A DNA stretch of 64,000 bases from an uncultured Verrucomicrobiales bacterium (GTDB lineage: Bacteria; Verrucomicrobiota; Verrucomicrobiia; Verrucomicrobiales; Akkermansiaceae). The stretch lies in the NCBI GenBank assembly GCA_947039485.1, contig CAMQZC010000001.1:1-64000 (forward strand). The letters are read 5' to 3'. How positions within the stretch are numbered: position 1 is the first letter of the stretch; the number at the start of each line of letters is the position of its first letter. Under the pieces are notes generated by a model. That model saw only the letters and a list, made by a program, of their open reading frames with translations. It did not search any database and had not been told where the DNA came from. Below, piece by piece: positions 1-64,000 of this stretch. A program made the position numbers and the translations under genes.

Positions 1-2
1 TT

Positions 3-1151
3 TTGGAGAGATTTAGCATCTACCGCCTGCCAGCAGCGCAGGAACCCAAGGGCGGTCTCTATGTCCACGCCGTGAGCGTGGGGGAGGCATTTATCGCCCT
101 GAAATTCATCAAAGAGTGGCACAAAAAGCATGATGAGCCCGTCGTGCTGGCGCTCTCGACCGCCACAGGGCATCAGGTTGCGCGTGAGATGCGCCTACCC
201 AATCTGCGTGTCCTCTACGCGCCACTCGATGTGCCGGGGCTGCCTCGACGCGCGCTCAATCGCTTTGCACCACGTGCCGTGGTGCTCATCGAGGCTGAGC
301 TCTGGCCCAACTTTGCTGAGATATGCCACAGCCGCCAGATACCCCTGCTGATGCTCAATGCCCGGCTCTCCCCTCGCTCTGAGGGACGCTATGCCAAGAT
401 TCGCAGCATTACCGAGCTGCTCTTCTCTCGTCTCAATGCCATGGGTGCACAAAATGAGCGCGATGTCGCTCGCTTTGCTCGTATCGGTATCCGCCCTGAG
501 ATTATCAGCGTCACTGGGAGCATCAAGTTTGACGTGCTGGGTGACCAAGTACCAATAAAGCGTGAGGACTTTGCCTCAATTTTGCAGAGCCTTGCTCAGG
601 GCAAGCCTGTTGTACTCGCCGCCTCAACCCACGCAGGCGAGGAGCTCGCTATCGCTAGTTCTATCCGCGCGGCAGGTGCCTTTCCCCTCATCGTCCCACG
701 TCATGCCGAGAGGCGAGAGGATGTGCTTGCAGATCTTTCAAACGCTGGCTTTAGCGTTGCGCTGCGCAGCCGTGGAGAGCTAGCCCCCTGCGACTGCTAC
801 GTCGCTGATACCACAGGAGAGCTGCGCGACTGGACGCAATTTGCCCAAGTGGTCGTCATTGGCAAGAGCTTCCTTGCTCAGGGTGGACAAAACCCCGTTG
901 AGGCTATTGCCGCTGGCATTCCTGTGATTGTTGGACCCAATATGAGCAATTTTTCCGACCTGTTACAACTCCTGCGTGATGTAGGTGGTGTGGCTCAGGT
1001 GGAGCTCCCAGAACTCTCATCCACTATTAGCAAGCTGCTCCACGACGAGGAGCTGCGCAAGGCTCAGTGCGATGCAGCCCTCTCAACATTGACCCCGCAC
1101 GCAGGCGCGACCACACGCAGTGTGGAACTTGTTGAGAAATATTACTGCTAA
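3..1151 (+). CDS. kdtA: 3-deoxy-D-manno-octulosonic acid (Kdo) transferase, 5' truncated by window edge
   Basis: Transfers Kdo from CMP-Kdo onto lipid A precursor at the inner membrane, the first step of LPS core assembly. About 382 residues are visible, whereas the family usually has about 420. The missing part is the N-terminal membrane anchor and the start of the acceptor domain, so the true start lies left of the window and the TTG at 3 is only the first in-frame start-like codon. Near the visible N-terminus is the HAVSVGEA motif, which holds the family's catalytic glutamate. Near residue 300 is GGQNPVEAIAAGIPVIVGP, the GT-B donor-binding motif of this family. The next gene starts directly after its stop codon. 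kdsB at 58136-58957 makes its donor substrate. Confidence 0.93.
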   Translation: MERFSIYRLPAAQEPKGGLYVHAVSVGEAFIALKFIKEWHKKHDEPVVLALSTATGHQVAREMRLPNLRVLYAPLDVPGLPRRALNRFAPRAVVLIEAELWPNFAEICHSRQIPLLMLNARLSPRSEGRYAKIRSITELLFSRLNAMGAQNERDVARFARIGIRPEIISVTGSIKFDVLGDQVPIKREDFASILQSLAQGKPVVLAASTHAGEELAIASSIRAAGAFPLIVPRHAERREDVLADLSNAGFSVALRSRGELAPCDCYVADTTGELRDWTQFAQVVVIGKSFLAQGGQNPVEAIAAGIPVIVGPNMSNFSDLLQLLRDVGGVAQVELPELSSTISKLLHDEELRKAQCDAALSTLTPHAGATTRSVELVEKYYC

Positions 1152-1739
1152 TTGCTCATATCAAGTCGCATGCACTTACGCTCCTCATACAACAAATTAG
1201 TTCAACGCGTGGATGCCCATCTGCGCGCGCGACGTCAGCAAGGCAAGTGGGAGAAATATCTGCCCGAGTCAATTTTTGACCCCCATCTCTGGCTCTGGGA
1301 GAGGGAAAGCGTCGCTTGTGGCATCGCTTGGGGGGGAGCAATTGCTCTTACTCCGATTCCCATGCAGACGATTGCGGCACTGCTCATTTGCATCACGAGG
1401 CGCGCCAATGTGCCCATGGGTGTCTGTACCTGCTGGATTACCATCCCTGGCTATCAAGTTATCGTATGGCCGCTGCAGTGGATGCTTGGTGCTAGCCTGC
1501 TCTCACGGCTCACAGACTTGAGCTCGGGGGCTACCTGGGAGCTCATGCAGCGCGCATCATCCGCGGCAGGGCAAGGCTTTGATGCCATGTTTGCCTGCCT
1601 TTGCGAGGTTGATATGATGATTTTTGCGCTGGAGTTTTTGATGGGCTGCCTGATTAGCTCAGCATGCGTTTGGCTGCTTTTTTATGGGCTGGTCAAGATG
1701 CTGCCCAAGCGCGTATTCCCCGCGGCAGACGAGAGCTAA
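1152..1739 (+). CDS. DUF2062 family membrane protein
   Basis: A 195-residue protein with a basic N-terminal segment, then hydrophobic helices around residues 55-80, 95-115 and 155-185. The Gly/Pro-rich stretch GIAWGGAIALTPIPMQTIAA matches the conserved core of DUF2062 proteins, small integral membrane proteins often found near envelope glycosyltransferases. It starts with TTG immediately after the kdtA stop, or possibly at ATG 1170 (residue 7). The arrangement implies translation coupled to kdtA. The biochemical function is unknown; a role in envelope polymer handling is only suggested by position. Confidence 0.75.
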   Translation: MLISSRMHLRSSYNKLVQRVDAHLRARRQQGKWEKYLPESIFDPHLWLWERESVACGIAWGGAIALTPIPMQTIAALLICITRRANVPMGVCTCWITIPGYQVIVWPLQWMLGASLLSRLTDLSSGATWELMQRASSAAGQGFDAMFACLCEVDMMIFALEFLMGCLISSACVWLLFYGLVKMLPKRVFPAADES

Positions 1740-1767
1740 TCTCTCGCTGCAATGGTTGATGCTATTG

Positions 1768-1790
1768 AGCTCCGCCCCTTAGGCGAAGCT
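1768..1790 (-). terminator. possible weak hairpin at the dnaA stop codon
   Basis: Nine-base arms 1768-1776 and 1782-1790 with one mismatch and a 5-base loop span the dnaA stop codon, between the converging DUF2062 and dnaA genes. No clear T-run follows, so this is a weak candidate. Confidence 0.3.
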
Positions 1791-3176
1791 ATTGCTCATG
1801 CGCTCGACGAGACCACGCAGGCTGGAGTCCTTCTCCATCTTACGCTCAATTGTCTTTGCTGCATGAATAACTGTACCGTGGTCGCGACCGCCAAAGGCGG
1901 CACCAATGTCTTGGAGTGAGAGCTCCGTGCACTTGCGGCTGATGTACATAGCAAGCTGACGAGGATGGGCGATGTTGGCGGTGCGGCGGCGACCGTTGAT
2001 CTCGCTCACCTTGATGTCAAAGGCCTCGGCAACGCGGTTTTGGATGTCTTCAATGCTCACGCGGCGCATGTTGTCCTCCTGCAGGAGGTCACGCAGCTGC
2101 ACACGAATCTCCTCGAGATTGGGCTGACGCTGCGCAAAGGATGCATAGATAGCAGCACGTGTGAGTGCTCCCTCAAGGCGGCGCACGGAGCAGGTGATGT
2201 TATCGGCTAGGAAATTGAGAATCTCATCGCTGACCATATCGCTCTTCCACTGCTTGCGCTTGTGACGCAAGATGGCGAGGCGGGATTCTAAGCTAGGCTT
2301 GCTGATGCGTACTGCCATGCCCTGATCGAAGCGAGAGGTGAGGCGGCTGTCCATGGTGCGGATCTCACTAGCGGAGCAGTCTGCGCTGAGTACGATTTGC
2401 TTGCCTGATGCGAAGAGCGCGTTAAAGGTGTGGAAGAACTCCTCTTGCGTCTTTTCTTTGCGAGCGAGGAATTGGACATCATCAATAAGCAGTACATCAG
2501 CACGGCGGAACTTGCGGCGGAAGGCGGAGATTGCATCACCCTTCTTGCTCATCGCATCGATGTAGGCGTTGGTGAAGTCTTCGCTGGTCACATAGAGCAC
2601 CTTCTTCTGCTCGTTCTGAGCGATGATGGCGTTGCCAATGGCTTGGAGGAGGTGAGTCTTGCCCAGTCCTGAGCCACCGTGGATGAAGAGAGGGTTGTAC
2701 TGGCGGCTCTCGTTGTTGACGATAGTCTGTGCGGCTGCATAGGCAAACTCGCAGTTAGGTCCGACGACGAAGTTATCAAAACGGTAGTCAGCATTAAGCC
2801 CCGAATTTTGTGATTCACGGCTGCTGCGGCGCTTGGTGCGTACCTTTGGCTTGATGTTGCTCGCAGGCTCGCTGATCAGCTCGCTAGGGCTGCTAAGGGT
2901 CTCTGACTGCTCGCTGCTATCTGATACAAACTCAATCTGGCGCGCAGCGTCGAGGACGCGGGCTGCTGAGTTGATGATATTTTGGCTGTAGTTAATCTCA
3001 ACCCAAGTGATAAGGACATCCTCAGGGTACTCGATGAGTAGTGTGGTGCCTGTATCTTGCTTTAATGATAATTGCGAAATGTAGTTATTGAAGCCGTACT
3101 CACCCACCTTTTCATGGATGCGCATGTCTTCTACGATGCGTTCCCATAAATCTTTCTCCTTTGTTGTTTGCTTCAT
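1779..3176 (-). CDS. dnaA: chromosomal replication initiator protein DnaA
   Basis: Binds DnaA boxes and melts the origin to start replication. All four domains are visible: a helical domain I beginning at LWERIVEDM, a variable linker rich in Ser/Glu, an AAA+ domain with Walker A GGSGLGKTH and Walker B VLLIDDVQF, the arginine-finger region around TSRFDQG, and a C-terminal helix-turn-helix with RRRTANIAHPRQLAMYISR and GGRDHGTVIHA. The frame stays open upstream to 3272, with further ATGs at 3209 and 3272. I chose 3176 because domain I starts right after it and the extra 32 residues are a charged, low-complexity tail. No Shine-Dalgarno sequence or short-leader promoter decides the start. Confidence 0.95.
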   Translation of the reverse strand: MKQTTKEKDLWERIVEDMRIHEKVGEYGFNNYISQLSLKQDTGTTLLIEYPEDVLITWVEINYSQNIINSAARVLDAARQIEFVSDSSEQSETLSSPSELISEPASNIKPKVRTKRRSSRESQNSGLNADYRFDNFVVGPNCEFAYAAAQTIVNNESRQYNPLFIHGGSGLGKTHLLQAIGNAIIAQNEQKKVLYVTSEDFTNAYIDAMSKKGDAISAFRRKFRRADVLLIDDVQFLARKEKTQEEFFHTFNALFASGKQIVLSADCSASEIRTMDSRLTSRFDQGMAVRISKPSLESRLAILRHKRKQWKSDMVSDEILNFLADNITCSVRRLEGALTRAAIYASFAQRQPNLEEIRVQLRDLLQEDNMRRVSIEDIQNRVAEAFDIKVSEINGRRRTANIAHPRQLAMYISRKCTELSLQDIGAAFGGRDHGTVIHAAKTIERKMEKDSSLRGLVERMSNSFA

Positions 3177-3272
3177 GTTTCTTAGTTTTTTAAAGTGTTC
3201 GTTATCCATCCTCGGTTGTGACGCCTCTGATGGATAGTCATCGCGACCCCTATTTGCTCGCTTCTCGTGCAT

Positions 3273-3577
3273 CTGTTGCTACATGGCTCGAATTGCTGTT
3301 ATCTGGCGGTACTCATCGGACCTTTTGGTCGGATAGTATCCCTCATCAGATATGGAGAATTCGAACTCTCGAGTTGCTGCTTGGCTTTGCGTTCGGGGCG
3401 CAGTGCGGTGCATAATATGACAGCTTTCCCGGATAAATAAAGTTTTTTCCGTGCCGGGTGATAGCCAGCATCACCTGCTTTCATGTTCTATGAGCGTTCC
3501 ACAATATAGGATTTTTTTTTGATGAGGTCGGAGAAGTTTAAGTTTTGCTGATTGTTTATTTGCCTCATTTTCCGCCC
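3273..3577. other. dnaA upstream gap, no gene seen
   Basis: About 300 bases with no convincing coding frame. It holds a small hairpin (GGTGAT 3457-3462 pairing with ATCACC 3470-3475), T/A-rich stretches near 3510-3580, and a minus-strand TATTAT at about 3410-3415 that could be a -10 for dnaA. I found no cluster of TTATCCACA-like DnaA boxes, so an origin here is not supported. Confidence 0.5.
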
Positions 3578-3621
3578 CAAAAAAACCTTCTAAATCAGCA
3601 TTAAGGGCTGCTGTAGAAGGT
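3578..3621 (-). terminator. rho-independent terminator of thiL
   Basis: Outer stem 3585-3592 with 3614-3621 (8 bp) and inner stem 3596-3600 with 3609-3613 (5 bp). Read on the minus strand it runs into a T-run (the A-run at 3578-3585). It sits about 60 bases past the thiL stop. Confidence 0.7.
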
Positions 3622-3678
3622 ATTTTAGATGTTGCGAAAAGCTCTTTAAGAGTGTTTCTTCTTTAGATTTTTTTCGTT

Positions 3679-4605
3679 TTAAGTTGTTGTTGGTAAATTA
3701 TTTGTACTGTTGTTAAAGTGCTGCCATCCCCCTTCTCGTTTTTCCTGCTTGTTCTCTGCGTTGGCTGCGGTGATTTCACCGATGGCGCAGATGTCGAGTT
3801 GTGCTTGAGTTTGCTGCAGCTGTACCCAAGTCTTAGCTGAGAAGCAGAGGAGTAATTCATAGTCCTCGCCATCAGACATACCCTCTGAGCTGCTGCATCC
3901 TGCGTGGAGGGGGAGTGCTGCCTCATGAATCGTGTAAGAGCAGCCAGAGGCCTCTGCGAGTCGTTCCAAATCGGTAGAAAGTCCGTCGGAGAGATCCATC
4001 ATCGCGCTGGGGACGAGTCCGCACTCGATGAGTTGACGCGCCAGCTTCAGTCGGGGCTCAAAACTTAGATGCCTGCCGCTCTCAAAGGATCCCCCAAGCT
4101 TGCCTGAGACGCAGATGACATCCCCAACTTGTGCTGTGGAGCGCAGGATGGCTCGCTCTCGCTCAACGCGCCCTGTGAGCGCGATGTTGATGATGAGCCC
4201 ATCATGCGGTAGAGATGAGGTTTCTCCGCCAGCGATGGAGATGCCGTAGCGCTCGGCTAGGGGGCAGATTCCGAGCTCGTAGAGCTTGGCCACGTAGCTC
4301 ATGCTGCGTGAGGGGTGGACGAGTAGGGTAACGAGGGCATGGCATGGCAGACCACCCATCGCGGCAATGTCGGAGATGGCACGTGCTAGAGCCTTTCGGC
4401 CGACGAGGGCAGGGTCCGTGTCGCGCAGGAAGTGCATCCCCTCAACGACGACATCTGTCTTGAGCAGGATATCCCATTGATCATCACCTCGCACGACAGC
4501 GCAGTCATCGCCAGCCGCCACGAGTAGCTCTGGATTGCTGGGTAGATTGGCGAGGAGTTGGCGCAGGATGGCGTTCTCTCCGAGTTGGGCTAGCGTAGGG
4601 CTCAT
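3679..4605 (-). CDS. thiL: thiamine-monophosphate kinase
   Basis: Phosphorylates thiamine monophosphate with ATP to give thiamine diphosphate, the last step of cofactor synthesis, in the cytosol. The 308-residue length fits the family. Diagnostic segments are AAGDDCAVV and LLKTDVVVEGMHF (Mg/ATP-binding acidic residues), then a Gly-rich AISDIAAMGG segment and MMDLSDGLSTDL further on. The last dozen residues are a low-complexity Asn/Thr tail. Its start overlaps the end of the upstream CPBP protease by 4 bases (ATGA), so the two are translationally coupled. A hairpin terminator lies downstream at 3578-3621. Confidence 0.93.
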   Translation of the reverse strand: MSPTLAQLGENAILRQLLANLPSNPELLVAAGDDCAVVRGDDQWDILLKTDVVVEGMHFLRDTDPALVGRKALARAISDIAAMGGLPCHALVTLLVHPSRSMSYVAKLYELGICPLAERYGISIAGGETSSLPHDGLIINIALTGRVERERAILRSTAQVGDVICVSGKLGGSFESGRHLSFEPRLKLARQLIECGLVPSAMMDLSDGLSTDLERLAEASGCSYTIHEAALPLHAGCSSSEGMSDGEDYELLLCFSAKTWVQLQQTQAQLDICAIGEITAANAENKQEKREGGWQHFNNSTNNLPTTT

Positions 4606-5573
4606 GCTTGTGCTGGCTTGGGGATCTTGACGTAGCTAATCTCGACGACAGGGGCGATGCTAGGGTGTTCCTTGATGGCTTTTCCCTCAGCTTGCACCTC
4701 AGTTTTTTGCTCAGTTTTTTCGTCTTCTACGTATTGCTGAATCATGGGTAGGCAGATGATTGCAATGACCGAGATGCCATTAAAGATAGCGTGGATTGCG
4801 ATGGGTAGCCAGATGGATTGCGCACGCTCATAGGCGAGGCAGAGCAAGATGGCAAAGATGCTCAGGGGGAGAATCTGAAGGAGTGAGGTATGAATCGCGC
4901 CAAAGAGCAGGGAGCTCGCGAGGATAGCTGGCCACATGCCGCATGCGCGTTTGAGACAGTTGTAGATGAATCCGCGGAAGAGAATCTCCTCACAGATGGG
5001 TGCGATCACGACGCTAGCGATAATCATGTAGACGAGTTCCTCCCCTGTCGCTTTTTTGGCCGCCTCAACGATTTCTTGTAGGGCTGGGCTCTGGGTGAGT
5101 TCAATGAGGTATTGATTGAGTCCCGAGTACTCTATATTAATATTGATGATGTTGAGACCAATAATGGGTAGAGTCAGCCAGCCCAAGATACTAAGCCAAT
5201 CCATATGAGCACGCCTCGGGGCAGGCAGCGCAAAAAAGCGCAGCAGAACTGGCAGGTATATGATCGTGTTCAAGAAGATGATAGAGAGACCAAAGCTGTT
5301 GGTCTGATCCTCAGTTGGCTCTAAAAACAGCCCGCTGAGATAGAGGGGCGTCATGAAGCAGAGCATGACAATGCAGATGATGTAGTCGCCGTTGCGGGGG
5401 AAGGCTCCATCTCTATAACCTGAGGGGTAGTAGCTAGGGGAGAGCTCATGGCCTCGTAGCTTAGAGGTGAAGGCTTTGACTAGTCCTACTAGGCAGATGA
5501 GAACAGAAGCAATCAAGCAGAAGGTAGTGATTATCACATAGGGGGGCTTATTAGCCAGCATCTCGGGCATCAT
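4602..5573 (-). CDS. CPBP (CAAX/Abi) family intramembrane metalloprotease
   Basis: A 323-residue polytopic membrane protein with about eight hydrophobic segments. The two signature motifs of the CPBP family are present: APICEEILFRGF (the EExxxR motif) and FGAIHTS, followed later by HAIFN (the metal-binding His motifs). Family members cleave prenylated or other membrane substrates or act in bacteriocin self-immunity; the substrate here is unknown. The C-terminal 50 residues are charged and cytosolic-looking. Two adjacent ATGs (5573 and 5570) are possible starts. A promoter at 5583-5611 predicts a leader of only about 3-6 nt. It overlaps thiL by 4 bases. Confidence 0.88.
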   Translation of the reverse strand: MMPEMLANKPPYVIITTFCLIASVLICLVGLVKAFTSKLRGHELSPSYYPSGYRDGAFPRNGDYIICIVMLCFMTPLYLSGLFLEPTEDQTNSFGLSIIFLNTIIYLPVLLRFFALPAPRRAHMDWLSILGWLTLPIIGLNIININIEYSGLNQYLIELTQSPALQEIVEAAKKATGEELVYMIIASVVIAPICEEILFRGFIYNCLKRACGMWPAILASSLLFGAIHTSLLQILPLSIFAILLCLAYERAQSIWLPIAIHAIFNGISVIAIICLPMIQQYVEDEKTEQKTEVQAEGKAIKEHPSIAPVVEISYVKIPKPAQA

Positions 5574-5582
5574 GATAGCTTT

Positions 5583-5611
5583 ATCCTATCATGACCGCAG
5601 GCGACTCACAA
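5583..5611 (-). promoter_or_regulatory. promoter of the CPBP-thiL operon
   Basis: On the minus strand: -35 TTGTGA (5606-5611), 17-bp spacer, -10 TAGGAT (5583-5588). It ends 9 bases before the ATG at 5573, so the leader should be about 3 nt. It is divergent from the promoter at 5632-5660. Confidence 0.6.
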
Positions 5612-5631
5612 GTCTAAAGCCCCTTTTGGGC

Positions 5632-5660
5632 TTGCAAATCAGGGGCTGAGACGCTATGCT
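5632..5660 (+). promoter_or_regulatory. promoter giving a near-leaderless transcript
   Basis: -35 TTGCAA (5632-5637), 17-bp spacer, -10 TATGCT (5655-5660). The -10 overlaps the upstream in-frame ATG at 5656, so the usable start is the ATG at 5668, one base past the predicted transcription start. Confidence 0.6.
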
Positions 5661-5667
5661 TCACGAG

Positions 5668-6564
5668 ATGAATTTACGCGATAAACTCCACGAGATACTC
5701 CCTAGCCTCTTACCCAAGAGTGAGGCTGAGTCCATCAAGGGCAAGGAGCTCATCGCGCGCGTGCGTGCTGTGCTGGGGGATGACTACTCCGATCAGAGCC
5801 TGCGCTCACAGTTCTCCTTCCTCGTGCTCGATGACCTCTCCTGCCTCGCGCGTGTTGAGAATGGTCAGGGCTACTACCTACGCTCCGAGGAGGAGGCTAC
5901 CAGCTCACTACACCGTATGTTTGAGGCTGCGAGCAGCCCTGAGGCTAATGACCCCTATCGCAAGGCTCTCGCACTGGCTGTGCGACTCTACGATACCGCG
6001 GGTCTCGGCGCCTTTGTCTACCCAGTGGAGGAGGATGAGTCATGGGCGCATCCTGATGTGGTTGCCGTGCACTGGCCAGCTGGACGCTGGGAGGATGGTG
6101 CCTATATTTTTGAAGGAGATGATCTGCAGGCGAGTTACTGCTCTGTCTGCGTGGCAGTGGCTGATAGTGATGAGAGCTGCCGGCGTGCCTTTTTCCGCGC
6201 TCTGGCCTGCGGTGGCTGGTCGCAGCAGGCTGAGTTGCTGTTGCTGGGGATTGACGAGTTGCCTGAGGAGGAGCTCGCCCAGCTGGCTGCTCGCTATGGT
6301 GTGGGGGTGCGTTGCATTGAGCTGGATCAAGAGATTTTGGATAGCTTAGCTGCGGCCGATACTATCTTCCGCGCCTCGGCCACAGAGGCTCGCGCGCTCA
6401 TTGAGCAGCTGCCCCAGCGCAGCATTGCCGCGGCACGCCACAAGGCGATGCAGCTGCCTCAGTCGGGGACGCGCCCCGATATTGATGCCTTGCTTGGCTG
6501 GGCTGAGAGCTGCCTTGCCAAGGGTCGTGTCGAGAGCTACGAGCTGCGCGTTGCCGTTAATTAA
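5668..6564 (+). CDS. uncharacterised protein, possibly HTH plus nuclease-like fold (COG2958-like)
   Basis: A cytosolic protein of 298 residues that I do not recognise with certainty. The N-terminal 75 residues look like a winged-helix module (alternating helices, then LVLDDLSCLARVENGQGYYL, which reads like a wing). The middle part contains WAHPDVVAVHWP, resembling the PDVVGV-type segment of COG2958 proteins, which have an HTH domain and a restriction-endonuclease-like fold. The C-terminus is helical and acidic. The start at 5668 is chosen because the promoter -10 covers the earlier ATG at 5656. Its 3' end overlaps the converging gene by 4 bases. The functional assignment is tentative. Confidence 0.7.
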   Translation: MNLRDKLHEILPSLLPKSEAESIKGKELIARVRAVLGDDYSDQSLRSQFSFLVLDDLSCLARVENGQGYYLRSEEEATSSLHRMFEAASSPEANDPYRKALALAVRLYDTAGLGAFVYPVEEDESWAHPDVVAVHWPAGRWEDGAYIFEGDDLQASYCSVCVAVADSDESCRRAFFRALACGGWSQQAELLLLGIDELPEEELAQLAARYGVGVRCIELDQEILDSLAAADTIFRASATEARALIEQLPQRSIAAARHKAMQLPQSGTRPDIDALLGWAESCLAKGRVESYELRVAVN

Positions 6565-7472
6565 AAGCTGCTGCGTCGCAGGGGGCTATCCTGAGCCTTG
6601 AGGTAGGCCGCAACCCCTGTGCGTGGGTAGCGCAGATCATTGTGCACATATTGCTTTAGCAGGCGCAGGGCGCGCTGCTCAGAGCCAAAGATTTCCTTAA
6701 CGCTCATCCTCTCATTAGCAGGGGGGGCGAGCTTGTTTTGCAGGGCAAAGAGCAGGCAGCAGAGCGAGGGTACGCGCTGAGCTGGGTCTGCAAAGAGCTT
6801 GCGCCCGAGCACCCACGCCTCCTGCTCTCGACCGCGGATGCGGCAGAGACTGTAGAACTGCATGCGCTCGTATACGGAGCTTGCGCCGTGCTCAACGGCC
6901 GCTTTGTAGGCCTCTGCAGCCTTGCTAAACTCTGGGTAGCGATGGATGTTGGCGTGATGATCACCCAGCCTTGCATAAATCAATGCGCTGCTGGGATTGT
7001 TGGCAATGCCATCACGCAGGAATTGCTCCGCGCGATGGATGTAGTAGCGCATGCTGCGCGCACGCTCATCGGCAGGCAGATCATGCTGGGAGTTGATATC
7101 GCCAGCAGCATTGCTCGACATGTCATTAGCCGCAGCTGTCCAAAATTGCTCTCGCTTGGGGCAGAGCGTGGACATCTGCTCATAGCGCAGCTCAAGTCGA
7201 GTCCAGTCGCGGGTCGACCAAGCGGCCGTGGCATCGAGCGAGAGAATCTCTGCTGCGATGGCGCGCAGTCCACCGAGGCTAAAGAAGGCGAGCTGCTGGG
7301 AGAGCGCATCGCCGCCCTTGATGCTCACCGGGGGCCGAAGAAGATCTTGCTGCTTCATGCGATGCTCGATCGCACGGTTAATGGGCAGCATGGTGAGCCC
7401 AAAGATCGCGCAGGCGATGAGGCTGGTAAGGCCGATGAACCAGCTCTGCTTACAATAGCTTCTCATGCACAT
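6561..7472 (-). CDS. membrane-anchored TPR-like protein of unknown function
   Basis: 303 residues. A single N-terminal hydrophobic segment (about residues 10-30) anchors the protein, and the rest is alpha-helical. The segment NPSSALIYARLGDHHANIHRYPEFSKAAEAYKAAVEHGAS has the spacing of a tetratricopeptide repeat (quoted only to mark residues about 160-200). No catalytic motif is visible. It lies 2 bases downstream of the PanE-like reductase gene and is probably cotranscribed with it. TPR proteins usually scaffold other proteins; the partner here is unknown. Confidence 0.7.
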   Translation of the reverse strand: MCMRSYCKQSWFIGLTSLIACAIFGLTMLPINRAIEHRMKQQDLLRPPVSIKGGDALSQQLAFFSLGGLRAIAAEILSLDATAAWSTRDWTRLELRYEQMSTLCPKREQFWTAAANDMSSNAAGDINSQHDLPADERARSMRYYIHRAEQFLRDGIANNPSSALIYARLGDHHANIHRYPEFSKAAEAYKAAVEHGASSVYERMQFYSLCRIRGREQEAWVLGRKLFADPAQRVPSLCCLLFALQNKLAPPANERMSVKEIFGSEQRALRLLKQYVHNDLRYPRTGVAAYLKAQDSPLRRSSF

Positions 7473-7474
7473 CC

Positions 7475-8392
7475 TTAGCTCTGAGCCAATCGCTCGCGGA
7501 TATCAGCTGCAAGTTGCTCCCAGACCGGGACAGGGCAGTTGATTTCATGGGCTTTTTCTAAGCAGATACCCCAGATTGCGGGGTACTCAACGGGACGTCC
7601 TTTATTATAGTCGACAGCAGAGCTAGGGATAAACTCGCCCATTTTACTGGTGCGCTCAAACTGCTTCTCTACGATGTCATCGGGCATGGGATAGCCGCGC
7701 ATCTGTGAGCAGAGATAGACCTCCTCCATGATGCTGCGGGCACGCTGCACCTGCTCGGGCATGGTGAAGAGCTTCTTGATGCTAATACCACCCAGCGCAA
7801 GGCAGAGTCCGTTGAAGGGGATGTTCCAGCCAAGCTTGTGCCAGAGTATCTGCTCGGCCTGCTCAAAGGCGCGGCAGCGGATATTGGCATGGTTGAACAT
7901 GGCGCTGAGGCTCTCTGCCATTGCCATGCTTTGTTCACTGAGCTTGCTGGGGGCAATCTGCACATCATTGCCTCCTGTGTGCCCAATCTTGCCCGGGCTC
8001 TCCATCATGCAGCAGATAAAGCACAGCGCGATAAAGATGCGCTCAGGATCGACAATCTCGGCGATAGCCGCATCATTGCCCATGCCATTCTGCATGGTCA
8101 TCACCACGCTCTTGCTGTGGAGTAGGGGGGGGAGGGCTGTTGCGAGGATTGCGTTGTTGGTGCTCTTGAGGCAGACGAGCACGAGCTCGACAGGACCGCA
8201 GTCCTCAGGGCTGCAAAAGACCTGTGGATGCTCAAGATGTTGCAAGACACCATTGCTCATGACATCAAGTCCATGCTCGCGCGTAGGCTCATAGGCTGAG
8301 CGCATGATAAAGGATACATCCTCTCCAGCTTGGGCGAGCTGCATACCATAGTAACAACCTAGTGCACCAGCTCCTAATATCGCTATTTTCAT
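7475..8392 (-). CDS. ketopantoate reductase family protein (2-dehydropantoate 2-reductase-like)
   Basis: PanE-type enzymes reduce ketopantoate to pantoate with NADPH in pantothenate/CoA synthesis. The 305-residue protein starts with a Rossmann motif, KIAILGAGALGCYYG. It has VCLKSTNN (family lysine) and MTMQNGMGND, and in the C-terminal helical domain WHKLGWNIPFNGLCL with the conserved Lys/Asn pattern. Many paralogues in this family act on other 2-keto acids, so the exact substrate is not certain. The start is supported by a promoter that ends 7 bases before the ATG. The downstream TPR-like gene follows after 2 bases. Confidence 0.85.
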   Translation of the reverse strand: MKIAILGAGALGCYYGMQLAQAGEDVSFIMRSAYEPTREHGLDVMSNGVLQHLEHPQVFCSPEDCGPVELVLVCLKSTNNAILATALPPLLHSKSVVMTMQNGMGNDAAIAEIVDPERIFIALCFICCMMESPGKIGHTGGNDVQIAPSKLSEQSMAMAESLSAMFNHANIRCRAFEQAEQILWHKLGWNIPFNGLCLALGGISIKKLFTMPEQVQRARSIMEEVYLCSQMRGYPMPDDIVEKQFERTSKMGEFIPSSAVDYNKGRPVEYPAIWGICLEKAHEINCPVPVWEQLAADIRERLAQS

Positions 8393-8399
8393 GCCAGAG

Positions 8400-8428
8400 A
8401 GCTTAGCATGTGGAGGCTCTCATGGCAA
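8400..8428 (-). promoter_or_regulatory. promoter of the PanE-like gene, near-leaderless
   Basis: Minus strand: -35 TTGCCA (8423-8428), 17-bp spacer, -10 TAAGCT (8400-8405), 7 bases before the ATG at 8392. Predicted leader about 1 nt. Confidence 0.6.
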
Positions 8429-8457
8429 TAAAAAAGGACGGCTGCCAGCTTTTGAGC

Positions 8458-8486
8458 TTGCAACTGGTGTCGCAATAGGGTATTAC
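8458..8486 (+). promoter_or_regulatory. promoter of the small basic protein gene
   Basis: -35 TTGCAA (8458-8463), 17-bp spacer, -10 TATTAC (8481-8486). The predicted leader is about 45 nt, longer than at most promoters in this window, and contains the inverted motif GGAGGCTTACTCC-like segment near 8507-8519. Confidence 0.5.
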
Positions 8487-8537
8487 ATATGCATCTCGTA
8501 AACAACGGAGGCTTACTCCTACAAACAGAACAATACA

Positions 8538-8666
8538 ATGGGTCAACAACACCGTAAAGAAACAAAGCGCCGTCGTCGCACAGCTTATATCAAACGCCAG
8601 AAGGAAATTATCAAAATTGCTCGTTCGAGCAAGGCTGTCCCTCTTGCAAAAAAAGTTAGCAAGTAA
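8538..8666 (+). CDS. 42-residue, very basic conserved-looking small protein
   Basis: Encodes a 42-residue protein that is more than one third Lys/Arg and has only two acidic residues. The first half contains KETKRRRRTAYIKRQKE, typical of an RNA-binding helix, and the C-terminus ends in AKKVSK. It has its own promoter (8458-8486) and a strong terminator 30 bases past the stop, so it is an independent small transcript. The composition is that of a ribosome-associated protein (compare bTHX or bS21), but I cannot assign it to a named family. It may be a lineage-specific ribosomal or nucleoid protein. Confidence 0.8.
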   Translation: MGQQHRKETKRRRRTAYIKRQKEIIKIARSSKAVPLAKKVSK

Positions 8667-8697
8667 GGACTTGTTGATAGATTAAACATTATCATGA

Positions 8698-8728
8698 AGA
8701 GGGAGATGCATCAACTGCATCTCCCTCT
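8698..8728 (+). terminator. terminator of the small basic protein gene
   Basis: Perfect 13-bp stem (8698-8710 with 8716-8728) and a 5-base loop, followed by a T-rich stretch (TTGCTTTT). It lies 32 bases past the stop at 8666. Confidence 0.85.
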
Positions 8729-8752
8729 CTTGCTTTTGACCAACAAGCCTGC

Positions 8753-9583
8753 ATGAACACGAAGGGAAATACTCCAGAGGCTAGGCCAAAGATCCCCTAC
8801 TGGGCTCAGATACAGCTCTGGGGTGTTGATTTGCTCTTTGTCTCCCTCCTCTGGGGGCAGGCCTATGGGACGCTGCTAGACATCCCTATCATGACTGCTG
8901 GGCCCCTGATGCTGCTAGGTGGGTCGGTCTGGCTGCTCACCATAGGCTCACGTCTCTACTTAGCTGTATTTCAAAAGGAGGGCATTTATTGCGAGTTCTA
9001 TAGCCGCAACGCGGCTCCTCTCATTCTCGTCTGCCTCTGCGCGAGCGCGGCACTCCTTTGGATACTCTTTTACTATGTGAGCAGTTACCTGCTTAGCTTT
9101 GTTGCAGTCCCTGCGTGCATCTATGCCCTTAGTTGCTTGCTGCCTAGCCTGCGTGATAGTATCATCGCGCGTCTGATGCGCTCCATTGCCTTTGCTCTGG
9201 CATGCGCGGTGCCTGCCATCTACAACACCTTCTCAATCTCCCCGATAGCGATGCTCTTTCAGGCTCCTATCATCTATTTAGGGCTGCTCTTTTTCCTCTT
9301 TGGTGAGGAGCGGCTGCGCGGCCTAGAGTCATCTAAGGGCAAGGCGAGCAAGAGCTCTCTTCTGGTGACCGTAGGGCTGATGCTGCTGCTGATTGCCTGT
9401 CTGAGCACAGCTCTGCAAGCCCCCTACTTTGAGCAAGGTATCAGCTATACCCTTGTCATCGGCTGCGCATTTGTGGAGCTGCTCGCACGCCTCAATCGTC
9501 ATCTCAAGGCGGAGCAGCTCTATGCGCTGAGCTGGCCTCTGATGGCACTCGCCCCATTGCTGGGTATCTGGCTCTTTGCCTAA
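8753..9583 (+). CDS. polytopic membrane protein of unknown function
   Basis: 276 residues with about eight predicted transmembrane helices (roughly residues 25-45, 50-70, 85-110, 115-130, 140-180, 200-220, 228-245, 255-275) and short loops. Charged residues cluster in one loop near residues 180-200 (GEERLRGLESSKGKASK), probably cytosolic. No transporter or enzyme signature is recognisable. It lies between two terminators, so it is likely transcribed alone. The start is the ATG 24 bases after the preceding terminator; no Shine-Dalgarno motif is seen. Confidence 0.75.
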   Translation: MNTKGNTPEARPKIPYWAQIQLWGVDLLFVSLLWGQAYGTLLDIPIMTAGPLMLLGGSVWLLTIGSRLYLAVFQKEGIYCEFYSRNAAPLILVCLCASAALLWILFYYVSSYLLSFVAVPACIYALSCLLPSLRDSIIARLMRSIAFALACAVPAIYNTFSISPIAMLFQAPIIYLGLLFFLFGEERLRGLESSKGKASKSSLLVTVGLMLLLIACLSTALQAPYFEQGISYTLVIGCAFVELLARLNRHLKAEQLYALSWPLMALAPLLGIWLFA

Positions 9584-9615
9584 GATTTAGCGATTGCAGC
9601 TGCCGCTAGGTAAAA

Positions 9616-9651
9616 AAAGCCCTCGCAAGTCTTGTGACTCACGAGGGCTTT
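9616..9651. terminator. bidirectional terminator between converging genes
   Basis: Outer 10-bp stem 9616-9625 with 9642-9651 and inner stem 9628-9631 with 9636-9639. It is flanked by an A-run on the left and a T-rich stretch on the right, so it can serve both the membrane protein gene and the hexosamine kinase gene. Confidence 0.8.
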
Positions 9652-9673
9652 GCTTTTGCAAAAATACGTTTTT

Positions 9674-10765
9674 TTAGTACTTGGCGATGATGGCTTTCAT
9701 CTCGTCAAGTTGGCTCTCAATGGACTCAACGAGTGCAATCTGAGTGCGGCAGCGGTCGAGGTTGTGCTCGGGACGCTTGATCTTGAAGTAGACATCACCC
9801 TCAAGGTAGTCTGTGAGGAAGCGCATACCGCATTCCATGGTGAGTAACTTGCCTGAGAAGGGAAGGAGGCTCTTCTCCAAAGGAGTGAGGAAGGTAGCTG
9901 CTGCGCAGTAACCTTGTGCAAGGGCTTCAAAATACTCCATACGCATGGTGACAAGAGAGATGTCTTTCTCATCCTCCGCGGCGGGAGATGTGGAGGTGCG
10001 AATCATATCACCGAAGTCATAGAGGGATGAGCCTGGCATGGTGGTGTCGAGGTCGATGACGCAGATGCCCTCACCCGTTACATCGTCAAGCATGACGTTG
10101 TTGAGCTTGGTGTCATTGTGTGTCACGCGCATAGGCAGCTCACCGCTAGCGAGGTAGTTGACGACGAGGTGGCAGTCTTCCTCACGGGCGAGGAACCAGT
10201 TAATTTCCTTCTGTACTGATGATGCACGACCGAGGGGGTCGGTAGCAATAGCAGCCTTGAATGTCTCAAGACGCTTGCTTGTGTCGTGGAAGTCAGGGAT
10301 TGTGTCAAAGAGAGGCTCACCGGGGAGCTCTGCTGCGAGCTTTTGGAAGTTACCAAAGGCGCGAGCAACCTGCACGCACTGATCGGTGTTCTCGATCATG
10401 TCGTAGGTGCGAGCACGCTCGATGAAGGGGTAGACACGCCAGATGTTGCCCTCATCATCCTGCCCATAGGGCTTGCCATCAAGGGCTGGGATGAGTGTGA
10501 GTGTGCAGCGTACAGCTTCCTTGCAGCCCTCAGCCTTGAGGGAGCGCAGAGCCTCATCGGTCACACGCTTGACATTTTCCATCAGCGGGATAGGTTGCTT
10601 GAAAATGTTGCTATTGAGGCGCTGGAGGATGTAGCGCAGACGCAGGCCTGCTTGATCTACCTCGACGCAAAAGGTGTCATTGATGTGACCTGAGCCATAG
10701 GGGTAGCTCTGCACATAATCAGCGCGTAGGTCAAAGAGACCAGCTGTTTTTTCGATATCAAACAT
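9674..10765 (-). CDS. N-acetylhexosamine 1-kinase-like phosphotransferase
   Basis: Aminoglycoside/choline kinase-fold protein of 363 residues that reads closely like Bifidobacterium N-acetylhexosamine 1-kinase (NahK), which phosphorylates GlcNAc/GalNAc at C1. Shared segments include an early YGSGHINDTF nucleotide-binding loop, RVTHNDTKLNNVMLDD (catalytic loop with the HNDTKLNN pattern), VIDLDTTMPGSSLYDFGD (metal-binding Asp), and a C-terminal LLTMECGMRFLTDYLEGD. The start is the ATG at 10765; the TTG four codons earlier lies at the stop of the upstream gene. It forms a two-gene operon with a nucleotidyltransferase that would turn the sugar-1-phosphate into a nucleotide sugar. The context suggests salvage of amino sugars released from mucin-like glycans. 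Confidence 0.87.
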   Translation of the reverse strand: MFDIEKTAGLFDLRADYVQSYPYGSGHINDTFCVEVDQAGLRLRYILQRLNSNIFKQPIPLMENVKRVTDEALRSLKAEGCKEAVRCTLTLIPALDGKPYGQDDEGNIWRVYPFIERARTYDMIENTDQCVQVARAFGNFQKLAAELPGEPLFDTIPDFHDTSKRLETFKAAIATDPLGRASSVQKEINWFLAREEDCHLVVNYLASGELPMRVTHNDTKLNNVMLDDVTGEGICVIDLDTTMPGSSLYDFGDMIRTSTSPAAEDEKDISLVTMRMEYFEALAQGYCAAATFLTPLEKSLLPFSGKLLTMECGMRFLTDYLEGDVYFKIKRPEHNLDRCRTQIALVESIESQLDEMKAIIAKY

Positions 10766-10777
10766 GATAGAAATCAA

Positions 10778-11689
10778 TTAGAGGTTTGCGGGGTAGACGC
10801 CTGCCTCAACGAGCTTAGCAATGCTCTGGACCACGGTGGGCTTGTCGCTGGGGTAAGTCACACCGAGCCATTCAGCATCGGTCTTGATTACTTGGCAGTT
10901 TGCTGTGCCATTGTGGATGAGCTCATCGACAACTGTGGGGATGTAGCACTCGCTCTTGAGTTCGCTGCCATGGGCGGCGAGGAAGCGTGTGAAGTGATCT
11001 TCGAGTTGGCCGATGAACTTAGCAGGGAAGACCCAGAAGTTCATGGAGACGAGCTCCTCTGTATCGACGCTGGTACGCTCGTCTGCAAGATTGTTGCCGC
11101 GGCAGACGCCATCAGCTTCGGTGACGATATCGGTGTATTCCTCAACGCTGTCGAGGAAGCCATCCTTGATACCGCAGATACCGCGGTTGACACCACCCTG
11201 TTCGGAGAGCGTGTTCTTGAGGGGGTAGCCGATCATGCCGTATCGAGTAGTGTCGTCGCAGCAGCAGCTAGGGGTTGATGCGAGGAACTCGGCAGCCTTC
11301 ATGAAGGAGTCTGTTCCGTAGAAGTCATCAGCATTGACGACGGCAAAAGGAGTGTTGACCACATTGCGAGCTGCGCGGAGAGCGTGCGCAGTGCCCCATG
11401 GCTTCACGCGACCATCAGGGACGCTAAATCCCTCGGGAAGATCGTCAAGAGATTGGAAAGCGTAGTCAACTTCAATTTTGTCGGCAAAGCGAGCACCTAC
11501 CTGTGACTTGAATGCTTCTTCAAAGTCCTTGCGGATGATGAAGACAACCTTGCCAAATCCGGCGCGTATAGCGTCATAAACGGAATAATCGAGGATGACT
11601 TCGCTATTAGGACCCATGGGGTCGAGCTGCTTGAGGCCACCGTAACGGCTGCCCATACCTGCGGCGAGAACTAGGAGTGTTGGTTTCAT
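10778..11689 (-). CDS. sugar nucleotidyltransferase (NTP_transferase family)
   Basis: 303 residues with the N-terminal signature LAAGMGSRYGGLKQL of sugar-phosphate nucleotidyltransferases, VVNADDFYG (metal-binding Asp) near residue 120, and WGTAHALRAAR. These enzymes join a sugar-1-phosphate to an NTP, releasing pyrophosphate. Lying 12 bases upstream of the hexosamine 1-kinase-like gene, it is the natural candidate to make UDP-GlcNAc/UDP-GalNAc from that kinase's product, but the sugar and nucleotide are inferred from context. A promoter at 11728-11756 gives about a 32-nt leader. Confidence 0.85.
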   Translation of the reverse strand: MKPTLLVLAAGMGSRYGGLKQLDPMGPNSEVILDYSVYDAIRAGFGKVVFIIRKDFEEAFKSQVGARFADKIEVDYAFQSLDDLPEGFSVPDGRVKPWGTAHALRAARNVVNTPFAVVNADDFYGTDSFMKAAEFLASTPSCCCDDTTRYGMIGYPLKNTLSEQGGVNRGICGIKDGFLDSVEEYTDIVTEADGVCRGNNLADERTSVDTEELVSMNFWVFPAKFIGQLEDHFTRFLAAHGSELKSECYIPTVVDELIHNGTANCQVIKTDAEWLGVTYPSDKPTVVQSIAKLVEAGVYPANL

Positions 11690-11727
11690 GATATATGTGA
11701 TTTGTTGAGCTGTGCTCGTTCGGGATG

Positions 11728-11756
11728 ATTTTACCTTTTTACGAGTACCTTAGCAA
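11728..11756 (-). promoter_or_regulatory. promoter of the nucleotidyltransferase/hexosamine kinase operon
   Basis: Minus strand: -35 TTGCTA (11751-11756), 17-bp spacer, -10 TAAAAT (11728-11733). The predicted leader is about 32 nt, with no Shine-Dalgarno motif before the ATG. Confidence 0.6.
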
Positions 11757-11845
11757 GCCAGAAATTGGTGTTGATTGCCTTGAAAGATGAGCACTTAGGC
11801 TTTAAAGTTAGATTTATTTGTTATTGCGCTACGCTAAGGCGTGGT

Positions 11846-13312
11846 TTAGGCTGCATTATCCGCTGGATGGTGCTCAACTGTAGGCTCGATGAGGGTCTCC
11901 TCATGAGCTTTACTGTCCATCTCTGCAAGGATGTCCGCAGGGGGCGTCTTGATGGGGTTGATCCCAAGCTTGCGCAGGTCTTCAAAGCGTCTTGTGAGAT
12001 TGCCTCGGCCTGTGACGAGCTGATTGTAGGCTCCATCGTAGCTGTCTTTGGCATCGCCAAGTTTCTTGCCAATCTGGCTGAATGTCTTGGTGAAGATTGC
12101 AAATTTCTCATAGATGCCATGGCAGTCCTTGAGGATTTTCTCAATATTGCGCTCCTGCTTCACGCGCTGCCAGAGGAAGGAGCAGAGCTTGATGGCGATG
12201 AGTAGGTTGCAGGGGCTGATGATGAGGATGTTTTTTTTCTGAGCGATGTCCTGTAGGCTGGGGTCATGCCTCATGGCTGCGATGTAGGCGGCCTCGTTGG
12301 GCATGAAGAGAAGCACGTAGCTAAAGGAGCCGGGGACGAGCTTCGGATAGTTTTTCTCCGAGAGTTCCTTGATGTGGGTTTGGATGGAGCTGATGTGGAG
12401 CTTGAGCTGCTTGTCGTGTTCCTCACGTGTCTCGGCATTCATCATCCTGTTGTAGGCGGTGAGTGAGACCTTGGAGTCAATGATGAGCTTCTGCTCTTGG
12501 GGGAAGTTGATGATGACATCGGGTCGCTTGCCCTCGTAGACGCTCTGCGTCTCGAACTCCTCGCCCTTGACTAGGCCTGAGCGTGAGAGGAGTCCTTCAA
12601 GCAGCATCTCTCCCCAGTCTCCTTGTATTTTGGAGTCTCCCTTGAGGGCTTGGGCCAGTTGGATGGCGTCGGCCCCGATTTGGTCGGCTTTCTCCATCAT
12701 GCTGCGGATGGCTGTCTCGACGGAGGCTCGGTTGGCAGCTCCTGCGCTGCGGTTGTCGGTGACTGATTTGTCCAGCAGGCTGAGGCGCTGCTGGAGGGGG
12801 GCTAGGATGCTGTTGAGCTGATGCTTGTTGTCCTGCTGGAGGTCGAGGGATTTGGCGCGAAGTTCCTCCATGGCGAGGCTCTTAAACTGCTGCTTCATCT
12901 CAGCCTGACTGCTGCTGAGTCCTTGGTTGATGGTGGCTAGCTTTTGTGCTGTGAGCTGGCTCTCAAGCAGTTGCTCGCGCAGCTGGCGCTCTATCTGTAG
13001 TGCGTCATGTAGCTGCTGTTTCATCTCATCTTGATTGCTGCAGAGTCCTTGCTTGATGGTGGTTAGCTCTTGCACCTTGAGCTGGCTGGTGAGGTGTTGC
13101 TCGCGCTGCTGCTGCGCGTTTTCTTGTGCATCACAGATCAGCTGCTTCAGGCTGTCCTCGTTTTGTTGGGCATCATGGAGCTGCTGCTTGATGAGGCTCT
13201 CAGCGAGCTGGAGCTCGGAGAGTTGCTTGCGCAGGGTGAGGACGTGGTTAGCCAGTACGGCGAGGCTAATCGCTGCGAGGATGATGAGGGCGTAGAGTAG
13301 GTAATTGATCAT
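11846..13312 (-). CDS. rmuC: DNA recombination protein RmuC
   Basis: 488 residues. N-terminal transmembrane helix (residues 3-22), then a Gln/Glu/Leu-rich coiled coil to about residue 180, then the conserved RmuC nuclease-like domain with IQGDWGEMLLEGLLSRSGL, RPDVIINFP, LIIDSKVSL and the terminal GRGNLTRRFEDLRKLGI. RmuC limits inversion of short inverted repeats in E. coli and has a PD-(D/E)XK-type core; the Asp/Asp-Ser-Lys of the last motifs fits that. The coiled coil contains a direct internal repeat (residues about 70-100 and 113-148). The preceding terminator at 13322-13355 separates it from the secreted-protein gene. Confidence 0.93.
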   Translation of the reverse strand: MINYLLYALIILAAISLAVLANHVLTLRKQLSELQLAESLIKQQLHDAQQNEDSLKQLICDAQENAQQQREQHLTSQLKVQELTTIKQGLCSNQDEMKQQLHDALQIERQLREQLLESQLTAQKLATINQGLSSSQAEMKQQFKSLAMEELRAKSLDLQQDNKHQLNSILAPLQQRLSLLDKSVTDNRSAGAANRASVETAIRSMMEKADQIGADAIQLAQALKGDSKIQGDWGEMLLEGLLSRSGLVKGEEFETQSVYEGKRPDVIINFPQEQKLIIDSKVSLTAYNRMMNAETREEHDKQLKLHISSIQTHIKELSEKNYPKLVPGSFSYVLLFMPNEAAYIAAMRHDPSLQDIAQKKNILIISPCNLLIAIKLCSFLWQRVKQERNIEKILKDCHGIYEKFAIFTKTFSQIGKKLGDAKDSYDGAYNQLVTGRGNLTRRFEDLRKLGINPIKTPPADILAEMDSKAHEETLIEPTVEHHPADNAA

Positions 13313-13321
13313 GATGTGATA

Positions 13322-13355
13322 AAGCCAGCACAGCTCTAGTGGGCTGTGCTGGCTT
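13322..13355 (-). terminator. hairpin terminator after the secreted CxxC protein gene
   Basis: Perfect 12-bp stem, 13322-13333 with 13344-13355, loop 10 bases. It lies 20 bases past the minus-strand stop at 13375 and just before rmuC. The T-run on the minus strand is short; the plus-strand side is more T-rich. Confidence 0.6.
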
Positions 13356-13374
13356 GAGTTTAAAAGTTTATTTT

Positions 13375-13785
13375 TTAGTCAGCTAGCTTATAGATGAGTG
13401 GTTTGATGGCTTCGCAGCCATAGCAGCCCTTTTGACGATAGATGAGCTTGGCCTTGTTTTCGATGCGATCTTCAATGGCGTCCATGACGGTATCAAGGGG
13501 AAGCTCAGCTTGGTCTTCTTGGGCCTTGGTGAGCTGGTCTTTAATCATGTTGCTTTTGAGCTTAGCATCTTCATAGGTGGCGATGGCTGCATGGAGCTTG
13601 ATCGCGCTAGCCTCTGCGCTAGTATGATCAATGATGGGGTTGATGATGTTCTCAATCTCTTGCAGGCTGTTGTATTCGCATTGCAGAGAGGCTTGGGCGT
13701 TGAGCACGGCAGGGTCAGCGGGGGCTTGCGCAAGGGCGAGTGGTGCGAGGGCCATTGCGAGGGTGATGATGTGTTTAATTTTCAT
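13375..13785 (-). CDS. small secreted protein with C-terminal CxxC, function unknown
   Basis: 136 residues. A signal peptide (MKIKHIITLAMALAPLALA, cleavage before QAPADP) is followed by a Gln/Glu/Ala-rich helical region of about 90 residues that looks like a coiled coil. The C-terminus carries KGCYGCEAIKPL, a CxxC pair that could be a redox or metal site, but no thioredoxin fold is evident at this size. It sits 30 bases downstream of the ABC permease gene, so it may be the last gene of that transporter operon. I do not recognise the family. Confidence 0.7.
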   Translation of the reverse strand: MKIKHIITLAMALAPLALAQAPADPAVLNAQASLQCEYNSLQEIENIINPIIDHTSAEASAIKLHAAIATYEDAKLKSNMIKDQLTKAQEDQAELPLDTVMDAIEDRIENKAKLIYRQKGCYGCEAIKPLIYKLAD

Positions 13786-13815
13786 GTTGATGGGTGGGTG
13801 GGATTTGGTGTTTGT

Positions 13816-14607
13816 TTATTTTTTGTCTGTACCCCATTTGCGGTGCAGCCATTTTTCTGTTGGGGAGAAAAGGATTTTATCAGCGAGGAGACCAATAAGG
13901 ATGATGATGAACATGATGCCGATGACCTGATACATGCGCTGGAGCTCGCGACCGTAGTGCAGATGCTGCCCAAGGCCAAAGCCAGAGGCGACAGCTACGT
14001 AGATTTCTGCGGCCATCAGGGAGCGCCATGCAAAGGCCCATCCCTGCTTCATACCGCTGACGACAAAGGGCAGCGAGGCGGGCAGGGTGACAAATACGAG
14101 GGTGTAGAAGGAGGAGGCCCCCATGGTGCGCGCAGCACGCGCATAGATGGGAGGCACGTTGTTCATGCCGTTCTGGGTGGAGAGCAGTACGCTCCAGAGG
14201 GTACCCATGATGACGACAAAGAGCAGGGCGGCCTCACTTTGACCAAACCAGATGCAGGCGAGGGGTACCCAGCAGACGCTAGGCAGGGCTTGCAGACCAA
14301 GACCCATAACGCCGAGGGTGTCATTGACTGCGCGGAATCGAGCGGCAAGCATCCCTAAAGGAACGCCGATAACAAGACCGATGAAGTAGCCAATGAATAG
14401 GCGGCGCAGGGTGACGAGCATGGCCATGGGGATTTTCCCATTGATGCTATTGTCCCAGAGGTACTCGAAGACGCCCGATGGAGGGGGCATCACGTAGTCA
14501 GGCCAGAGCTTGAGATTGATACCAATACCGCTGAGGTCGCCTGTGCAGGCTGCCCAGATGAGGATGAGGATGACAAAGAAGCTCGTGGAGATGAGGCTGC
14601 GATTCAT
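13816..14607 (-). CDS. ABC transporter permease, NitT/TauT (SsuC/TauC-like) family
   Basis: 263 residues with six predicted membrane helices and the BPD_transp_1 arrangement of nitrate/sulfonate/taurine permeases. It contains GLQALPSVCWVPLACIWFG and later the EAA-type loop around MKQGWAFAWRSLMAAEIYVA, which contacts the ATPase. It forms an importer with the ATPase at 14644-15453 and the lipoprotein at 15473-16483. Substrate cannot be read from sequence: aliphatic sulfonates, taurine, nitrate or thiamine-precursor pyrimidines are all served by this family, and no desulfonating enzyme lies nearby. Confidence 0.9.
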   Translation of the reverse strand: MNRSLISTSFFVILILIWAACTGDLSGIGINLKLWPDYVMPPPSGVFEYLWDNSINGKIPMAMLVTLRRLFIGYFIGLVIGVPLGMLAARFRAVNDTLGVMGLGLQALPSVCWVPLACIWFGQSEAALLFVVIMGTLWSVLLSTQNGMNNVPPIYARAARTMGASSFYTLVFVTLPASLPFVVSGMKQGWAFAWRSLMAAEIYVAVASGFGLGQHLHYGRELQRMYQVIGIMFIIILIGLLADKILFSPTEKWLHRKWGTDKK

Positions 14608-14643
14608 GATGTGATAGGGATGGGGGGCTAGAGCTCGTTGGGG

Positions 14644-15453
14644 TTAATCGCACTCAGCAGCGCATTGGTAGCCTTTGAGCTCGGCGGTGATTTGCTGAGA
14701 GAGGTCGGCGAGGTCGTGGTCGTTGATATTGCGAGGTCGTGGTAAATCAACCTTGAACTCGCGGCGGATACGCCCAGGATGGGGGGAGAAGAGGATGACG
14801 CGGTCGCCGAGGCAGACGGCCTCGCGCACGTTGTGGGTGACAAAGATGATGGTCTTGCGGCGTTTCTTCCAGATGTTTTGGATGTCGCCATAGAGTTGCT
14901 CTCGCGTCATGGCATCCAGCGCGGAGAAGGGCTCATCCATGAGCAGTATCTTGGGGTTGGGGGCGAGGGCGCGCGCGAGGGCGACTCGCTGGCGCATTCC
15001 GCCTGAGAGTTCGTGGATGTTGGACTTGGAGAACTTGTCCATCTTGACGAGGTAGAGGTAGTATTTGGCCACCTCCAGTCGCTCGCTGTCGGTGAGATTG
15101 GGCTTTTGCTTAAGCCCAAACATGACGTTGCTAATGACGTCGAGCCAGGGGAAGAGCGCGTGCTCTTGGAACATGACGAGGCGGTCACGACCGGGTCCTG
15201 TGATGGGGAGCCCGTCGATGAGGGCGATACCGCTATCGGGCTTCTCCAGACCTGCGATGATGTTGAGCATGGTAGATTTGCCACAGCCTGAGGGACCCAC
15301 AAAGCAGACGAACTCACCCTCATTGATGGTGATGCTTGCGTCGTCTAGGGCTTTGACTGTCCCGCGGTTGCTGGGGAATTCCTTAAAGATATGCTCCATG
15401 CTGAGCTTGGCTGCTGGGTATGCTTGGATTTCTAGTTTTAATCTCTCTTCCAT
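14644..15453 (-). CDS. ABC transporter ATP-binding protein, NitT/TauT (SsuB/TauB-like) family
   Basis: 269 residues. Walker A GPSGCGKST, Q-loop in MFQEHALFPWL, ABC signature LSGGMRQRVALARAL, Walker B ILLMDEPFSALD and H-loop VTHNVREA are all intact. The sequence pattern fits the SsuB/TauB/NrtD group. It powers the permease encoded 36 bases downstream. It starts 19 bases after the binding-protein gene; the three genes are one operon in the order binding protein, ATPase, permease. Confidence 0.93.
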   Translation of the reverse strand: MEERLKLEIQAYPAAKLSMEHIFKEFPSNRGTVKALDDASITINEGEFVCFVGPSGCGKSTMLNIIAGLEKPDSGIALIDGLPITGPGRDRLVMFQEHALFPWLDVISNVMFGLKQKPNLTDSERLEVAKYYLYLVKMDKFSKSNIHELSGGMRQRVALARALAPNPKILLMDEPFSALDAMTREQLYGDIQNIWKKRRKTIIFVTHNVREAVCLGDRVILFSPHPGRIRREFKVDLPRPRNINDHDLADLSQQITAELKGYQCAAECD

Positions 15454-15472
15454 GTGTGTGAAAATGTAATAA

Positions 15473-16483
15473 TTAAAGAATGGGTGAGCTAGGGATATCC
15501 TCCTTGATAGGGGCGAAAAGTCCTTTGATAGGAGGAATTTTTTCGATGAGTCCTGTGCTCAGTGAGTCGAGGGCTAGCTTTTCAATAGCGGCGGTGTCCA
15601 GCTCGCTATCTAGCGTGAGGCGAGACCAAGCTCTGCGGATGAGCGTAGGGTCAATGCTGCTCTGGGTGAGCTCCTCGAGCTCGTCGATGACCATCAGCTG
15701 GGCGGCCTCAGGGTTGGCTATAATCCATTCGGTGAGCTCACGGTGGGCGCGGACGAGGCTCTGGGCTAGCTTGGGGTTGCGGCTCAGCCATGCGCGGCGC
15801 GCGGCGAGTAGTGTGGTGCAGGCATTGGGCTCGTTGATGTAGATGCGCGCGTGCGCGCTCTCCTCAAGTTGGGTGACCCAAGGCTCAACTGTCCAGCTCG
15901 CTTGAATAGCGCCTTGGCTCATGAGCTGAGCCTGCATGGATTTGGGTGTGGGGGAGATGCGCACATCGCCCTCGCCCTCCAGTGTCCAGCTGAGTTGATG
16001 CTCTGTGAGCCATGCGCGGCAGGTGATGTCCTGCGTATTGCCAAGCTGAGGGCTGGCAATATTGAGCCCCTTGAAGTCCTTGGGCTCATCAATATCGATG
16101 CCTGGAGCTATCACGAGGGCGGCGCCGCCTTTGACAGCACCTGCGATGAGGCGCACTTCCTCACCGTTGGAGGCAGCGTAGGCATTGATGACGGGGCTGG
16201 GACCTACGTAGGTCACATCAACTGTGCTACCAAAGAGCGCCTCCATGGAGCTGGGACCTGCGCTGTAGAGATACCACTCAATGCGCTGCTCTGGCAGGTA
16301 GCGCTCAAACCAGCCTTCCCCGCGGCGGCTCATGTTGCGAGCTACGAGGGCGTGCAGATGCGTCATGGTGGGGAAATGACCGATACGCACAACGCTACTA
16401 TCCTCCTTGGGGCTGCAAGAATGGAGACTCAAGGGGGCGAGTAATGCAATGGCTGCTAGAACGAGGGAAGCACGACGAATCAT
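15473..16483 (-). CDS. ABC transporter substrate-binding lipoprotein (SsuA/TauA/NMT1-like)
   Basis: 336 residues starting at the ATG 16483. A signal peptide ends in LSLHSC, a lipobox with Cys at residue 23, so the protein is lipid-anchored. The mature part starts RIGHFPTMTHLHALVA and has VDVTYVGPSPVINAY, the ligand-pocket pattern of periplasmic NitT/TauT binding proteins, and SPQLGNTQDITCRAWL. The frame is open to 16519, but a promoter whose -10 (16491-16496) lies inside that extension makes 16483 the only usable start. The ligand is unknown; the pocket motifs resemble sulfonate/taurine binders. Confidence 0.88.
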   Translation of the reverse strand: MIRRASLVLAAIALLAPLSLHSCSPKEDSSVVRIGHFPTMTHLHALVARNMSRRGEGWFERYLPEQRIEWYLYSAGPSSMEALFGSTVDVTYVGPSPVINAYAASNGEEVRLIAGAVKGGAALVIAPGIDIDEPKDFKGLNIASPQLGNTQDITCRAWLTEHQLSWTLEGEGDVRISPTPKSMQAQLMSQGAIQASWTVEPWVTQLEESAHARIYINEPNACTTLLAARRAWLSRNPKLAQSLVRAHRELTEWIIANPEAAQLMVIDELEELTQSSIDPTLIRRAWSRLTLDSELDTAAIEKLALDSLSTGLIEKIPPIKGLFAPIKEDIPSSPIL

Positions 16484-16490
16484 GACCACT

Positions 16491-16519
16491 AATCTAGCAT
16501 TCTTTCGCGTTTTCGTCAA
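16491..16519 (-). promoter_or_regulatory. promoter of the NitT/TauT ABC operon, near-leaderless
   Basis: Minus strand: -35 TTGACG (16514-16519), 17-bp spacer, -10 TAGATT (16491-16496), 7 bases before the ATG at 16483. It excludes the longer reading-frame start. Confidence 0.65.
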
Positions 16520-16600
16520 GCTGTGAGAGCGCTATATAGACTATTTGCTGGGCTTTAGTGAGTCATTCTATTAAAAGTAGTTTTCATTAGGGTCTTTTGC

Positions 16601-16629
16601 TTGCAATTGCAAAATCCAAGATGTAGGAT
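16601..16629 (+). promoter_or_regulatory. promoter of the RppH-like gene, short leader
   Basis: -35 TTGCAA (16601-16606), 17-bp spacer, -10 TAGGAT (16624-16629), 10 bases before the ATG at 16640. Predicted leader about 4 nt. The upstream TTG at 16601 is part of the -35 and not a start codon. Confidence 0.6.
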
Positions 16630-16639
16630 AGGCTCCGTT

Positions 16640-17116
16640 ATGAGTGATGAAAAACTTTACCGCCTCAATGCGGCCGCGATTTATATGCGCCCAGATGGTA
16701 GGATACTAGTCTGTGAGCGCGTCAAGCCACGCGGCAGCTGGCAGTTCCCCCAAGGTGGGGTCAAGAGCGATGAGCCCCCTGTCGATGCGGCCATGCGCGA
16801 GGGCATGGAGGAGACGGGACTACGCCCCAATGAGCTTGAGCTTGCTGGTGAGTATGGTCCCTATCACTATGACTATGATGAGAAAAATGCCGCACGAGTC
16901 TTTGCCAAGCGCAACATTGCCTATGCAGGTCAGCTCCAGCACTACTTCCTCTTCAAACTCAAGTCCATGGACTCTGAGCCATGGCTTGATCAATGTGAGT
17001 TCTGCGACTTTCGCTGGATCAAGCCCGAGGAGATGGATTTTAGCGCCATCCCCGATTTCAAGCTGCCCGTCTACCGTCAGTTGATGGCAGATGTCTTTGG
17101 CGTTGGCAAATCTTAA
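16640..17116 (+). CDS. rppH: Nudix hydrolase, RNA pyrophosphohydrolase RppH-like
   Basis: 158 residues. The Nudix box is complete: Gly, five residues, Glu (SDE), seven residues, REGMEETGL. It is preceded by GSWQFPQGG, the RppH/diadenosine-polyphosphatase pattern. RppH removes pyrophosphate from the 5' triphosphate end of mRNA and triggers decay; paralogues hydrolyse Ap4A. The start is ATG 16640. It is followed after 11 bases by trmO and then the serine hydrolase, likely one transcript. In an organism with so many leaderless mRNAs, 5'-end processing is of special interest, though that link is inference. Confidence 0.85.
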   Translation: MSDEKLYRLNAAAIYMRPDGRILVCERVKPRGSWQFPQGGVKSDEPPVDAAMREGMEETGLRPNELELAGEYGPYHYDYDEKNAARVFAKRNIAYAGQLQHYFLFKLKSMDSEPWLDQCEFCDFRWIKPEEMDFSAIPDFKLPVYRQLMADVFGVGKS

Positions 17117-17127
17117 ATGATGAGAAG

Positions 17128-17808
17128 ATGATGCATGTTATTGCCCATTTGCGCTCTCCCTATGTGGAGAAGTTTGGCGTGCCGCGTCAGGGCAATCTCG
17201 TGCCACATCTGCGTGCTCAGATTGTCTTTACTCCCGAGTTTCGCCATCGCGAGGCTTTGCGCGGGCTGGATTGCTTTTCTCATCTTTGGATTATCTGGAA
17301 TTTCCACCTCAATGGTGAGCAGTGGAGCCCCACTGTACGTCCCCCGCGTCTGGGGGGTAATACGCGAATGGGTGTCTTTGCGACTCGCTCACCATTCCGC
17401 CCCAATGGCTTAGGACTCTCTGTGCTCAAGATTGAGTCAATTGAGCTTGATAGCCCCGAAGGACCCATCATCGAGGTTTCAGGCGCGGACATGGTTGATG
17501 GCACGCCCATCTATGATATCAAGCCCTACATCCCCTACGCGGATAGCATTGAGGATGCACAGGGCGGATTTAGCCAGTCGGGGCAGTGTCAGCCACTGAG
17601 CATGCGCTTTGATGAGGGCGTGATATTGCCTGCTTCAATTGATGAGGACTGGCTAGCTGCTCTCGCGGAGACGCTGGCGCAGGATCCACGCCCAGCTTAT
17701 CAAGATGACCCTAACCGTGTCTACCACCTCATGCTGCGCCCCTATGAGCTGAGCTTTCGGGTGGAGGCGGGTGTGGCAATTATCCTAGAGCTAGGCACGA
17801 TACGATGA
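17128..17808 (+). CDS. trmO: tRNA (N6-threonylcarbamoyladenosine37-N6)-methyltransferase TrmO
   Basis: Methylates N6 of t6A at position 37 of some tRNAs using SAM; TsaA/YaeB/VirR-like family with an unusual SAM-binding beta-barrel. Visible family segments: FSHLWIIWNFHLN, VRPPRLGGNTRMGVFATRSP, RPNGLGLSVL, and DMVDGTPIYDIKPYIPYAD, plus a C-terminal domain of about 70 residues, giving the usual full length (226). Start is the first of two adjacent ATGs (17128/17131). The end overlaps the next gene by 4 bases. Confidence 0.93.
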   Translation: MMHVIAHLRSPYVEKFGVPRQGNLVPHLRAQIVFTPEFRHREALRGLDCFSHLWIIWNFHLNGEQWSPTVRPPRLGGNTRMGVFATRSPFRPNGLGLSVLKIESIELDSPEGPIIEVSGADMVDGTPIYDIKPYIPYADSIEDAQGGFSQSGQCQPLSMRFDEGVILPASIDEDWLAALAETLAQDPRPAYQDDPNRVYHLMLRPYELSFRVEAGVAIILELGTIR

Positions 17809-18875
17809 GGGATTTGACCGCAGCCTTTGCTGAGCTCATTGCGCAGGAGCCACGCCACAGCGGTGCTGCTATCTCGCTTTGCTGTGATGGGCAGCAGCGG
17901 CTAAGTTGCGAGGGCGGCGATGCCTCCGAGGGTAGAGCTTGGCAGGCGGATACGCTTGTCCCCATCTTCTCGGCTACCAAGCCAGCCTCTGCAGCAACGC
18001 TTTTACTTGCGCTTGAGCGTCAAGGGATGAGTCCCTATGTAGAGATTGGTGAGATATGGCCTAGCTTTCCTGTCCCTCATGGGACAGTGGCGCAGCTGCT
18101 CTCTCACCAGCTGGGGCTTGCTGCGCTGGATCGCCCTGCCTGCCTCTTTGATTTGGAGGACTGCCGCGAAGCGATTGAGCAGAGCCGCCCCCTCTGGTCA
18201 GCCCCCCAGCATGGCTATCACCCCCATACGCTAGGCCCTATCATTGACCTTCTCATGCTGTGCCTCACGGGGCAGCGACTCGGTGCCTATTGGGAGAAGG
18301 AGCTGCGCGCTCCGCTGGGGCTGGACTTTTATATTGGTCTGCCAGAGTCGCAGGACTCGCGCGTTGCGCTTCTGCGTGCCCCTCGTCTCTGCGGCAGCAT
18401 GCCCAAGGACGCCTTTTACCGTGACTACTTTGATGAGAGCAGCGAGGTCTATCGCTCCTTCCACAGCATCACAGGCATTGACTCCATCCGCGAGATGAAT
18501 GCGCCACGCGCTTGGCAATGCGCGGACCCTGCCAAGGGTGGCATCGCATCAGCTCGTGGCTTAGCGATGTTTTATCAGGCCCTGATGGGCAAATTAGAGG
18601 GCAGCCCCTTCAGCCCAGAGCTGCTTGACTGGATGAGTCAGCCTCAGTCACAGGGCGATGACTGGACGCTCATGCAGAGCACAAGCTTCAGCTGTGGCGC
18701 GATGCTGGAGCCTGCGGAGCTGTTCATGGGCGGTTTTGGTCATGCAGGCGCAGGTGGTTCACATGCCTTTTGCCTCCCTGAGCAGGGGCTGAGCTTTGCC
18801 TTTGTGATGAATCAAATGGACTTTGGCGTGCTGCCTGGCTCTCGCCTCAAGGCGCTGCTGGCAGCGATGGCTTAG
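17805..18875 (+). CDS. beta-lactamase-family serine hydrolase
   Basis: 356 residues with the class C beta-lactamase/DD-peptidase fold. SATK supplies the SxxK nucleophile near residue 56, a Tyr within GYHPHTLG near residue 145 fits the second motif (YxN replaced by YHP), and GHAGAGGSHAF near the C-terminus takes the place of the KTG motif. No signal peptide is visible, so it is probably cytosolic, which argues against a wall-directed DD-peptidase and for an esterase-like role. The substrate is unknown. It overlaps trmO by 4 bases (ATGA) and its stop overlaps the stop of the converging lipid kinase gene. Confidence 0.83.
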   Translation: MRDLTAAFAELIAQEPRHSGAAISLCCDGQQRLSCEGGDASEGRAWQADTLVPIFSATKPASAATLLLALERQGMSPYVEIGEIWPSFPVPHGTVAQLLSHQLGLAALDRPACLFDLEDCREAIEQSRPLWSAPQHGYHPHTLGPIIDLLMLCLTGQRLGAYWEKELRAPLGLDFYIGLPESQDSRVALLRAPRLCGSMPKDAFYRDYFDESSEVYRSFHSITGIDSIREMNAPRAWQCADPAKGGIASARGLAMFYQALMGKLEGSPFSPELLDWMSQPQSQGDDWTLMQSTSFSCGAMLEPAELFMGGFGHAGAGGSHAFCLPEQGLSFAFVMNQMDFGVLPGSRLKALLAAMA

Positions 18876-19840
18876 TAGCCTAGACTCTCCATTTTTTTGA
18901 TGAGCTTCTCAATCCTTGGAGCCATCGCCTCGATGATATTCTCAGGAGGTGGGTTCTGGAGCATGGCGACCTTGAGTTTGTCAGGCAGTTGTGTGATGAT
19001 AGCCTCCTCACCTGGTTCAATAACGCCTGCAAAGTCGCCATCAAGTTGGTAGGGCGTTGTGCTGCTGCATGTAATGCGCCCGGTCTTGATTTGTCGCAGC
19101 TCGGTACCTGTGCTGAGGTTGTCCTGACGAGCTCCTCTCATGAACATGAAGCTGAGTATCTCATAGAGTACTCCGATGGATGACTGCTGAATAACAGCCA
19201 CATCAAGAAGTCCGTCTCGGTAGTCAGCATCGGCAAAGAGGGTGCCAGCCCCAGCGTAGCGCTTGCCGTTGCCTAGGAGTATCTCGCTGCCCTTAATTCC
19301 CTCTCCATCAGTGAGAGTCAGTGTAATGCGTGGTAGGGGCTCCATGCTGGTTTGCGCTGCTGTGAGGATGTGTGCGGCCGCGCCTAGATTCTTCTTCATC
19401 CGCGGTGTGATGAGCTCAACGACGCGCGCATCGAGGCCAAAGCTTGCTAACTGTAAGAATGGCTTCCCATTGATAGCAAAAATATCAATTTTGCGACTGT
19501 AGTCACCCTGTATCGCCTGCAGTGCGATATCAAATCGTCGTGAGCCAATGCCTAGCTCTCGGGCTAAGACATTCATCGTGCCGCAGGGCAGGATACCTAG
19601 CGCGGTCTCGCTGCCGAGGAGCCCCTGTGCGGCACACATGAGCGTGCCATCACCTCCAGCAGCGGCTACGAGGGGAGCTCCCGTATCGGCAAGCCGTCTG
19701 GCATGCTCGCTGAGGTCCACAGCACTCGTTGTCTCAATGCAGCAAAAATGCTCCCCGTTCTTACGCAGCCAGTCTTTGAGTCCTGAGCGGAAGAAACTGC
19801 CTGCCTTGGGATTGAGAAGTAGGGGGATACGCTCAGGCAT
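18872..19840 (-). CDS. diacylglycerol kinase family lipid kinase (YegS/DgkB-like)
   Basis: 322 residues. Starts with PLLLNPKAGS, then AAGGDGTLMCAA (the GGDGT nucleotide-binding loop) and LGILPCGTMNVLARELGI. The C-terminal beta-rich domain includes GLLDVAVI and YQLDGDFAG, as in soluble diacylglycerol/sphingosine kinases. These phosphorylate a lipid hydroxyl, here probably diacylglycerol giving phosphatidate. The gene lies 12 bases downstream of cdsA, whose substrate is phosphatidate, so the two likely act together in phospholipid turnover. Confidence 0.87.
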   Translation of the reverse strand: MPERIPLLLNPKAGSFFRSGLKDWLRKNGEHFCCIETTSAVDLSEHARRLADTGAPLVAAAGGDGTLMCAAQGLLGSETALGILPCGTMNVLARELGIGSRRFDIALQAIQGDYSRKIDIFAINGKPFLQLASFGLDARVVELITPRMKKNLGAAAHILTAAQTSMEPLPRITLTLTDGEGIKGSEILLGNGKRYAGAGTLFADADYRDGLLDVAVIQQSSIGVLYEILSFMFMRGARQDNLSTGTELRQIKTGRITCSSTTPYQLDGDFAGVIEPGEEAIITQLPDKLKVAMLQNPPPENIIEAMAPRIEKLIKKMESLGY

Positions 19841-19852
19841 ATAGAAGGCTGT

Positions 19853-20794
19853 TTAAATGAGGGTTGAGCAGTAGTAAATTGTTACCATGGCAGATACCGT
19901 AAAGGCTGGGGAGTCAATCAGGTCAAAGACGCCACCAATGCCGGGCAGCAGTGAGCCGCTGTCCTTGACCTCAAGCCCGCGCTTGATGAGTGATCCTGCG
20001 AGATCACCAGTGACAGAGAGCACAAAGGTAATGGCGCATACAGCGAGGAAGACGACGCAATTGATGCCGCCATCTGCGGTGAAGAGGGGGAAGCTGCTGC
20101 CCTCCTGCTGAAAGAACGGCAGGAGGAAGTAAGCGCAGGTCGTGGTGATGAGGAATGAGCCTATGATGCCTTCCCATGTCTTCTTGGGTGAGACCATGGG
20201 GCTAAAGGGTGCCTTGACAAACTTGCGACCAAGCAGCATGCCGCTGACATAGGCCCAGATGTCGCACATCTTGGTAACGATGATGAGCCAGAGCAGCAGG
20301 TGGGTGTGCTCGGCATTATTCAGGGCGCTGAGGGCAAAGCTAAAGAGCCAGACAGGGTAGATGAAGGAGAGCAGCGTGATGCCCATGCTAGAGAGCGCGG
20401 CTGCACCGCTTCGCCCCTGATGGTCCATGTGAAAGAGCTCCATGCCAAAGGTCAAAATAGTGAAGATAATCAGGTAGGCAAGGGAAAAGGCGCTCGCTGC
20501 GGCAAAGCTGTTGACTTCACCCTGATAGTAGAAGATAACGCCGCTGAGTGCGCTAGGAAAGATGAGACCTGCAATGAGGCCGAGCAGACGGCTGCTGCGC
20601 TGGCTGCGCTCACGCAGCATGCAGAACCACTCGATACTTGTCAGAGCACAGAGGGTGATAATGAGCAGACTGTAACCAACAGGATGGCCCCAGTAGATGA
20701 CTCCGACGAGTACAGCGAGAAGAATGGCAGAACTGAGGCTGCGCTCGAGCAATGTTTGTAATTTGCTTTTGGATGGGGGGGGGGCTGTGCTCAT
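19853..20794 (-). CDS. cdsA: phosphatidate cytidylyltransferase
   Basis: Makes CDP-diacylglycerol from phosphatidate and CTP in the inner membrane. 313 residues from ATG 20794, with about eight membrane helices, KMCDIWAYVSGMLLGRKF, MVSPKKTWEG, and the C-terminal signature region SLIKRGLEVKDSGSLLPG then GGVFDLIDS. The signature has Ile where most families have His in the HGG position. The frame is open to 20953, but the extra 53 residues are low-complexity and run through the fumarase terminator, so the shorter form is preferred. Lipid kinase gene follows after 12 bases. Confidence 0.92.
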   Translation of the reverse strand: MSTAPPPSKSKLQTLLERSLSSAILLAVLVGVIYWGHPVGYSLLIITLCALTSIEWFCMLRERSQRSSRLLGLIAGLIFPSALSGVIFYYQGEVNSFAAASAFSLAYLIIFTILTFGMELFHMDHQGRSGAAALSSMGITLLSFIYPVWLFSFALSALNNAEHTHLLLWLIIVTKMCDIWAYVSGMLLGRKFVKAPFSPMVSPKKTWEGIIGSFLITTTCAYFLLPFFQQEGSSFPLFTADGGINCVVFLAVCAITFVLSVTGDLAGSLIKRGLEVKDSGSLLPGIGGVFDLIDSPAFTVSAMVTIYYCSTLI

Positions 20795-20835
20795 GATCGT
20801 GGTAGAGGGTTGGGAATGGTGGGTTGTTAGCAGAT

Positions 20836-20873
20836 ACCAATTCCGCGGCAGCTTGTGGGCTGCCGCGGTTGGT
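20836..20873 (-). terminator. terminator hairpin after fumarase
   Basis: Stem 20836-20852 with 20859-20873 (15 bp with a two-base bulge) and a 6-base loop, starting 10 bases past the minus-strand stop of fumarase. The T-run is weak. Confidence 0.65.
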
Positions 20874-20882
20874 AAGTTTGCT

Positions 20883-22535
20883 TTAGTGTGCAGGGCAGGC
20901 TCCGCAGGTCCATTCCTTGCGGATGTCTGCGAAGAAGTCGTTGCCTTTGTCATCTACGAGGATAAAGGCGGGGAAGTTCTGGACGGTAATCTTCCAGATA
21001 GCCTCCATACCCAGCTCAGGATACTCGATGCACTCAACATTGGTGATGCTGTTCTTGGCAAGGTCGGCGGCAACACCACCGATAGAGCCCAGATAGAAGC
21101 CACCGTACTGCTTGCAGGCATCAGTGACGCACTGCTCGCGGTTGCCCTTGGCAATCATAATCATGCTGCCACCATGGCTTTGGAAGAGCTCCACATAGGA
21201 GTCCATGCGGCCAGCTGTTGTGGGTCCAAAGGAGCCCGATGCACAGCCCTTAGGTGTCTTTGCGGGACCTGCGTAGTAGATGGGATGATTCTTGATGTAT
21301 TCAGGCAGCTCTTGGCCGCTCTCGAGTAGCTCTTTGAGCTTGGCGTGTGCGATGTCACGACCCACGACGATGGTGCCGTTGAGTGAGAGGCGTGTCTTGA
21401 CTGGGTGCTTGCTGAGCTCGGCGAGAATGTCGGCCATAGGCTGGTCGAGATTGATATCCACCGATTCGCTCTTCACATGGCGCCATTCCTCAGGGATGTA
21501 GCTGCCTGGATCGCGCTCAAGGTCCTCGATGTAAATGCCATCGGGGCGTACTTTAGCCTTGATGTTGCGGTCTGCGGAGCAGGATACACCCATGCCTACG
21601 GGGCAGGATGCTCCGTGACGTGGCATACGTACAATGCGCACGTCGAGGGCGAACCACTTGCCGCCAAACTGTGCACCAAGACCAAGCTTGGCTGCCTCTG
21701 CTTCAACAAGCTTCTCAAGCTCGATATCGCGGAAGGCTTGACCATGAGCATTGCCCTCTGTGGGCAGCTCATCGTAGTACTTGGTGGAGGCGAGCTTCAC
21801 TGTCTTGAGGCAGGTCTCTGCACTCGTACCACCTACGCAGAAAGCGATGTGGTAGGGAGGGCAAGCCGCTGTACCCAGCGTGCTCATCTTTTGGACCATG
21901 AACTTGACGAGGGACTTGGGGTTGAGCAGTGCTTTGGTCTCTTGATAGAGGTAAGTCTTGTTGGCTGAGCCGCCGCCCTTTGCCATGAAGAGGAAGTCGT
22001 AGTCCGTGCCGTGATCGGTCGCGTAGAGATCAATTTGAGCTGGCAGGTTGGTGCCGCTGTTGCCCTCTTTGTACATGTCGTAAGCCACAGTCTGAGAGTA
22101 GCGAAGGTTGTACTGAGTGTAGCAATCATAGGCGCCTCTAGAGATGTATTCTGCATCATTGCAGCCTGTCCAGACTTGCTGACCCTTCTTGCCCATGCAG
22201 ATAGCGGTACCTGTATCTTGGCAGAGAGGGAGCACACCCATGGATGCCACCTCTGCATTGCGCAGCAGCGTGATGGCGACACTCTTGTCATTGTCCGATG
22301 CCTCAGGGTCGCTGAGGATAGCCTGCACTTGGCGCAGATGCTTGGGGCGGAGGTAGAAGGCAATATCGTGCCAAGCGGTTTCTGCGAGGAGGCGGAGACC
22401 CTCGGGCTCAAGCTTGAGCATGGGCTGACCATCAAACTCGCTCATGCTCACATAGTCGGTGGTGAGAAGGCGATACTTCGTGGTGTCTTTTCCCATAGGG
22501 AACATTTCCTGATAGACAAAGGGGGGTGTTGACAT
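20883..22535 (-). CDS. class I fumarate hydratase (iron-sulfur, fused alpha-beta form)
   Basis: Interconverts fumarate and malate with an oxygen-sensitive [4Fe-4S] cluster. At 550 residues it is the fused FumA/FumB-type form. The alpha part holds cluster cysteines in [26 protein letters not shown], and the beta part has [22 protein letters not shown] and [13 protein letters not shown]. The protein ends with WTCGACPAH, an additional CxxC. The start ATG 22535 lies 9 bases from a -10 TAAAAT. It fits the fumarate/malate segment with malic enzyme at 49568-50881 and an anaerobic lifestyle. Confidence 0.93.
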
Positions 22536-22544
22536 AACTGCAGT

Positions 22545-22573
22545 ATTTTAGCTTCTTTGGACAGGAACTGCCA
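22545..22573 (-). promoter_or_regulatory. promoter of fumarase, short leader
   Basis: Minus strand: -10 TAAAAT (22545-22550), 17-bp spacer, weak -35 TGGCAG (22568-22573). The -10 ends 9 bases before the ATG at 22535; predicted leader about 3 nt. Confidence 0.5.
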
Positions 22574-22738
22574 GCAAAAAAACGCGCAGCGGGAGAATAC
22601 GCGCGGCTGATACAATGATTGTGTCAAGTCTTGCTCCCTCTAGCGGCACTCAGAAATGATTGCGGGCAGCTCGGGAGACTGTTCAGCCACATCAAGATTT
22701 TGCAGGCTGGGGGTTTGTTGCCGTCTTTTGTTTAGGGC

Positions 22739-22767
22739 TTGCCCCCCCCAAGCTCATTTGTTATAGT
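22739..22767 (+). promoter_or_regulatory. promoter giving a leaderless transcript with a 13-codon first frame
   Basis: -35 TTGCCC (22739-22744), 17-bp spacer, -10 TATAGT (22762-22767). The ATG at 22774 falls exactly on the predicted transcription start. The spacer contains a run of C. Confidence 0.55.
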
Positions 22768-22773
22768 GAGGAG

Positions 22774-22815
22774 ATGAATAGTTCGAAGAAGAAGTTTGCG
22801 TGCCTTCTTGGCTGA
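22774..22815 (+). CDS. 13-residue leader peptide frame, possibly coupled to the downstream gene
   Basis: ATG at 22774 opens a short frame (MNSSKKKFACLLG) ending in TGA at 22813-22815. The A of this stop is also the A of the next ATG (TGATG), the arrangement used for termination-reinitiation. The alternative is that this is the true N-terminus of the membrane protein and a frameshift (natural or sequencing error) separates the two. Confidence 0.4.
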   Translation: MNSSKKKFACLLG

Positions 22816-23270
22816 TGTTCTTTTGGCCTAGGAGTGCCTTTTTGCGCTGCTATCTCTTTGGCTTTCCTCTCCAGTTTTTGTTTTTCCCTTTTGTGGTCAG
22901 CGTGGTGGGGTATTTTGACCCGCTGGATTGTGGTTGCCACGGTGGGTATGAGTATTTGGGGGAATGGCTTGATGCATTTGCTATGCGCAGCATTGGTGGA
23001 GTTGTGATGATGCTGTATTTTTTGCCGCTGATGCTGCTTTCTTATCTTGCATATCGCTACCTGCATCGCAGGGTTTGGTTGCTACTTTTGTTGCCGCTTC
23101 TATTGGCGAGCTTTATTACTAATCCTTATAAATATTATTCTGATTTAGAGGGTTCTAGCGAGGAGGCTTCTTTCTTGAGCTTTGATTTGGATAATTTGCT
23201 CCATATGATACCGATGCTTCTTTGCTTTGCCTATGTGTTTTGGAGGCATCGCAAGTCGGTGAATCTTTGA
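22815..23270 (+). CDS. small membrane protein of unknown function
   Basis: 151 residues from ATG 22815 (a GTG at 22800 is possible). Two to three hydrophobic segments (about residues 12-35, 65-85, 90-105), a polar loop with DCGCHGG between them, and a final hydrophobic stretch before the basic end FWRHRKSVNL. A 13-codon frame whose ATG sits on the predicted transcription start precedes it in another frame. No family is recognised. A bidirectional terminator follows. Confidence 0.65.
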   Translation: MFFWPRSAFLRCYLFGFPLQFLFFPFVVSVVGYFDPLDCGCHGGYEYLGEWLDAFAMRSIGGVVMMLYFLPLMLLSYLAYRYLHRRVWLLLLLPLLLASFITNPYKYYSDLEGSSEEASFLSFDLDNLLHMIPMLLCFAYVFWRHRKSVNL

Positions 23271-23293
23271 GTTTCTTGTATACACAGAGACAA

Positions 23294-23328
23294 AAAAACG
23301 GCAGCCCTCGATGAGGACTGCCGTTTTT
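23294..23328. terminator. bidirectional terminator
   Basis: 11-bp outer stem 23294-23304 with 23318-23328 and inner CCTC/GAGG pairing. A-run on the left and T-run on the right, so it can end both the membrane protein gene and the minus-strand L25 gene. Confidence 0.85.
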
Positions 23329-23350
23329 AAAGTTGTATCGCGTATCAGGC

Positions 23351-23905
23351 TTATGGCTTGATGATGGATGCAAGAACGACCGTGCCGTTGTAGCGTGTGG
23401 TAACGTTTTCAGGAAGTGTGATCTGGGAAAGACGAAGGCATTCCTTGTAACCAACAGCAGTGATGTCGGCATCAATGCTAGCAGGGATATCCTTGACTGC
23501 GCACTTGATGGGCATTTCGTTGACGATTTGGTGAACAACACCACCCAAGCTAATACCAACAGCTGTGCCGAGGAGCTTCACAGCGACGCGTGTGTTAACG
23601 ATGCTATCAGGAGTCACTGCCATGAAGTCAACGTGAGTGACTTTGTCTGTGAGGTGGTTGATTTGCACGTGCTTGACGAGAGCAAGGATGTTCTTGTCTT
23701 CAAGGGTGAGTTCAACAACGAAGTTAACGCTGTTGGTGGCCTTGAGGAGAAGACGAAGCTCTGAAGCGTCGATTTGGAGGTTGATGTTGGCTTCGATTGC
23801 GGAGCCGTAGACGATGCCGGGAACTACTTTTTGTGCGCGAAGAGCGTTGAGTTTGCCGGTGCCGATGATGTCGCGCTTAGCGACTGTAAGTGTAGGATAT
23901 GCCAT
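23351..23905 (-). CDS. rplY: large ribosomal subunit protein bL25 (Ctc form)
   Basis: Binds 5S rRNA in the large subunit. At 184 residues it is the long two-domain Ctc/TL5 form: an N-terminal 5S-binding beta-barrel (residues 1-95, including GIVYGSAIEANINLQID and VKHVQINHLTDKVTHVDFMA) and a C-terminal TL5-type domain (NTRVAVKLLGTAVGISLGG, PIKCAVKDIPASIDADIT). Start ATG 23905; no Shine-Dalgarno sequence. The upstream region has two perfect 12-bp palindromes. Confidence 0.93.
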   Translation of the reverse strand: MAYPTLTVAKRDIIGTGKLNALRAQKVVPGIVYGSAIEANINLQIDASELRLLLKATNSVNFVVELTLEDKNILALVKHVQINHLTDKVTHVDFMAVTPDSIVNTRVAVKLLGTAVGISLGGVVHQIVNEMPIKCAVKDIPASIDADITAVGYKECLRLSQITLPENVTTRYNGTVVLASIIKP

Positions 23906-23965
23906 AATGGTTAATTTTCTAAATTAGCTAATTGGTTGAAAGTGTGGTTTGTTTTGAGTTATTCT

Positions 23966-24008
23966 GACGTCGACGTCTCTATGTTGACACCCGCCAGTGA
24001 GTACTCAC
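23966..24008. repeat. pair of 12-bp perfect palindromes upstream of rplY
   Basis: GACGTCGACGTC at 23966-23977 and GTGAGTACTCAC at 23997-24008, separated by 19 bases, in the non-coding gap between rplY and folP. They are possible operator sites or cruciform elements; no known binding motif is recognised. Confidence 0.5.
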
Positions 24009-24109
24009 GCGAGTTAGCGAAACAAGCGTGGAAGTCCAGTTTAGCTTTTTTGAGCGCGTCTGTCAATCAAAATATCGCAGGAGGGGCGGCGTAGGAAGTC
24101 TGAGAGTCT

Positions 24110-24958
24110 TTACGTTGTTAGCGCGGCTCGCAGTTGGAGGGCTTGGGCGCAGGCGGCTACATCGTGCACACGGTGTAGCTCGGCTCCGCGCTCGGCTGAG
24201 AGGAGGGTCATGCTGGCTGTGGCGAGTGGGCTGCGACCAAGCTCTGTGCTGCCGAGGATTTCTCCCATGAATCGCTTGCGGGAGAGTGCCATCATGATGG
24301 GAATTTCGGGGCTGGGGCGCAGTTGCTCTAGATTCGCGATGAGCTCAAGGTTGTGTGTGCTCGTCTTGCCAAAGCCGATGCCGGGATCGATGCAGATACT
24401 TGCGCACGCGATGCCGTCTTGCTGGGCAAGGGCAATTTGCTGGGCGAAATAGTCGTGAACTTCGCTCACGATGTCGCGGTATTGTGGCTTCTCCTGCATA
24501 CTCTTGGGCTCGCCTTGCATGTGCATGAGGATGATGCCGCAGCGGTATTTTGCGCAGAGTGCTCGCATGGCAGGATCTCTCAGTCCGCTGACGTCATTGA
24601 TGATGTCGGCTCCTGCCTCAAGGGCGGCCTCTGCGACTGAGGCATGGCGTGTGTCAATAGAGATGCGTGCCTCGCCTCGTGCTGCTCGTAAGGCGCGGAT
24701 GAGTGGGATGGTGCGTGCGATCTCCTCATCATGGCTGACGTCATCAGCTCCTGGGCGGGTGGACTCACCGCCAATGTCAATGATGTGAGCTCCCTCATCG
24801 ATCATGCGCAGTGCTTGGTCAAGGGCGCTCTCAAGGCTGGTGTAGAGTCCGCCATCGGAGAATGAGTCGGGGGTGGCATTGAGGATGCCCATGATGGCGC
24901 CACTGCTAGGGAGTGCCCAAGGGGCTTGGCTACTGCTGTATTTCCAGTGTCGTTGCAT
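24110..24958 (-). CDS. folP: dihydropteroate synthase
   Basis: Joins p-aminobenzoate to dihydropterin pyrophosphate in folate synthesis; target of sulfonamides. 282 residues from ATG 24958, a TIM barrel with both family signatures: MGILNATPDSFSDGG and IDIGGESTRPGA, then IINDVSGLRDPAM, CIDPGIGFGKT and ALSRKRFMGEI. The frame is open to 25102 but that extension lies inside the upstream gene and is low-complexity, so 24958 is preferred. It starts 20 bases after the membrane protein gene at 24979, probably in one operon. Confidence 0.93.
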   Translation of the reverse strand: MQRHWKYSSSQAPWALPSSGAIMGILNATPDSFSDGGLYTSLESALDQALRMIDEGAHIIDIGGESTRPGADDVSHDEEIARTIPLIRALRAARGEARISIDTRHASVAEAALEAGADIINDVSGLRDPAMRALCAKYRCGIILMHMQGEPKSMQEKPQYRDIVSEVHDYFAQQIALAQQDGIACASICIDPGIGFGKTSTHNLELIANLEQLRPSPEIPIMMALSRKRFMGEILGSTELGRSPLATASMTLLSAERGAELHRVHDVAACAQALQLRAALTT

Positions 24959-24978
24959 GGGGGAGGTATGGTGGGGGC

Positions 24979-26031
24979 TTAGTGGTGTTTTTTGATGTAT
25001 TGGGCGAGAGTAAACAGGCTGATGGAGCTGATGGCAAATATGATGCTTAGGTAATTGATGTTTTGTGCTGAGGCGCTGAAAACGAGGGCCACCATCAAGC
25101 ATACTACAGCATAGGATCGGCAGGTGGCGGTCCAGAGGTTGGGGAGGTTGGGGAGGTTGGGGAGGTTGTTGTTTTGCTCTGTTATTTGGGAGAGGCGCTC
25201 GCGTCTCACCTTGTTGTATTTGCGTTGGATGAGCACGGCGAGCACGGCGCTGATGGTAGCGACGATAAAGGCGATGAGGCTGCTAATCATTGATTCATTC
25301 CATTGTAAGTAGATGAAGCCGCAGCTCATGACTGTGATGCTGATGCAGCTGAGAAAGAAGAAGCTAGAAAATGCGCAGAGCATGTTGCAGATCTCTTTGT
25401 CAAATTTTGGGCTCTCGTCTGTGAGTTTGAAGCTTTCGGGATTGATGGGCTGGTTGTCGATGTCGCGTATGCTGATGTCTTGATTGCTGTAGTAATTGTG
25501 GAGTTGCTCGCTGAGATTTGTCCAGTAGCGGGCTCTTGTAGTTTTGAGGATGAGCTTGCTGCCTTGCTCGCCAATGTAGTAGAGGCTGTAGGACAACTCG
25601 GTCGTGTTGGATGTGGATATAAGGCTTTTTTGGGGGCGGAGGCTGTGGGCGTTTATGTCTACTTCTTCTTCTTCGCGCCGCAGGATGTGACCTGCAGGGC
25701 TGATTGGGATGCTTTGTCTGTGGTGGATCCAGCCCAGAAATTTGTATTGTTTGTCGATGGAGTTGGGCCGCAGCGTGTATTCCTCTTTGTTGAGGAGGAG
25801 GTGGAGGACGGCAAAGAGGAAGATGGGGGTTGTGAGGAAAAAGAAGCCCACCATGTAGAAATTGAGCTCCGTCCAGTAGTTGCCTTCTTGGATGAGGTCG
25901 CGAAGGACGCTGGGTAGCATGATGCCGAAGGTGACGGGGTTGACTAGGAGCACTTTCGCAATGAGCAGGTTGATTTTTTTATTGGTCTGCTTAGCGCTGT
26001 AGCTGAGTTTGAGCGGGGCTGTCGTTGTCAT
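24979..26031 (-). CDS. membrane protein of unknown function with PH-like middle region
   Basis: 350 residues. Two N-terminal hydrophobic helices (about 22-45, 58-80), a soluble middle part of about 130 residues that looks beta-rich (YTLRPNSIDKQYKFLGW, SYSLYYIGEQGSKLILKTT), then two helices at about 213-235 and 243-265 and two at the C-terminus. A linker before the last pair contains NLPNLPNLPNL, encoded by three 9-bp repeats. Its start is preceded by 12-bp tandem repeats. It is probably cotranscribed with folP. A bacterial PH-like domain is only a guess. Confidence 0.65.
   Translation of the reverse strand: MTTTAPLKLSYSAKQTNKKINLLIAKVLLVNPVTFGIMLPSVLRDLIQEGNYWTELNFYMVGFFFLTTPIFLFAVLHLLLNKEEYTLRPNSIDKQYKFLGWIHHRQSIPISPAGHILRREEEEVDINAHSLRPQKSLISTSNTTELSYSLYYIGEQGSKLILKTTRARYWTNLSEQLHNYYSNQDISIRDIDNQPINPESFKLTDESPKFDKEICNMLCAFSSFFFLSCISITVMSCGFIYLQWNESMISSLIAFIVATISAVLAVLIQRKYNKVRRERLSQITEQNNNLPNLPNLPNLWTATCRSYAVVCLMVALVFSASAQNINYLSIIFAISSISLFTLAQYIKKHH
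25137..25170. repeat. 9-bp tandem repeat inside a coding region
   Basis: Three copies of GTTGGGGAG plus a partial copy. On the minus strand they encode Asn-Leu-Pro repeats in the membrane protein. The unit is a multiple of 3, so copy-number changes keep the frame. Confidence 0.85.
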
Positions 26032-26032
26032 G

Positions 26033-26070
26033 TAGAGGTAGTGTTAGAGGTAGTGTTAGAGGTAGTGTAG
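26033..26070. repeat. 12-bp tandem repeat just upstream of a start codon
   Basis: About three copies of a 12-bp unit (GTTAGAGGTAGT on the plus strand) lie directly before the minus-strand ATG at 26031. On the coding strand each copy carries TAACAC/TACCTC-like segments. Confidence 0.85.
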
Positions 26071-26200
26071 CAGATGCTGTTGGTTTTTTCAAGGCTGGGT
26101 TGCTGGGATACTATTGCGTAGCAATTGTGTTCTAACGTTTTGCAGGGTCTCTGGATTATCTCTGAGGAACTTTCTCTACAGGTTGGGAGAGCTCTCCACC

Positions 26201-26229
26201 AAAAAAACCACCCCGTTGTGGGGGTGGTT
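26201..26229 (-). terminator. terminator of the DUF1549/DUF1501/PPC/Rid operon
   Basis: 9-bp stem 26206-26214 with 26221-26229 followed, on the minus strand, by a run of T (the A-run 26201-26207). It lies 25 bases past the stop of the Rid-family gene. Confidence 0.8.
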
Positions 26230-26253
26230 GGTTGTGCTGGCACTTGTGTGGTG

Positions 26254-27411
26254 TTAGAGCGCTGGGGCATCTGGCTGCTGCGTCCTGTGGATGGCGATGC
26301 ACTCGACTTCAATAAGCCATGTTTGTCGGCAGACAGGGGCTAGCAGGTATTGCTTGGGTAGCATGGGGAAGCGGGCTTCAAAGTAGTCGCGGCTGATATT
26401 GTAGTCGGCTACGTCTCGCAGGTAGATAAACATTTGTGCGATGTCTTGGCTACTGCCTCCGGCCTCAGCTAGCAGGTAGTCGATGTTCTCCATCATGCGC
26501 TCGGTCTGCTTGCTGATGTCACCGGTATGCAGGACTTCCCCCCGATTGTCGATGCTGGCGGTGCCTGAGATAAAGCTATGGGCTCGGTCTCCGTAGTGGA
26601 TGGTGGTACCGCGTTCAAAACGTACGCCGTAGTCGTGGGTGTTGTTGAGGTGGCTGGGGGCTTTAAGGTATTGAATTTGCTCAACTGCGAGACCGCTGAC
26701 GCTGTAGCTGTCGAGTTGGACGAGGCTGTTGGTGGCAGCTCGTCGTCCTTGGATGCCTGTGCTGCTGATGAAGTGGGTCTCAGCGGTGAGATTTTGCTCA
26801 TCGAAGTGTTTGTTGCGTCCCCTCACCAAGCCTGCGTAGTTGGCATCGATGTGCTGGACGTAGATCCATGTGCGATGGCAGTTTGCTTCGAGTGTGCAGT
26901 CTTGCTCGTTGAGTTGCTCTGTGAGCTTTTCAAAGAGCTCAATGCCTTGTGTCTCGGAGTTGCTTTGGCCTGTTGCACTTGCGCTGCCCCAGTAGTGTTT
27001 GTAGGCGCCATGGCTGTATTGTCGCAGTCCAGAGGGGAGGATCTGAGCGCTCATCTGGCTTTGCATGTAGACCCAGAGGCAGATTTTACTGCCATCGAGT
27101 GGGGGCTGCTCGATGATGCTAACAACGCCGAGTGTGTCGGGGAGTTGGTCGAGGATGGCGGCTTCTTGGTTGGCAGCATCGCTCATAAAGATGCGGCTGG
27201 TGATGGCTTGGCAGCCAATGGCGTCTTTTTGGCAGCGTGTGTAGGTGGTGAGCAGGCTCTTGAGTTGCTCTGGGAAGCTCTTGCCTTCTCCTTTGACGTG
27301 GATGGCGAGCATGATTTCATGCACGGAGTCGAGGCTCTGCCCAGCGGGGCGGTAGGAGGAGATTTCTACCCAGCTGTCGAGGTCGTTAAAGTGTCGGAGT
27401 TCGAGATTCAT
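26254..27411 (-). CDS. Rid (YjgF/UK114) family protein with long N-terminal region
   Basis: 385 residues. The last 130 read as a Rid-family domain: FERGTTIHYGDRAHSFISGT (trimer/pocket strand), TERMMENIDYLLAEAGGSSQDI, FIYLRDVADYNISRDYFEARFP and a terminal strand VCRQTWLIEVECIAIH. The N-terminal 250 residues contain a second similar half with IYVQHIDANYAGLVRGRN. Two-domain Rid-like proteins include chorismatases and uncharacterised bacterial proteins; small RidA members hydrolyse reactive enamines and imines. Function is not assignable. It is the last gene of the PSD/DUF1501/PPC operon (gap 5 bases), an unusual partner for such a domain. Confidence 0.75.
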   Translation of the reverse strand: MNLELRHFNDLDSWVEISSYRPAGQSLDSVHEIMLAIHVKGEGKSFPEQLKSLLTTYTRCQKDAIGCQAITSRIFMSDAANQEAAILDQLPDTLGVVSIIEQPPLDGSKICLWVYMQSQMSAQILPSGLRQYSHGAYKHYWGSASATGQSNSETQGIELFEKLTEQLNEQDCTLEANCHRTWIYVQHIDANYAGLVRGRNKHFDEQNLTAETHFISSTGIQGRRAATNSLVQLDSYSVSGLAVEQIQYLKAPSHLNNTHDYGVRFERGTTIHYGDRAHSFISGTASIDNRGEVLHTGDISKQTERMMENIDYLLAEAGGSSQDIAQMFIYLRDVADYNISRDYFEARFPMLPKQYLLAPVCRQTWLIEVECIAIHRTQQPDAPAL

Positions 27412-27416
27412 TGAGA

Positions 27417-29639
27417 TTATTTTTTGTTTTTGTTTTTGTTAATTTGTCGGATGTCTTGCTCTGCACTGGGTGCTTGCTGAGGGTAGCGGAGGCTGAAGTT
27501 GGGGCTGTAGACGAGGCTTGTGCCTGGTTTTACTTTATTGTTCCTACCAAAGGGTCGGTTTTTCATGCCAAGATTGTCGGTGGCGAGAAGGTAGGTGGTG
27601 ATGAGCATGCCTGGGCGACGCCATGCCTTGCAGTTGATGATGAGGGTAGCTTCAGTTTGATCAGGCTCGACTTTGACTGTTTCGCATGGGATGTATTTAT
27701 TACTACCTTTCAGCATGAGGAGGATGGCTTTGTTAAAGCCTTCTTGACGCTCAATGCGCAGGTTGATGGCGATGGGCTTGTCTGCCTCAAGCTGGACTGG
27801 CTTATCTTGCTGCGCTAGGATGATGCGGAAGGGCTGTGCCTCGCTGACATCAACGCGGAAGCCGCTTGAGGGCAGCAGATGGTCGATGTAGAAGGCTTGC
27901 ATCATCTTCTCGACAGGCTCAGCATGGTGGCTGCTAATAATGCCGCGACCTCGCCTGCGTTTGGAGACTCCTTTGATGCGGAGTTTGAGGGGGCCTACTT
28001 TGGCGTCCTTGGGGGCGGTAATGGACATCTGGAGCTGCTTGCCTCGTCTCGGGATGCTTCCTTTGCTGATCTGGTAGCCCTCGGGGAGTCCCTCTGCGAT
28101 GATGTCGATTTCTTGATCAAATCCATTAACCCGTACTGGATACAGGCGGAATTGCGCGCTACCGCCTTGGGGGATGGAGATAGCCGAGGGCTCGATGCGT
28201 AGGGCAAAGTCTGAGAGCTGGTGATCGTAGCTGAGGCGGTAGATGTGCTTATCTCCAAATGTGTTTTGGATGTCAGTGACTCGTAGGAGGTACTCGCCAT
28301 CAGTCTTGCAGTTGTAGTTGAGCTGAGGGTCGGCGTGGTGGGTGAGCATGCCTTCGTTGCTGTCTATGACGTCATCGGACTGGGCGAGTAGCTTTTTCTG
28401 CTTGTCATAGAGGCAGAGTCTGCCATCGAGGGGGGAGCCGAGGCGGCGTGCCATGAGTTGGAACTTGATTTTGTCGCCTGCTTTGAGTTGGACGCGGTAC
28501 CAGTCTTGGTCGGCATCTTTGCTGATGCGCTCGTTGTAGATGTCTTCTAGGCTGAGGGGGGCAGCGGCTTGAGGGCTGTCGCTAATGTCGTCTTGTTGGA
28601 CGATTTCGCGTTTATTGCTCACTTGGAGTTGAATGTCGTTGCTCTGGAGTTGTTGCCCATTGCTGAAGCTGTAGTTGTATCGGCCTTCTTGCTCTGAGGT
28701 GTTGATGCTGCGCTGTTTTTCCCCGAGGTTGACTCCTGATAGTTGGAGATTGAGCTTGCTGCCGCAGCGTCCTCCCATGGGGTAGATGGAGGTGACAAAG
28801 GGTATCTCGCCTAGCGAGATGCGGTAGACAAAGTCCTCTCGTCCGCGGAAGATGCTGTCTTGGATGGCGAGGCTGTAGCTGCCATCCTTGGGGAGTTTGT
28901 AGATGATGACAGGGTCGGGCTGGAGCAGGTAGTCATCATTAAAGGCGAGCTCGCGCCCGCTCTCATCGTAAAGAATAAGCGTGGGTTGGAACCAGCCCGG
29001 TACGGCATCAGCGAGAAAGGGGACAAGGGCGCGTGCCTTGACCGCTGCAACGATGCACTGACCTTGCTTGCCTTCGAATCGGTAGTAGTCGCGACCACCG
29101 CGCTCAACTTGTCCGCACAGGATGGCTGGGAGCTGGTTAATTTGGTTGGCTTGTTGGAGCTTGTTGTTGGGCTCTTTCTCGATATGGTTAGGGAGCTGGG
29201 ATATCTCAAAGTACTGGCGGTTGGAGACGATACCGCTTTTGCTAACAATTTTGAAGTCGCGCAGCCCGAGGGGGGCATCTTTGTCGATGCTGATTTTGAC
29301 GCGGATGCGATCAGCGAGTTGGAGATTATCCTCTGCCGTGATCGTTTTTTTGTTTTTCTTGCCGCGTTTTTTGTTTTTACGAGGGACTTTTTTTCCGCGT
29401 TTGTTGATGAAGTACTCGGTTGGTGCTGCGAGTTGGGGGAGTATTTCGGCATGGAGACCCTCGCCGCTGGTGAGGACGCGCTGGGCTCCTTTGATGCCTT
29501 GACCGCCTACCTCAACGATCAATTCGCTGCCTTGGGCTCCACCTGTGGGAAAGATGTAGCCAATGTTGGTTTGCTGCGCTAGGAGACTCAGGGGGGTGAG
29601 CGCGCAGAGGGTGAGGAGGCTGGCGAGGAGCTTGTTCAT
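27417..29639 (-). CDS. large secreted protein with pre-peptidase C-terminal (PPC) domains
   Basis: 740 residues. Signal peptide of about 21 residues (cleavage after LLAQ or nearby). An Ig/IPT-like start (YIFPTGGAQGSELIVEVGGQGI) is followed by a basic Lys/Arg-rich linker at residues 80-100. Two PPC-type beta-sandwich domains follow, marked by EPNNKLQQANQI with DYYRFEGKQGQ, and later DQDWYRVQLKAGDKIKFQL. The C-terminal third is more beta-sandwich and ends in a Lys/Asn tail. No catalytic site is visible, so it may be a binding or structural component. It sits 3 bases after the DUF1501 gene in one operon. Confidence 0.8.
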   Translation of the reverse strand: MNKLLASLLTLCALTPLSLLAQQTNIGYIFPTGGAQGSELIVEVGGQGIKGAQRVLTSGEGLHAEILPQLAAPTEYFINKRGKKVPRKNKKRGKKNKKTITAEDNLQLADRIRVKISIDKDAPLGLRDFKIVSKSGIVSNRQYFEISQLPNHIEKEPNNKLQQANQINQLPAILCGQVERGGRDYYRFEGKQGQCIVAAVKARALVPFLADAVPGWFQPTLILYDESGRELAFNDDYLLQPDPVIIYKLPKDGSYSLAIQDSIFRGREDFVYRISLGEIPFVTSIYPMGGRCGSKLNLQLSGVNLGEKQRSINTSEQEGRYNYSFSNGQQLQSNDIQLQVSNKREIVQQDDISDSPQAAAPLSLEDIYNERISKDADQDWYRVQLKAGDKIKFQLMARRLGSPLDGRLCLYDKQKKLLAQSDDVIDSNEGMLTHHADPQLNYNCKTDGEYLLRVTDIQNTFGDKHIYRLSYDHQLSDFALRIEPSAISIPQGGSAQFRLYPVRVNGFDQEIDIIAEGLPEGYQISKGSIPRRGKQLQMSITAPKDAKVGPLKLRIKGVSKRRRGRGIISSHHAEPVEKMMQAFYIDHLLPSSGFRVDVSEAQPFRIILAQQDKPVQLEADKPIAINLRIERQEGFNKAILLMLKGSNKYIPCETVKVEPDQTEATLIINCKAWRRPGMLITTYLLATDNLGMKNRPFGRNNKVKPGTSLVYSPNFSLRYPQQAPSAEQDIRQINKNKNKK

Positions 29640-29642
29640 GGA

Positions 29643-31007
29643 TTAAGCGTTGTGGAGGGGCTTGTCTTGGTTCTCGATGTAGAGCTCCTCTAGCAGGCTA
29701 GAGTGCTGCCCCGGCTCAAGGAGGGAGGGTAGGATGGGGATGTCTCCGAGAATGTTGTGGGCGACTCTCATCATGGGGTCGATGCCCATGCGGTTATAGA
29801 CGCTGCCGATGAGGTCAGCTGGGTAGACGGGGCGCGTGGCGACTTGCTCGCTGGTGGCGTTGGTGCTGCCAATGACCTTGCCACCAGCAAAGCCACCACC
29901 TGCGATGAGGTAGCTAAATGCGTCTCCGTAGTGTCCGCGCCCACCATTCCAAGGTGGGTCGTACATGACCTGTGGGCTGCGTCCAAACTCGCCTCCGCAG
30001 AGGACGATGGTCTGGTCGAGTAGCTTGCGCTTATCGAGGTCTGAGATGAGGGCTGCAAGTCCTTGGTCGAGGGTACCAAGGCGTTGATCCATGCGTTTGA
30101 AGTGCTCTTTGTGTGTGTCCCATCCGTTGTAGACAACGGAGATGACGGGGGTGCCGTGCTCTGCGAGGCGGCGTGCGACGAGGCAGGACTGCCCAAAGTT
30201 GTTGAGACCATAGCGCTCTCGCGTGGCCTGATCTTCATTTTTGAGGTTGAAAATTTCACGACTTTCTCCGAGGAGGAGGTCAAAGTTTTCCTTCTGCATT
30301 TTCTCCAGAAGTTGCTGTTCCTCATTGAGCTCAATCATGCCATGCTGCTCCGTAGAGACGGCAGAGAGGAGCTGCTGCTTGTCGAGCATATCCTCTGAGC
30401 TAACGGCTCGGTTGATGATGCCCTCGACCTCAAAGAAATCAGACTCGGGCTTCCCGAGGGTGTCGAGGGGCTTGTAGAGGGAGCCGAGGAAGCCGCCCTC
30501 ATTGAATCGTGTGGCTGATTTGGTGATGCAGATGTAGGGGGGCAGTTTGCCCTTGTAGTCCATGGGGTTGAGGTAGCTGATCATGGCTCCAAAGGAGGGA
30601 TAGACAATCTTCCCCTTGGTCATGTCGCCTGTGTAGATGACGTACTGCCCAATCTCGTGCGCATTGGAGTTGTGGGTCATGCTACGGATGATGGAGTACT
30701 TGTCAGCTATCTTGGCGAGATGCTGGAGTTTCTCGTTGATTCTCAGATTGGGGTTGTTGGTCTGGATGGGCTTGAGGTAGTTGCCTGCGATGGATCGGCC
30801 TTTCTCTGGTTTGGGGTCAAAGGTGTCGGTGTGCGAGGGCCCACCTGCGAGAAAGACGAGGATGACGGTCTTGCCCGTAGCTTCGCTTGGGGCTGGCTGT
30901 GTTTTGGGCGTGGGGGCTGGGGACGCAGCGAGGAGTGGGGGGCGTATGAGGAGGCTGGCAGCAAGTCCGCTGAGGGTGCCTAGTGCTTGACGGCGAGAGA
31001 TGTTCAA
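29643..31007 (-). CDS. DUF1501 family protein, Tat-type signal
   Basis: 454 residues starting with TTG. The N-terminus SRRQALGTLSGLAASLL is a twin-arginine signal, fitting with the tatA gene at 40700. The family belongs to the alkaline-phosphatase-like superfamily: ILVFLAGGPSHTDTFDPKP near the start, YNGWDTHKEHFKRMD in the middle and LCGGEFGRSP then GGRGHYGDAFSYLIAGGG towards the end carry the conserved Asp/His/Gly residues. It is a marker of Planctomycetes/Verrucomicrobia and almost always sits next to a DUF1549/DUF1553 gene, as here (10-base gap). Probably an exported metal-dependent hydrolase; the substrate is unknown. Confidence 0.88.
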   Translation of the reverse strand: MNISRRQALGTLSGLAASLLIRPPLLAASPAPTPKTQPAPSEATGKTVILVFLAGGPSHTDTFDPKPEKGRSIAGNYLKPIQTNNPNLRINEKLQHLAKIADKYSIIRSMTHNSNAHEIGQYVIYTGDMTKGKIVYPSFGAMISYLNPMDYKGKLPPYICITKSATRFNEGGFLGSLYKPLDTLGKPESDFFEVEGIINRAVSSEDMLDKQQLLSAVSTEQHGMIELNEEQQLLEKMQKENFDLLLGESREIFNLKNEDQATRERYGLNNFGQSCLVARRLAEHGTPVISVVYNGWDTHKEHFKRMDQRLGTLDQGLAALISDLDKRKLLDQTIVLCGGEFGRSPQVMYDPPWNGGRGHYGDAFSYLIAGGGFAGGKVIGSTNATSEQVATRPVYPADLIGSVYNRMGIDPMMRVAHNILGDIPILPSLLEPGQHSSLLEELYIENQDKPLHNA

Positions 31008-31017
31008 AACGGATTAG

Positions 31018-32634
31018 TTAGTGGTTAAAGAGAAATTCAGGGCTGTTGAGCAGGGCCCAGATGAGCTGCTGTGCCATGGCTCCATCCTCCTCAATGGGGG
31101 CGAGCAGGGGGCTGATGCGTTCTATCTCTCTGTCGCGCGGATTGCGTCCCAGCATCATGAGGTAGATGCGGCGTATGAGCTCGGGGCGGCTACCTGCCTC
31201 CTTGACCATGGCGGCGATGCGCTGGCTACGCTTGAGCTTGTCGAGGATGCTTGCGGAGTTGAGTAGGTAGAGCACCTGCTTGCTGTTGATGCTGTTGTCG
31301 CGCTCGCTCTCCATGGAGCTGTCGCGAGATGGGCGGCCAAAGAGCTCAAGAGCAGGAGAGCTCACAGAGCCATCCCCCAGCTGGCTGCTGCGGATGCCAT
31401 CGGGGAAGTAGGAGTAAGGCTCCGGCACCATGCTGATGTAGCGATCAAAGATGCCGCTAATCTCTGCGATGGCGTCGATGAGTTGCTCGGCTGTGAGGCG
31501 TGTTGTTGGGTAGTAGGCAAATTGAGCTGCCGCGCTGGCTTTCTCCGCTGGCTTTGCTGGGTAGAGTGAGCTGCGGGAGAATGCCTCAGAGGTCAGGATG
31601 AGGCGCATGAGCGCTTTGCTGTCGTAGCCTGAGCTCACAAAGTGCTGCTCTAGCAAACTGAGTAGCTCGGGGTTGCTAGCAGGGTTGTCCTGATGGCGAT
31701 CATCGACGGGGTGGACGATGCCGCGCCCCATGAGCCAGTACCAGATGCGGTTGCTCATGCAGCTGGCAAAGGGATGATTGATGCGAGCTTTTGCATCGCC
31801 CTTGGCTCGCTCTCCTACGAGCCAAACGGCAAAGTTGCGACGTGCGTCTTGACCTGCTCGGAGCTTGATTTGCTGCCCATCTGGCATTTGGATGAGAGAG
31901 TTGGAGCAGATGATATCAAGGTCAGCATAGACAATCTCCTCCTTCCACTCGCGCGAGCCTTTGTAGCGCAGCTGCTCAAAGAAGGGGGCAAAGCTGCTAT
32001 TGGAATTGCGGCTGCCGAGGAAGAGTAGGTTGATGTTGTCGGCTATCTGCTGGGGGGCGCGGTTTTGGAAGGCGCGGTAGAAGTTGACCGCAGGGCTGCG
32101 GAAGTTGCTCCCTGTGCTCACCAGTAGCTCATAAACCATCTCCTCATAGGGGCGATTGACCATCATCTGCTCGCGTATCCAGCGGTTGTAAGCCTGCACA
32201 CCATTGGGCCAGATGTTGCTGGGGAACTCAGATTTAACGCGCAGGAGATCGCCCCACTTGAGGACTTGGTAGTCGATATAGTCAGGGCTCGCTAGCAGCT
32301 GGTCGATGAGTTGCTCTCGCTTGCTGGGGCTTTTGCTCTTGGCAAAGGCCTCGGCCTGCTGCCAGCTAGGCAGTTGACCCGTGAGGATGAGGGTCACACG
32401 TCGCGCAAATGTGGCATCATCGCAGCGTGGGGCTGGGCTAAGACCACGCTGTGCCAGCTCGGCGCCGATGGCGATGTCGATGGGGTTGCGCTGGTGGTGG
32501 GGAGCCGTTTTGCTAATCGTTGCTTGATGGCCTTCCTTGGCAGCGACTTGGATATCTGAGTCTTGCTCGATAATGGTAACATAGCTGAGAAGCGCAGCTA
32601 GGAGGATGAGAAAGGCTGTGACAAACTTAGGCAT
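31018..32634 (-). CDS. DUF1549/DUF1553 domain protein (Planctomycete-type PSD protein)
   Basis: 538 residues. N-terminal signal or anchor (residues 3-20), then a DUF1549 region (PIDIAIGAELAQRGLSPAP, FARRVTLILTGQLPSW, then YRAFQNRAPQQIADNINLLF) and a DUF1553 region (RINHPFASCMSNRIWYWLMG, RGIVHPVDD, SYFPDGIRSSQLGDG, RRIYLMMLGRNPRDREI). No CxxCH motif is present, so the cytochrome c (PSCyt1) domain often fused in this family is absent. First gene of a four-gene operon; a TATAAT promoter lies 48 bases upstream of the ATG. Function remains uncharacterised. Confidence 0.87.
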   Translation of the reverse strand: MPKFVTAFLILLAALLSYVTIIEQDSDIQVAAKEGHQATISKTAPHHQRNPIDIAIGAELAQRGLSPAPRCDDATFARRVTLILTGQLPSWQQAEAFAKSKSPSKREQLIDQLLASPDYIDYQVLKWGDLLRVKSEFPSNIWPNGVQAYNRWIREQMMVNRPYEEMVYELLVSTGSNFRSPAVNFYRAFQNRAPQQIADNINLLFLGSRNSNSSFAPFFEQLRYKGSREWKEEIVYADLDIICSNSLIQMPDGQQIKLRAGQDARRNFAVWLVGERAKGDAKARINHPFASCMSNRIWYWLMGRGIVHPVDDRHQDNPASNPELLSLLEQHFVSSGYDSKALMRLILTSEAFSRSSLYPAKPAEKASAAAQFAYYPTTRLTAEQLIDAIAEISGIFDRYISMVPEPYSYFPDGIRSSQLGDGSVSSPALELFGRPSRDSSMESERDNSINSKQVLYLLNSASILDKLKRSQRIAAMVKEAGSRPELIRRIYLMMLGRNPRDREIERISPLLAPIEEDGAMAQQLIWALLNSPEFLFNH

Positions 32635-32682
32635 TGAGAGAGAAAAGCAATAGGTAAAGGAGCGTTGGTTTTACACAGGGAG

Positions 32683-32688
32683 ATTATA
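32683..32688 (-). promoter_or_regulatory. -10 element of the DUF1549 operon promoter
   Basis: Minus-strand TATAAT (perfect match). A good -35 at 17 bp is not seen; TTGCTC is 22 bp away. Predicted leader about 42 nt. Confidence 0.45.
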
Positions 32689-32785
32689 CAAGAAGAACGT
32701 AAATACTGCTGAGCAATCTACATCTCTTAGCGATGGAATGCAAGTATCTTTTTCCTAAAGAGGCTCCGCTGCTGTGAATATGCAC

Positions 32786-32814
32786 TTGCTCCATGGCTGT
32801 TGAGTTGCTATACT
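32786..32814 (+). promoter_or_regulatory. promoter of pdxH, near-leaderless
   Basis: -35 TTGCTC (32786-32791), 17-bp spacer, -10 TATACT (32809-32814), 7 bases before the ATG at 32822. Predicted leader about 1 nt. Confidence 0.65.
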
Positions 32815-32821
32815 TTGCCAT

Positions 32822-33460
32822 ATGGATTTATCCCTCTTTCGCGAAGAATATCTCAAGGAGACCTTGCACCGCAGTAATCTAGCCGCAACGCCAGCCAAGC
32901 AGTTTGACATCTGGTTCAAGCAAGCCCTTGAGTCAGGGATTGATGAGCCCAATGCCATGAGCATTGCGACGAGCACGCCTCTGGGGGCACCGAGCCTGCG
33001 CACGGTGCTGCTCAAGTATTACGATGAGCGCGGTTACGTCTTCTTTACCAACTACAAGAGCCGCAAGGCACAGGAGATGGAGGCTAATCCTCAGGTCTGC
33101 ATGATGCTGCCATGGTTGAATTTGGAACGTCAAATTATCGTCTATGGCAAGGCTGAGAAAATCAGCCGCACAGAGACACTCAAGTACTTTCTCACGCGCC
33201 CTCGTGAGTCGCAGCTTGGTGCATGGGTTTCACATCAGAGCAAGGCCATCTCTGCTCGTAAGTTGATGTTGATGAAGCTCGCTGAGCTTAAGAATAAGTT
33301 TGCTCATGGTGAGGTGCCTCTTCCCGATTTCTGGGGTGGCTACCGCATTGTGCCCACGCAGATGGAGTTTTGGCAGGGTGGTGCAGGTCGCGTGCATGAT
33401 CGATTCATGTACAGTTTGCAAGCTGATGGTAGCTGGTCTCTTCATCGTTTGCAGCCATGA
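32822..33460 (+). CDS. pdxH: pyridoxamine 5'-phosphate oxidase
   Basis: FMN enzyme that oxidises pyridoxine/pyridoxamine 5'-phosphate to pyridoxal 5'-phosphate, cytosolic dimer. 212 residues, typical length. Segments: PNAMSIATSTPLGAPSLRTVLLK (start of the FMN-binding split barrel; positions about 42-65), YVFFTNYKSRKAQEM, RQIIVYGKAEKIS, RESQLGAWVSHQSK (substrate/FMN loop), and the C-terminal signature PDFWGGYRIVPTQMEFWQGG with the final HRLQP. The start codon lies about 1 nt from the predicted transcription start. Overlaps the BspA-like gene by 4 bases. Confidence 0.95.
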   Translation: MDLSLFREEYLKETLHRSNLAATPAKQFDIWFKQALESGIDEPNAMSIATSTPLGAPSLRTVLLKYYDERGYVFFTNYKSRKAQEMEANPQVCMMLPWLNLERQIIVYGKAEKISRTETLKYFLTRPRESQLGAWVSHQSKAISARKLMLMKLAELKNKFAHGEVPLPDFWGGYRIVPTQMEFWQGGAGRVHDRFMYSLQADGSWSLHRLQP

Positions 33461-33963
33461 TGTGCAAACCTCAGAGTAAGGAGGAACTTCGCTCGGCGAT
33501 TGCTGAGGCAATGAGCCGGCAGGGTCCTGCGGCTGATTTAAATGCTATTGATGTCTCCGCTGTGCGAGACATGAGTTATTTGTTTAGCCGCTCTGTCTTT
33601 GTAGGTGATATTCGCAGATGGGATGTGTCGCAGGTGCGTTCGATGCGTTCGATGTTCCAAGATGCGGCCTTTGATGGTGATATTTCTTCTTGGGATGTAT
33701 CCGGGGTGATGGATTTTCGGGCGATGTTTCGTCGCTCGGCTTTTTCGCATGATTTGACGGGGTATTTGCGCGGCTGGTTCGGTTGGCGCTTTCATCCTCA
33801 GGCAAAGCGTATGCTGATGTATCGGCATTCAGCTTGGGAGCTGGCTAATCCTAGACGCAGGCGTGTTTCTTCCAATGAGGGCTGTGATGACGGGCTGTTA
33901 AGTCTCTTTTTTTATAAGTTTTGCGATCGCTTGATCTATTCAATTTTAGACCATCTTTTTTGA
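33457..33963 (+). CDS. BspA/DUF285-type repeat protein without signal peptide
   Basis: 168 residues. Residues about 30-110 consist of two to three DUF285 (BspA_2) repeats with the pattern MSYLFSRSVFVGDIRRWDVS and MFQDAAFDGDISSWDVSGV. Such repeats usually form leucine-rich-like surface proteins in mycoplasmas and gut anaerobes. Here there is no signal peptide and the gene overlaps pdxH by 4 bases, so a cytosolic protein made together with PdxH is implied. The C-terminal part is basic and ends with a hydrophobic stretch (LFFYKFCDRLIYSILDHLF). Its 3' end overlaps the converging transporter gene by 18 bases. Confidence 0.7.
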   Translation: MMCKPQSKEELRSAIAEAMSRQGPAADLNAIDVSAVRDMSYLFSRSVFVGDIRRWDVSQVRSMRSMFQDAAFDGDISSWDVSGVMDFRAMFRRSAFSHDLTGYLRGWFGWRFHPQAKRMLMYRHSAWELANPRRRRVSSNEGCDDGLLSLFFYKFCDRLIYSILDHLF

Positions 33964-34893
33964 TGCTGCTGCGGCCTCGCGGGCATCACGCTCTTGCTGC
34001 CTCTGCGCTAGATGCAGCTGGATGCTGTTTGCGAGGTTGTGGAAGAGGACGTAAAAGGCAGGTGCTATGTAGGCGATGGGGCTGGAGTAGGGCTGACCTG
34101 CGAGGTAGAGGGTAAGGATGGTGTTTTTTTGACCCATGCCCTGAGAGAACTCACGCGCATAGTTGGGCTTGCCGAGTTTATAGCCGATACAGAAGTTGGC
34201 GAGACAGACGATGGCGGCGCAGATGACAAGCGGTATCATGTCATGCCAGCTCGTATCGCTCTTGATGATGCGCTGCACGCCCATGGCTGAGATGATACAG
34301 ATGTTGATAATCCAGATGATGAGGATGAGATTGGCACCCTTGCGCGTCCATTGCTGGCTGGCGGGGTAGACTTTGCGTATGGCGATGGCGAGGATGGCTG
34401 GTAGCAGCAGCAGTAAGCTGACGTTGCGTAGTACATGTTTGAGTAATTCGCTGTAGCTCAAGTGGCTGTCTTGTGCGAGTAGTGGTAAGACTAGGGGTGC
34501 TACGATGATGAAGCAGATATGGCTAAGTATCAGGGCGGTGGTGATAAATGCGACTTTGCCCCGTAGCATGGTGAGGACGGCTGGTGCTGCGGCGGCTACT
34601 GGGGCTCCTGCGCAGTAGTAGATGCCCTCGGCGATGTCGTAGTAGCCAAGCAGTGCAGGTGTGGCGACAAAAACAAGGGTGCTGATATGCTGAGCTACAA
34701 GCAGCTTGATGTGCATGCGCTCAGGGATGAGCTGCGAGGCGCTGATACCAACAAAACTCAAAAAGAGGATGAGTCCCACACTGTAGGGGATGATGGCAGC
34801 GAGCTGGCTGAGGGGCTCATAGTAGATACCTCCGATGAGAAAGGCTGCAATGAGCCCAATGTTGCGTAGATGAGATTTCACACCGTAGCTCAA
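33946..34893 (-). CDS. bile acid:sodium symporter (BASS)-like membrane transporter
   Basis: 315 residues with about nine to ten hydrophobic helices. The segments YYCAGAPVAAAAPAVLTML and FSQGMGQKNTILTLYLAG have the position and composition of the two crossing-helix motifs of the BASS family. Related proteins export or import organic anions, including arsenite (Acr3) and pantothenate; the substrate is not readable. It starts with TTG at 34893 (GTG at 34881 is an alternative), 10 bases after the HD-protein gene, as the last gene of a four-gene run. The charged tail is rich in Arg/Ala/Lys. Confidence 0.72.
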   Translation of the reverse strand: MSYGVKSHLRNIGLIAAFLIGGIYYEPLSQLAAIIPYSVGLILFLSFVGISASQLIPERMHIKLLVAQHISTLVFVATPALLGYYDIAEGIYYCAGAPVAAAAPAVLTMLRGKVAFITTALILSHICFIIVAPLVLPLLAQDSHLSYSELLKHVLRNVSLLLLLPAILAIAIRKVYPASQQWTRKGANLILIIWIINICIISAMGVQRIIKSDTSWHDMIPLVICAAIVCLANFCIGYKLGKPNYAREFSQGMGQKNTILTLYLAGQPYSSPIAYIAPAFYVLFHNLANSIQLHLAQRQQERDAREAAAASKKMV

Positions 34894-34903
34894 GTTAGCA
34901 GAT

Positions 34904-36469
34904 TTAGTCTAGCCTCAGGGGGGGCTGCATGTCGTCTTCTTCCTTGGCCTTAGGGTAGGCGATGCGGTTGTGGTGCATTGACTTGATGGAGCTAAAGAAG
35001 GAGGTCCTCATCTTCGCCAAATCTCCGAGGGTGAGCCCGCTCTCTACGAGGTGACCATCCAAGATGCGCCCCTTAAAGATACTATCAATCATGTTGTTGA
35101 TATCATCGATGCTGGGGTTTTTCAGGGAGCGAGTAGCGCTCTCAACGGCATCCGCCATGCTGATGATGCCAGATTCCTTGCTCTGAGGGATGGGCCCTTT
35201 GTAGCTGAAGTCAGCCTTGTCGATGGGGTCAGGGCGGTTGTCGTTATGACCCTCCTCGAAGCTCTTGAACTCAGCCTCGTAGTTGTCCATAGCCTTGCGG
35301 TAGAAGAAGTAGGCAGTGGAGATTCCATGATGTTCACGGATAGCATCGATGATGCGGCTGTTGAGATGATGCTCCTCAGCCAGCGCGACACCGTCGCAGG
35401 AGTGGCGCGTGATGATGCGAGCACTCATGTCGGGCGTGAGCGCATCATGTGGGTTGGGCATATCCTCGCTGATGTTCTCGGCAAAGTATTCGGGATTCTT
35501 GAGCTTGCCTATGTCGTGGAATAGGGCGCAGACCGCTGCGTGGGTCGGATTGGCACCGATGGACTCAGCTGCGGCCTCTGAGAGGCGTGAGACGAGGAGG
35601 CTGTGGTGGAATGTACCGGGTGCGCGAAATTGGAGCTCCTTGAGAAGCTTGTGGTTCATGTCCCCAAGCTCAAGCCAAGTGATGGGTGTGCAGAGGTTAA
35701 AGATACGCTCAAGTAGCGGCATTGCACCACTGATAAAGACTGCGTAGGCAAAGCTTGCGGCAATGATGATGCAGGCTTCTAGTACGAGCCACTTGAATTG
35801 GATGTCGCCCTGCAGGAGGCTGTTGCTATTGCGCAGGCTGCCGATGCTAAGCACACAGGCTACGACGACAAGACCAACGATGAAGCCAGCGTAGAGAATA
35901 TGCTCGCGCTTGTGGACTCGTCCACAGATGGCCGCCGCTGTGGATCCTGCTAGGAGGGATATCCCAATATAGGCGGCAATGATTCCTAGGCTACTGCCAT
36001 CGGGCAGGAGGACGCCCCCGAGCAGTGCAACACAGATGGAGGTGAACATACCCATGCGACGACCTACGAGTACGGAGATGATGCAGGGGGCAAATATCCA
36101 AGGGAAGAAGAGGAGGATGAAGCCCTCGTGCTCTTGATTTGGGAGTACTGCCTGCAGCGCAAAGAGGGCCTTGATGATGGCAAGGTGCGTGAGGACGGCG
36201 AGGATGGTTAGTAAGCTGCGGCTGCTGCTCATCTCCTCAGCGTAGACTCCGCTGCGGTAGAGGATGACGAGTGCGCTAGAGCTCAGGATGACCCATACCA
36301 CGCGAAAGATGGATGAGTAGAGGTCAGGGGAGACGCTGCTGCTCATCCAGCAGATGCAGAGGACGCAGAGGATGGCAAAGAGCGCCATGATCCTCGAGTC
36401 GCTCTCGAGGTTGCGGCGTAGCATTTTCGCTGCGCTGTGGTCGAGCATTGCGTTGAGGATTTTGTTCAT
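34904..36469 (-). CDS. 7TM-HD family phosphohydrolase, PgpH-like (possible c-di-AMP phosphodiesterase)
   Basis: 521 residues. About eight hydrophobic helices occupy residues 28-250, followed by a cytosolic HD domain with FRAPGTFHHSLLVSRLSEAA and ALFHDIGKLKNPEYF (H288/H289, H318-D319), then TRHSCDGVALAEEHHLNS and IREHHG. Listeria PgpH hydrolyses c-di-AMP with such an HD domain; that protein has an additional large extracytoplasmic domain which is missing here. The gene is in a run with corC-like and 97-residue protein genes. Substrate assignment is inferred from the family. Confidence 0.85.
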   Translation of the reverse strand: MNKILNAMLDHSAAKMLRRNLESDSRIMALFAILCVLCICWMSSSVSPDLYSSIFRVVWVILSSSALVILYRSGVYAEEMSSSRSLLTILAVLTHLAIIKALFALQAVLPNQEHEGFILLFFPWIFAPCIISVLVGRRMGMFTSICVALLGGVLLPDGSSLGIIAAYIGISLLAGSTAAAICGRVHKREHILYAGFIVGLVVVACVLSIGSLRNSNSLLQGDIQFKWLVLEACIIIAASFAYAVFISGAMPLLERIFNLCTPITWLELGDMNHKLLKELQFRAPGTFHHSLLVSRLSEAAAESIGANPTHAAVCALFHDIGKLKNPEYFAENISEDMPNPHDALTPDMSARIITRHSCDGVALAEEHHLNSRIIDAIREHHGISTAYFFYRKAMDNYEAEFKSFEEGHNDNRPDPIDKADFSYKGPIPQSKESGIISMADAVESATRSLKNPSIDDINNMIDSIFKGRILDGHLVESGLTLGDLAKMRTSFFSSIKSMHHNRIAYPKAKEEDDMQPPLRLD

Positions 36470-36484
36470 GGCAGCTGGGTGGCT

Positions 36485-36778
36485 TTAGTTTGCAGGAGCA
36501 AAGCTCTCCAATATAGCTTGAAGAGGGGCAGTATCGTAGCTATCCACCCATGCTTTGAGCTCCTTTGCACTGTAGGATGATAGTCCCGAAGCAGTCAGCT
36601 GGCGTGCCAGCGTAGGAGCAGCAATGAGCATGCAGAGGTAGTCCTCGTCAGAGAGATAGCCACAGCGGATGCTACCATCTCGGCTCATGATTACTCCGTC
36701 AGCGTGTGACATGGAGTTGAGCTCGATGATGGCGGCACTGAGTGCATCTGGGTCAATACGGCGTAGAGTGCTCATCAT
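36485..36778 (-). CDS. 97-residue protein of unknown function between corC-like and HD-protein genes
   Basis: Short soluble protein without signal peptide or membrane helix. The sequence looks alpha/beta: RIDPDALSAAIIELNSM, a strand GVIMSRDGSIRCGYLSD, then helices ending in LESFAPAN. No motif is recognised. The gene lies 30 bases after the CorC-like gene and 15 bases before the PgpH-like gene on the same strand, suggesting one operon. It starts with two adjacent ATGs. Confidence 0.6.
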   Translation of the reverse strand: MMSTLRRIDPDALSAAIIELNSMSHADGVIMSRDGSIRCGYLSDEDYLCMLIAAPTLARQLTASGLSSYSAKELKAWVDSYDTAPLQAILESFAPAN

Positions 36779-36808
36779 AGTTGATTATAGCTTGTATTGA
36801 GCTGCTCT

Positions 36809-37960
36809 TCAAGCATGATTTTCCATCGTCCGTTTTTCGGGGACTTCGTTGCTGTTGCCGCTGCCTCTTTCATCGCTAAATTTGTCCTCAATGCGGATGT
36901 TTTGTTTGAACTTGAGCTGACGCTTCTTCCATTCTTCACGGGCAAAAATCCGCATGTCAATGACGGTGTCTTTTTCATCGAGGATTTCAAGACCGAGGAT
37001 GGTTTCCATGATGTCCTCCATGGTGATGAGACCGACAAAGCTGCCGTACTCGTCCACGACGAGGGCGATGTGCTCACGGTTGCTCAGCAGGCGCTCCCAT
37101 ACTTGGGATACGGGGTCTGTGTCAGCGACGGTGATGATGGAACGCTTGATTTCAGAGAGCTTCATGTCATGCTGATCCTCGGCGAGGTACTCCATGACGT
37201 CGATGATCAGGACATAGCCTGTGATGTTGTCCACGTCATCATCTTCATAGACTGGGATGCGGGAGAAGGGGCGACGCTCTTCATCCTCGTGGAGTTCTCG
37301 CAGTGTCTCTTCCTGATCGGCGATGGTGCAGACCACACGGGGGGTCATGACGTCACGTACAGGCACTTTTTCCATCTTGATGATGTTTTGGAAGATGATG
37401 TTTTCCTTGTTGGCGATGACGCCTTCTTTGCTGCCGGCATCAACCATAGCAGAGAGTTCCTCGCGGCTGACGGATGTCTCCGCATTCTTGGGGGCAATGG
37501 CACGAGTTAAAATTTCAAAAAGCCATACGACGGGGAAGGTAATGAGGATCAGAAATTGGATGAAGCGTGCAGATGGCATGCAGAGCGATCTGTAGTAGGC
37601 TGCCCCGATGGTCTTGGGGATAATCTCTGAGAAGAAAAGGATGAGGAATGTCAGCACGCCAGAGATGGCGGCAAAGGGGACATTCTGAAAGACGATGCCT
37701 GCTTGGGCACCGACACCAGCTGCACCGACAGTGTGCGCGATGGTGTTAAGGGTGAGGATTGCGGTGATTGGTCGGTCAATTTCGACCTTGTGCTTTTTGA
37801 AAAGCTTGGCGGCTTGGTTGCCTTCGGCTTCCTTCATATTGACGAAGGAAAGGGGGGTGGATAGCAATACGGCTTCGAGCACTGAGCATATGAATGATAT
37901 GCCAAGTGCGCTACTTAGATAAAAGAGGAGTAATCCCATAGATGAAGTGAAAAGTACCAT
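36809..37960 (-). CDS. CNNM/CorC (HlyC) family protein with DUF21 and CBS domains
   Basis: 383 residues from ATG 37960. An N-terminal DUF21 membrane domain (three to four helices, with TLNTIAHTVGAAGVGAQ and FLILFFSEIIPKTIGAAYY) is followed by a CBS pair (RDVMTPRVVCTIADQEET, GYVLIIDVMEYL, VVDEYGSFVGLITMEDIME). It lacks a clear CorC_HlyC C-terminal domain and ends in a charged tail. Family members are linked to Mg2+/Co2+ efflux or homeostasis. The frame reaches 37978, but a -10-like TATTTT lies 8 bases before 37960; ATG 37939 is another option. Confidence 0.88.
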   Translation of the reverse strand: MVLFTSSMGLLLFYLSSALGISFICSVLEAVLLSTPLSFVNMKEAEGNQAAKLFKKHKVEIDRPITAILTLNTIAHTVGAAGVGAQAGIVFQNVPFAAISGVLTFLILFFSEIIPKTIGAAYYRSLCMPSARFIQFLILITFPVVWLFEILTRAIAPKNAETSVSREELSAMVDAGSKEGVIANKENIIFQNIIKMEKVPVRDVMTPRVVCTIADQEETLRELHEDEERRPFSRIPVYEDDDVDNITGYVLIIDVMEYLAEDQHDMKLSEIKRSIITVADTDPVSQVWERLLSNREHIALVVDEYGSFVGLITMEDIMETILGLEILDEKDTVIDMRIFAREEWKKRQLKFKQNIRIEDKFSDERGSGNSNEVPEKRTMENHA

Positions 37961-38037
37961 ATTATGCGAAAAATACAAGCTCTAATGATGAAAAAGGAAG
38001 CTATTCTAGTATGAATTTGTTGTTTTGTTGTTTTTTG

Positions 38038-38066
38038 TTGCCAAGGGGGGGGCTGCACGCTACAAT
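38038..38066 (+). promoter_or_regulatory. promoter of the parvulin gene, near-leaderless
   Basis: -35 TTGCCA (38038-38043), 17-bp G-rich spacer, -10 TACAAT (38061-38066), 8 bases before the ATG at 38075. Predicted leader about 2 nt. Confidence 0.65.
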
Positions 38067-38074
38067 ATTTGCGC

Positions 38075-39088
38075 ATGCTATCTCCCCTCAAATTATTCGC
38101 AATCAAGCTCGCTATTTTTAGTGGCGTGTTAGCTTATCTGGCTATTGATTTGATGATTTGGAAGGGTCCGGTCTGGGAATTTGTCAAGCCTAGTGAGGCT
38201 GCTCAGAGGCGTCAGGCAGAGGCGGTGGCCACCATTTATGGTATGCCCATGAGTCGAGAGCAGCTTGATACGCATGTGGCTGAGATGAGTTGGTTGGCTG
38301 GCAAGCCTGAGCCCGAGGTCTCAGCCTGCCTCGATATGCTGCGCTCCGAGATTGTGCGCTTGCGTGCGCATTATAATGATTTGAACCTGCCTTCACGTCG
38401 CAAGGAGGCAGAGGCGGAGATGGCTCGTATTGAGTCTCGCTCTAAGTCTGCGGCCGATTTTGATGTGCTGCTAGCGAGTCTGGGCAAGACGCGCGCAAGC
38501 TTGCTTGATGAGATTGAGACTCGCCTGCGTGAGCAGGTACTGCTTGAGCGGGCGATTGAGAAGTTCCTTGTCGTGAGTGATGATGATGTGGATCGCCACT
38601 ATGAGCTAGTCAAGGAGAAGCTGCGCCAGCCCGCGTCGCGCTCGCTCTCCCATATCTTCTTCTGCGGCGAAGGTGCCGATGCTGTTGCGCTCAAGGCTGA
38701 GGCTGAGAATGCCATGGCTCGCCTTGCCAAGGGTGCCAATTTTGCGAGCTTGGCGCGCGAGCTCAGTGATGACTCTCGCTCTGCTCCCTCGGGGGGTAAG
38801 CTGGGGATGATTCCCGACTCTGCACGCAATGCTCTGCCGGAGCTAGCTCTCTTTGGCGAGGATGCAGCGAGAGCTGGGGTGCCTGTGCTGCGCGAGAGTC
38901 GCTGGGGCTGGCATGTTCTGCTGGCTGGCGAGATTGTACCCAGCTCGATTCCTAGCCTTGATATCTGCCGTGAGTCCATGCACTCCGCTCTGGTTAGTGC
39001 GCAGCGTGAGCTTGCTGTTAAGGCCTATTTTGATGCTAGTTTTAAAGAAGCTTTTCATTCCAAACAATTACAAATTTATGTCCGATAA
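38075..39088 (+). CDS. membrane-anchored parvulin-type peptidyl-prolyl isomerase (PpiC/SurA-like)
   Basis: 337 residues. N-terminal hydrophobic anchor (about residues 5-27), a helical chaperone-like region of about 150 residues, then a rotamase domain: SRSLSHIFFCGEGADAVA, FASLARELSDDSRSAPSGGKLGM, and RESRWGWHVLLAGE. Likely assists folding of exported proteins in the periplasm. Start ATG 38075 (the TTG two codons upstream is too close to the -10). The end overlaps aroA by 11 bases. Confidence 0.87.
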   Translation: MLSPLKLFAIKLAIFSGVLAYLAIDLMIWKGPVWEFVKPSEAAQRRQAEAVATIYGMPMSREQLDTHVAEMSWLAGKPEPEVSACLDMLRSEIVRLRAHYNDLNLPSRRKEAEAEMARIESRSKSAADFDVLLASLGKTRASLLDEIETRLREQVLLERAIEKFLVVSDDDVDRHYELVKEKLRQPASRSLSHIFFCGEGADAVALKAEAENAMARLAKGANFASLARELSDDSRSAPSGGKLGMIPDSARNALPELALFGEDAARAGVPVLRESRWGWHVLLAGEIVPSSIPSLDICRESMHSALVSAQRELAVKAYFDASFKEAFHSKQLQIYVR

Positions 39089-40391
39089 TCGTCTCAGCGT
39101 CACTCGCGCCAAGCAGGGTCTCTGCGGCACACTCTCTGTGCCCGGGGATAAGAGTATCTCTCACCGCGTTGCTATCTTGGGCGCTCTGGCTGAGGGGAGC
39201 ATGCATGTGCAGAACTTCCTTTGCAGCGAGGATTGCCTCAACACCCTGCGCGCGATGCAGCAATTGGGTGCTCAGGTGGAGCTGCTTGATGAAGCTAATG
39301 CTGCCAATTTCTGCCTGAGTGGCACCGCAATGTCCCCTCAGGCTCCTGTGGCTGATATTGACTGCGGTAACTCGGGTACAGGCATGCGCCTGATGGCTGG
39401 TCTGCTAGCAGGCCTCCCCTTTGCCTCGCGCATGTATGGTGATGCCTCCCTGTGCTCTCGCCCGATGAAGCGTATCATCGACCCGCTCGCCCTGATGGGT
39501 GCGCGTATTGAGGCGCAGGGCCGCAAGCCCGGCTGCGCGCCTCTCTCCATTGATGGTACAGAGCTGCAGCCCATCCACTATGACCTCCCTATGGCGAGTG
39601 CTCAGGTGAAGAGTGCTGTGCTGTTGGCAGGTCTGCTTGCGCAGGGTCGTAGCTCGGTGCATCAACCTGCGATCACACGTGACCACACAGAGCGCTTGCT
39701 CGCTCACTTTGGTATCCACTGCGAGATCTCTGCCGATGGCTTGGATATCGCGCTTGAGGGTCCTGTGCATGTTATTGCCAAGGATATCACGATTCCTGCG
39801 GATATCTCTAGCGCTGCCTTCTGGCTGGTGGCTGCGACCATTGTCCCGGGCTCTGATTTGACCTTGCTTAATGTGGGGCTCAATCCGACACGCGATGCTA
39901 TTGTACATGTGCTCTTGCGCATGGGTGCTGATATTACGCTGATGCCCAAGAGTAATCTTGGTGAGCCCTACGGCGATATCCGCGTGCGCTATACCCCCGA
40001 GCTCAAGGCGACGGAGGTCTATGTTGAGGAGATTGCTAATTTAATTGATGAGATTCCTGTACTCTCGGTGGCAGCTGCCTTTGCGGCTGGTACGACCAAG
40101 ATTCGCAATGCAGCTGAGCTGCGTGTGAAGGAGAGTGATCGCATTGCTACCACGGCTGCCAATCTGCGCGCCATGGGGGCTAATGTGGAGGAGTTTGAGG
40201 ATGGTATGGAGATTACAGGCGGGGCAGCTCTGCATGGGGCGGTGATGGATAGCCATCACGACCACCGTATTGCCATGAGTTTCCTCGTGGCAGGTCTCTG
40301 CGCTCAGGGCGAGACAACACTGCTCAACTGTGAGAATATCAACACCTCCTACCCCGGCTTTGCAGAGCATCTGCGCAGCTTCTTGAGCTGA
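39078..40391 (+). CDS. aroA: 3-phosphoshikimate 1-carboxyvinyltransferase (EPSP synthase)
   Basis: Joins shikimate 3-phosphate and phosphoenolpyruvate, the sixth step to chorismate. 437 residues. Signatures: GDKSISHRVAILGALAEG near the N-terminus, CGNSGTGMRLMAGLLAG (the PEP-binding LxxGNxGTxxR-type motif), and RVKESDRIATTAANLRAMG in the second half, then DHRIAMSF. The start at ATG 39078 matches the family N-terminus; the longer open frame lies inside the parvulin gene. Overlapping the upstream gene by 11 bases implies coupling. The shikimate pathway is complemented here by aroK at 56764. Confidence 0.96.
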   Translation: MSDNRLSVTRAKQGLCGTLSVPGDKSISHRVAILGALAEGSMHVQNFLCSEDCLNTLRAMQQLGAQVELLDEANAANFCLSGTAMSPQAPVADIDCGNSGTGMRLMAGLLAGLPFASRMYGDASLCSRPMKRIIDPLALMGARIEAQGRKPGCAPLSIDGTELQPIHYDLPMASAQVKSAVLLAGLLAQGRSSVHQPAITRDHTERLLAHFGIHCEISADGLDIALEGPVHVIAKDITIPADISSAAFWLVAATIVPGSDLTLLNVGLNPTRDAIVHVLLRMGADITLMPKSNLGEPYGDIRVRYTPELKATEVYVEEIANLIDEIPVLSVAAAFAAGTTKIRNAAELRVKESDRIATTAANLRAMGANVEEFEDGMEITGGAALHGAVMDSHHDHRIAMSFLVAGLCAQGETTLLNCENINTSYPGFAEHLRSFLS

Positions 40392-40398
40392 GTACCCC

Positions 40399-40587
40399 TT
40401 AGCTCATCCTGCGTGCCTGATAGTGCAGGTAGCAGGCGTAGGCTATGTCAACGAGGCCAAAAATCCCAAAGGTGAGTCGACCTAAGCCTACATTGGCCAT
40501 GGCGGTGAGGATGAGGGTAATTCCAAGCAGTGCAAAACCGATTGTTTTTGCGTGGAGGATAAGTTTAGGGTTCGGCGGCTGACTCAT
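40399..40587 (-). CDS. small two-helix membrane protein, unknown
   Basis: 62 residues from ATG 40587. Two hydrophobic helices (about residues 17-33 and 39-55) separated by a short Gly-rich turn, N-terminus Pro/Lys-rich, C-terminus HYQARRMS. A textbook promoter (TTGCTA, 17 bp, TAAAAT) ends 7 bases before the ATG, which both supports expression and fixes the start. It is divergent from tatA. The function is unknown. Confidence 0.65.
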   Translation of the reverse strand: MSQPPNPKLILHAKTIGFALLGITLILTAMANVGLGRLTFGIFGLVDIAYACYLHYQARRMS

Positions 40588-40594
40588 GCGTTCT

Positions 40595-40623
40595 ATTTTA
40601 GCAGGTCTTGGGGAATCTAGCAA
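40595..40623 (-). promoter_or_regulatory. promoter of the 62-residue membrane protein gene, near-leaderless
   Basis: Minus strand: -35 TTGCTA (40618-40623), 17-bp spacer, -10 TAAAAT (40595-40600), 7 bases before the ATG at 40587. Confidence 0.7.
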
Positions 40624-40664
40624 GTTCTCAAGACCATGCTGACGCGCTATCTGCTAGTTTTTGC

Positions 40665-40693
40665 TTGCCATGAGCCCTCTCAATGGCTATCAT
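40665..40693 (+). promoter_or_regulatory. promoter of tatA, leaderless
   Basis: -35 TTGCCA (40665-40670), 17-bp spacer, -10 TATCAT (40688-40693), 6 bases before the ATG at 40700, so transcription should start on the start codon itself. Confidence 0.7.
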
Positions 40694-40699
40694 TATCAC

Positions 40700-40963
40700 A
40701 TGAACGCACTAGCCAATCTCGGTTCTCCTATGCAATGGTTTATCCTCATCGCTATCTGCTTGGTTGTCTTTGGCGCCAAGCGTCTCCCCGACGTAGCTCG
40801 CGGCATCGGTAAGAGCCTCGGCGAGTTTAAGAAGGCCCGCAAGGAATTTGAAGATGAGCTCATGACAAGCCAACATGAGGATACCGTAAAGAAAGAAATC
40901 AAGTATCAAGACGTCGATAATGTGACTGTCGATGAAGCACCTAAGAAAAAGGATGACGCTTAA
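40700..40963 (+). CDS. tatA: twin-arginine translocase subunit TatA/TatE
   Basis: Forms the pore of the Tat system that exports folded proteins across the inner membrane. 87 residues: a short periplasmic N-terminus, one helix (QWFILIAICLVVFG), the FGAKRLPDVARGIGKSLGEF amphipathic hinge typical of TatA, and a charged Lys/Asp/Glu tail. The frame is open to 40661, but the promoter fixes the start at 40700. The Tat-type leader of the DUF1501 protein at 29643-31007 is a likely client. tatC is not in this window. Confidence 0.93.
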   Translation: MNALANLGSPMQWFILIAICLVVFGAKRLPDVARGIGKSLGEFKKARKEFEDELMTSQHEDTVKKEIKYQDVDNVTVDEAPKKKDDA

Positions 40964-40990
40964 CTCGTCCTTTAGATGATTTTACAGAAA

Positions 40991-41022
40991 GCGCAGCTCC
41001 CTAAGGGGGCTGCGCATTTTTT
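40991..41022 (+). terminator. tatA terminator
   Basis: 11-bp stem (40991-41001 with 41005-41015, one G-T pair), 3-base loop, followed by seven Ts. It lies 28 bases past the tatA stop. Confidence 0.9.
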
Positions 41023-41037
41023 TGTCCAGAAACGTAG

Positions 41038-41090
41038 CCCGAAATAGAGCCCGAAATAGAGCCCGAAATAGAGCCCGAAATAGAGCCCGA
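41038..41090. repeat. 12-bp minisatellite
   Basis: Four perfect copies of CCCGAAATAGAG plus a 5-base partial copy, in the non-coding gap between the terminators of tatA and gspG. Confidence 0.9.
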
Positions 41091-41150
41091 TTGATGTGGA
41101 GCGAGCTAGGGGGGGGCGCTATGGTTAGGCTGCGGCTAGACGGGCAAAAA

Positions 41151-41185
41151 CGAAAGCGCAGCTTGATGCTCAAGCTGCGCTTTCG
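41151..41185 (-). terminator. terminator of the gspF-gspG unit
   Basis: Perfect 16-bp stem 41151-41166 with 41170-41185 and a 3-base loop, followed on the minus strand by five Ts. It lies 26 bases past the pseudopilin stop. Confidence 0.88.
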
Positions 41186-41210
41186 TGATTGATGATTCTG
41201 GGTTTATTGT

Positions 41211-41858
41211 TTAGTCCCAGATTTTGATGTTGGAGACGTTATCTTCATTCTCGCCCTTCTTGGTCTTACCGTTGCCTAGACGGTCAAATCCTAGCGAGTA
41301 GACATCAAAGTCAGCGTTGATGCCAATACCTTGCTTGCCACCCTCACTCTCGGCCTCGCAGCCGAGGCAGTAGCGGTAGGGTACACGCCATGGATCAACG
41401 ATGGCGAATAGACGACCTTTCTTCACGCCCCTGGGCATGTCGCGCGATTTAGCGAGCTTGATTTTGTAGGCTGGGAGACCTTCTTGTAGCCTGTCGCTCT
41501 TTGGGTTGGCATTGATGACGAGGCTTTTGCAGTAGGTTGGGCGGAAGTAGCCCTGCTCATCCTTGTCAGGTTGTCCATCGTTGTTGTAGTCACCAGAGAT
41601 CATCTGGTAGAGGACATGACCACTCCACTCATCACCTCGGGCGTAGGGCAGTATATTACTGTTATCGGCCTTGTAGAGGTCGATGCTTGCTGCGATGAGT
41701 GCGATGTGGTTTTCTGCGGTTTTGGTCATGCCGCGCGCGGTGACCATGCCGACTGCGACCCATGCCGCCGAGGCAAGCATAGCGAGGATAGCGATGACAA
41801 CAAGGACCTCAATGAGGGTGAATCCCTTGCGGAATGATGATGGTATAGAGAGCTTCAT
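41211..41858 (-). CDS. type II secretion/type IV pilus pseudopilin (GspG-like)
   Basis: 215 residues with a class III signal: basic leader ending KG, cleavage before FTLIEVLVVIAILAMLAS, conserved Glu5 present. The rest is a globular head with acidic calcium-site-like sequence (DYNNDGQPDKDEQGYF) and DPWRVPYRYCLG, as in major pseudopilins, whose DPWG-type motif it resembles. It is longer than classical GspG (about 140 residues). It follows the platform protein gene by 16 bases. Confidence 0.85.
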   Translation of the reverse strand: MKLSIPSSFRKGFTLIEVLVVIAILAMLASAAWVAVGMVTARGMTKTAENHIALIAASIDLYKADNSNILPYARGDEWSGHVLYQMISGDYNNDGQPDKDEQGYFRPTYCKSLVINANPKSDRLQEGLPAYKIKLAKSRDMPRGVKKGRLFAIVDPWRVPYRYCLGCEAESEGGKQGIGINADFDVYSLGFDRLGNGKTKKGENEDNVSNIKIWD

Positions 41859-41874
41859 GTCGTGGTGAGGGGGG

Positions 41875-43149
41875 TTAGACGTTCTGAATGATTTTCATCA
41901 TTGGCATGAACATAGCCATGACGATACCACCGACGACGACAGCGAGGAAGACGATCATGAGCGGCTCAAGCATAGCTGTGAGCGCGGTGACTGCATTGTC
42001 AACCTCATCATCATAAACTTCTGCGACCTTCATGAGCATGTCAGGGAGCTGACCAGTCTCTTCACCCACGTCGACCATGGAGATCATCATTGGGGGGAAG
42101 ACATTAGAGTTGCTCATGGGTGACACGATGGACTCACCCTCGCGCACCGCATCGTGGGTCTTGGCGATGGCGTCACCGATGATGACGTTGCCTGCGGTAT
42201 CACGTGTGATCATCAGGGCTTGCAGGATGGGCACGCCTGAGGCTACGAGTGTACCAAAGGTACGGGAAAAACGAGCTACGGAGCTCACGCGGTTGAGACG
42301 ACCGATGAGGGGTGCTTGGAGCATCATGCTATCCACGACGCGACCACCCTTGGGTGTACGCTTCCAGAAGCTGAGGCCTACAATGATGCAGGCGACACCG
42401 CCGAGAGCGACAACGGCATTGGGTACCCCGGGAATAATACCCATGCCCATGCAGTTATCAGAGAAGTTGAAGACGAGCTCTGAAATCCATGGCAACTCCA
42501 TGCCTTGACCTGAGAACATTTCCTTGAACTTGGGTACAATAACGAGCATGAGGAAGATAAGGATGCCTACAGCGATGAAAAGAATGATGAGGGGATAGAC
42601 CATTGCTGCGGTGATTTTGCCACGCAGTTTGTTGGCTTTTTCTTGGTACTCAGCGAGTCGGTTCAGTACGATCTCGAGCACACCACCGAGCTCACCAGCC
42701 TTGACCATGTTGACAAAGAGGTGATTGAAAAGCTTGGGATAGGTTGCGAGTGCTTCGGAGAAGGTTGAACCACCCTGGACGGACTCAGCGAGCCCTCGGA
42801 TGGTGGCACGCAGATTGGGGTTGGGTTCTTGCTTGGTGAGCACGTTGAGGCTCTGGAGGAGGGGAAGGCCTGCGTCAATCAGTGTTGCGAGCTGACGGGT
42901 GAAGACCATGAGTTCCTTTTGCTTGACTCTGGCTCCGGCCTTGCCTTTTTCCTTGGAGGCACTCTTTTTTCCTTTCTTAGGCTTGTCTTTTGCGGGCTCT
43001 GCTTTGGATTTGCCTGCTTCTTTGCATTCACGCAGCAGGAGTCCCATGGCTCGGATTTGCTCTGCTGCAGCTATCTTGCTGTCAGCGGAGACGATACCAG
43101 TTTTCTCGGTGCCATTTTGGTCGAGAGCAGTGTATTGGAAGTTGGGCAT
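41875..43149 (-). CDS. type II secretion/type IV pilus inner-membrane platform protein (GspF/PilC)
   Basis: 424 residues. Two GspF domains, each about 120 residues, with FTRQLATLIDAGLPLLQSL and GGVLEIVLNRLAEYQEKA in the first and FSRTFGTLVASGVPILQAL with VDVGEETGQLPDMLMKVA in the second, and three transmembrane helices. A Lys/Ala-rich linker (residues 43-80, KPKKGKKSASKEKGKA) precedes the first domain. It anchors the assembly ATPase to the pseudopilus. A promoter with a 33-nt leader is at 43189-43217. Confidence 0.93.
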   Translation of the reverse strand: MPNFQYTALDQNGTEKTGIVSADSKIAAAEQIRAMGLLLRECKEAGKSKAEPAKDKPKKGKKSASKEKGKAGARVKQKELMVFTRQLATLIDAGLPLLQSLNVLTKQEPNPNLRATIRGLAESVQGGSTFSEALATYPKLFNHLFVNMVKAGELGGVLEIVLNRLAEYQEKANKLRGKITAAMVYPLIILFIAVGILIFLMLVIVPKFKEMFSGQGMELPWISELVFNFSDNCMGMGIIPGVPNAVVALGGVACIIVGLSFWKRTPKGGRVVDSMMLQAPLIGRLNRVSSVARFSRTFGTLVASGVPILQALMITRDTAGNVIIGDAIAKTHDAVREGESIVSPMSNSNVFPPMMISMVDVGEETGQLPDMLMKVAEVYDDEVDNAVTALTAMLEPLMIVFLAVVVGGIVMAMFMPMMKIIQNV

Positions 43150-43188
43150 GTTTCTAGGGAGGTTGAGAGGGGGATGTTATATTTCTTG

Positions 43189-43217
43189 AGAATAGTTGAT
43201 GCTTCGTATGAAGTCAA
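43189..43217 (-). promoter_or_regulatory. promoter of the gspF-gspG unit
   Basis: Minus strand: -35 TTGACT (43212-43217), 17-bp spacer, -10 TATTCT (43189-43194). Predicted leader about 33 nt. It lies at the 3' end of the upstream ATPase gene. Confidence 0.55.
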
Positions 43218-43224
43218 GTTTGCT

Positions 43225-44892
43225 TTAGGTGTACTTGAGTACTTCTTCGATCGTTGTGTGGCCTTCAAATATATTTTGAATACCATCTTCTCGCAGGGTA
43301 GACATACCCAGTTCGATAGCCTTTTGCTTGAGGATGATGGAGGGCACGTTTTCTGTGATCATATCCTTGATGGGGTCAGATGCGTGAAGCAACTCGTGGA
43401 GAGCCTTACGTCCCTTGTAACCGGTGTTTGCGCATTTATCGCAGCGTGTACCTGTGAAGAATTGCTGGCTGCCAATGAGGCTGGAGTCGATGCCGAGCTG
43501 CTGCAACAGGCTGTTGGATGGTGTGTAGGCTGTCTTGCAGTAGGGGCAAGTAGTACGCACCAGTCGCTGTGCCAAGATGGCAATGATGGTTGCCGAGAGC
43601 AGGAATGGCTGCACGCCCATGTCGATGAATCGCGTGACAGCACCTGCTGCATCATTGGTATGGAGGGTTGAGAGGACTAAGTGACCTGTCAGCGCTGCTT
43701 GGATGGCAATCTGAGCTGTGTCCTTGTCACGAATTTCCCCAACGAGGATGCGGTCGGGATCCTGACGCAGGAAGGCGCGTAGGACTCGGGGGAAGCTCAC
43801 GCCAATAGCCTCATTGATGGGTACCTGAATGATGCCATCAATGTCGTATTCCACAGGGTCCTCTGCTGTGAGTACCTTGGAGTCAATGGTGTTGACCTCG
43901 CGCAGGGCAGCATAGAGCGTTGTCGTCTTACCTGAGCCAGTAGGCCCAGTGACGACAAAGATGCCGTTGGGCTTGTTGATTGTGTCGAGGATGTACTCGT
44001 GGATGTGGGGGTTGAGATTGAGGTTGTCGAGATTGAGGCTGACGCTGTTGCGGTCCAGTACTCGGAGTACGACGGATTCACCGTATTGGGTGGGCAGGGA
44101 GTTGACACGCATGTCAACGCTGTATTGCTCAACCTTCATCACAATGCGACCATCTTGGGGGACGCGGCGCTCTGCGATGTTCATCCCTGCCATAACCTTG
44201 ACGCGAGAGATAACGGGGGTTGCAAGGTGGACTGGTGGAGGAGACATCTCATAGAGGGCTCCATCGACACGATAGCGAATTTTAAACTCATTCTCAAAGG
44301 GCTCCAGATGGATATCAGAGGCCTTTTCCTTAATGGCTTGTAGGATGACGAGGTTGACAAACTTGATGACGGGGGCTGCGTTAGCCTCATCGACGCCGTC
44401 TTGGCTGCCGACATTCATGTTGCTGAGCTCACCGAGGAGGTCATTCATCACGGCCTCAGCACCACCGTAGCAGTCCGCGATGCGGGCGCGCACCTCGTAG
44501 TCGGCTGCGACGTGGAGGTAGATGTCTCGGTTGGTTGCGATGCGCAGGTCATCGATAGCTTGGGGGTTGAGTGGGTCCTCAAGGCAGACGTAGAGACCCT
44601 CTCCATTGCGGTACTCGACGGGCAGGGCGCCTAGCATGCGAGCTTGCGCTGCTGGGAGCATGTCCAGTACGTGTTGGGGGGGGACGAAGTCGACCAGTGA
44701 AATGTATTGCGCGCCTACCTCGGTGGCTATCACATTCCAGAAGTCCTCTGGACTGCTGATGACGCCAAAGTCGATGAGAGACTCCCAGAGCTCTTTGCCG
44801 CTGTTGGCCATCTCTTCTTTGATGTCCTTGGCGAGAGTGTTGTCGAGCATGCCATTGTTGATAAAGACATCGAGGCTCAGATTAGTATCCAT
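43225..44892 (-). CDS. GspE/PilB-type assembly ATPase, copy 1
   Basis: 555 residues. N-terminal MshEN-like regulatory domains (about 1-150), then the hexameric ATPase: VVTGPTGSGKTTTLYAA (Walker A), an Asp box with DPVEYDIDGIIQ, Walker B RILVGEIRDKDTAQIA, His box HLVLSTLHTNDAAGA, and the tetracysteine zinc motif CPYC with CDKC (about residues 445-490). It drives pseudopilus or pilus extension. It lies 54 bases downstream of a second, similar ATPase gene. Confidence 0.93.
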   Translation of the reverse strand: MDTNLSLDVFINNGMLDNTLAKDIKEEMANSGKELWESLIDFGVISSPEDFWNVIATEVGAQYISLVDFVPPQHVLDMLPAAQARMLGALPVEYRNGEGLYVCLEDPLNPQAIDDLRIATNRDIYLHVAADYEVRARIADCYGGAEAVMNDLLGELSNMNVGSQDGVDEANAAPVIKFVNLVILQAIKEKASDIHLEPFENEFKIRYRVDGALYEMSPPPVHLATPVISRVKVMAGMNIAERRVPQDGRIVMKVEQYSVDMRVNSLPTQYGESVVLRVLDRNSVSLNLDNLNLNPHIHEYILDTINKPNGIFVVTGPTGSGKTTTLYAALREVNTIDSKVLTAEDPVEYDIDGIIQVPINEAIGVSFPRVLRAFLRQDPDRILVGEIRDKDTAQIAIQAALTGHLVLSTLHTNDAAGAVTRFIDMGVQPFLLSATIIAILAQRLVRTTCPYCKTAYTPSNSLLQQLGIDSSLIGSQQFFTGTRCDKCANTGYKGRKALHELLHASDPIKDMITENVPSIILKQKAIELGMSTLREDGIQNIFEGHTTIEEVLKYT

Positions 44893-44946
44893 GGGTTGTT
44901 GAAAAGTTTAAATTGTGTAAATTGCTTTGTTGCTTGATGTCCTACT

Positions 44947-46563
44947 TTAGTGGGCATCGCCCGTGGTGACGCGGATGACTTCTTCGGCCGCGCAGACGCC
45001 TGCGAGTACCTTTCGGATACCATCTTCACGCAGGGTGCGCATGCCGAGTTCTCGGGCTTTCTTGCGCAGCTGTGCGGAGGTGAGATTGGAGTTGATGAGG
45101 CCGCGGGTGTCGTCGGTGATTTGAAAAATCTCAAAGATGCCCATACGACCCTTGGCGCCCTTGCCTTCGCAGATATCACAGCCATGGGGTACCTTGACGG
45201 AGCGGCTGATGTCGATGCCGAGCGACTCGGCTTGCTTGGGTGTCAGGTAGCCATCTTGCTTGCAGGAGCAGAGCTTGCGGCAGAGACGCTGTGCCATGAT
45301 AGCACGCACGGAGGAGGCGATGAGGAAGCGGTCAACACCCATGTCTGCGAGACGCGCGACGGAGGAGGGCGCATCATTGGTATGCAGGGTTGAGAGTACC
45401 AAGTGACCTGTCATAGCTGCCTGGATAGCGATACCAGCAGTCTCGCTATCACGGATTTCCCCAATCATGATGATGTTGGGTGCTTGACGCAGCATGGCTC
45501 GCAGGGCTGCTGCGAAGGTCATGCCGATATCTGCTCGAATCATGACTTGGTTGATGCCTGGGAGTTCGTATTCCACTGGGTCTTCTGCCGTGATGATTTT
45601 TTTATCTGGGCGGTTGATGTGGTTGAGGCAGGCGTAGAGGGTTGTCGTTTTACCAGAACCCGTGGGGCCTGTTACGAGGATAACGCCATCGGGCAGGGTG
45701 ACGAGCTGGTCAAAGGTAGCCTCATCATCAGAGAGGAAACCGAGCTGGGGCAGACCAAGCGAGAGGGCGGACTTGTCAAGAATACGCATGACAACGGATT
45801 CTCCGTGGTTGGATGGGACTGTGCTGACACGCAGGTCAATGTGACCGCCATTCTTGAGGTCGAGTTCGATACGTCCATCCTGTGGTACACGCTTTTCGGC
45901 GATGCTCATGGTAGAGCTCATGACCTTGAGTCGAGCGACCATGGAGCTGAGTAGCTTCTTGGGGTGATTCGCGGCCTCAATGAGACGGCCATCGATGCGG
46001 TAGCGCAGGCGCACACGGTCCTCCATGGGCTCGATGTGGATGTCAGAGGCACGCATGCCGTGTGCCTCGTTAAACATGTTGTCGATAATCTCGATGATGG
46101 GGGACTCTCCATTGGCTCCTACCGTGGCTTTTGCCTCGGGGTAGTACTTCTCAATTGCGGCTGAGAGACCTGCCTCTGAGGCGACAAAGAAGCTTACATC
46201 ACGACCGAGGAATTGAGGGAGACTATCAAGCGTCTCCATCGCAAATGGGTCAAAGATAGCAACCTGCAGGGAGTAGCTATCATCTCCAATGGGCATGAAT
46301 CGCACGCGGCGTGCCAGCTCAGGCTTGACGGTCGCGAGGATGTTGGGCTCAATATTGATTTGTGTGAGGTCGATGTATTCGAGGGCTGAGTTGACAGCTG
46401 CAACCTGCGCGACGTACTCGGCATTGAGCAGTTTCTTCTCGATTAGGGTGTCGAGGAGGCTATCAAGGGGAGATATGTCGACGCGGTATGACTCGACGGT
46501 TTCGGAGCCAATTGCTTGAGCTTCAATAAGAAGATCAAGAAGATAATTTTCGTTTGAGTACAC
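44947..46563 (-). CDS. GspE/PilB-type assembly ATPase, copy 2
   Basis: 538 residues from GTG 46563. Same architecture as its neighbour: MshEN-like N-terminus, then ILVTGPTGSGKTTTLYACL, ITAEDPVEYELPGINQV, IIMIGEIRDSETAGIAIQAA, LSTLHTNDAPSSVARLADM. The zinc segment differs: one half is CRKLCSCKQDG and the other CDICEGKGAKGRMG. The two copies are diverged paralogues, so one may serve a distinct apparatus or they form a mixed hexamer. Promoter at 46629-46657. Confidence 0.92.
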   Translation of the reverse strand: MYSNENYLLDLLIEAQAIGSETVESYRVDISPLDSLLDTLIEKKLLNAEYVAQVAAVNSALEYIDLTQINIEPNILATVKPELARRVRFMPIGDDSYSLQVAIFDPFAMETLDSLPQFLGRDVSFFVASEAGLSAAIEKYYPEAKATVGANGESPIIEIIDNMFNEAHGMRASDIHIEPMEDRVRLRYRIDGRLIEAANHPKKLLSSMVARLKVMSSTMSIAEKRVPQDGRIELDLKNGGHIDLRVSTVPSNHGESVVMRILDKSALSLGLPQLGFLSDDEATFDQLVTLPDGVILVTGPTGSGKTTTLYACLNHINRPDKKIITAEDPVEYELPGINQVMIRADIGMTFAAALRAMLRQAPNIIMIGEIRDSETAGIAIQAAMTGHLVLSTLHTNDAPSSVARLADMGVDRFLIASSVRAIMAQRLCRKLCSCKQDGYLTPKQAESLGIDISRSVKVPHGCDICEGKGAKGRMGIFEIFQITDDTRGLINSNLTSAQLRKKARELGMRTLREDGIRKVLAGVCAAEEVIRVTTGDAH

Positions 46564-46628
46564 GGTAAAAACGGATGCGGTTTATGGAGAGATATCCCAG
46601 AGAGCTACTGGAGCCTAGCTAGACCTTT

Positions 46629-46657
46629 ACTCTACATGATGATTGCCCATACGTCAA
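46629..46657 (-). promoter_or_regulatory. promoter of the tandem GspE genes
   Basis: Minus strand: -35 TTGACG (46652-46657), 17-bp spacer, -10 TAGAGT (46629-46634). Predicted leader about 59 nt ahead of the GTG at 46563. Confidence 0.55.
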
Positions 46658-46671
46658 TATAGAAAGCCTGT

Positions 46672-48858
46672 TTAAAGGGGCTTTTTTGCAGGAAGGGGCT
46701 GAAGTTGTAGAGGTGCTTCAAGTTTGCAGGGGCCGCAGTGCTTTTGAATAAAGAGGTGACCATCGTGTTTGCCTTGGTAGTCGCCCTGCTTAATCATGCG
46801 ATTATTGCGGAAGAAGATGTTTTTTGATGACTCTGCGTAGAGCAGGGGAACCGCGTGCGTGGTGAAGATGTTGTCTTCAATGACGATGTTTTGATGGTAG
46901 GGCGTTTCATCTGGACTATGCTTGCTAATCTGAGGAATAATGCTGATGATACCCTCGCAGAATTGATAGCTTGAGGTCAGGTTGTGATCAAAGCGGTTGC
47001 GGCGGATGAGCATATCAAGGCAGCGACCTGTTTCATACCAACCTTGCGCATCACCTGCCAGTAGGATGGCGCTGCCGCTGCAGTAGTAGAAATGGTTGTC
47101 CTCGATGAGGACTGGACGGGGTGTGTTAAAGAGCGCTCCGCGAGCGCGGTTGTAGCGGACGGTGTTGTGGTGGAAGTGGACAGAGGGGTACCAGTCTGCA
47201 TTCTCCCATGCATCACCGACGCTGACACCTGCTGGTAGAGGCTCATTGAGGGTGACGCGTAGCTGCGTCTCGCTGAGCTTCTCAACATGCTGGGCAAGTA
47301 CGCTCTGAGGGACATGCTCCATGGTCTTCGCCTTGATGAATTGAAGGCGCTCACCAGCCAAAAGGACTTCAAAGCCGACGGCTTGGGGATGTTTGTAGCT
47401 GCAAAGAAATTGCGTGGGGCTGATAATCTCGTCTATTTGTAGGGCGGTGGAGTGGACGTTAATCGCATCATCCATCATACCCTCATAGGTGGCGTGGAGC
47501 ACACGTATATGGCCTCGGCAGTTGGAGAAATGGGTGGCATCGGCTGATGAGGTGTGCATGCGCTTATCTGAGCGCAGGCAGCCACCGCCTGTGATGCTGA
47601 TATCATCGCAGCGCTGCGCCAGAAAGGCCATGCCCTGAGAGTCATGAAAGAAGACATTATTGAGCTGGATGTTCTTGCTGCGGTAAGCGAGCATCGCGGG
47701 GCGTGGTCGCGCGTAGTTGCGCAACACGAGTACATCGCCGGCGCTGAGGCCTAGCTCTCGTGTGTCGCTGTTAAACTTAACGCTGTTCTTATCTACCTTT
47801 GTGGCAGCACTTGACCAGGGGATGTCACCTATATTACCCAGTGCCGCAATGCGACCATTTGACTTGTAGGCTATTGCGTGGTTAACGCGGCGAGATGTGC
47901 CATCGGAGTTGATTTCAAAATGACCGTCCTTGAGTTGCCATGCGTGAACCTTGCTGGGAATCTCAAGAATTGTCTCATTGCTGTGGTTGGAGACGATGGT
48001 GCCCTCAATACACCAAGGCTGATGATGGGTGATGTGGATATTCTCAATGATGGTATCGCGGCTATCCATGATGAGAAAGGGCATGGTGTTGTCGTGAAAG
48101 ACGAATGTCGAGCCCTGACCATCCAAGATAAAGAGTTTTTTCACATCCACGATAGGGATAGCTACGGCCTGCATGTCTTGCTGGTCATGGTTGGAGATGT
48201 AGACGCTCATATCCTTGGAGCTCTTGGGGTAAAAATGGTACTCTCCCTTTTCCAGTGTGATGAGGCAGCTTCCCGCATGGGTGCGTGCCTTGGTGATAAG
48301 CTTGCGTAGGGCGACGCTAGCGCATTTTTTTCCGGGGCGCAGACCATGGTTTTTAGCCTTGATGACGAGCTCACCTGCGGCCTTGGTTTTGCTCGCTGTG
48401 GCTTTCTCATCAATACCCCAGCGCATGTTGCCCCAAGCGATGTTGTTCGCTGTGGTGCTCAGTAGATAGATATGGTTGCTCCCCTTGGGGATACTTACGC
48501 TAAAGCTCTCACCAGCATTGCCCTGCCAGAGTGTCTCAGAGCCTGACAGGATGCGGAATGGTGCCCCTTCTCCCTCAGGAGCGCTACCCTTAACTTTGCT
48601 CATGCCTGTAGGCACGCTCGCAGGGATCATGCGACGCCCCCTCATTAGCAAGCCGTCAGCCATGGAGTAAACCCCAGGATGCACGATGTCTCGCAGTGTG
48701 TTCTTTTTATCTGTGGGGATGCCGATAACTTTTGCCGTTGGATCGGGGGAATTGAGCAGGGGGGCGAGACCCGAAGGTAGAGGAGCGAGGTTAGGAGCTT
48801 GAGCATAGCTGAGCGCAGGGATGATGGTGATGCTGAGCGCGAGGAGTGGTTTAAGCAT
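46672..48858 (-). CDS. GH110-like alpha-galactosidase, secreted parallel beta-helix enzyme
   Basis: 728 residues. Signal peptide (about residues 1-20, ALSYA before QAPN). Residues about 60-150 resemble an NPCBM-type carbohydrate-binding fold (GNAGESFSVSIPKGSNHIYLL). The main part is a right-handed beta-helix with SADATHFSNCRGHI (D440) and EGMMDDAINVHS (D463-D464), the conserved acidic motifs of GH110 alpha-1,3-galactosidases, which remove terminal galactose from blood-group B and linear alpha-Gal epitopes. Its promoter is leaderless. Together with the amino-sugar salvage genes it points to host glycan use. Exact linkage specificity cannot be read. Confidence 0.83.
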   Translation of the reverse strand: MLKPLLALSITIIPALSYAQAPNLAPLPSGLAPLLNSPDPTAKVIGIPTDKKNTLRDIVHPGVYSMADGLLMRGRRMIPASVPTGMSKVKGSAPEGEGAPFRILSGSETLWQGNAGESFSVSIPKGSNHIYLLSTTANNIAWGNMRWGIDEKATASKTKAAGELVIKAKNHGLRPGKKCASVALRKLITKARTHAGSCLITLEKGEYHFYPKSSKDMSVYISNHDQQDMQAVAIPIVDVKKLFILDGQGSTFVFHDNTMPFLIMDSRDTIIENIHITHHQPWCIEGTIVSNHSNETILEIPSKVHAWQLKDGHFEINSDGTSRRVNHAIAYKSNGRIAALGNIGDIPWSSAATKVDKNSVKFNSDTRELGLSAGDVLVLRNYARPRPAMLAYRSKNIQLNNVFFHDSQGMAFLAQRCDDISITGGGCLRSDKRMHTSSADATHFSNCRGHIRVLHATYEGMMDDAINVHSTALQIDEIISPTQFLCSYKHPQAVGFEVLLAGERLQFIKAKTMEHVPQSVLAQHVEKLSETQLRVTLNEPLPAGVSVGDAWENADWYPSVHFHHNTVRYNRARGALFNTPRPVLIEDNHFYYCSGSAILLAGDAQGWYETGRCLDMLIRRNRFDHNLTSSYQFCEGIISIIPQISKHSPDETPYHQNIVIEDNIFTTHAVPLLYAESSKNIFFRNNRMIKQGDYQGKHDGHLFIQKHCGPCKLEAPLQLQPLPAKKPL

Positions 48859-48864
48859 GATAAT

Positions 48865-48894
48865 ATTCTAACATATACGCCGCCACTCTGGCAA
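48865..48894 (-). promoter_or_regulatory. promoter of the GH110-like gene, leaderless
   Basis: Minus strand: -35 TTGCCA (48889-48894), 18-bp spacer, -10 TAGAAT (48865-48870), 6 bases before the ATG at 48858. Confidence 0.65.
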
Positions 48895-48966
48895 GTATGA
48901 AGATGTTGACATGACGGTTAGCTAACACTTCTTGCATGTGATGATTTCTTCGGGCAAACTATCCTC

Positions 48967-49461
48967 ATGAAAGAAGAAATCATTTCCGCATTAAACGAGC
49001 AAATACGCTTCGAGTTCGACTCCGCCTTTCTCTATCTATCCTTCTCCGTCGATTTACGTCAGTATGGTCTACGAGGTGCAGGGCATTGGATGCGTCTGCA
49101 GTATCATGAGGAGTGTGCCCATGCTCTCAAGATAGCAGATTACCTTGAGAGTATGGGAGCTGGTGTCATTATCCCTCAGGTGAAGAGGCATAGCTATAGC
49201 TGGAAAAAGCCCCTTGATCTCTTTGAGATGTCTCTATCTCATGAGCACAAGGTGAGCTCTGCCATCAATGATTTGATGAGTATGGTGCATGAGTATCAGG
49301 ATTATGCGAGTCAAGAGATGCTTTTCTACTTTGTTCGTGAGCAAATTGAGGAGGAGCGTAGCCTTGTAGATATTATCGCAAGGCTCAATCTCTGCGGAGA
49401 TAGTGGAGAGGCTCTATTGCATGTGGATGCGGACCTGCTCAAGCGCCCTGTAGAGGATTGA
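48967..49461 (+). CDS. ftnA: bacterial non-heme ferritin
   Basis: Oxidises Fe(II) and stores it inside a 24-subunit shell in the cytosol. 164 residues forming a four-helix bundle. Ferroxidase ligands are recognisable: Glu17 in EFDSAFLYLS, Glu50 and His53 in YHEECAH, Glu94 in LSHEHK region, and the E-rich REQIEEERSLVD helix. No Shine-Dalgarno sequence precedes the ATG; a TTGACA at 48906-48911 lacks a good -10. It is divergent from the GH110-like gene. Confidence 0.93.
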   Translation: MKEEIISALNEQIRFEFDSAFLYLSFSVDLRQYGLRGAGHWMRLQYHEECAHALKIADYLESMGAGVIIPQVKRHSYSWKKPLDLFEMSLSHEHKVSSAINDLMSMVHEYQDYASQEMLFYFVREQIEEERSLVDIIARLNLCGDSGEALLHVDADLLKRPVED

Positions 49462-49567
49462 ATATAAGGAGAGGATATTGTGTTTTTGTTAGCTTGAAAT
49501 AATATTCTTGCTTTAGCGATGCTACTATGCGATTATATAATCTACGTTTTACATATCCCTGCATATT

Positions 49568-50881
49568 ATGAGTAAAAATTTAGCCCAACGTGCTCTTCAA
49601 TACCACGAGGAGCCTCGCCCTGGTAAACTGGAGGTGCTCCCCTGCAAGAGCTGCTACACAATCGATGACCTCACACTCGCCTACTCCCCTGGAGTTGCCG
49701 AGCCTTGCTTAGAGATAGCTCGCGATCCTAAGCTTGCAGCTAAGTACACTGGCAAGAGTAATCTCGTAGGTGTCATCACCAACGGCACAGCCGTACTCGG
49801 ACTTGGCAATATCGGCGCTCTCGCCTCCAAGCCTGTGATGGAGGGTAAGGGTCTACTCTTTAAAGTATACGCAGATATCGATGTCTTTGACATCGAGCTA
49901 GACATCAACTCCCCCGAGCAGCTTATCGAGGTCATCAAGACCATGGAGCCCACCTTTGGCGCCATTAATCTTGAGGACATCAAGGCTCCTGAGTGCTTCC
50001 TTGTCGAGCAGCGTCTGCGCGAGGAGATGAATATCCCTGTCTTTCACGATGACCAGCACGGCACAGCCGTGATTTCTGGTGCCGCTTTGCTCAATGCCGC
50101 CCATATCACAGGCCGCCTGCTTCAGGATATGAAGTGTGTGGTTAGTGGTGCTGGTGCTGCTGGTATCGCCTGCGCCAAGTTCTACATGGCGCTGGGTATG
50201 CGCCGTGATAATATTTACATGTTTGACTCCCGCGGTCTTTTGCACACGGGTCGTCTCGACCTCCACGCTACCAAGGCACAGTTTGCCCAGAGCGAGGACT
50301 GCACGCTTGAGCTCGCACTTGAGGGGGCTGATATCTTCCTTGGTCTCTCTCGCAAGGACTTGCTTAGCAAAGATATGGTACGCAGCATGGCTGATAATCC
50401 TATCATCTTTGCCTGTGCCAACCCTGACCCCGAGATCACCTACGCCGATGCCAAGGAGGCCAACCCTCATTGCATCATGGGCTCTGGTCGCTCCGACTGG
50501 CCCAATCAGGTTAATAACGTGAGCTGCTTCCCCTACATCTTCCGAGCAGCGCTCGACATGCAGGCAACAACCATTAACGAAGCGATGAAAATCGCTGCTG
50601 CTCGTGCACTTGCCGACCTAGCACGCCTCCCCGTGCCTGAGGAAGTCATCGTTGCTAACGGTGGTACCCCCCTTGAGTTTGGTCCCGACTACGTTATCCC
50701 TAAGCCATTTGACCCTCGTATGATTGAGCTACTCTGCCCAGCTATTGCTGAGGCCGCCATTATCTCAGGCGTGGCTCAGGCGGAGGAACCAGATATGGAT
50801 GAGTATCGTGCCGTGCTGCGCAGTCGCGTCAAAGCTGTCATGCAGCGCACGCGCAATCTCGTTGATAGCTACAGCAACTAA
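49568..50881 (+). CDS. NAD(P)-dependent malic enzyme, short form
   Basis: Decarboxylates malate to pyruvate. 437 residues, the length of the stand-alone malic domain without the phosphotransacetylase-like extension of MaeB. Motifs: YSPGVAEPCLEIARDP (catalytic Tyr), GLGNIGALASKPVMEGK (Lys), AINLEDIKAPECF (metal Glu/Asp), FHDDQHGTAVI, VSGAGAAGIACAKF (dinucleotide-binding) and CANPDPEI. A perfect -10 TATAAT at 49536-49541 gives about a 20-nt leader without Shine-Dalgarno. Followed by a strong terminator. Works with fumarase in C4-acid metabolism. Confidence 0.93.
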   Translation: MSKNLAQRALQYHEEPRPGKLEVLPCKSCYTIDDLTLAYSPGVAEPCLEIARDPKLAAKYTGKSNLVGVITNGTAVLGLGNIGALASKPVMEGKGLLFKVYADIDVFDIELDINSPEQLIEVIKTMEPTFGAINLEDIKAPECFLVEQRLREEMNIPVFHDDQHGTAVISGAALLNAAHITGRLLQDMKCVVSGAGAAGIACAKFYMALGMRRDNIYMFDSRGLLHTGRLDLHATKAQFAQSEDCTLELALEGADIFLGLSRKDLLSKDMVRSMADNPIIFACANPDPEITYADAKEANPHCIMGSGRSDWPNQVNNVSCFPYIFRAALDMQATTINEAMKIAAARALADLARLPVPEEVIVANGGTPLEFGPDYVIPKPFDPRMIELLCPAIAEAAIISGVAQAEEPDMDEYRAVLRSRVKAVMQRTRNLVDSYSN

Positions 50882-50902
50882 GCTGCCTAGCCGATCAATT
50901 TC

Positions 50903-50941
50903 AAAAAAGCTCGCCCCTCATTTTTTGGGGCGAGCTTTTTT
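50903..50941. terminator. bidirectional terminator
   Basis: Perfect 15-bp stem 50903-50917 with 50927-50941; the A-run on the left and T-run on the right are part of the stem. It ends both the malic enzyme gene and the converging HU-like gene. Confidence 0.92.
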
Positions 50942-50957
50942 GTGTCTCACTCAAGTA

Positions 50958-51227
50958 TTAGTGCTCCTCAAGTTTGAGTGCGGAGTGAAAGGCGAGCTCT
51001 CGGCATGCTGGGATGCTTAGAGGATCGCCTGTGAGGGGGTGATGCCCCTTGCGTGCAGGCTTCTCCTTGAGGTAGAAGCTGCCAAAGTTTTTGAGCTGGA
51101 GTTTCTCCTCATGGCTGGCTGCCGCGATGCTAGAGAGCACCGCATTGACGGCCGCAGTTGCCGTTTCGCGAGTACTGCCCACGCCCATGTAGCGCTGGAC
51201 TCGCGCGATGAGCTCGCGCTTGTTCAT
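50958..51227 (-). CDS. HU/IHF-family DNA-binding protein
   Basis: 89 residues from ATG 51227. N-terminal MNKRELIARV helix, then LQLKNFGSFYLKEKPARKGHHPLTGDP, which corresponds to the HU/IHF beta-arm with its conserved GxF and R/P positions. The usual arm motif GRNP is here KGHHP, and the C-terminus is acidic (KLEEH), both unusual for HU. Dimers bend DNA. The start overlaps the stop of the phosphatase gene by 4 bases. Confidence 0.85.
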   Translation of the reverse strand: MNKRELIARVQRYMGVGSTRETATAAVNAVLSSIAAASHEEKLQLKNFGSFYLKEKPARKGHHPLTGDPLSIPACRELAFHSALKLEEH

Positions 51228-51913
51228 GCCAGCTTGTGCGCTTTGCTGCCCCACTCGGAGCAGATCCAGCTCTGTCCTCCATCCTCAGATGTGAAGATGC
51301 AGACAGCGCCAGTTGCTACCTTGATGTCGTGCTGAGTGCAAAAGCCCTCATAGTCACCCGTGATGCTTGGTGCAAATCTGATGGTACCATTGGAGGAGAC
51401 GCAGAGCAAGCACTCGTCCTCGTGAATCTCAGAGCAGAGTTCAGCCCAGTTGGCGCAGATTTGATTCACATCCACCTGCCAGTTGGGAGGAACGATGGCC
51501 TGCGAGTTCCAGAGATCAATGATTGCCTTGCCCTTGGCTTGGACTTCCTCGGGGCTGATGTTCATCGCGTCGATGCCCTCCTGCTGGCAGGCGAGCTGAC
51601 CGAGGCGAATCTCGACATCATCTTCACATTTGTTCTCATCGGGACCGTAGTCCACCTCGAGGAATCGAGCATCGGAGATAACGGAAGCTGGGCAGGCGAG
51701 CTCCTCAGCTGCGAGGGCTGCGGTACCCATGGTGCGGAGCAGAGGGGCTGCTAGGATGCGATTGGGCATCAGGCATTTGCTCTTGAGGTAGCGACCAATG
51801 GCGCGACCGCGCTCCTCCTCGACAAGGGCGAGGTCGGTGTGTGCGCCCACACGCGTGGGTACTTCTCCTGGGCGGAAGGTGTTGCCGTGTCGGGCGATGA
51901 TGAGGGTTTTCAT
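51224..51913 (-). CDS. histidine phosphatase superfamily protein
   Basis: 229 residues with the catalytic RHG motif at the N-terminus (IIARHGNTFRPGE, His9), an Arg in APLLRTMGTAAL, a Glu in FLEVDYGPDEN as acid, and the second His replaced in CVSSNGTIRFAPS, where the family usually has SHG. Loss of that His (Asn present) may reduce classical phosphatase activity. Substrate unknown (phosphoglycerate mutase-like or general phosphatase). Coupled by a 4-base overlap to the HU-like gene. Confidence 0.8.
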   Translation of the reverse strand: MKTLIIARHGNTFRPGEVPTRVGAHTDLALVEEERGRAIGRYLKSKCLMPNRILAAPLLRTMGTAALAAEELACPASVISDARFLEVDYGPDENKCEDDVEIRLGQLACQQEGIDAMNISPEEVQAKGKAIIDLWNSQAIVPPNWQVDVNQICANWAELCSEIHEDECLLCVSSNGTIRFAPSITGDYEGFCTQHDIKVATGAVCIFTSEDGGQSWICSEWGSKAHKLA

Positions 51914-51915
51914 GT

Positions 51916-51957
51916 TGTGAATAAGTTTGTGAGTAACTTGGTGGGTATGGTGAATAA
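51916..51957. repeat. degenerate GTGAATAA repeats between the phosphatase gene and parE
   Basis: Three repeats at 51916-51924, 51928-51936 and 51949-51957, all same orientation. On the minus strand they read TTATTCACA, TTACTCACA and TTATTCACC, the first being a full match to the TTATNCACA DnaA-box consensus and the others one mismatch away. Confidence 0.5.
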
Positions 51958-51958
51958 C

Positions 51959-53812
51959 TTAGCTTAGCGCCTCCTCAATGCGGAGGTTGCGGATGATGTA
52001 TTGCTTACGCTCATCGCTGTTGTCTCCCATGTAGAAGCGCAGCAGCTCCTTGACGTTGTGAGCGTGACCGAGGCTCACCTTGTCGAGGCGGATATTATCA
52101 CCGATGAAGTTAGTGAACTCAGAGGGTGAAATTTCACCTAGTCCCTTGAATCGTGTAATTTCGGGGTTAGTGCCTAGTTCCTTGATGGCCTTGACTCGCT
52201 CATCCTCAGAGTAGCAGTAGATGGTTTTCTTCTTGTTGCGCACGCGGAAGAGGGGCGTTTGTAGGATGTAGAGATGCTCCTCTAGGATGAGCTCCTTGAA
52301 GTACTGGATGAAGAAGGTGAGCAGCAGTAGACGGATGTGCATGCCGTCCACGTCAGCATCAGTAGCAATGATGATTTTGTTGTAGCGCAGATCATCGATG
52401 CTCTTGTCGATGTTGAGCGCGATGTGGAGGAAGTCGAGCTCCTCATTGCGGTTCTGCTCAAAGAGCGCGGCGCGGCTCATGCCAAAGCAGTTGGCTGGCT
52501 TGCCTCGCAGGGAGAACACCGCTTGAGTCTCGGCATCACGCGCGGTGGTGATGGAGCCAGAGGCTGAGTCTCCTTCTGTGATAAAGAGCATGGTTTCTTG
52601 CGCGCGCTTGTGCTTGGTGTTGTAATGAGCGCGGCAGTCACGCAGCTTCTTGGTGTGAATCTTTGCCTTCTTAGCGCGCTCCTTAGCAACCTTGCCCGTG
52701 ATACCTGCGACCTCCTTGCGGGTCTTCTCATTCTCCTTGATTTTCTCCTCAATAGCGTTGGCAATCTCAGGGTTGCGGTGCAGGTAGTTATCCAGCTCGC
52801 GACCCAAGAAGTTGCTGACAAATGTACGCACGGTTTCCTTGCCAGGCCCCATGGTGTTGCTGCCCAGCTTGGTCTTGGTCTGTGACTCAAAGATGGGCTC
52901 AATCACCTTGATGCTAATAGCGGCCTCAACGCAGCTGCGGCAGTCACTTGCCTCGTAGCTCTTTTTGTAAAATGCCTGGAGGCTCTTAGCAATGGCTTCC
53001 TTAAAGGCACTCTGATGCGTGCCGCCCATGGTTGTGTGCTGACCATTGACAAAGGAGTAGTAGGACTCGCCATAGGCTCCGCTATGGGTGAGCGCAATCT
53101 CAATATCATCTCCGTTGAGGTGGATGGGTGTATAGATGGGCTCGCCCTCCATCTCCTCATTGAGTAGGTCGAGGAGTCCATGTTGAGAGACGATGCGCTC
53201 GCCGTTGAAGCGGATGCTCATGCCCTTGTTGAGGTAGCAGTAGTAGCGGCACATGCGCTGGACAATCTCGGGGATGAAGAGGGCATTCTCAGCGAAGAGC
53301 GTGCGGTCAATCATGAAGCTTACGCGCGTGCCGTTGGACTCGGTAGTATCCTCGCTGATGTCGCTGCCCTCGACCTCGATACCTTTTTGGAATTTGATGC
53401 GGCGCGTCTTGCCCTCACGGTAGGCCTGAATATCAAACTCTGAGGAGAGGGCGTTGACCGCCTTGATACCTACACCATTGAGACCGACTGATTTTTTGAA
53501 GGCTTCGCCATCGTACTTGCCGCCTGTGTTGATTTTAGCGGCGCATTCAAAGAGCTTGCCAAGGGGGATGCCGCGGCCGTAGTCGCGTATCTCGCAGCGG
53601 CCATCTTTCTTGATATTGACTGTGATTCGGTTGCCCTTGCCCATGACAAACTCGTCAATTGAGTTATCCATCACCTCCTTGAGCAGCACGTAAACACCAT
53701 CATCGGGCATGCTGCCATCGCCTAGCTTGCCGATGTACATACCGGGGCGCAGGCGAATGTGCTCGCGCCAGTCAAGGGTTTGAATTGCGTCTTCGGTGTA
53801 TTGGGCTTCCAT
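51959..53812 (-). CDS. parE: type IIA topoisomerase ATPase subunit, ParE-like
   Basis: 617 residues. GHKL ATPase domain with [18 protein letters not shown] and [14 protein letters not shown]; transducer domain with [15 protein letters not shown] with [11 protein letters not shown] and [16 protein letters not shown]-terminal [12 protein letters not shown]. It lacks the large insertion of enterobacterial GyrB and is ParE-sized. Chromosome decatenation subunit; the partner ParC is not in the window. Start ATG 53812 follows a -10 TATCAT by 9 bases. Confidence 0.9.
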
Positions 53813-53821
53813 GTTGCGGAG

Positions 53822-53850
53822 ATGATAGCAGTTTGGTGCAGCGATAGCAA
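53822..53850 (-). promoter_or_regulatory. promoter of parE, short leader
   Basis: Minus strand: -35 TTGCTA (53845-53850), 17-bp spacer, -10 TATCAT (53822-53827), 9 bases before the ATG at 53812. Predicted leader about 3 nt. Confidence 0.65.
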
Positions 53851-53932
53851 GAATGGACTATGGCGAAATAGCGCAAAGAGGAGAAGGCTATAAGGAGATT
53901 GAACAGCATGTGTTTTTCATTGTCATAGCATT

Positions 53933-54199
53933 ATGCTGTCTATCTTTTTCTGGTTGCCGCGCTCTCTCCTTCTGCTCTGCGTTGTTATGATTGCTTTAGC
54001 CGCACTCTTTTTTGATGACAATGTGCCGCTGAGTAAGACACGCACGCTTGGTGATTATCCCCTGCCTGCCGCTGCCGCGCAGCAGTTAAAGGATGCAGGA
54101 TGGCGGAAGTTGGCAGATGCTACCTATCGTCACGAGAAGGCAGGGTGGGCCTTGAGCCGCCATCTCAATGAGGATAGCATCTTTATCCGATCGCTCTAA
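53933..54199 (+). CDS. 88-residue membrane-anchored protein, unknown
   Basis: A hydrophobic N-terminal helix (about residues 5-27) followed by a soluble tail with DDNVPLSKTRTLGDYPLPAA and WRKLADATYRHEKAGWALSRH. The composition is coding-like and the frame is clean, but no family is recognised and no good promoter is found. It converges on glcD with a 2-base gap. Confidence 0.5.
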   Translation: MLSIFFWLPRSLLLLCVVMIALAALFFDDNVPLSKTRTLGDYPLPAAAAQQLKDAGWRKLADATYRHEKAGWALSRHLNEDSIFIRSL

Positions 54200-54201
54200 G
54201 C

Positions 54202-55575
54202 TCAGAGTCCCATTTTGTCGGGGTTGAGGATGCCCAATGGGTCGAGGGCTGACTTGATCTGCTGGTGCAGCTCAAAGGCATTGCTGCCAATGGCACCCTC
54301 AAACCAAGGAGCCTTGGCGATGCCAATGCCGTGCTCACCGGTGATGCTGCCACCGCGTGCTAGTACCCAGGCAAAGAGCTCGTGCACGAGAGCCTCGGCC
54401 TCCGCACGTCTCTCATTACCTTTCGCATCCAGAGGTATCATGATGTTGCTGTGGATGTTGCCATCCCCTGAGTGGCCAAAGCAGGCGATGGGGATATCAT
54501 GGGTCTGCTGGAGCTGGCTGCAGAAGTCGACGAGCTCCACAAGGGCGGAGCGTGGGATGACGATGTCCTCATTGAGCTTGGTGAGTCCTGTGGCGCGCAG
54601 GCTGGCGGAGAACTCTCGTCGCAACTGCCAGATGCGCTCGATGTCTTCGGGCTCCGTGGCGCTCATGGCATTGATGCTACCGCAGGACTGAAGGATGCTC
54701 ATGATGCTGGGCAGCTCCTCCTTGATGGCGCGCTCTTGCCCATCAATCTCGACGATGATATGCCCCTGCATGCCCGCTGGCATGGCATCGGCTCCGAGGT
54801 GCTTGCGTGCTGCCTCTAGGGTGAAGGCATCGGTGATCTCCATCGCTGCTGGCAGGTGCCCTGCTTGGAGGATGTCTTGCACAGCCTTGGCGGCTAAGGC
54901 AAAGTCGGGGAAGAATGCTTGGATAGCCGCACGTGCTGGTGGGGTCGGGATGATGCGCAGGGTGGCCTCAGTGATGATGCCTAGCATGCCCTCGGAGCCG
55001 CAGAAGAGTCCCACGAGGTCAAAGCCCTGCTTGTTCTTGTGCGTGCGTCCGCCACAGCGCACGATGCGCCCATCGGCGAGGACGACGGTGAGACCGAGGA
55101 CGTAGTTACGCGTGACTCCGTATTTGAGGCATCGAGGACCGCCTGCGTTGGTGGCGATGTTGCCGCCAATGCTCGACTCCTTGCGTGATGCTGGATCAGG
55201 GGGGTAGAACCAACCTAGCTCAGCTGCGGCATCTTGGATGTCTGCGGTGAGGCAGCCTGCTTCTACTCTAGCAATACCATCGGCTGGATTGAGCTCAATG
55301 ATGCGCGTCATGGGGGCGAGAGAGATGACGAGACCGCCGCGGCTGGGGACGCAGCCGCCCACATAGCCGACACCTGCACCGCGCGCGGTGACGGGGACGT
55401 TGTATTTGCTAGCAATGCGCATCGCCTCGGAGATTTGCTCGGTCGTAGATGCAAGTAACACCGCGTCGGGGAGATGGCTTGCAAACCATTTATCGCCAGC
55501 GTGGGCGAGTAGGCAGGCCTCATCGCAGTGGATGGAGTCGCCTAGGGTAGATGTGAGTTCGTCAATCCAGTTCAT
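54202..55575 (-). CDS. glcD: FAD-linked oxidase, glycolate oxidase subunit GlcD-like
   Basis: 457 residues from ATG 55575. N-terminal FAD-binding PCMH domain with VPVTARGAGVGYVGGCVPS, SIGGNIATNAGGPRCLKYG and YVLGLTVVLADG, then the FAD-oxidase C domain with ACFGHSGDGNIHSNIM and SITGEHGIGIAKAPW. Oxidises 2-hydroxy acids (glycolate, lactate). GlcE/GlcF partners are absent nearby, so it may be a single-subunit D-2-hydroxyacid dehydrogenase. The frame is open to 55620; 55575 fits the family start, with TTGACA and a weak -10 upstream. Confidence 0.88.
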   Translation of the reverse strand: MNWIDELTSTLGDSIHCDEACLLAHAGDKWFASHLPDAVLLASTTEQISEAMRIASKYNVPVTARGAGVGYVGGCVPSRGGLVISLAPMTRIIELNPADGIARVEAGCLTADIQDAAAELGWFYPPDPASRKESSIGGNIATNAGGPRCLKYGVTRNYVLGLTVVLADGRIVRCGGRTHKNKQGFDLVGLFCGSEGMLGIITEATLRIIPTPPARAAIQAFFPDFALAAKAVQDILQAGHLPAAMEITDAFTLEAARKHLGADAMPAGMQGHIIVEIDGQERAIKEELPSIMSILQSCGSINAMSATEPEDIERIWQLRREFSASLRATGLTKLNEDIVIPRSALVELVDFCSQLQQTHDIPIACFGHSGDGNIHSNIMIPLDAKGNERRAEAEALVHELFAWVLARGGSITGEHGIGIAKAPWFEGAIGSNAFELHQQIKSALDPLGILNPDKMGL

Positions 55576-55894
55576 GGCATGATATTCCCACGTGCTTGGC
55601 ATTTTGTCAAGCCTTGCCATGACTGCAGATGCCTAGTCTTGAAGAATAGCTCGACTGCCTCGATGCTGAGGCGGGGTAGAGGGTGTGACTGAATGGGGGG
55701 TATGTTACGGTTCTTGTGTAGATGCGTTAGGCTTAGGCTTGATTTTTATCGAGGTGATTCACTAATATTATATCGAGATGCCAAGTGAGGCTGTGCCTAT
55801 TGAGTGTGAGAAGGTTGTTGCTTGATTGCTCGTGATTGATGTCAGTTTGCTTATTTTCACTTAGTGAAGCTGTGTATTTGCTTGTGTCTACGGC
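55576..55894. other. glcD-dapF divergent gap, no gene seen
   Basis: About 320 bases without a convincing gene. A minus-strand TTGACA near 55603 probably belongs to a glcD promoter. A 15-codon frame at 55778-55825 follows a TATTAT by 6 bases, but its -35 is poor. A 13-base palindrome TTCACTTAGTGAA lies near 55856-55868. No RNA gene recognised. Confidence 0.5.
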
Positions 55895-55923
55895 TTGCCT
55901 TGTGGGGCGGGCTGTGATAGAAT
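55895..55923 (+). promoter_or_regulatory. promoter of dapF-aroK, short leader
   Basis: -35 TTGCCT (55895-55900), 17-bp spacer, -10 TAGAAT (55918-55923), 9 bases before the ATG at 55933. Predicted leader about 3 nt. Confidence 0.65.
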
Positions 55924-55932
55924 AGTTTTGTT

Positions 55933-56757
55933 ATGATGCTTTCTTTTTACAAGATGACGGGTGCTGGCAATGATTTTGTCATGCTGGATAATCGCGATCT
56001 CTCACTGAGTGATATCTTGACTCGTGATCATATTGCCTCGCTTTGCGATCGCCGCTTCGGTATTGGTGCTGATGGCTTGATTGCTGTTGAGCCAGCCGAG
56101 GCTGATGGTGATGCGCGTATGCGCTACTACAATTCTGATGGTGGTGAGGCTGAGATGTGCGGCAATGGTGCGCGCTGCTTCACCGCTTTTGTTGATTACC
56201 TGATTGAGGATGGTATTGCTGAGCTGAAGTTTGAGACGAAGGCTGGTATGGTGAAGGGCTGGGTCAATGATGATGACACGGTGACCATTCAGCTGACAAA
56301 GCCCCATGGCTTGAATCTCAATGCGATGGCTCCTACTCCTGAGCTTGCTGCTCCTGTGCATTTTATCAATACAGGTGTGCCTCATGCGGTGGCCTTTGTT
56401 GATGATGTCAATGTGATTGATATCAAACCACAGGGGGCTTTCCTGCGCAATAATGAGGCATTTGCCCCTGCTGGCACGAATGCAAACTTTGCTCAAGTCA
56501 TTGCTGCTAATCACCTGCAGCTGCGCACCTATGAGCGCGGTGTTGAGGATGAGACTCTGGCCTGTGGTACAGGGATGACGGCTGCGGCTCTGCTGCATGC
56601 TATCTTGACTGATGCTCCATCTCCCATTTTTGTTGATGTGGCTGGTGGTGATACACTTTCCATTGGCTTTAAGCGCAAGGGTGATAATTTTAGCGATGTG
56701 ACGCTGACGGGGCCTGCACTGATCACCTTCCGAGGTGAGGTCATTCTCCCAGAATAA
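55933..56757 (+). CDS. dapF: diaminopimelate epimerase
   Basis: Converts LL- to meso-diaminopimelate for lysine and peptidoglycan. 274 residues. Both catalytic cysteines are visible: GGEAEMCGNGARCF in the N-terminal half and EDETLACGTGMTAAAL in the C-terminal half. The start FYKMTGAGNDFVMLDNRD is typical. Two adjacent ATGs (55933 and 55936). aroK follows after 6 bases, so the two form an operon. Confidence 0.95.
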   Translation: MMLSFYKMTGAGNDFVMLDNRDLSLSDILTRDHIASLCDRRFGIGADGLIAVEPAEADGDARMRYYNSDGGEAEMCGNGARCFTAFVDYLIEDGIAELKFETKAGMVKGWVNDDDTVTIQLTKPHGLNLNAMAPTPELAAPVHFINTGVPHAVAFVDDVNVIDIKPQGAFLRNNEAFAPAGTNANFAQVIAANHLQLRTYERGVEDETLACGTGMTAAALLHAILTDAPSPIFVDVAGGDTLSIGFKRKGDNFSDVTLTGPALITFRGEVILPE

Positions 56758-56763
56758 GTTCTT

Positions 56764-57330
56764 ATGCTACTTGACGCTCCTCAGCTAGCTCCTGCTAATC
56801 AGCACATCATCCTTATTGGACTGATGGGCTGCGGCAAGACAACTGTGGGGCGTGAGCTGAGCAAGGTCTCAGGGCGCAGCTTCCTTGATATGGATGCAAT
56901 TATTGAGGAGCAGATCGGTAAGCCGATTTCTGAGATTTTTGCGGAAGAGGGAGAGGCTCATTTTCGCTCTCTTGAGACGGCGCTGCTGCGCTACTTGCTT
57001 GAGGAGTGCCCGACATCTGCCGAGTCTTGTGTGATCTCGACTGGCGGTGGCGTGGTGATGCGCGAGGAGAATCGCAAGTTGCTGCGCACGTTAGGTATGG
57101 TGGTCTGGCTGGATGTGGATGTCGAGACGCTAGATTTGCGTACGCGCCGCTCTGGCAATCGACCGCTTTTGCTGACAGAGTCTCCCCGCGATGTGCTCCA
57201 GAAGCTCTATGATTTGCGCTGCCCGATGTATTACAAGACCTCAGATGTGGTCATCCGCTCGGCTGAGATGGATGTGACGGATGTCTTGCTCATCTGCCGG
57301 CGCGCAGCGGCAACGTATTTTGGCAATTGA
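56764..57330 (+). CDS. aroK: shikimate kinase
   Basis: Phosphorylates shikimate, the step before aroA (39078-40391). 188 residues. Walker A LIGLMGCGKTTVGREL (position about 18-33), shikimate-binding DMDAIIEEQIGKPISEIF, GEAHFRSLETALLRYL, and VISTGGGVVMREENRKLL. RSGNRPLL is the lid arginine region. It lies 6 bases downstream of dapF. Confidence 0.95.
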   Translation: MLLDAPQLAPANQHIILIGLMGCGKTTVGRELSKVSGRSFLDMDAIIEEQIGKPISEIFAEEGEAHFRSLETALLRYLLEECPTSAESCVISTGGGVVMREENRKLLRTLGMVVWLDVDVETLDLRTRRSGNRPLLLTESPRDVLQKLYDLRCPMYYKTSDVVIRSAEMDVTDVLLICRRAAATYFGN

Positions 57331-57410
57331 GGCCTCTTTGTTGCTGCGCTACGAGTCCTTGCTAGATGCTGGGGCTTTTTTTGTGCCCTATTTGAGCCCC
57401 GTTTGAGGGC

Positions 57411-58124
57411 TTAGCGTTTGCCGAAGCGTCGTTTGCGGCTGGCGTAGTCATTAATGGCCGCGACAAAGTCTTCGCGCCCAAAATCGGGCCAAAGTGTGGG
57501 GGTGACGTGCATCTCCGCATAGCTGATCTGCCAGAGCAGGTAGTTGGAGAGGCGCATCTCACCTGATGTACGGATGAGTAAATCAGGGTCGGGCATACCA
57601 GCGGTGTAGAGTTGCTGTGAGAGCATGGTCTCGTCGATGTCCTCCGGCTTGAGCTCACCTGCTGCTACTTGCATGGCGAGTTGGCGTGCGGCATGGGCGA
57701 TCTCTTGGCGTGAGCCGTATGAGAGGGCGAGCACGACGTTGATGGCGCTGTTGTGCTTGGTCGCTTCAATGGTCTCGTTGATGATGTCTCGGCATTCCTC
57801 AGGGAGCATGTGGAGCTCGCCAATAGCATGCATCCTCGCATTCTTCTCCATCATCTCGGAGAGTCGATCGCGTAGGTATTTCTTGAGTAGGCTCATCAGT
57901 GCCTTGACTTCCTTTTCTGATCGGCCCCAGTTCTCGGTGGAGAAGGCATAGAGGGTGAGCCACTCAACTTTGTGCTCGATGCAGAGGTCAATGACTCGCT
58001 GCACTGTTTTCGTGCCACGCTCGTGCCCCACGGCTCGGGGGAGGAGTCGCTTGGATGCCCATCGACCGTTGCCATCCATGATGATGGCGATATGGCGGGG
58101 GATTTTATTAGAGTCGTCACTCAT
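57411..58124 (-). CDS. uppS: isoprenyl transferase (undecaprenyl diphosphate synthase)
   Basis: Makes the C55 lipid carrier for peptidoglycan and O-antigen from FPP and IPP. 237 residues. AIIMDGNGRWASKR (catalytic Asp in the first block), GHERGTKTV, LTLYAFSTENWGRS, and the C-terminal PDPDLLIRTSGEMRLSNYL with WPDF. It starts 11 bases after kdsB on the same strand; both are envelope genes. Confidence 0.95.
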   Translation of the reverse strand: MSDDSNKIPRHIAIIMDGNGRWASKRLLPRAVGHERGTKTVQRVIDLCIEHKVEWLTLYAFSTENWGRSEKEVKALMSLLKKYLRDRLSEMMEKNARMHAIGELHMLPEECRDIINETIEATKHNSAINVVLALSYGSRQEIAHAARQLAMQVAAGELKPEDIDETMLSQQLYTAGMPDPDLLIRTSGEMRLSNYLLWQISYAEMHVTPTLWPDFGREDFVAAINDYASRKRRFGKR

Positions 58125-58135
58125 AGGGATTATCT

Positions 58136-58957
58136 TTAGAATTGGAACTCACCAAACTCTGCGAGGATGGCTTCGGCTCGTGGGATGTCCTCAGGGGAGT
58201 CCACACCGCTGCTGGTCTTGCGACCTCGGTAGTCGGCCTCAACCATCTTGACGCGCAAGCCATTATAGAGAAATCGCATTTGCTCAAGACCCTCGACACA
58301 ACCCATCTCGTAATCGGACTCGGGCAGGCTAAAGTAGTTCTTAAGGGCGCTGTAGGTGTAGGCGTAGAGTCCGACGTGACGGCGCACGGGGCTTTTCTCC
58401 ATGAGCTCACGTGCTTTGCTTTCCTTGCGGATAGCGGGGATCGTGTTCTTGGAGAAGGCGAGGGCGTAGTCATCCTTGTCGATGAGGACGGTGGTGCCAC
58501 TGTAGGGGGTGCTCTTCTTGGCCTCAATCATGGACTCATATTCGCTCCAGCTCAGCTGGATGAAGGGGGTGAAGACATCGCCAGGGCAGCTCTTCCATGC
58601 GTCAATGAGTTGCTGGATGACCCAGGGGGGGCAGAGGGGGTTGTCGCCTTGGAGGTTGACGATAAAGTCTGGCTGGCGCGCTTGGCTTCCCACGGCATCC
58701 CAGCAACGCTCGGTGCCTGAGCGGCAGCTCTCGGCGGTCATGACGGAGGGGATGGATTGACTCTCGCAGAAGCTCATGATGCGCTCATCATCGGTGGCAA
58801 CGACGTAGTTGCAGTCCTCGTTGCGCGCACAGATGGAGGCGGCGACGCGGGCGACGCGGCGTATCATCTCGATGCCTGCGATTTTGACAAGTGGCTTGCC
58901 GGGGAGACGCGAGGAGCTGTATCGAGCTGGGATGACGATGAGGATGGATTGTGACAT
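58136..58957 (-). CDS. kdsB: 3-deoxy-manno-octulosonate cytidylyltransferase (CMP-Kdo synthetase)
   Basis: Activates Kdo with CTP; its product is used by KdtA at the window start. 273 residues. IPARYSSSRLPGKPL (nucleotide-binding loop), VVATDDERIM, MTAESCRSGTERCWDA, IVNLQGDNPLCPPWVI, and RRHVGLYAYTYSALKNYF. In classical KdsB the pyrimidine loop is QGDEP; here it is QGDNP, a small change in a conserved position. A -10 TATTAA lies 7 bases before the ATG but the -35 is poor. Confidence 0.88.
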   Translation of the reverse strand: MSQSILIVIPARYSSSRLPGKPLVKIAGIEMIRRVARVAASICARNEDCNYVVATDDERIMSFCESQSIPSVMTAESCRSGTERCWDAVGSQARQPDFIVNLQGDNPLCPPWVIQQLIDAWKSCPGDVFTPFIQLSWSEYESMIEAKKSTPYSGTTVLIDKDDYALAFSKNTIPAIRKESKARELMEKSPVRRHVGLYAYTYSALKNYFSLPESDYEMGCVEGLEQMRFLYNGLRVKMVEADYRGRKTSSGVDSPEDIPRAEAILAEFGEFQF

Positions 58958-59054
58958 GGGGATGTTAATAGTGGTGCTGCTTGTTACGGATGATAGCTTT
59001 ATTTTTCTTTTTTTTCAATGAAAAAAGGCTGCCATATAGAGGCGTTGTGAAAAT

Positions 59055-59831
59055 TTAGGGCTTAATGTTCAGCCACGGCATGGGGTGAGCCGTGGGGGCG
59101 CATTGCAGCTGGCTGCTCAGCTCGAGCTCAGTTATGGCTCCCTGCATGCAGGCGAGCGCGAGCTCGGGGCGGTTGCAGTCCTGACTGAGATGTCCGAGGA
59201 TGATGTGCTGCATCTTATCATCGGCTATCTCGCGGATGAAGTCTGCGGCCTGCTGGTTCGAGAGGTGTCCCCAGTTGCTAGCGATGCGCTGGATGAGGCG
59301 GTAGTCGCGCTGGGAGTTTTGGAGGCAGTTTGGGTCGTAGTTGGACTCGAGGTAGATGCCATCAATGCCTTTGAGCAGTCTGCGCATCTCTGCGAGGATG
59401 CGACCTGTGTCGGTGAGGTAACCAAAGCGCACGCCACCACTCTCAAAGAGGTAGCCTACGGGGTCACAGGCATCGTGGCTGCTGGTGAAGCAGGTGACGT
59501 TGATGTCACCTATCATGCAGCTTAGGCTAGGCTCGATGTAGCAGAAGTTGGCGCTAGGTGCTTTGGCGCGCAGGTCGCTGGCGGTGTGGCGTGTGCAGTA
59601 GATTTGCAGCTGCTCGCGCTTGGCGAGCTGGCCGAGTCCATTACAGTGGTCTCCGTGCTCGTGGGTGAAGAGGATACCATTGAGTTGCTTGGTATGGAGG
59701 CCAAGCTGCTCGAGTCCCTTGCGGATGCGGAGGCAGGAGATGCCTGCATCGACCATGAGTGTTGTGCTCTCCGAGCAGATGACGGAGGCGTTGCCTTTGC
59801 TGCTGCTAGCTAGTGTGGCGAATCGTAGCAT
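59055..59831 (-). CDS. MBL-fold metallohydrolase, YycJ/WalJ-like
   Basis: 258 residues. Begins LRFATLASSSKGNASVICSE as in the YycJ family, then the metal-binding FTHEHGDHCNGL (HxHxDH), YLTDTG (Asp) and IILGHLSQDCNRP (final His). YycJ-type proteins are 5'-3' exonucleases implicated in DNA mismatch repair, or are linked to the WalRK system in Firmicutes. Here no walK/walR genes are near. It starts 7 bases after the triheme peroxidase gene, so it may be cotranscribed. Confidence 0.87.
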   Translation of the reverse strand: MLRFATLASSSKGNASVICSESTTLMVDAGISCLRIRKGLEQLGLHTKQLNGILFTHEHGDHCNGLGQLAKREQLQIYCTRHTASDLRAKAPSANFCYIEPSLSCMIGDINVTCFTSSHDACDPVGYLFESGGVRFGYLTDTGRILAEMRRLLKGIDGIYLESNYDPNCLQNSQRDYRLIQRIASNWGHLSNQQAADFIREIADDKMQHIILGHLSQDCNRPELALACMQGAITELELSSQLQCAPTAHPMPWLNIKP

Positions 59832-59838
59832 GGTTGTT

Positions 59839-61269
59839 TTATTGAACTGCTGTTGGTGCTGGAGCTGGTGCTGGAGCTACTTCTTCTGCGCTAAGCTGGT
59901 CGAGGGGCTTGCCCTTGTATTGACCGGTCTGTGCTTCGAGGAAGGAGGTGACTTCCTTGAGGCTTTGCTCGGAGACTGTGCCATCAAATTGGGTGTCAAA
60001 CATGAGATTGACCGCATCATAGAGCTTCTCTACCTTGCCTGTGTGGAAGTAGGGTGCGCTCAGTGCGACGTTGCGCAGGGTGGGCACGCGGAACATGTCT
60101 GTGTGCTCAGCCTTCTTGCTGAAATCTGCGCGTCCGCGCGCAGTATCGACGCTTGAATCGGTGAGGTGCTGGCGCATGTCGCCAAAGGTGTGGATGTACT
60201 CAAAGCTCAGACCACCCATAGCAGGACCTGCGTGGCAGGATGCGCAACCGCTGGCTTTGAATACCTCCATGCCGGCAATTTGTGAGTCGCTAAGTGCTTT
60301 TTTGTCACCCTTGAGATAGAGGTCAAAGGCGCTGTTGGGCGTACTCAGTGTCTTCTCAAAGGCTGCGATGGCATCGGTGATGCGCTCCGCTGTGATGCTC
60401 TGGTCGCCATAGACCTGCTCAAAGAGGCCGACGATGGCTGCATCGAGCTGGAGTTTCGCCGCAATCTTTGCCCAATCATCAGCCGTGCTGTATCCCATCT
60501 CAACGGGGTTGAGTGGGGGTCCGCCTGCTTGCTCTTGGAGGTCGCTGGCACGGCCATCCCAGAATTGGCTGATGTGACCTGCGGCGTTGTAGACGGTGGG
60601 GGCATTGACACCACCAAACTGAGGCTTGCCATCCTTGTAGACGCCCTCGGATTTTGCAAGGTTGTCGGTGCCGCCCTTGGTGAGGTCATGGCAGCTGGCG
60701 CAGGATACGGTGTTGTCGCTAGAGAGACGCTTGTCTGCAAAGAGGATGTGACCGAGGGTGATTTTAGCAGCCTCGGTGAGGTTGGCTACGGGTGCTGGGT
60801 CAGCAATTGGCTCAAAGGGGCTTGTGTTGGGGTAGATATCATCGAAAAGTTCCTTGTCGGCATCGCTGATGACCGATGACCAGTGAGCGAGCTTGTAGGC
60901 GGGGACGGGCATGCGACCTGTGTCGATGACGCGGCGCAGCTTGAGGGCATCCACCTTCGTGTTGCGCAGCTCCTTCTGATCACTGAGGACGTAGGCGCGT
61001 TGGGCGCCGAGTACGTCACGCTCCATGAGGCCGAGACTCAGGGCGTTGAGCGGCTCGGGGGCTGTAGCATTGAGTCCGTGGCAGAGCCCGCACTTGGTGT
61101 CAAGTATCTCGGCGGCATGAGCCTTCTTTTGCTCATCGTTCATGCGGGAGAGATTCTCCTTGATGAAATTGTCGTTGAGCTGAATTTGAATAATTTGCGT
61201 TGCGCTAAATCCTACAACGATAACGGCGGCTGTTGTCAACGCGCCAATGATGAGTGTTTTTGCTTTCAT
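59839..61269 (-). CDS. triheme cytochrome c peroxidase (YhjA-like quinol peroxidase)
   Basis: 476 residues. N-terminal membrane anchor (about residues 5-28). Three CxxCH heme sites: CGLCH (residue 60), CASCH (190) and CASCH (342). The second and third lie in the MauG/CcpA diheme peroxidase fold with FWDGRASDLQEQAGGP, FRVPTLRNVALSAPYFHTG. The extra N-terminal heme plus anchor is the layout of E. coli YhjA, which takes electrons from quinol to reduce hydrogen peroxide. The C-terminus ends with a Pro/Ala repeat. An exported enzyme facing the periplasm. The MBL-fold gene follows after 7 bases. Confidence 0.88.
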   Translation of the reverse strand: MKAKTLIIGALTTAAVIVVGFSATQIIQIQLNDNFIKENLSRMNDEQKKAHAAEILDTKCGLCHGLNATAPEPLNALSLGLMERDVLGAQRAYVLSDQKELRNTKVDALKLRRVIDTGRMPVPAYKLAHWSSVISDADKELFDDIYPNTSPFEPIADPAPVANLTEAAKITLGHILFADKRLSSDNTVSCASCHDLTKGGTDNLAKSEGVYKDGKPQFGGVNAPTVYNAAGHISQFWDGRASDLQEQAGGPPLNPVEMGYSTADDWAKIAAKLQLDAAIVGLFEQVYGDQSITAERITDAIAAFEKTLSTPNSAFDLYLKGDKKALSDSQIAGMEVFKASGCASCHAGPAMGGLSFEYIHTFGDMRQHLTDSSVDTARGRADFSKKAEHTDMFRVPTLRNVALSAPYFHTGKVEKLYDAVNLMFDTQFDGTVSEQSLKEVTSFLEAQTGQYKGKPLDQLSAEEVAPAPAPAPTAVQ

Positions 61270-61362
61270 GTGTGAAAATGCTATTTAAAATAACGTGTTG
61301 CACACAGTGTAGCTCATTTGCAGAAAGGCAAGCAAGCTAAAAATATACCTTGCTGACTAATC

Positions 61363-61391
61363 TTGCCTGCTCGCCTTTTTTCTGATACAAT
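61363..61391 (+). promoter_or_regulatory. promoter of the VanX-like gene, near-leaderless GTG start
   Basis: -35 TTGCCT (61363-61368), 17-bp spacer, -10 TACAAT (61386-61391), 7 bases before GTG 61399. Confidence 0.6.
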
Positions 61392-61398
61392 TATTCGC

Positions 61399-62133
61399 GT
61401 GTTATCCCTGATGTCTCGATGTTTGTTGCTGCCTTTATCTACGTTCCTCTTATCTCACTGTGCCGCCCCAGTCCTCGTTGCTACCCTGCCACCCCAGCTC
61501 TGCTTTGTGGATGAAATTGCGCCTAACGTTAAGGTTGATTTGATGTATAGTGGGTCTGATAATTTTGTGGGTCGTCCCATCGCTGGCTATAGTGGAAAGC
61601 GGGCTGTGCTGCGCTACGATACGGCAGCCGCTCTCAAGTTAGCCTCTGAGGAGTTTGCATCAATGGGATATTGCGTGCTGCTCAAGGATGCCTACCGTCC
61701 TTGTCGTGCTCTGGATGATATCTTCGCGTGGTCGCTCACCGATAATCATCGTATGCAGTCGCGCTACTACCCTCGTATCAGCAAGTCGCGCATCCATGCC
61801 GATAAGTACATCGGCAAAGTCTCTGAGCATAGCTGGGGGGTAGCCATGGATATTACGTTGCTGGATGCTAGGACTGGGCAGGAGCTTGATTTGGGGGGTA
61901 GAGTTGATATGCTCGATGATATGTCCGCTACTGAATATCAGGGTAGCCTTATCTCAAAGCAGGCGCATGAGAATCGCATGATGCTGCGCTCAGTGATGGC
62001 GAAGTTTGGCTTTCGTAATTACAGTAAGGAGTGGTGGCACTACTGGCTTAGCCCGGTGGAAAATCCTATCATGAGCTATGATTTTGCGCTGGATGATAGC
62101 ATGCAGAGTGCTCCTTTCTCCAACCGTTATTGA
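61399..62133 (+). CDS. D-alanyl-D-alanine dipeptidase, VanX/DdpX family
   Basis: 244 residues starting with GTG 61399 (ATG 61411 is the alternative). A hydrophobic leader ends LLSHC, a lipobox-like site with an atypical His at -1. The zinc dipeptidase core is complete: YSGSDNFVGRPIAGY, LKDAYRPCRA, SEHSWGVAMD (SxHxxGxxxD) and KEWWHYWL. It hydrolyses D-Ala-D-Ala or related dipeptides. Without vanH/vanA next to it, a role in cell-wall peptide recycling rather than vancomycin resistance is more likely. The long frame to 61363 would start inside the -35. Confidence 0.87.
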   Translation: MLSLMSRCLLLPLSTFLLSHCAAPVLVATLPPQLCFVDEIAPNVKVDLMYSGSDNFVGRPIAGYSGKRAVLRYDTAAALKLASEEFASMGYCVLLKDAYRPCRALDDIFAWSLTDNHRMQSRYYPRISKSRIHADKYIGKVSEHSWGVAMDITLLDARTGQELDLGGRVDMLDDMSATEYQGSLISKQAHENRMMLRSVMAKFGFRNYSKEWWHYWLSPVENPIMSYDFALDDSMQSAPFSNRY

Positions 62134-62166
62134 GCGTGGGGGGCAGGGGGATGTCCAAGCTCTATT

Positions 62167-62598
62167 ATGCCCGAATTTACCAATGCATTCAGCGGTCTTG
62201 CCGCCAAACGTCAATTAACACACACCGAGCTTGTACGCGCAATTCGCTACATGATTGCGGCTGAGTATGAAGCCATCCAACTCTACGAGCAACTCGCAGA
62301 GTCCACCACCAACGCCCTTGCTCGCAAGGTGCTCTACGATATTGCCGATGAGGAGAAGGAACACGCTGGTGAGTTCCGCCGCTTGCTTATGGAGATTGCT
62401 CCTGATGATGAGCAGTTCTACACCGAAGGTGAGTCAGAAACAGAGGAGAATATTAAGATTGTCTGCAAGAATGGAGACTGCGCCTGCTCTCCCTGTGTCT
62501 GCAGCGATGATGACACCTGCTGCAGTGACGAGAAGTCAGATAGCACACCTGCTTGCGAGAAGCCCGCAAAGCAGGCTGATAGCATGCAGGGCATGTGA
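62167..62598 (+). CDS. ferritin-like diiron protein with Cys-rich tail (encapsulated-ferritin-like)
   Basis: 143 residues. The N-terminal part MPEFTNAFSG, AIRYMIAAEYEAIQLYEQ and YDIADEEKEHAGEFRRLL matches the compact two-helix encapsulated ferritin/rubrerythrin-like family; metal ligands would be Glu33, Glu63 and His66. The last 45 residues are different: eight cysteines between residues 100 and 130 (CKNGDCACSPCVC, CC, C), metallothionein-like, in place of an encapsulin-targeting peptide. No encapsulin gene is near. Probably iron or metal handling in the cytosol. It follows the VanX-like gene by 33 bases without its own promoter, and is ended by a strong terminator. Confidence 0.82.
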   Translation: MPEFTNAFSGLAAKRQLTHTELVRAIRYMIAAEYEAIQLYEQLAESTTNALARKVLYDIADEEKEHAGEFRRLLMEIAPDDEQFYTEGESETEENIKIVCKNGDCACSPCVCSDDDTCCSDEKSDSTPACEKPAKQADSMQGM

Positions 62599-62608
62599 GC
62601 CGTAATAA

Positions 62609-62654
62609 AAAAGCAGCCACCTCTTCTCGGATGAAGAGGTGGCTGCTTTTTTGT
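62609..62654. terminator. bidirectional terminator
   Basis: Perfect 19-bp stem 62609-62627 with 62636-62654 including the A-run and T-run; loop 8 bases. It serves the ferritin-like gene and the converging minus-strand gene. Confidence 0.93.
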
Positions 62655-62670
62655 GAGTTTATAGGGAGGG

Positions 62671-63540
62671 TTATTTGCTCTTTTTGTCGGGAGCAGGGTA
62701 AACCTCGGCCACGGCAGAGATGATCTCTGGCAGGTTCTTGGCTATGCGGCTCTCCACGCGCTTGCGCAGCTCAGGCATGGCTGATGGGTCGATTTTGTCC
62801 ATGCCGTTGTATGTCTTGGCGAGGGTGCAGATGAAATGCTCTGTCCACTTCTTATTAAAGCGAGGCTTAGAGAGCATTTTGCTCAGCTCGGGGAGAGTCT
62901 TGCCGATGTTGTAGGCATCACCACCCATGATAAAGACCTCGTGGAAGGTAGCTGAGGATTCATTCTTGCGGAAGAATCCCTTGTCCTTCTCTCGCTGATG
63001 GACGATGCAGCCCACTACCACGTTGATGAGCCTACCCTCATAGCGGCCTGAGTAGACGAGGCTGAGCTGGTCGATACTACACTCGACCTTCTTGCCAAGT
63101 TTGTTGGCGAGCACATCGCGCTTTTCTAAGTAATCACGGGTATCATCACTGACGGGTGATAGGTAAGCGATGTTGAGCTTGAGATCGCTGACATGAGCCT
63201 TGATTTGAGACTTGAGGGCAGGGAGCAGGAGCTCTGATATCTCCTCCGCATCGCGGGTCAGACCCTTGCTTGGGGTCTCAAAGCGAGAAAAGACAAAAGC
63301 ACGTAACTTGAGCTTTTTGTTGAGCATGCTCAGTTGACGTGAGCAGGTGTTACCCTCAAGTTGAGGGTGTTTTTTCCAGAGAATGCTACCTTGACCCTCC
63401 CAACCACCGGGCAGATCGTAGCTAGTTGCAGTCATCTTGTTATCAGCATCCCTGATGACAATCTTGGCCTCTGCAAGCTGCGCACATGCGAGGATGGCGC
63501 AGAGGCTGATGGGTAAGGATAAAAGGGGGAAATATTTCAT
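62671..63540 (-). CDS. secreted protein of unknown function
   Basis: 289 residues with a signal peptide (cleavage after AQLAEA) and an alpha/beta body. Recognisable features are only general: a Cys in GNTCSRQLSML, Cys in ECSIDQLSLVYSGRYEG and VVVGCIVHQREKD, and a Lys-rich C-terminus. The pattern LINVVVGCIVHQ reads as a core strand. I know no family for it. A canonical TTGACA promoter ends 8 bases before the ATG. Confidence 0.7.
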   Translation of the reverse strand: MKYFPLLSLPISLCAILACAQLAEAKIVIRDADNKMTATSYDLPGGWEGQGSILWKKHPQLEGNTCSRQLSMLNKKLKLRAFVFSRFETPSKGLTRDAEEISELLLPALKSQIKAHVSDLKLNIAYLSPVSDDTRDYLEKRDVLANKLGKKVECSIDQLSLVYSGRYEGRLINVVVGCIVHQREKDKGFFRKNESSATFHEVFIMGGDAYNIGKTLPELSKMLSKPRFNKKWTEHFICTLAKTYNGMDKIDPSAMPELRKRVESRIAKNLPEIISAVAEVYPAPDKKSK

Positions 63541-63548
63541 ACATAACC

Positions 63549-63577
63549 ATTCTCTCCTAAATGCTATCTGCTGTCAA
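63549..63577 (-). promoter_or_regulatory. promoter of the secreted protein gene, near-leaderless
   Basis: Minus strand: -35 TTGACA (63572-63577), 17-bp spacer, -10 GAGAAT (63549-63554), 8 bases before the ATG at 63540. Confidence 0.6.
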
Positions 63578-63612
63578 TATCAAAGCGCGCCACTGACATG
63601 CTCTGAATAAGG

Positions 63613-63641
63613 TTGACAGTCTCGGGCATTTAGGCTAAGCT
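63613..63641 (+). promoter_or_regulatory. promoter of the rlmI-like gene, short leader
   Basis: -35 TTGACA (63613-63618), 17-bp spacer, -10 TAAGCT (63636-63641), 9 bases before the ATG at 63651. Confidence 0.6.
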
Positions 63642-63650
63642 CTCCGCACT

Positions 63651-64000
63651 ATGGCAGGTCTTATTATTGCGCCCAAGGCGCGCATCTTTCACGGTCACGA
63701 CTGGGTATACGGTACCGAAGTTAAAGCTGTTTTTGGCAACCCCGCACCTGGAGATGTCGTGCTGCTCAAGGATCAGCGCGATCGTTATCTTGGCTCAGCA
63801 ATGTATAATCCTAACAGTCAGATTATTGCTCGTCGCTTCTCGCGCCGTAAGCAAGATTTGGATCGCGATTTCTTCGTCCGTCGCATCTCCCAAGCAGTGA
63901 CCCTGCGTGAGCGCTGGATGCGCGATGAGCAGATTATGCGCATCGTCTGGAGTGAGAGTGACGGTCTGCCCGGTCTGATCATCGACCGCTACAATGACGT
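63651..64000 (+). CDS. rlmI: class I SAM-dependent rRNA methyltransferase (RlmI-like), 3' truncated by window edge
   Basis: The 116 visible codons encode an N-terminal PUA domain (LIIAPKARIFHGHDWVYGTE, GDVVLLKDQRDRYLGSAMYN) and the start of the RNase H-like linker (VWSESDGLPGLIIDRYND), the arrangement of RlmI/YccW, which methylates C5 of C1962 in 23S rRNA. The catalytic Rossmann domain lies past the window end. The start is ATG 63651, fixed by a promoter ending 9 bases upstream. Confidence 0.88.
   Translation, partial: MAGLIIAPKARIFHGHDWVYGTEVKAVFGNPAPGDVVLLKDQRDRYLGSAMYNPNSQIIARRFSRRKQDLDRDFFVRRISQAVTLRERWMRDEQIMRIVWSESDGLPGLIIDRYND

Follow-up and report, generated by a model that had tools for sequence, protein, structure and literature searches.

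The window, by which we mean the whole stretch of 64,000 nucleotides analysed, comes from an Akkermansia-like gut bacterium and carries a series of genes whose start codons are immediately preceded by promoter-like sequences. An earlier note had listed 17 such starts, and a -35/-10 pair with its -10 ending 6-10 nt before the start codon is indeed present at all 17, at a gap of 6 (three sites), 7 (six), 8 (two), 9 (five) or 10 nt (one). The spacer, described in that note as 17-18 bp, is 17 bp at 16 of these sites and 18 bp at one. The suggested clustering of the -35 elements on TTGC holds for 12 of the 17, the others being TTGAC (three), TTGTGA (one) and TGGCAG (one); TANNNT fits 16 of the 17 -10 hexamers, the exception being GAGAAT at 63540-. 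A scoring model trained on 576 genes, all outside the window, gives these sites scores of 6.3-13.0.

On the minus strand these promoters precede a CAAX protease (Rce1-like) gene at 4602-5573 (PF02517; TTGTGA-17-TAGGAT at 5571..5611, 9 nt before ATG, score 7.7), the ketopantoate reductase gene panE/apbA (Pfam match from residue 3; TTGCCA-17-TAAGCT at 8390..8428, 7 nt before ATG, 10.2), an NMT1-like binding protein (PF13379; TTGACG-17-TAGATT at 16481..16519, 7 nt before ATG, 10.6), fumarate hydratase (PF05681/PF05683; TGGCAG-17-TAAAAT at 22533..22573, 9 nt before ATG, 6.8), a 62-aa ORF with no Pfam family (TTGCTA-17-TAAAAT at 40585..40623, 7 nt before ATG, 12.3), a beta-helix/GLAA-B-barrel protein (TTGCCA-18-TAGAAT at 48856..48894, 6 nt before ATG, 10.7), a GyrB/ParE-type topoisomerase (by Pfam; TTGCTA-17-TATCAT at 53810..53850, 9 nt before ATG, 12.1) and a 289-aa protein with no Pfam family (TTGACA-17-GAGAAT at 63538..63577, 8 nt before ATG, 6.3). 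On the plus strand they precede ATG 5668, whose product has no Pfam family (TTGCAA-17-TATGCT at 5632..5670, 7 nt before the ATG, 10.3), a Nudix hydrolase (PF00293 from residue 7; TTGCAA-17-TAGGAT at 16601..16642, 10 nt before ATG, 9.4), ATG 22774 (TTGCCC-17-TATAGT at 22739..22776, 6 nt before it, 10.6), the pyridoxamine phosphate oxidase gene pdxH (by Pfam; TTGCTC-17-TATACT at 32786..32824, 7 nt before ATG, 11.0), a PPIC-type isomerase (PF13616; TTGCCA-17-TACAAT at 38038..38077, 8 nt before ATG, 10.5), a TatA/B/E-family gene starting at ATG 40700 (PF02416; TTGCCA-17-TATCAT at 40665..40702, 6 nt before it, 12.8), the diaminopimelate epimerase gene dapF (PF01678 from residue 5; TTGCCT-17-TAGAAT at 55895..55935, 9 nt before ATG, 13.0), a D-Ala-D-Ala dipeptidase-like gene starting at GTG 61399 (PF01427; TTGCCT-17-TACAAT at 61363..61401, 7 nt before it, 10.5) and a PUA-domain protein truncated at the end of the window (PF17785; TTGACA-17-TAAGCT at 63613..63653, 9 nt before ATG, 8.8).

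Two further near sites in the window lie beyond the listed 17, at 48967+ (TTGCAT-17-CAAACT at 48932..48969) and 55575- (TTGACA-17-GAATAT at 55573..55610); each ends 6 nt before its ATG and scores at least 6, with hexamers assigned by eye. With starts called blind to the motif, 12 of the 33 promoter-capable genes in the window, these two among them, have a site at gap 6-12. An Rfam scan of the window returned no matches. Some of the starts are less secure or have neighbours in frame. The start at 22774+ opens an ORF of just 13 aa (13 codons), overlapping a longer ORF at TGATG; 61399+ has an alternative ATG 12 nt downstream, at 61411; upstream in-frame ATGs lie at 5656, within the -10 of 5668+, and at 40670 for 40700+; a longer in-frame start for 55575- (55620) lies upstream of its promoter; and the ORFs of 16483-, 16640+, 38075+ and 61399+ open farther upstream to an in-frame TTG.

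The earlier note had called this recurring distance hard to explain by chance and had proposed comparing the genome-wide motif-to-start distance with controls. We made this comparison on 1.25 of the 2.16 Mb of the same genome, with gene starts from a simple motif-blind caller built for this analysis, and found the peak. A position-free EM on 609 promoter-capable genes recovers CTTG[AC]C-N17-TGCTATAAT, with posterior mass at gaps 6 through 12 of 40.3, 19.3, 16.4, 26.5, 23.6, 12.5 and 12.0, and at most 2.6 per position at gaps 0-5, which gives a sharp inner edge at gap 6, where the predicted transcript start falls on the A of the ATG. Gaps -2 and -5 carry a further 5.3 and 5.4, which we read as mis-called starts. 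At a score of 6, a near site (gap 6-12) precedes 139 of the 609 promoter-capable genes as against 4 of 2508 internal ATGs. Although 576 of the 609 genes trained the model (the window's 33 were excluded, and the model took no account of distance to the start), the odds are unaffected by this overlap, since neither the window genes nor the control ATGs nor a model-free count depends on the training. In that count, TTG and TANNNT at 16-18 bp with a gap of 6-10 occur 99 times in the 609 genes against 7.8 expected (Poisson P 8e-72). The near-start placement of these promoters is real and far beyond chance. The best near sites (n=137) are distributed over gaps 6-12 as 36, 18, 17, 23, 23, 11 and 9; a preference for codon steps (6, 9, 12), hinted at by the first histograms, has no convincing period in these counts and is a lead only.

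The motif is that of a sigma-70 housekeeping promoter, with a TTGACA-like -35, a 17-bp spacer and a TATAAT-like -10. It is also found in the 150 nt before 21 of 23 tRNA/tmRNA genes, compared with 27 of 754 coding 150-mers, and is therefore the general promoter. In the near sites the -10 is so placed that a transcript would begin on the start codon or no more than a few nt from it. The base 6 nt past the -10 is a pyrimidine in 65% of far sites but in 92% of gap-6 sites, 81% of those at gap 9-10 and 90% of those at gap 11-12, a bias fitting a transcript start at +7. Sites at gap 9-12 lack enrichment of the expected purine at +7 itself (54% and 50%), and in those at gap 7-8 the base signal moves to +8, so that the start could fall one or two bases later. 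Predicted leaders are 0-6 nt long (about the gap minus 6, possibly less). Because the sites at gap 9-12, 66 of the 137, would leave leaders of as much as 3-6 nt, they would be near-leaderless rather than strictly terminal-AUG.

An alternative to such short leaders is that a second, upstream promoter yields the main, leadered mRNA at many near-site genes, the leaderless form being minor. Alternative promoters are common in bacteria, and here 180 of the 609 genes, with a near site or without, have a recognised promoter at 13-110 nt (score 6); yet 176 of these 180 have no near site, so that few near-site genes possess another recognised promoter as well. Recognised promoters are thus found only farther upstream in 176 of the 609 genes, and in 294 none is recognised. 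The divergent pairs 63540-/63651+ (110 bp) and 40587-/40700+ (112 bp) are too tight to leave much room for a second promoter, and genes with far promoters have no Shine-Dalgarno (SD) enrichment that would favour leadered translation (5 vs 6.1 expected). We regard this alternative as improbable.

The reading of short leaders also depends on the start codons, and the promoters might be real while ribosomes initiate at an in-frame codon farther downstream, giving leadered mRNAs after all. Candidates for such starts are the ATG 12 nt after 61399+ and a Met 10 codons after 40700+. However, recognisable domains begin early (ApbA/PanE from residue 3, DapF from residue 5, Nudix from residue 7), the genus orthologs of panE, pdxH and dapF align from residue 1, and the distance peak arises on starts called motif-blind; this explanation seems to us very unlikely. 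The start codons of the 137 near genes are 134 ATG and 3 GTG. In 21 genes the called start falls within the -10 or before it; 14 of them offer a start codon in frame in the interval 6-12 nt past the -10, other 7-nt bins having 0-5. Among far promoters the same interval holds an in-frame start codon in 26 of 181, as against 8-11 in other bins (for ATG alone, 16 vs 4-6), and mis-called starts are therefore only a minority there.

An SD motif could not fit into leaders of 0-6 nt, and such motifs are depleted in this genome. SD 4-mers number 5 before its operon genes against 27.4 expected (E. coli, 18 vs 0.7), and SD motifs 22 before its promoter-capable genes against 39.5; upstream of in-operon genes, where SD motifs are likewise lacking, the sequence is G-poor and A/C-rich. 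SD motifs are not depleted in the operon genes of the relative G015 (9 vs 4.3 expected), nor in the promoter-capable genes of the close loci L001-L015 (11 vs 6.4 expected). The genome's own 16S gene is not in the assembly; relatives G088, G079, G004 and G015 (one 16S copy each) have an intact anti-SD CCUCC tail, GGATCACCTCCTTTCT. There is a gene for bS21, one of the three proteins (bS21, bS18 and bS6) tied to sequestration of the 16S tail in Bacteroidota-like lineages.

A further alternative is that the AT-rich hexamer is itself a translation signal and no promoter, a possibility raised for upstream A/T bias in other phyla. Such a bias may, according to Nakagawa 2017 (PMC5397173), come from a Pribnow box or from sites for ribosomal protein S1, and TANNNT by itself is overrepresented at gap 6-10 upstream of in-operon genes, both in this genome (27 vs 9.0 expected) and in Bacteroidota (31 vs 13.9). 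Before promoter-capable genes, however, the hexamer is coupled to a -35 at 17 bp and to an extended -10, in the same motif as at tRNA genes; the full near promoter is scarce before in-operon genes (7 of 274), and promoter-capable Bacteroidota genes (n=379) have 68 against 63 expected. A translation signal is, in our judgement, the least credible of the explanations considered.

The promoters abutting start codons are partly conserved among relatives, whose rank (genus, family, order, class) was taken from naming and not from a tree. Counting the window's own copy, the gap is 6-7 in 23 of 26 genus loci for panE and 6, 7 or 9 in 22 of 27 for pdxH, the alignments of orthologs with a kept gap all starting at query residue 1. 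For dapF just 3 of 15 genus loci, the window's among them, have a near site, and in G004 and G017 the promoter lies at gap 24. The near promoter of panE and pdxH is absent in G004, G015 and G017, and that of pdxH also in G001 and G003. For the topoisomerase, 45 of 53 distinct loci have their highest-scoring site at gap 6-12. In the family loci L016-L033 the best site lies at gap 6-7 in 15 of 15 distinct loci, with scores of 1.1-4.1 (below threshold); the gap-6 counts there are not taken as independent, being largely those of one repeated topoisomerase locus. Run on single relatives (100-200 kb each), the position-free EM mostly gave no clear promoter, though it did converge for the pooled L001-L015, and we therefore used the fixed or seeded own-genome model and the model-free count. 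A systematic check of orthologs, thin and mixed in its outcome, had near sites kept in 9 of 16 pairs from close Akkermansia loci, covering 2 of 5 distinct genes, in 0 of 15 pairs (2 distinct genes) at family level with the own-genome threshold, in 4 of 5 pairs for G022, 3 of 8 for G015, 0 of 2 for G004 and 0 of 2 at order level. The simple TANNNT peak appears in the order relatives G041 (12 vs 2.6 expected) and G039 (10 vs 2.4 expected), and is not significant in G015 (P 0.16) or in four class-level relatives.

Taken together, predicted sigma-70-type promoters very probably abut the start codons of 139 of the 609 genes and give rise to leaderless or near-leaderless mRNAs with direct ribosome loading. 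At gap 6-8 RNA polymerase would start on the A of the ATG, and at gap 9-12 up to 3-6 nt before it; ribosomes would then load straight on the 5'-terminal or near-terminal AUG, perhaps by the direct 70S or the IF2-assisted route described for leaderless mRNAs in other organisms (review PMC9031893). The proposal that initiation on a terminal AUG or GUG is a normal mode in this lineage is supported, with qualifications: the peak, its sharp edge and the transcript starts of A. muciniphila agree with it, but nearly half of the sites (66 of 137) would be only near-leaderless, and the sites concern only about a quarter of promoter-capable genes. More tentatively, at somewhat less than even chances, this branch of Akkermansia may have mostly abandoned SD initiation, its anti-SD tail staying intact in the genus, with promoter-abutting leaders of 0-6 nt as the main mode for first genes (139 of 315 genes with a recognised promoter) and the gap selected across much of the genus, more weakly in the order, and more strongly in the branch to which this genome belongs than in the one with G004 and G015.

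Akkermansia, a major symbiont of the gut, is also a candidate therapeutic. If short leaders do hold for a quarter of its promoter-proximal genes, regulation through the leader, as by riboswitches and sRNA pairing at SD sites, could not act there, expression vectors may need a promoter-ATG fusion without a ribosome-binding site, and gene callers would misplace starts, as at the ATG 5656 inside a -10. An SD-depleted genome in a genus with an intact anti-SD is also a natural test of why the 16S tail persists.

What we describe is a strong, broader, sequence-based instance of an already known phenomenon, whose transcript starts and translation we infer here. Mycobacteria retain Shine-Dalgarno initiation for many other genes, whereas SD motifs are depleted in the present genome. 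A large leaderless minority, here a predicted one, is common to both: a review puts leaderless genes at more than 20% and up to 60% in Mycobacterium and Deinococcus (PMC9031893). The "-10 region adjacent to ORFs" of Deinococcus-Thermus likewise places the -10 just before the start codon of a leaderless mRNA, at a distance that matters (PMC12340547), but that is another phylum, and in the present genome the -35 at 17 bp belongs to the consensus. SD-scarce Bacteroidota with an intact CCUCC (PMC10783764; PMC9976891) form a group in which PMC10783764 also lists Akkermansia, and the same combination of anti-SD tail and little SD use is found here, the tail being that of four relatives; in the Bacteroidota loci we tested, however, promoter-capable genes have no peak at gap 6-10, and in-operon genes have a broad A/T excess. 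The closest parallel by descent is A. muciniphila of the same lineage, where leaderless transcripts come from -35/-10 promoters and Cappable-seq in mouse caecum (Ettwiller et al. 2016; PMC4782308) found 10% of 886 TSS leaderless, at annotated starts. That figure is a share of TSS lying exactly at the start, whereas ours counts genes (139 of 609), is a sequence-based prediction for another species and includes the near-leaderless class of 3-6 nt.

At all 17 starts in the window that the earlier note had singled out (5573-, 5668+, 8392-, 16483-, 16640+, 22535-, 22774+, 32822+, 38075+, 40587-, 40700+, 48858-, 53812-, 55933+, 61399+ (GTG), 63540- and 63651+), the -35/-10 pair that it had described was borne out. 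By inspection 6-10 nt separate the -10 hexamer from the start codon (a distance hereafter called the gap), the spacer is 17 bp in 16 cases and 18 bp in one, and every site scores 6.3-13.0 nats with a promoter model whose training set was 576 genes from elsewhere in the genome. Scanning the window with this model added two further near sites (gap 6-12), at 48967+ and 55575-. A Pfam scan, which left out the 13-codon ORF at 22774+, assigned a family to 13 of the 16 proteins behind these starts: CAAX protease, PanE, NMT1-like, Nudix, fumarase, PdxH, PPIC isomerase, TatA/B/E, GLAA-B-barrel protein, GyrB/ParE, DapF, M15 dipeptidase and PUA-domain protein. The protein encoded at 46672-48858 (- strand), which combines GLAA-B beta-barrel and beta-helix domains, is plausibly a glycan-degrading enzyme. 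The promoter at 22739 (+) serves the small ORF 22774-22815. The TGA of this ORF shares bases (TGATG) with an ATG that is in the reading frame of a longer, hydrophobic-looking ORF (22815-23270, about 150 aa); 22774-23270 (+) could possibly be a leaderless, translationally coupled leader peptide or else a frameshifted gene.

The analysis was extended to 1.19 Mb of this genome (38 contigs totalling 2.16 Mb, completeness 95%) beyond the window. Motif-blind gene calling from codon usage gave 899 genes, of which 609 are promoter-capable (the upstream neighbour is divergent, or lies on the same strand 40 nt or more away) and 274 in-operon (less than 40 nt behind a same-strand gene); 16 at edges were left out. 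A two-block motif search of the promoter-capable genes, in which the site could fall at any position between -100 and +20, settled on CTTG[AC]C-N17-TGCTATAAT. Its posterior mass at gaps 6 to 12 was 40.3, 19.3, 16.4, 26.5, 23.6, 12.5 and 12.0, against no more than 2.6 per position for gaps 0-5 and 1.0-8.4 for gaps 13-40; the masses of 5.3 at gap -2 and 5.4 at gap -5 we attribute to start calls placed too far upstream. A transcript that begins on the A of the ATG, 7 nt beyond the -10, would require just such a sharp inner edge at gap 6.

The peak in motif-to-start distance stood up against its controls. At a score threshold of 6, 139 of the 609 promoter-capable genes have a near site, 176 only a farther one and 294 none (576 of the 609 also trained the model, position relative to the start being no part of the training), while internal ATGs have one in 4 of 2508 cases; among the left-out window genes the figure is 12 of 33. 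In-operon genes gave 7 matches among 274, Bacteroidota 1 among 379 genes and E. coli K-12 none among 58, all at gap 6-12 and the same threshold. A model-free count of TTG and TANNNT at 16-18 bp, gap 6-10, found 99 instances where 7.8 were expected. By itself the hexamer lacks full specificity, since TANNNT at gap 6-10 is also in excess before the in-operon genes of this genome (27 vs 9.0 expected) and of Bacteroidota (31 vs 13.9). For 21 of the 23 tRNA/tmRNA genes the full model finds a site in the 150 nt upstream, as against 27 of 754 coding 150-mers, and this identifies the motif as the general promoter rather than a translation signal.

Could the start codons be misplaced? Pfam domains begin at residue 3 in PanE, 5 in DapF and 7 in Nudix, and for panE, pdxH and dapF all genus loci examined give ortholog alignments that start at residue 1. 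In 14 of 21 genes called inside or upstream of the -10, an in-frame start codon lies 6-12 nt past it, other bins holding 0-5. At 5668+ the motif-blind caller took the in-frame ATG at 5656 (+), which sits within the -10 box TATGCT and would be absent from a transcript starting at this promoter.

When each gene is represented by its best site, 137 sites are near, 181 far and 21 closer than 6; counts at gaps 6 to 12 are 36, 18, 17, 23, 23, 11 and 9, a statistically unconvincing hint that leaders of 0 nt and of 3-4 nt are favoured over those of 1-2 nt. The base 6 nt past the hexamer is a pyrimidine in 92% of gap-6 sites (C in 75%), 81% at gaps 9-10, 90% at gaps 11-12 and 65% at far sites; at gaps 7-8 the pyrimidine-purine pattern moves to +7/+8. 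The purine expected at +7 showed no enrichment at gaps 9-12 (54% and 50%). A pyrimidine-purine rule at transcript starts is reported for all four gut species analysed in PMC4782308, and from it the leader is predicted to be about the gap minus 6, or 1-2 bases shorter. The leaders of 0-4 nt and starts on terminal AUG claimed earlier would thus hold in part: the 36 gap-6 sites are predicted to have no leader and the 35 at gaps 7-8 probably have none, but the 66 at gaps 9-12 may have up to 3-6 nt.

Shine-Dalgarno (SD) 4-mers at gap 4-10 are depleted in this genome, with 22 observed vs 39.5 expected in promoter-capable and 5 vs 27.4 in operon genes; the same test gave 27 vs 2.7 and 18 vs 0.7 in E. 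coli, and for G154, a distant member of the phylum, 26 vs 3.1 in promoter-capable genes. Within the genus the depletion is not uniform (promoter-capable and operon genes, respectively: G004, 2 vs 9.0 and 1 vs 2.2; G015, 10 vs 10.4 and 9 vs 4.3; the close Akkermansia loci L001-L015, 11 vs 6.4 and 4 vs 7.0). The 16S tail GGATCACCTCCTTTCT is intact in the four relatives read, the 16S gene of this genome being absent from the assembly, and genes for IF3 and bS21 are present. The 20 nt before operon starts are G-poor (12%) and A/C-rich. The base preceding the start codon is a pyrimidine in 214 of the 274 in-operon genes.

Conservation was followed in four hand-picked genes, taking the best-scoring site per locus and counting our own. 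The topoisomerase gene shares 74-78% identity with its counterparts in 15 MAG loci whose titles read Akkermansia sp. (ruminant guts are the source of several, others are labelled Lapin, read here as rabbit) and 62-64% with other Akkermansiaceae/Verrucomicrobiales. Of 53 distinct loci, 45 have the best site of this gene at gap 6-12 and 51 have it at 6-16, the remaining two being Bacteroidota (one too-short locus was dropped, and L001-L007 were inspected separately). In the other Akkermansiaceae/Verrucomicrobiales (L016-L033 minus L020, L027 and L032) the gap is 6-7 in 15 of 15 loci, at scores below threshold; these promoters resemble CTTGAT..-N16-TATTCT, the spacer being 16 bp rather than 17. 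For panE the gap is 6-7 in 23 of 26 genus loci (exceptions G004, G015, G017) and 0 of 4 order loci; for pdxH it is 6, 7 or 9 in 22 of 27 (exceptions G001, G003, G004, G015, G017) and 0 of 3. A near site precedes dapF in only 3 of 15 genus loci; its best promoter is 24 nt before the ATG in L246 (G004) and L245 (G017), and judging by sequence the genus seems to have both a near-leaderless form and one with a leader of about 18 nt.

A small systematic ortholog check found near sites kept in 4 of 5 pairs for G022, 9 of 16 for close loci (2 of 5 distinct genes), 3 of 8 for G015, 0 of 2 for G004, 0 of 15 at family level (from 2 genes) and 0 of 2 at order level. Per genome at score 6, near sites precede 9 of 23 genes in G022, 8 of 93 in G004, 6 of 87 in G015, 2 of 26 in G079, 2 of 68 in G041 and 1 of 60 in G039. 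The simple TANNNT peak is significant in G022, G004 and G079, and in two relatives from other families of the order (G041, 12 vs 2.6; G039, 10 vs 2.4); no significant peak was found in G015 or four class-level genomes. At phylum level there is a nominal excess in G104 (5 vs 1.5, P 0.019) and 6 vs 2.8 in G154 (P 0.064). Across these comparisons the near-start arrangement comes out strongest in our genome's branch.

A leaderless or near-leaderless interpretation is thus supported for this genome by its sequence, and the mechanism, with the predicted transcript starts and translation, seems likely. Our literature search, most subscription journals being outside its reach, gave no further Akkermansia transcript-start study among the matches listed beside a Cappable-seq study of A. 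muciniphila, which puts 10% of 886 TSS at annotated starts (PMC4782308). Another paper lists Akkermansia as Shine-Dalgarno-scarce with CCUCC conserved (PMC10783764), and a term search of the text of a 2011 computational survey of leaderless bacteria met neither Verrucomicrobia nor Akkermansia (PMC3160421). Set against this literature, our finding is a new and broader instance, based on sequence, of a phenomenon already known.
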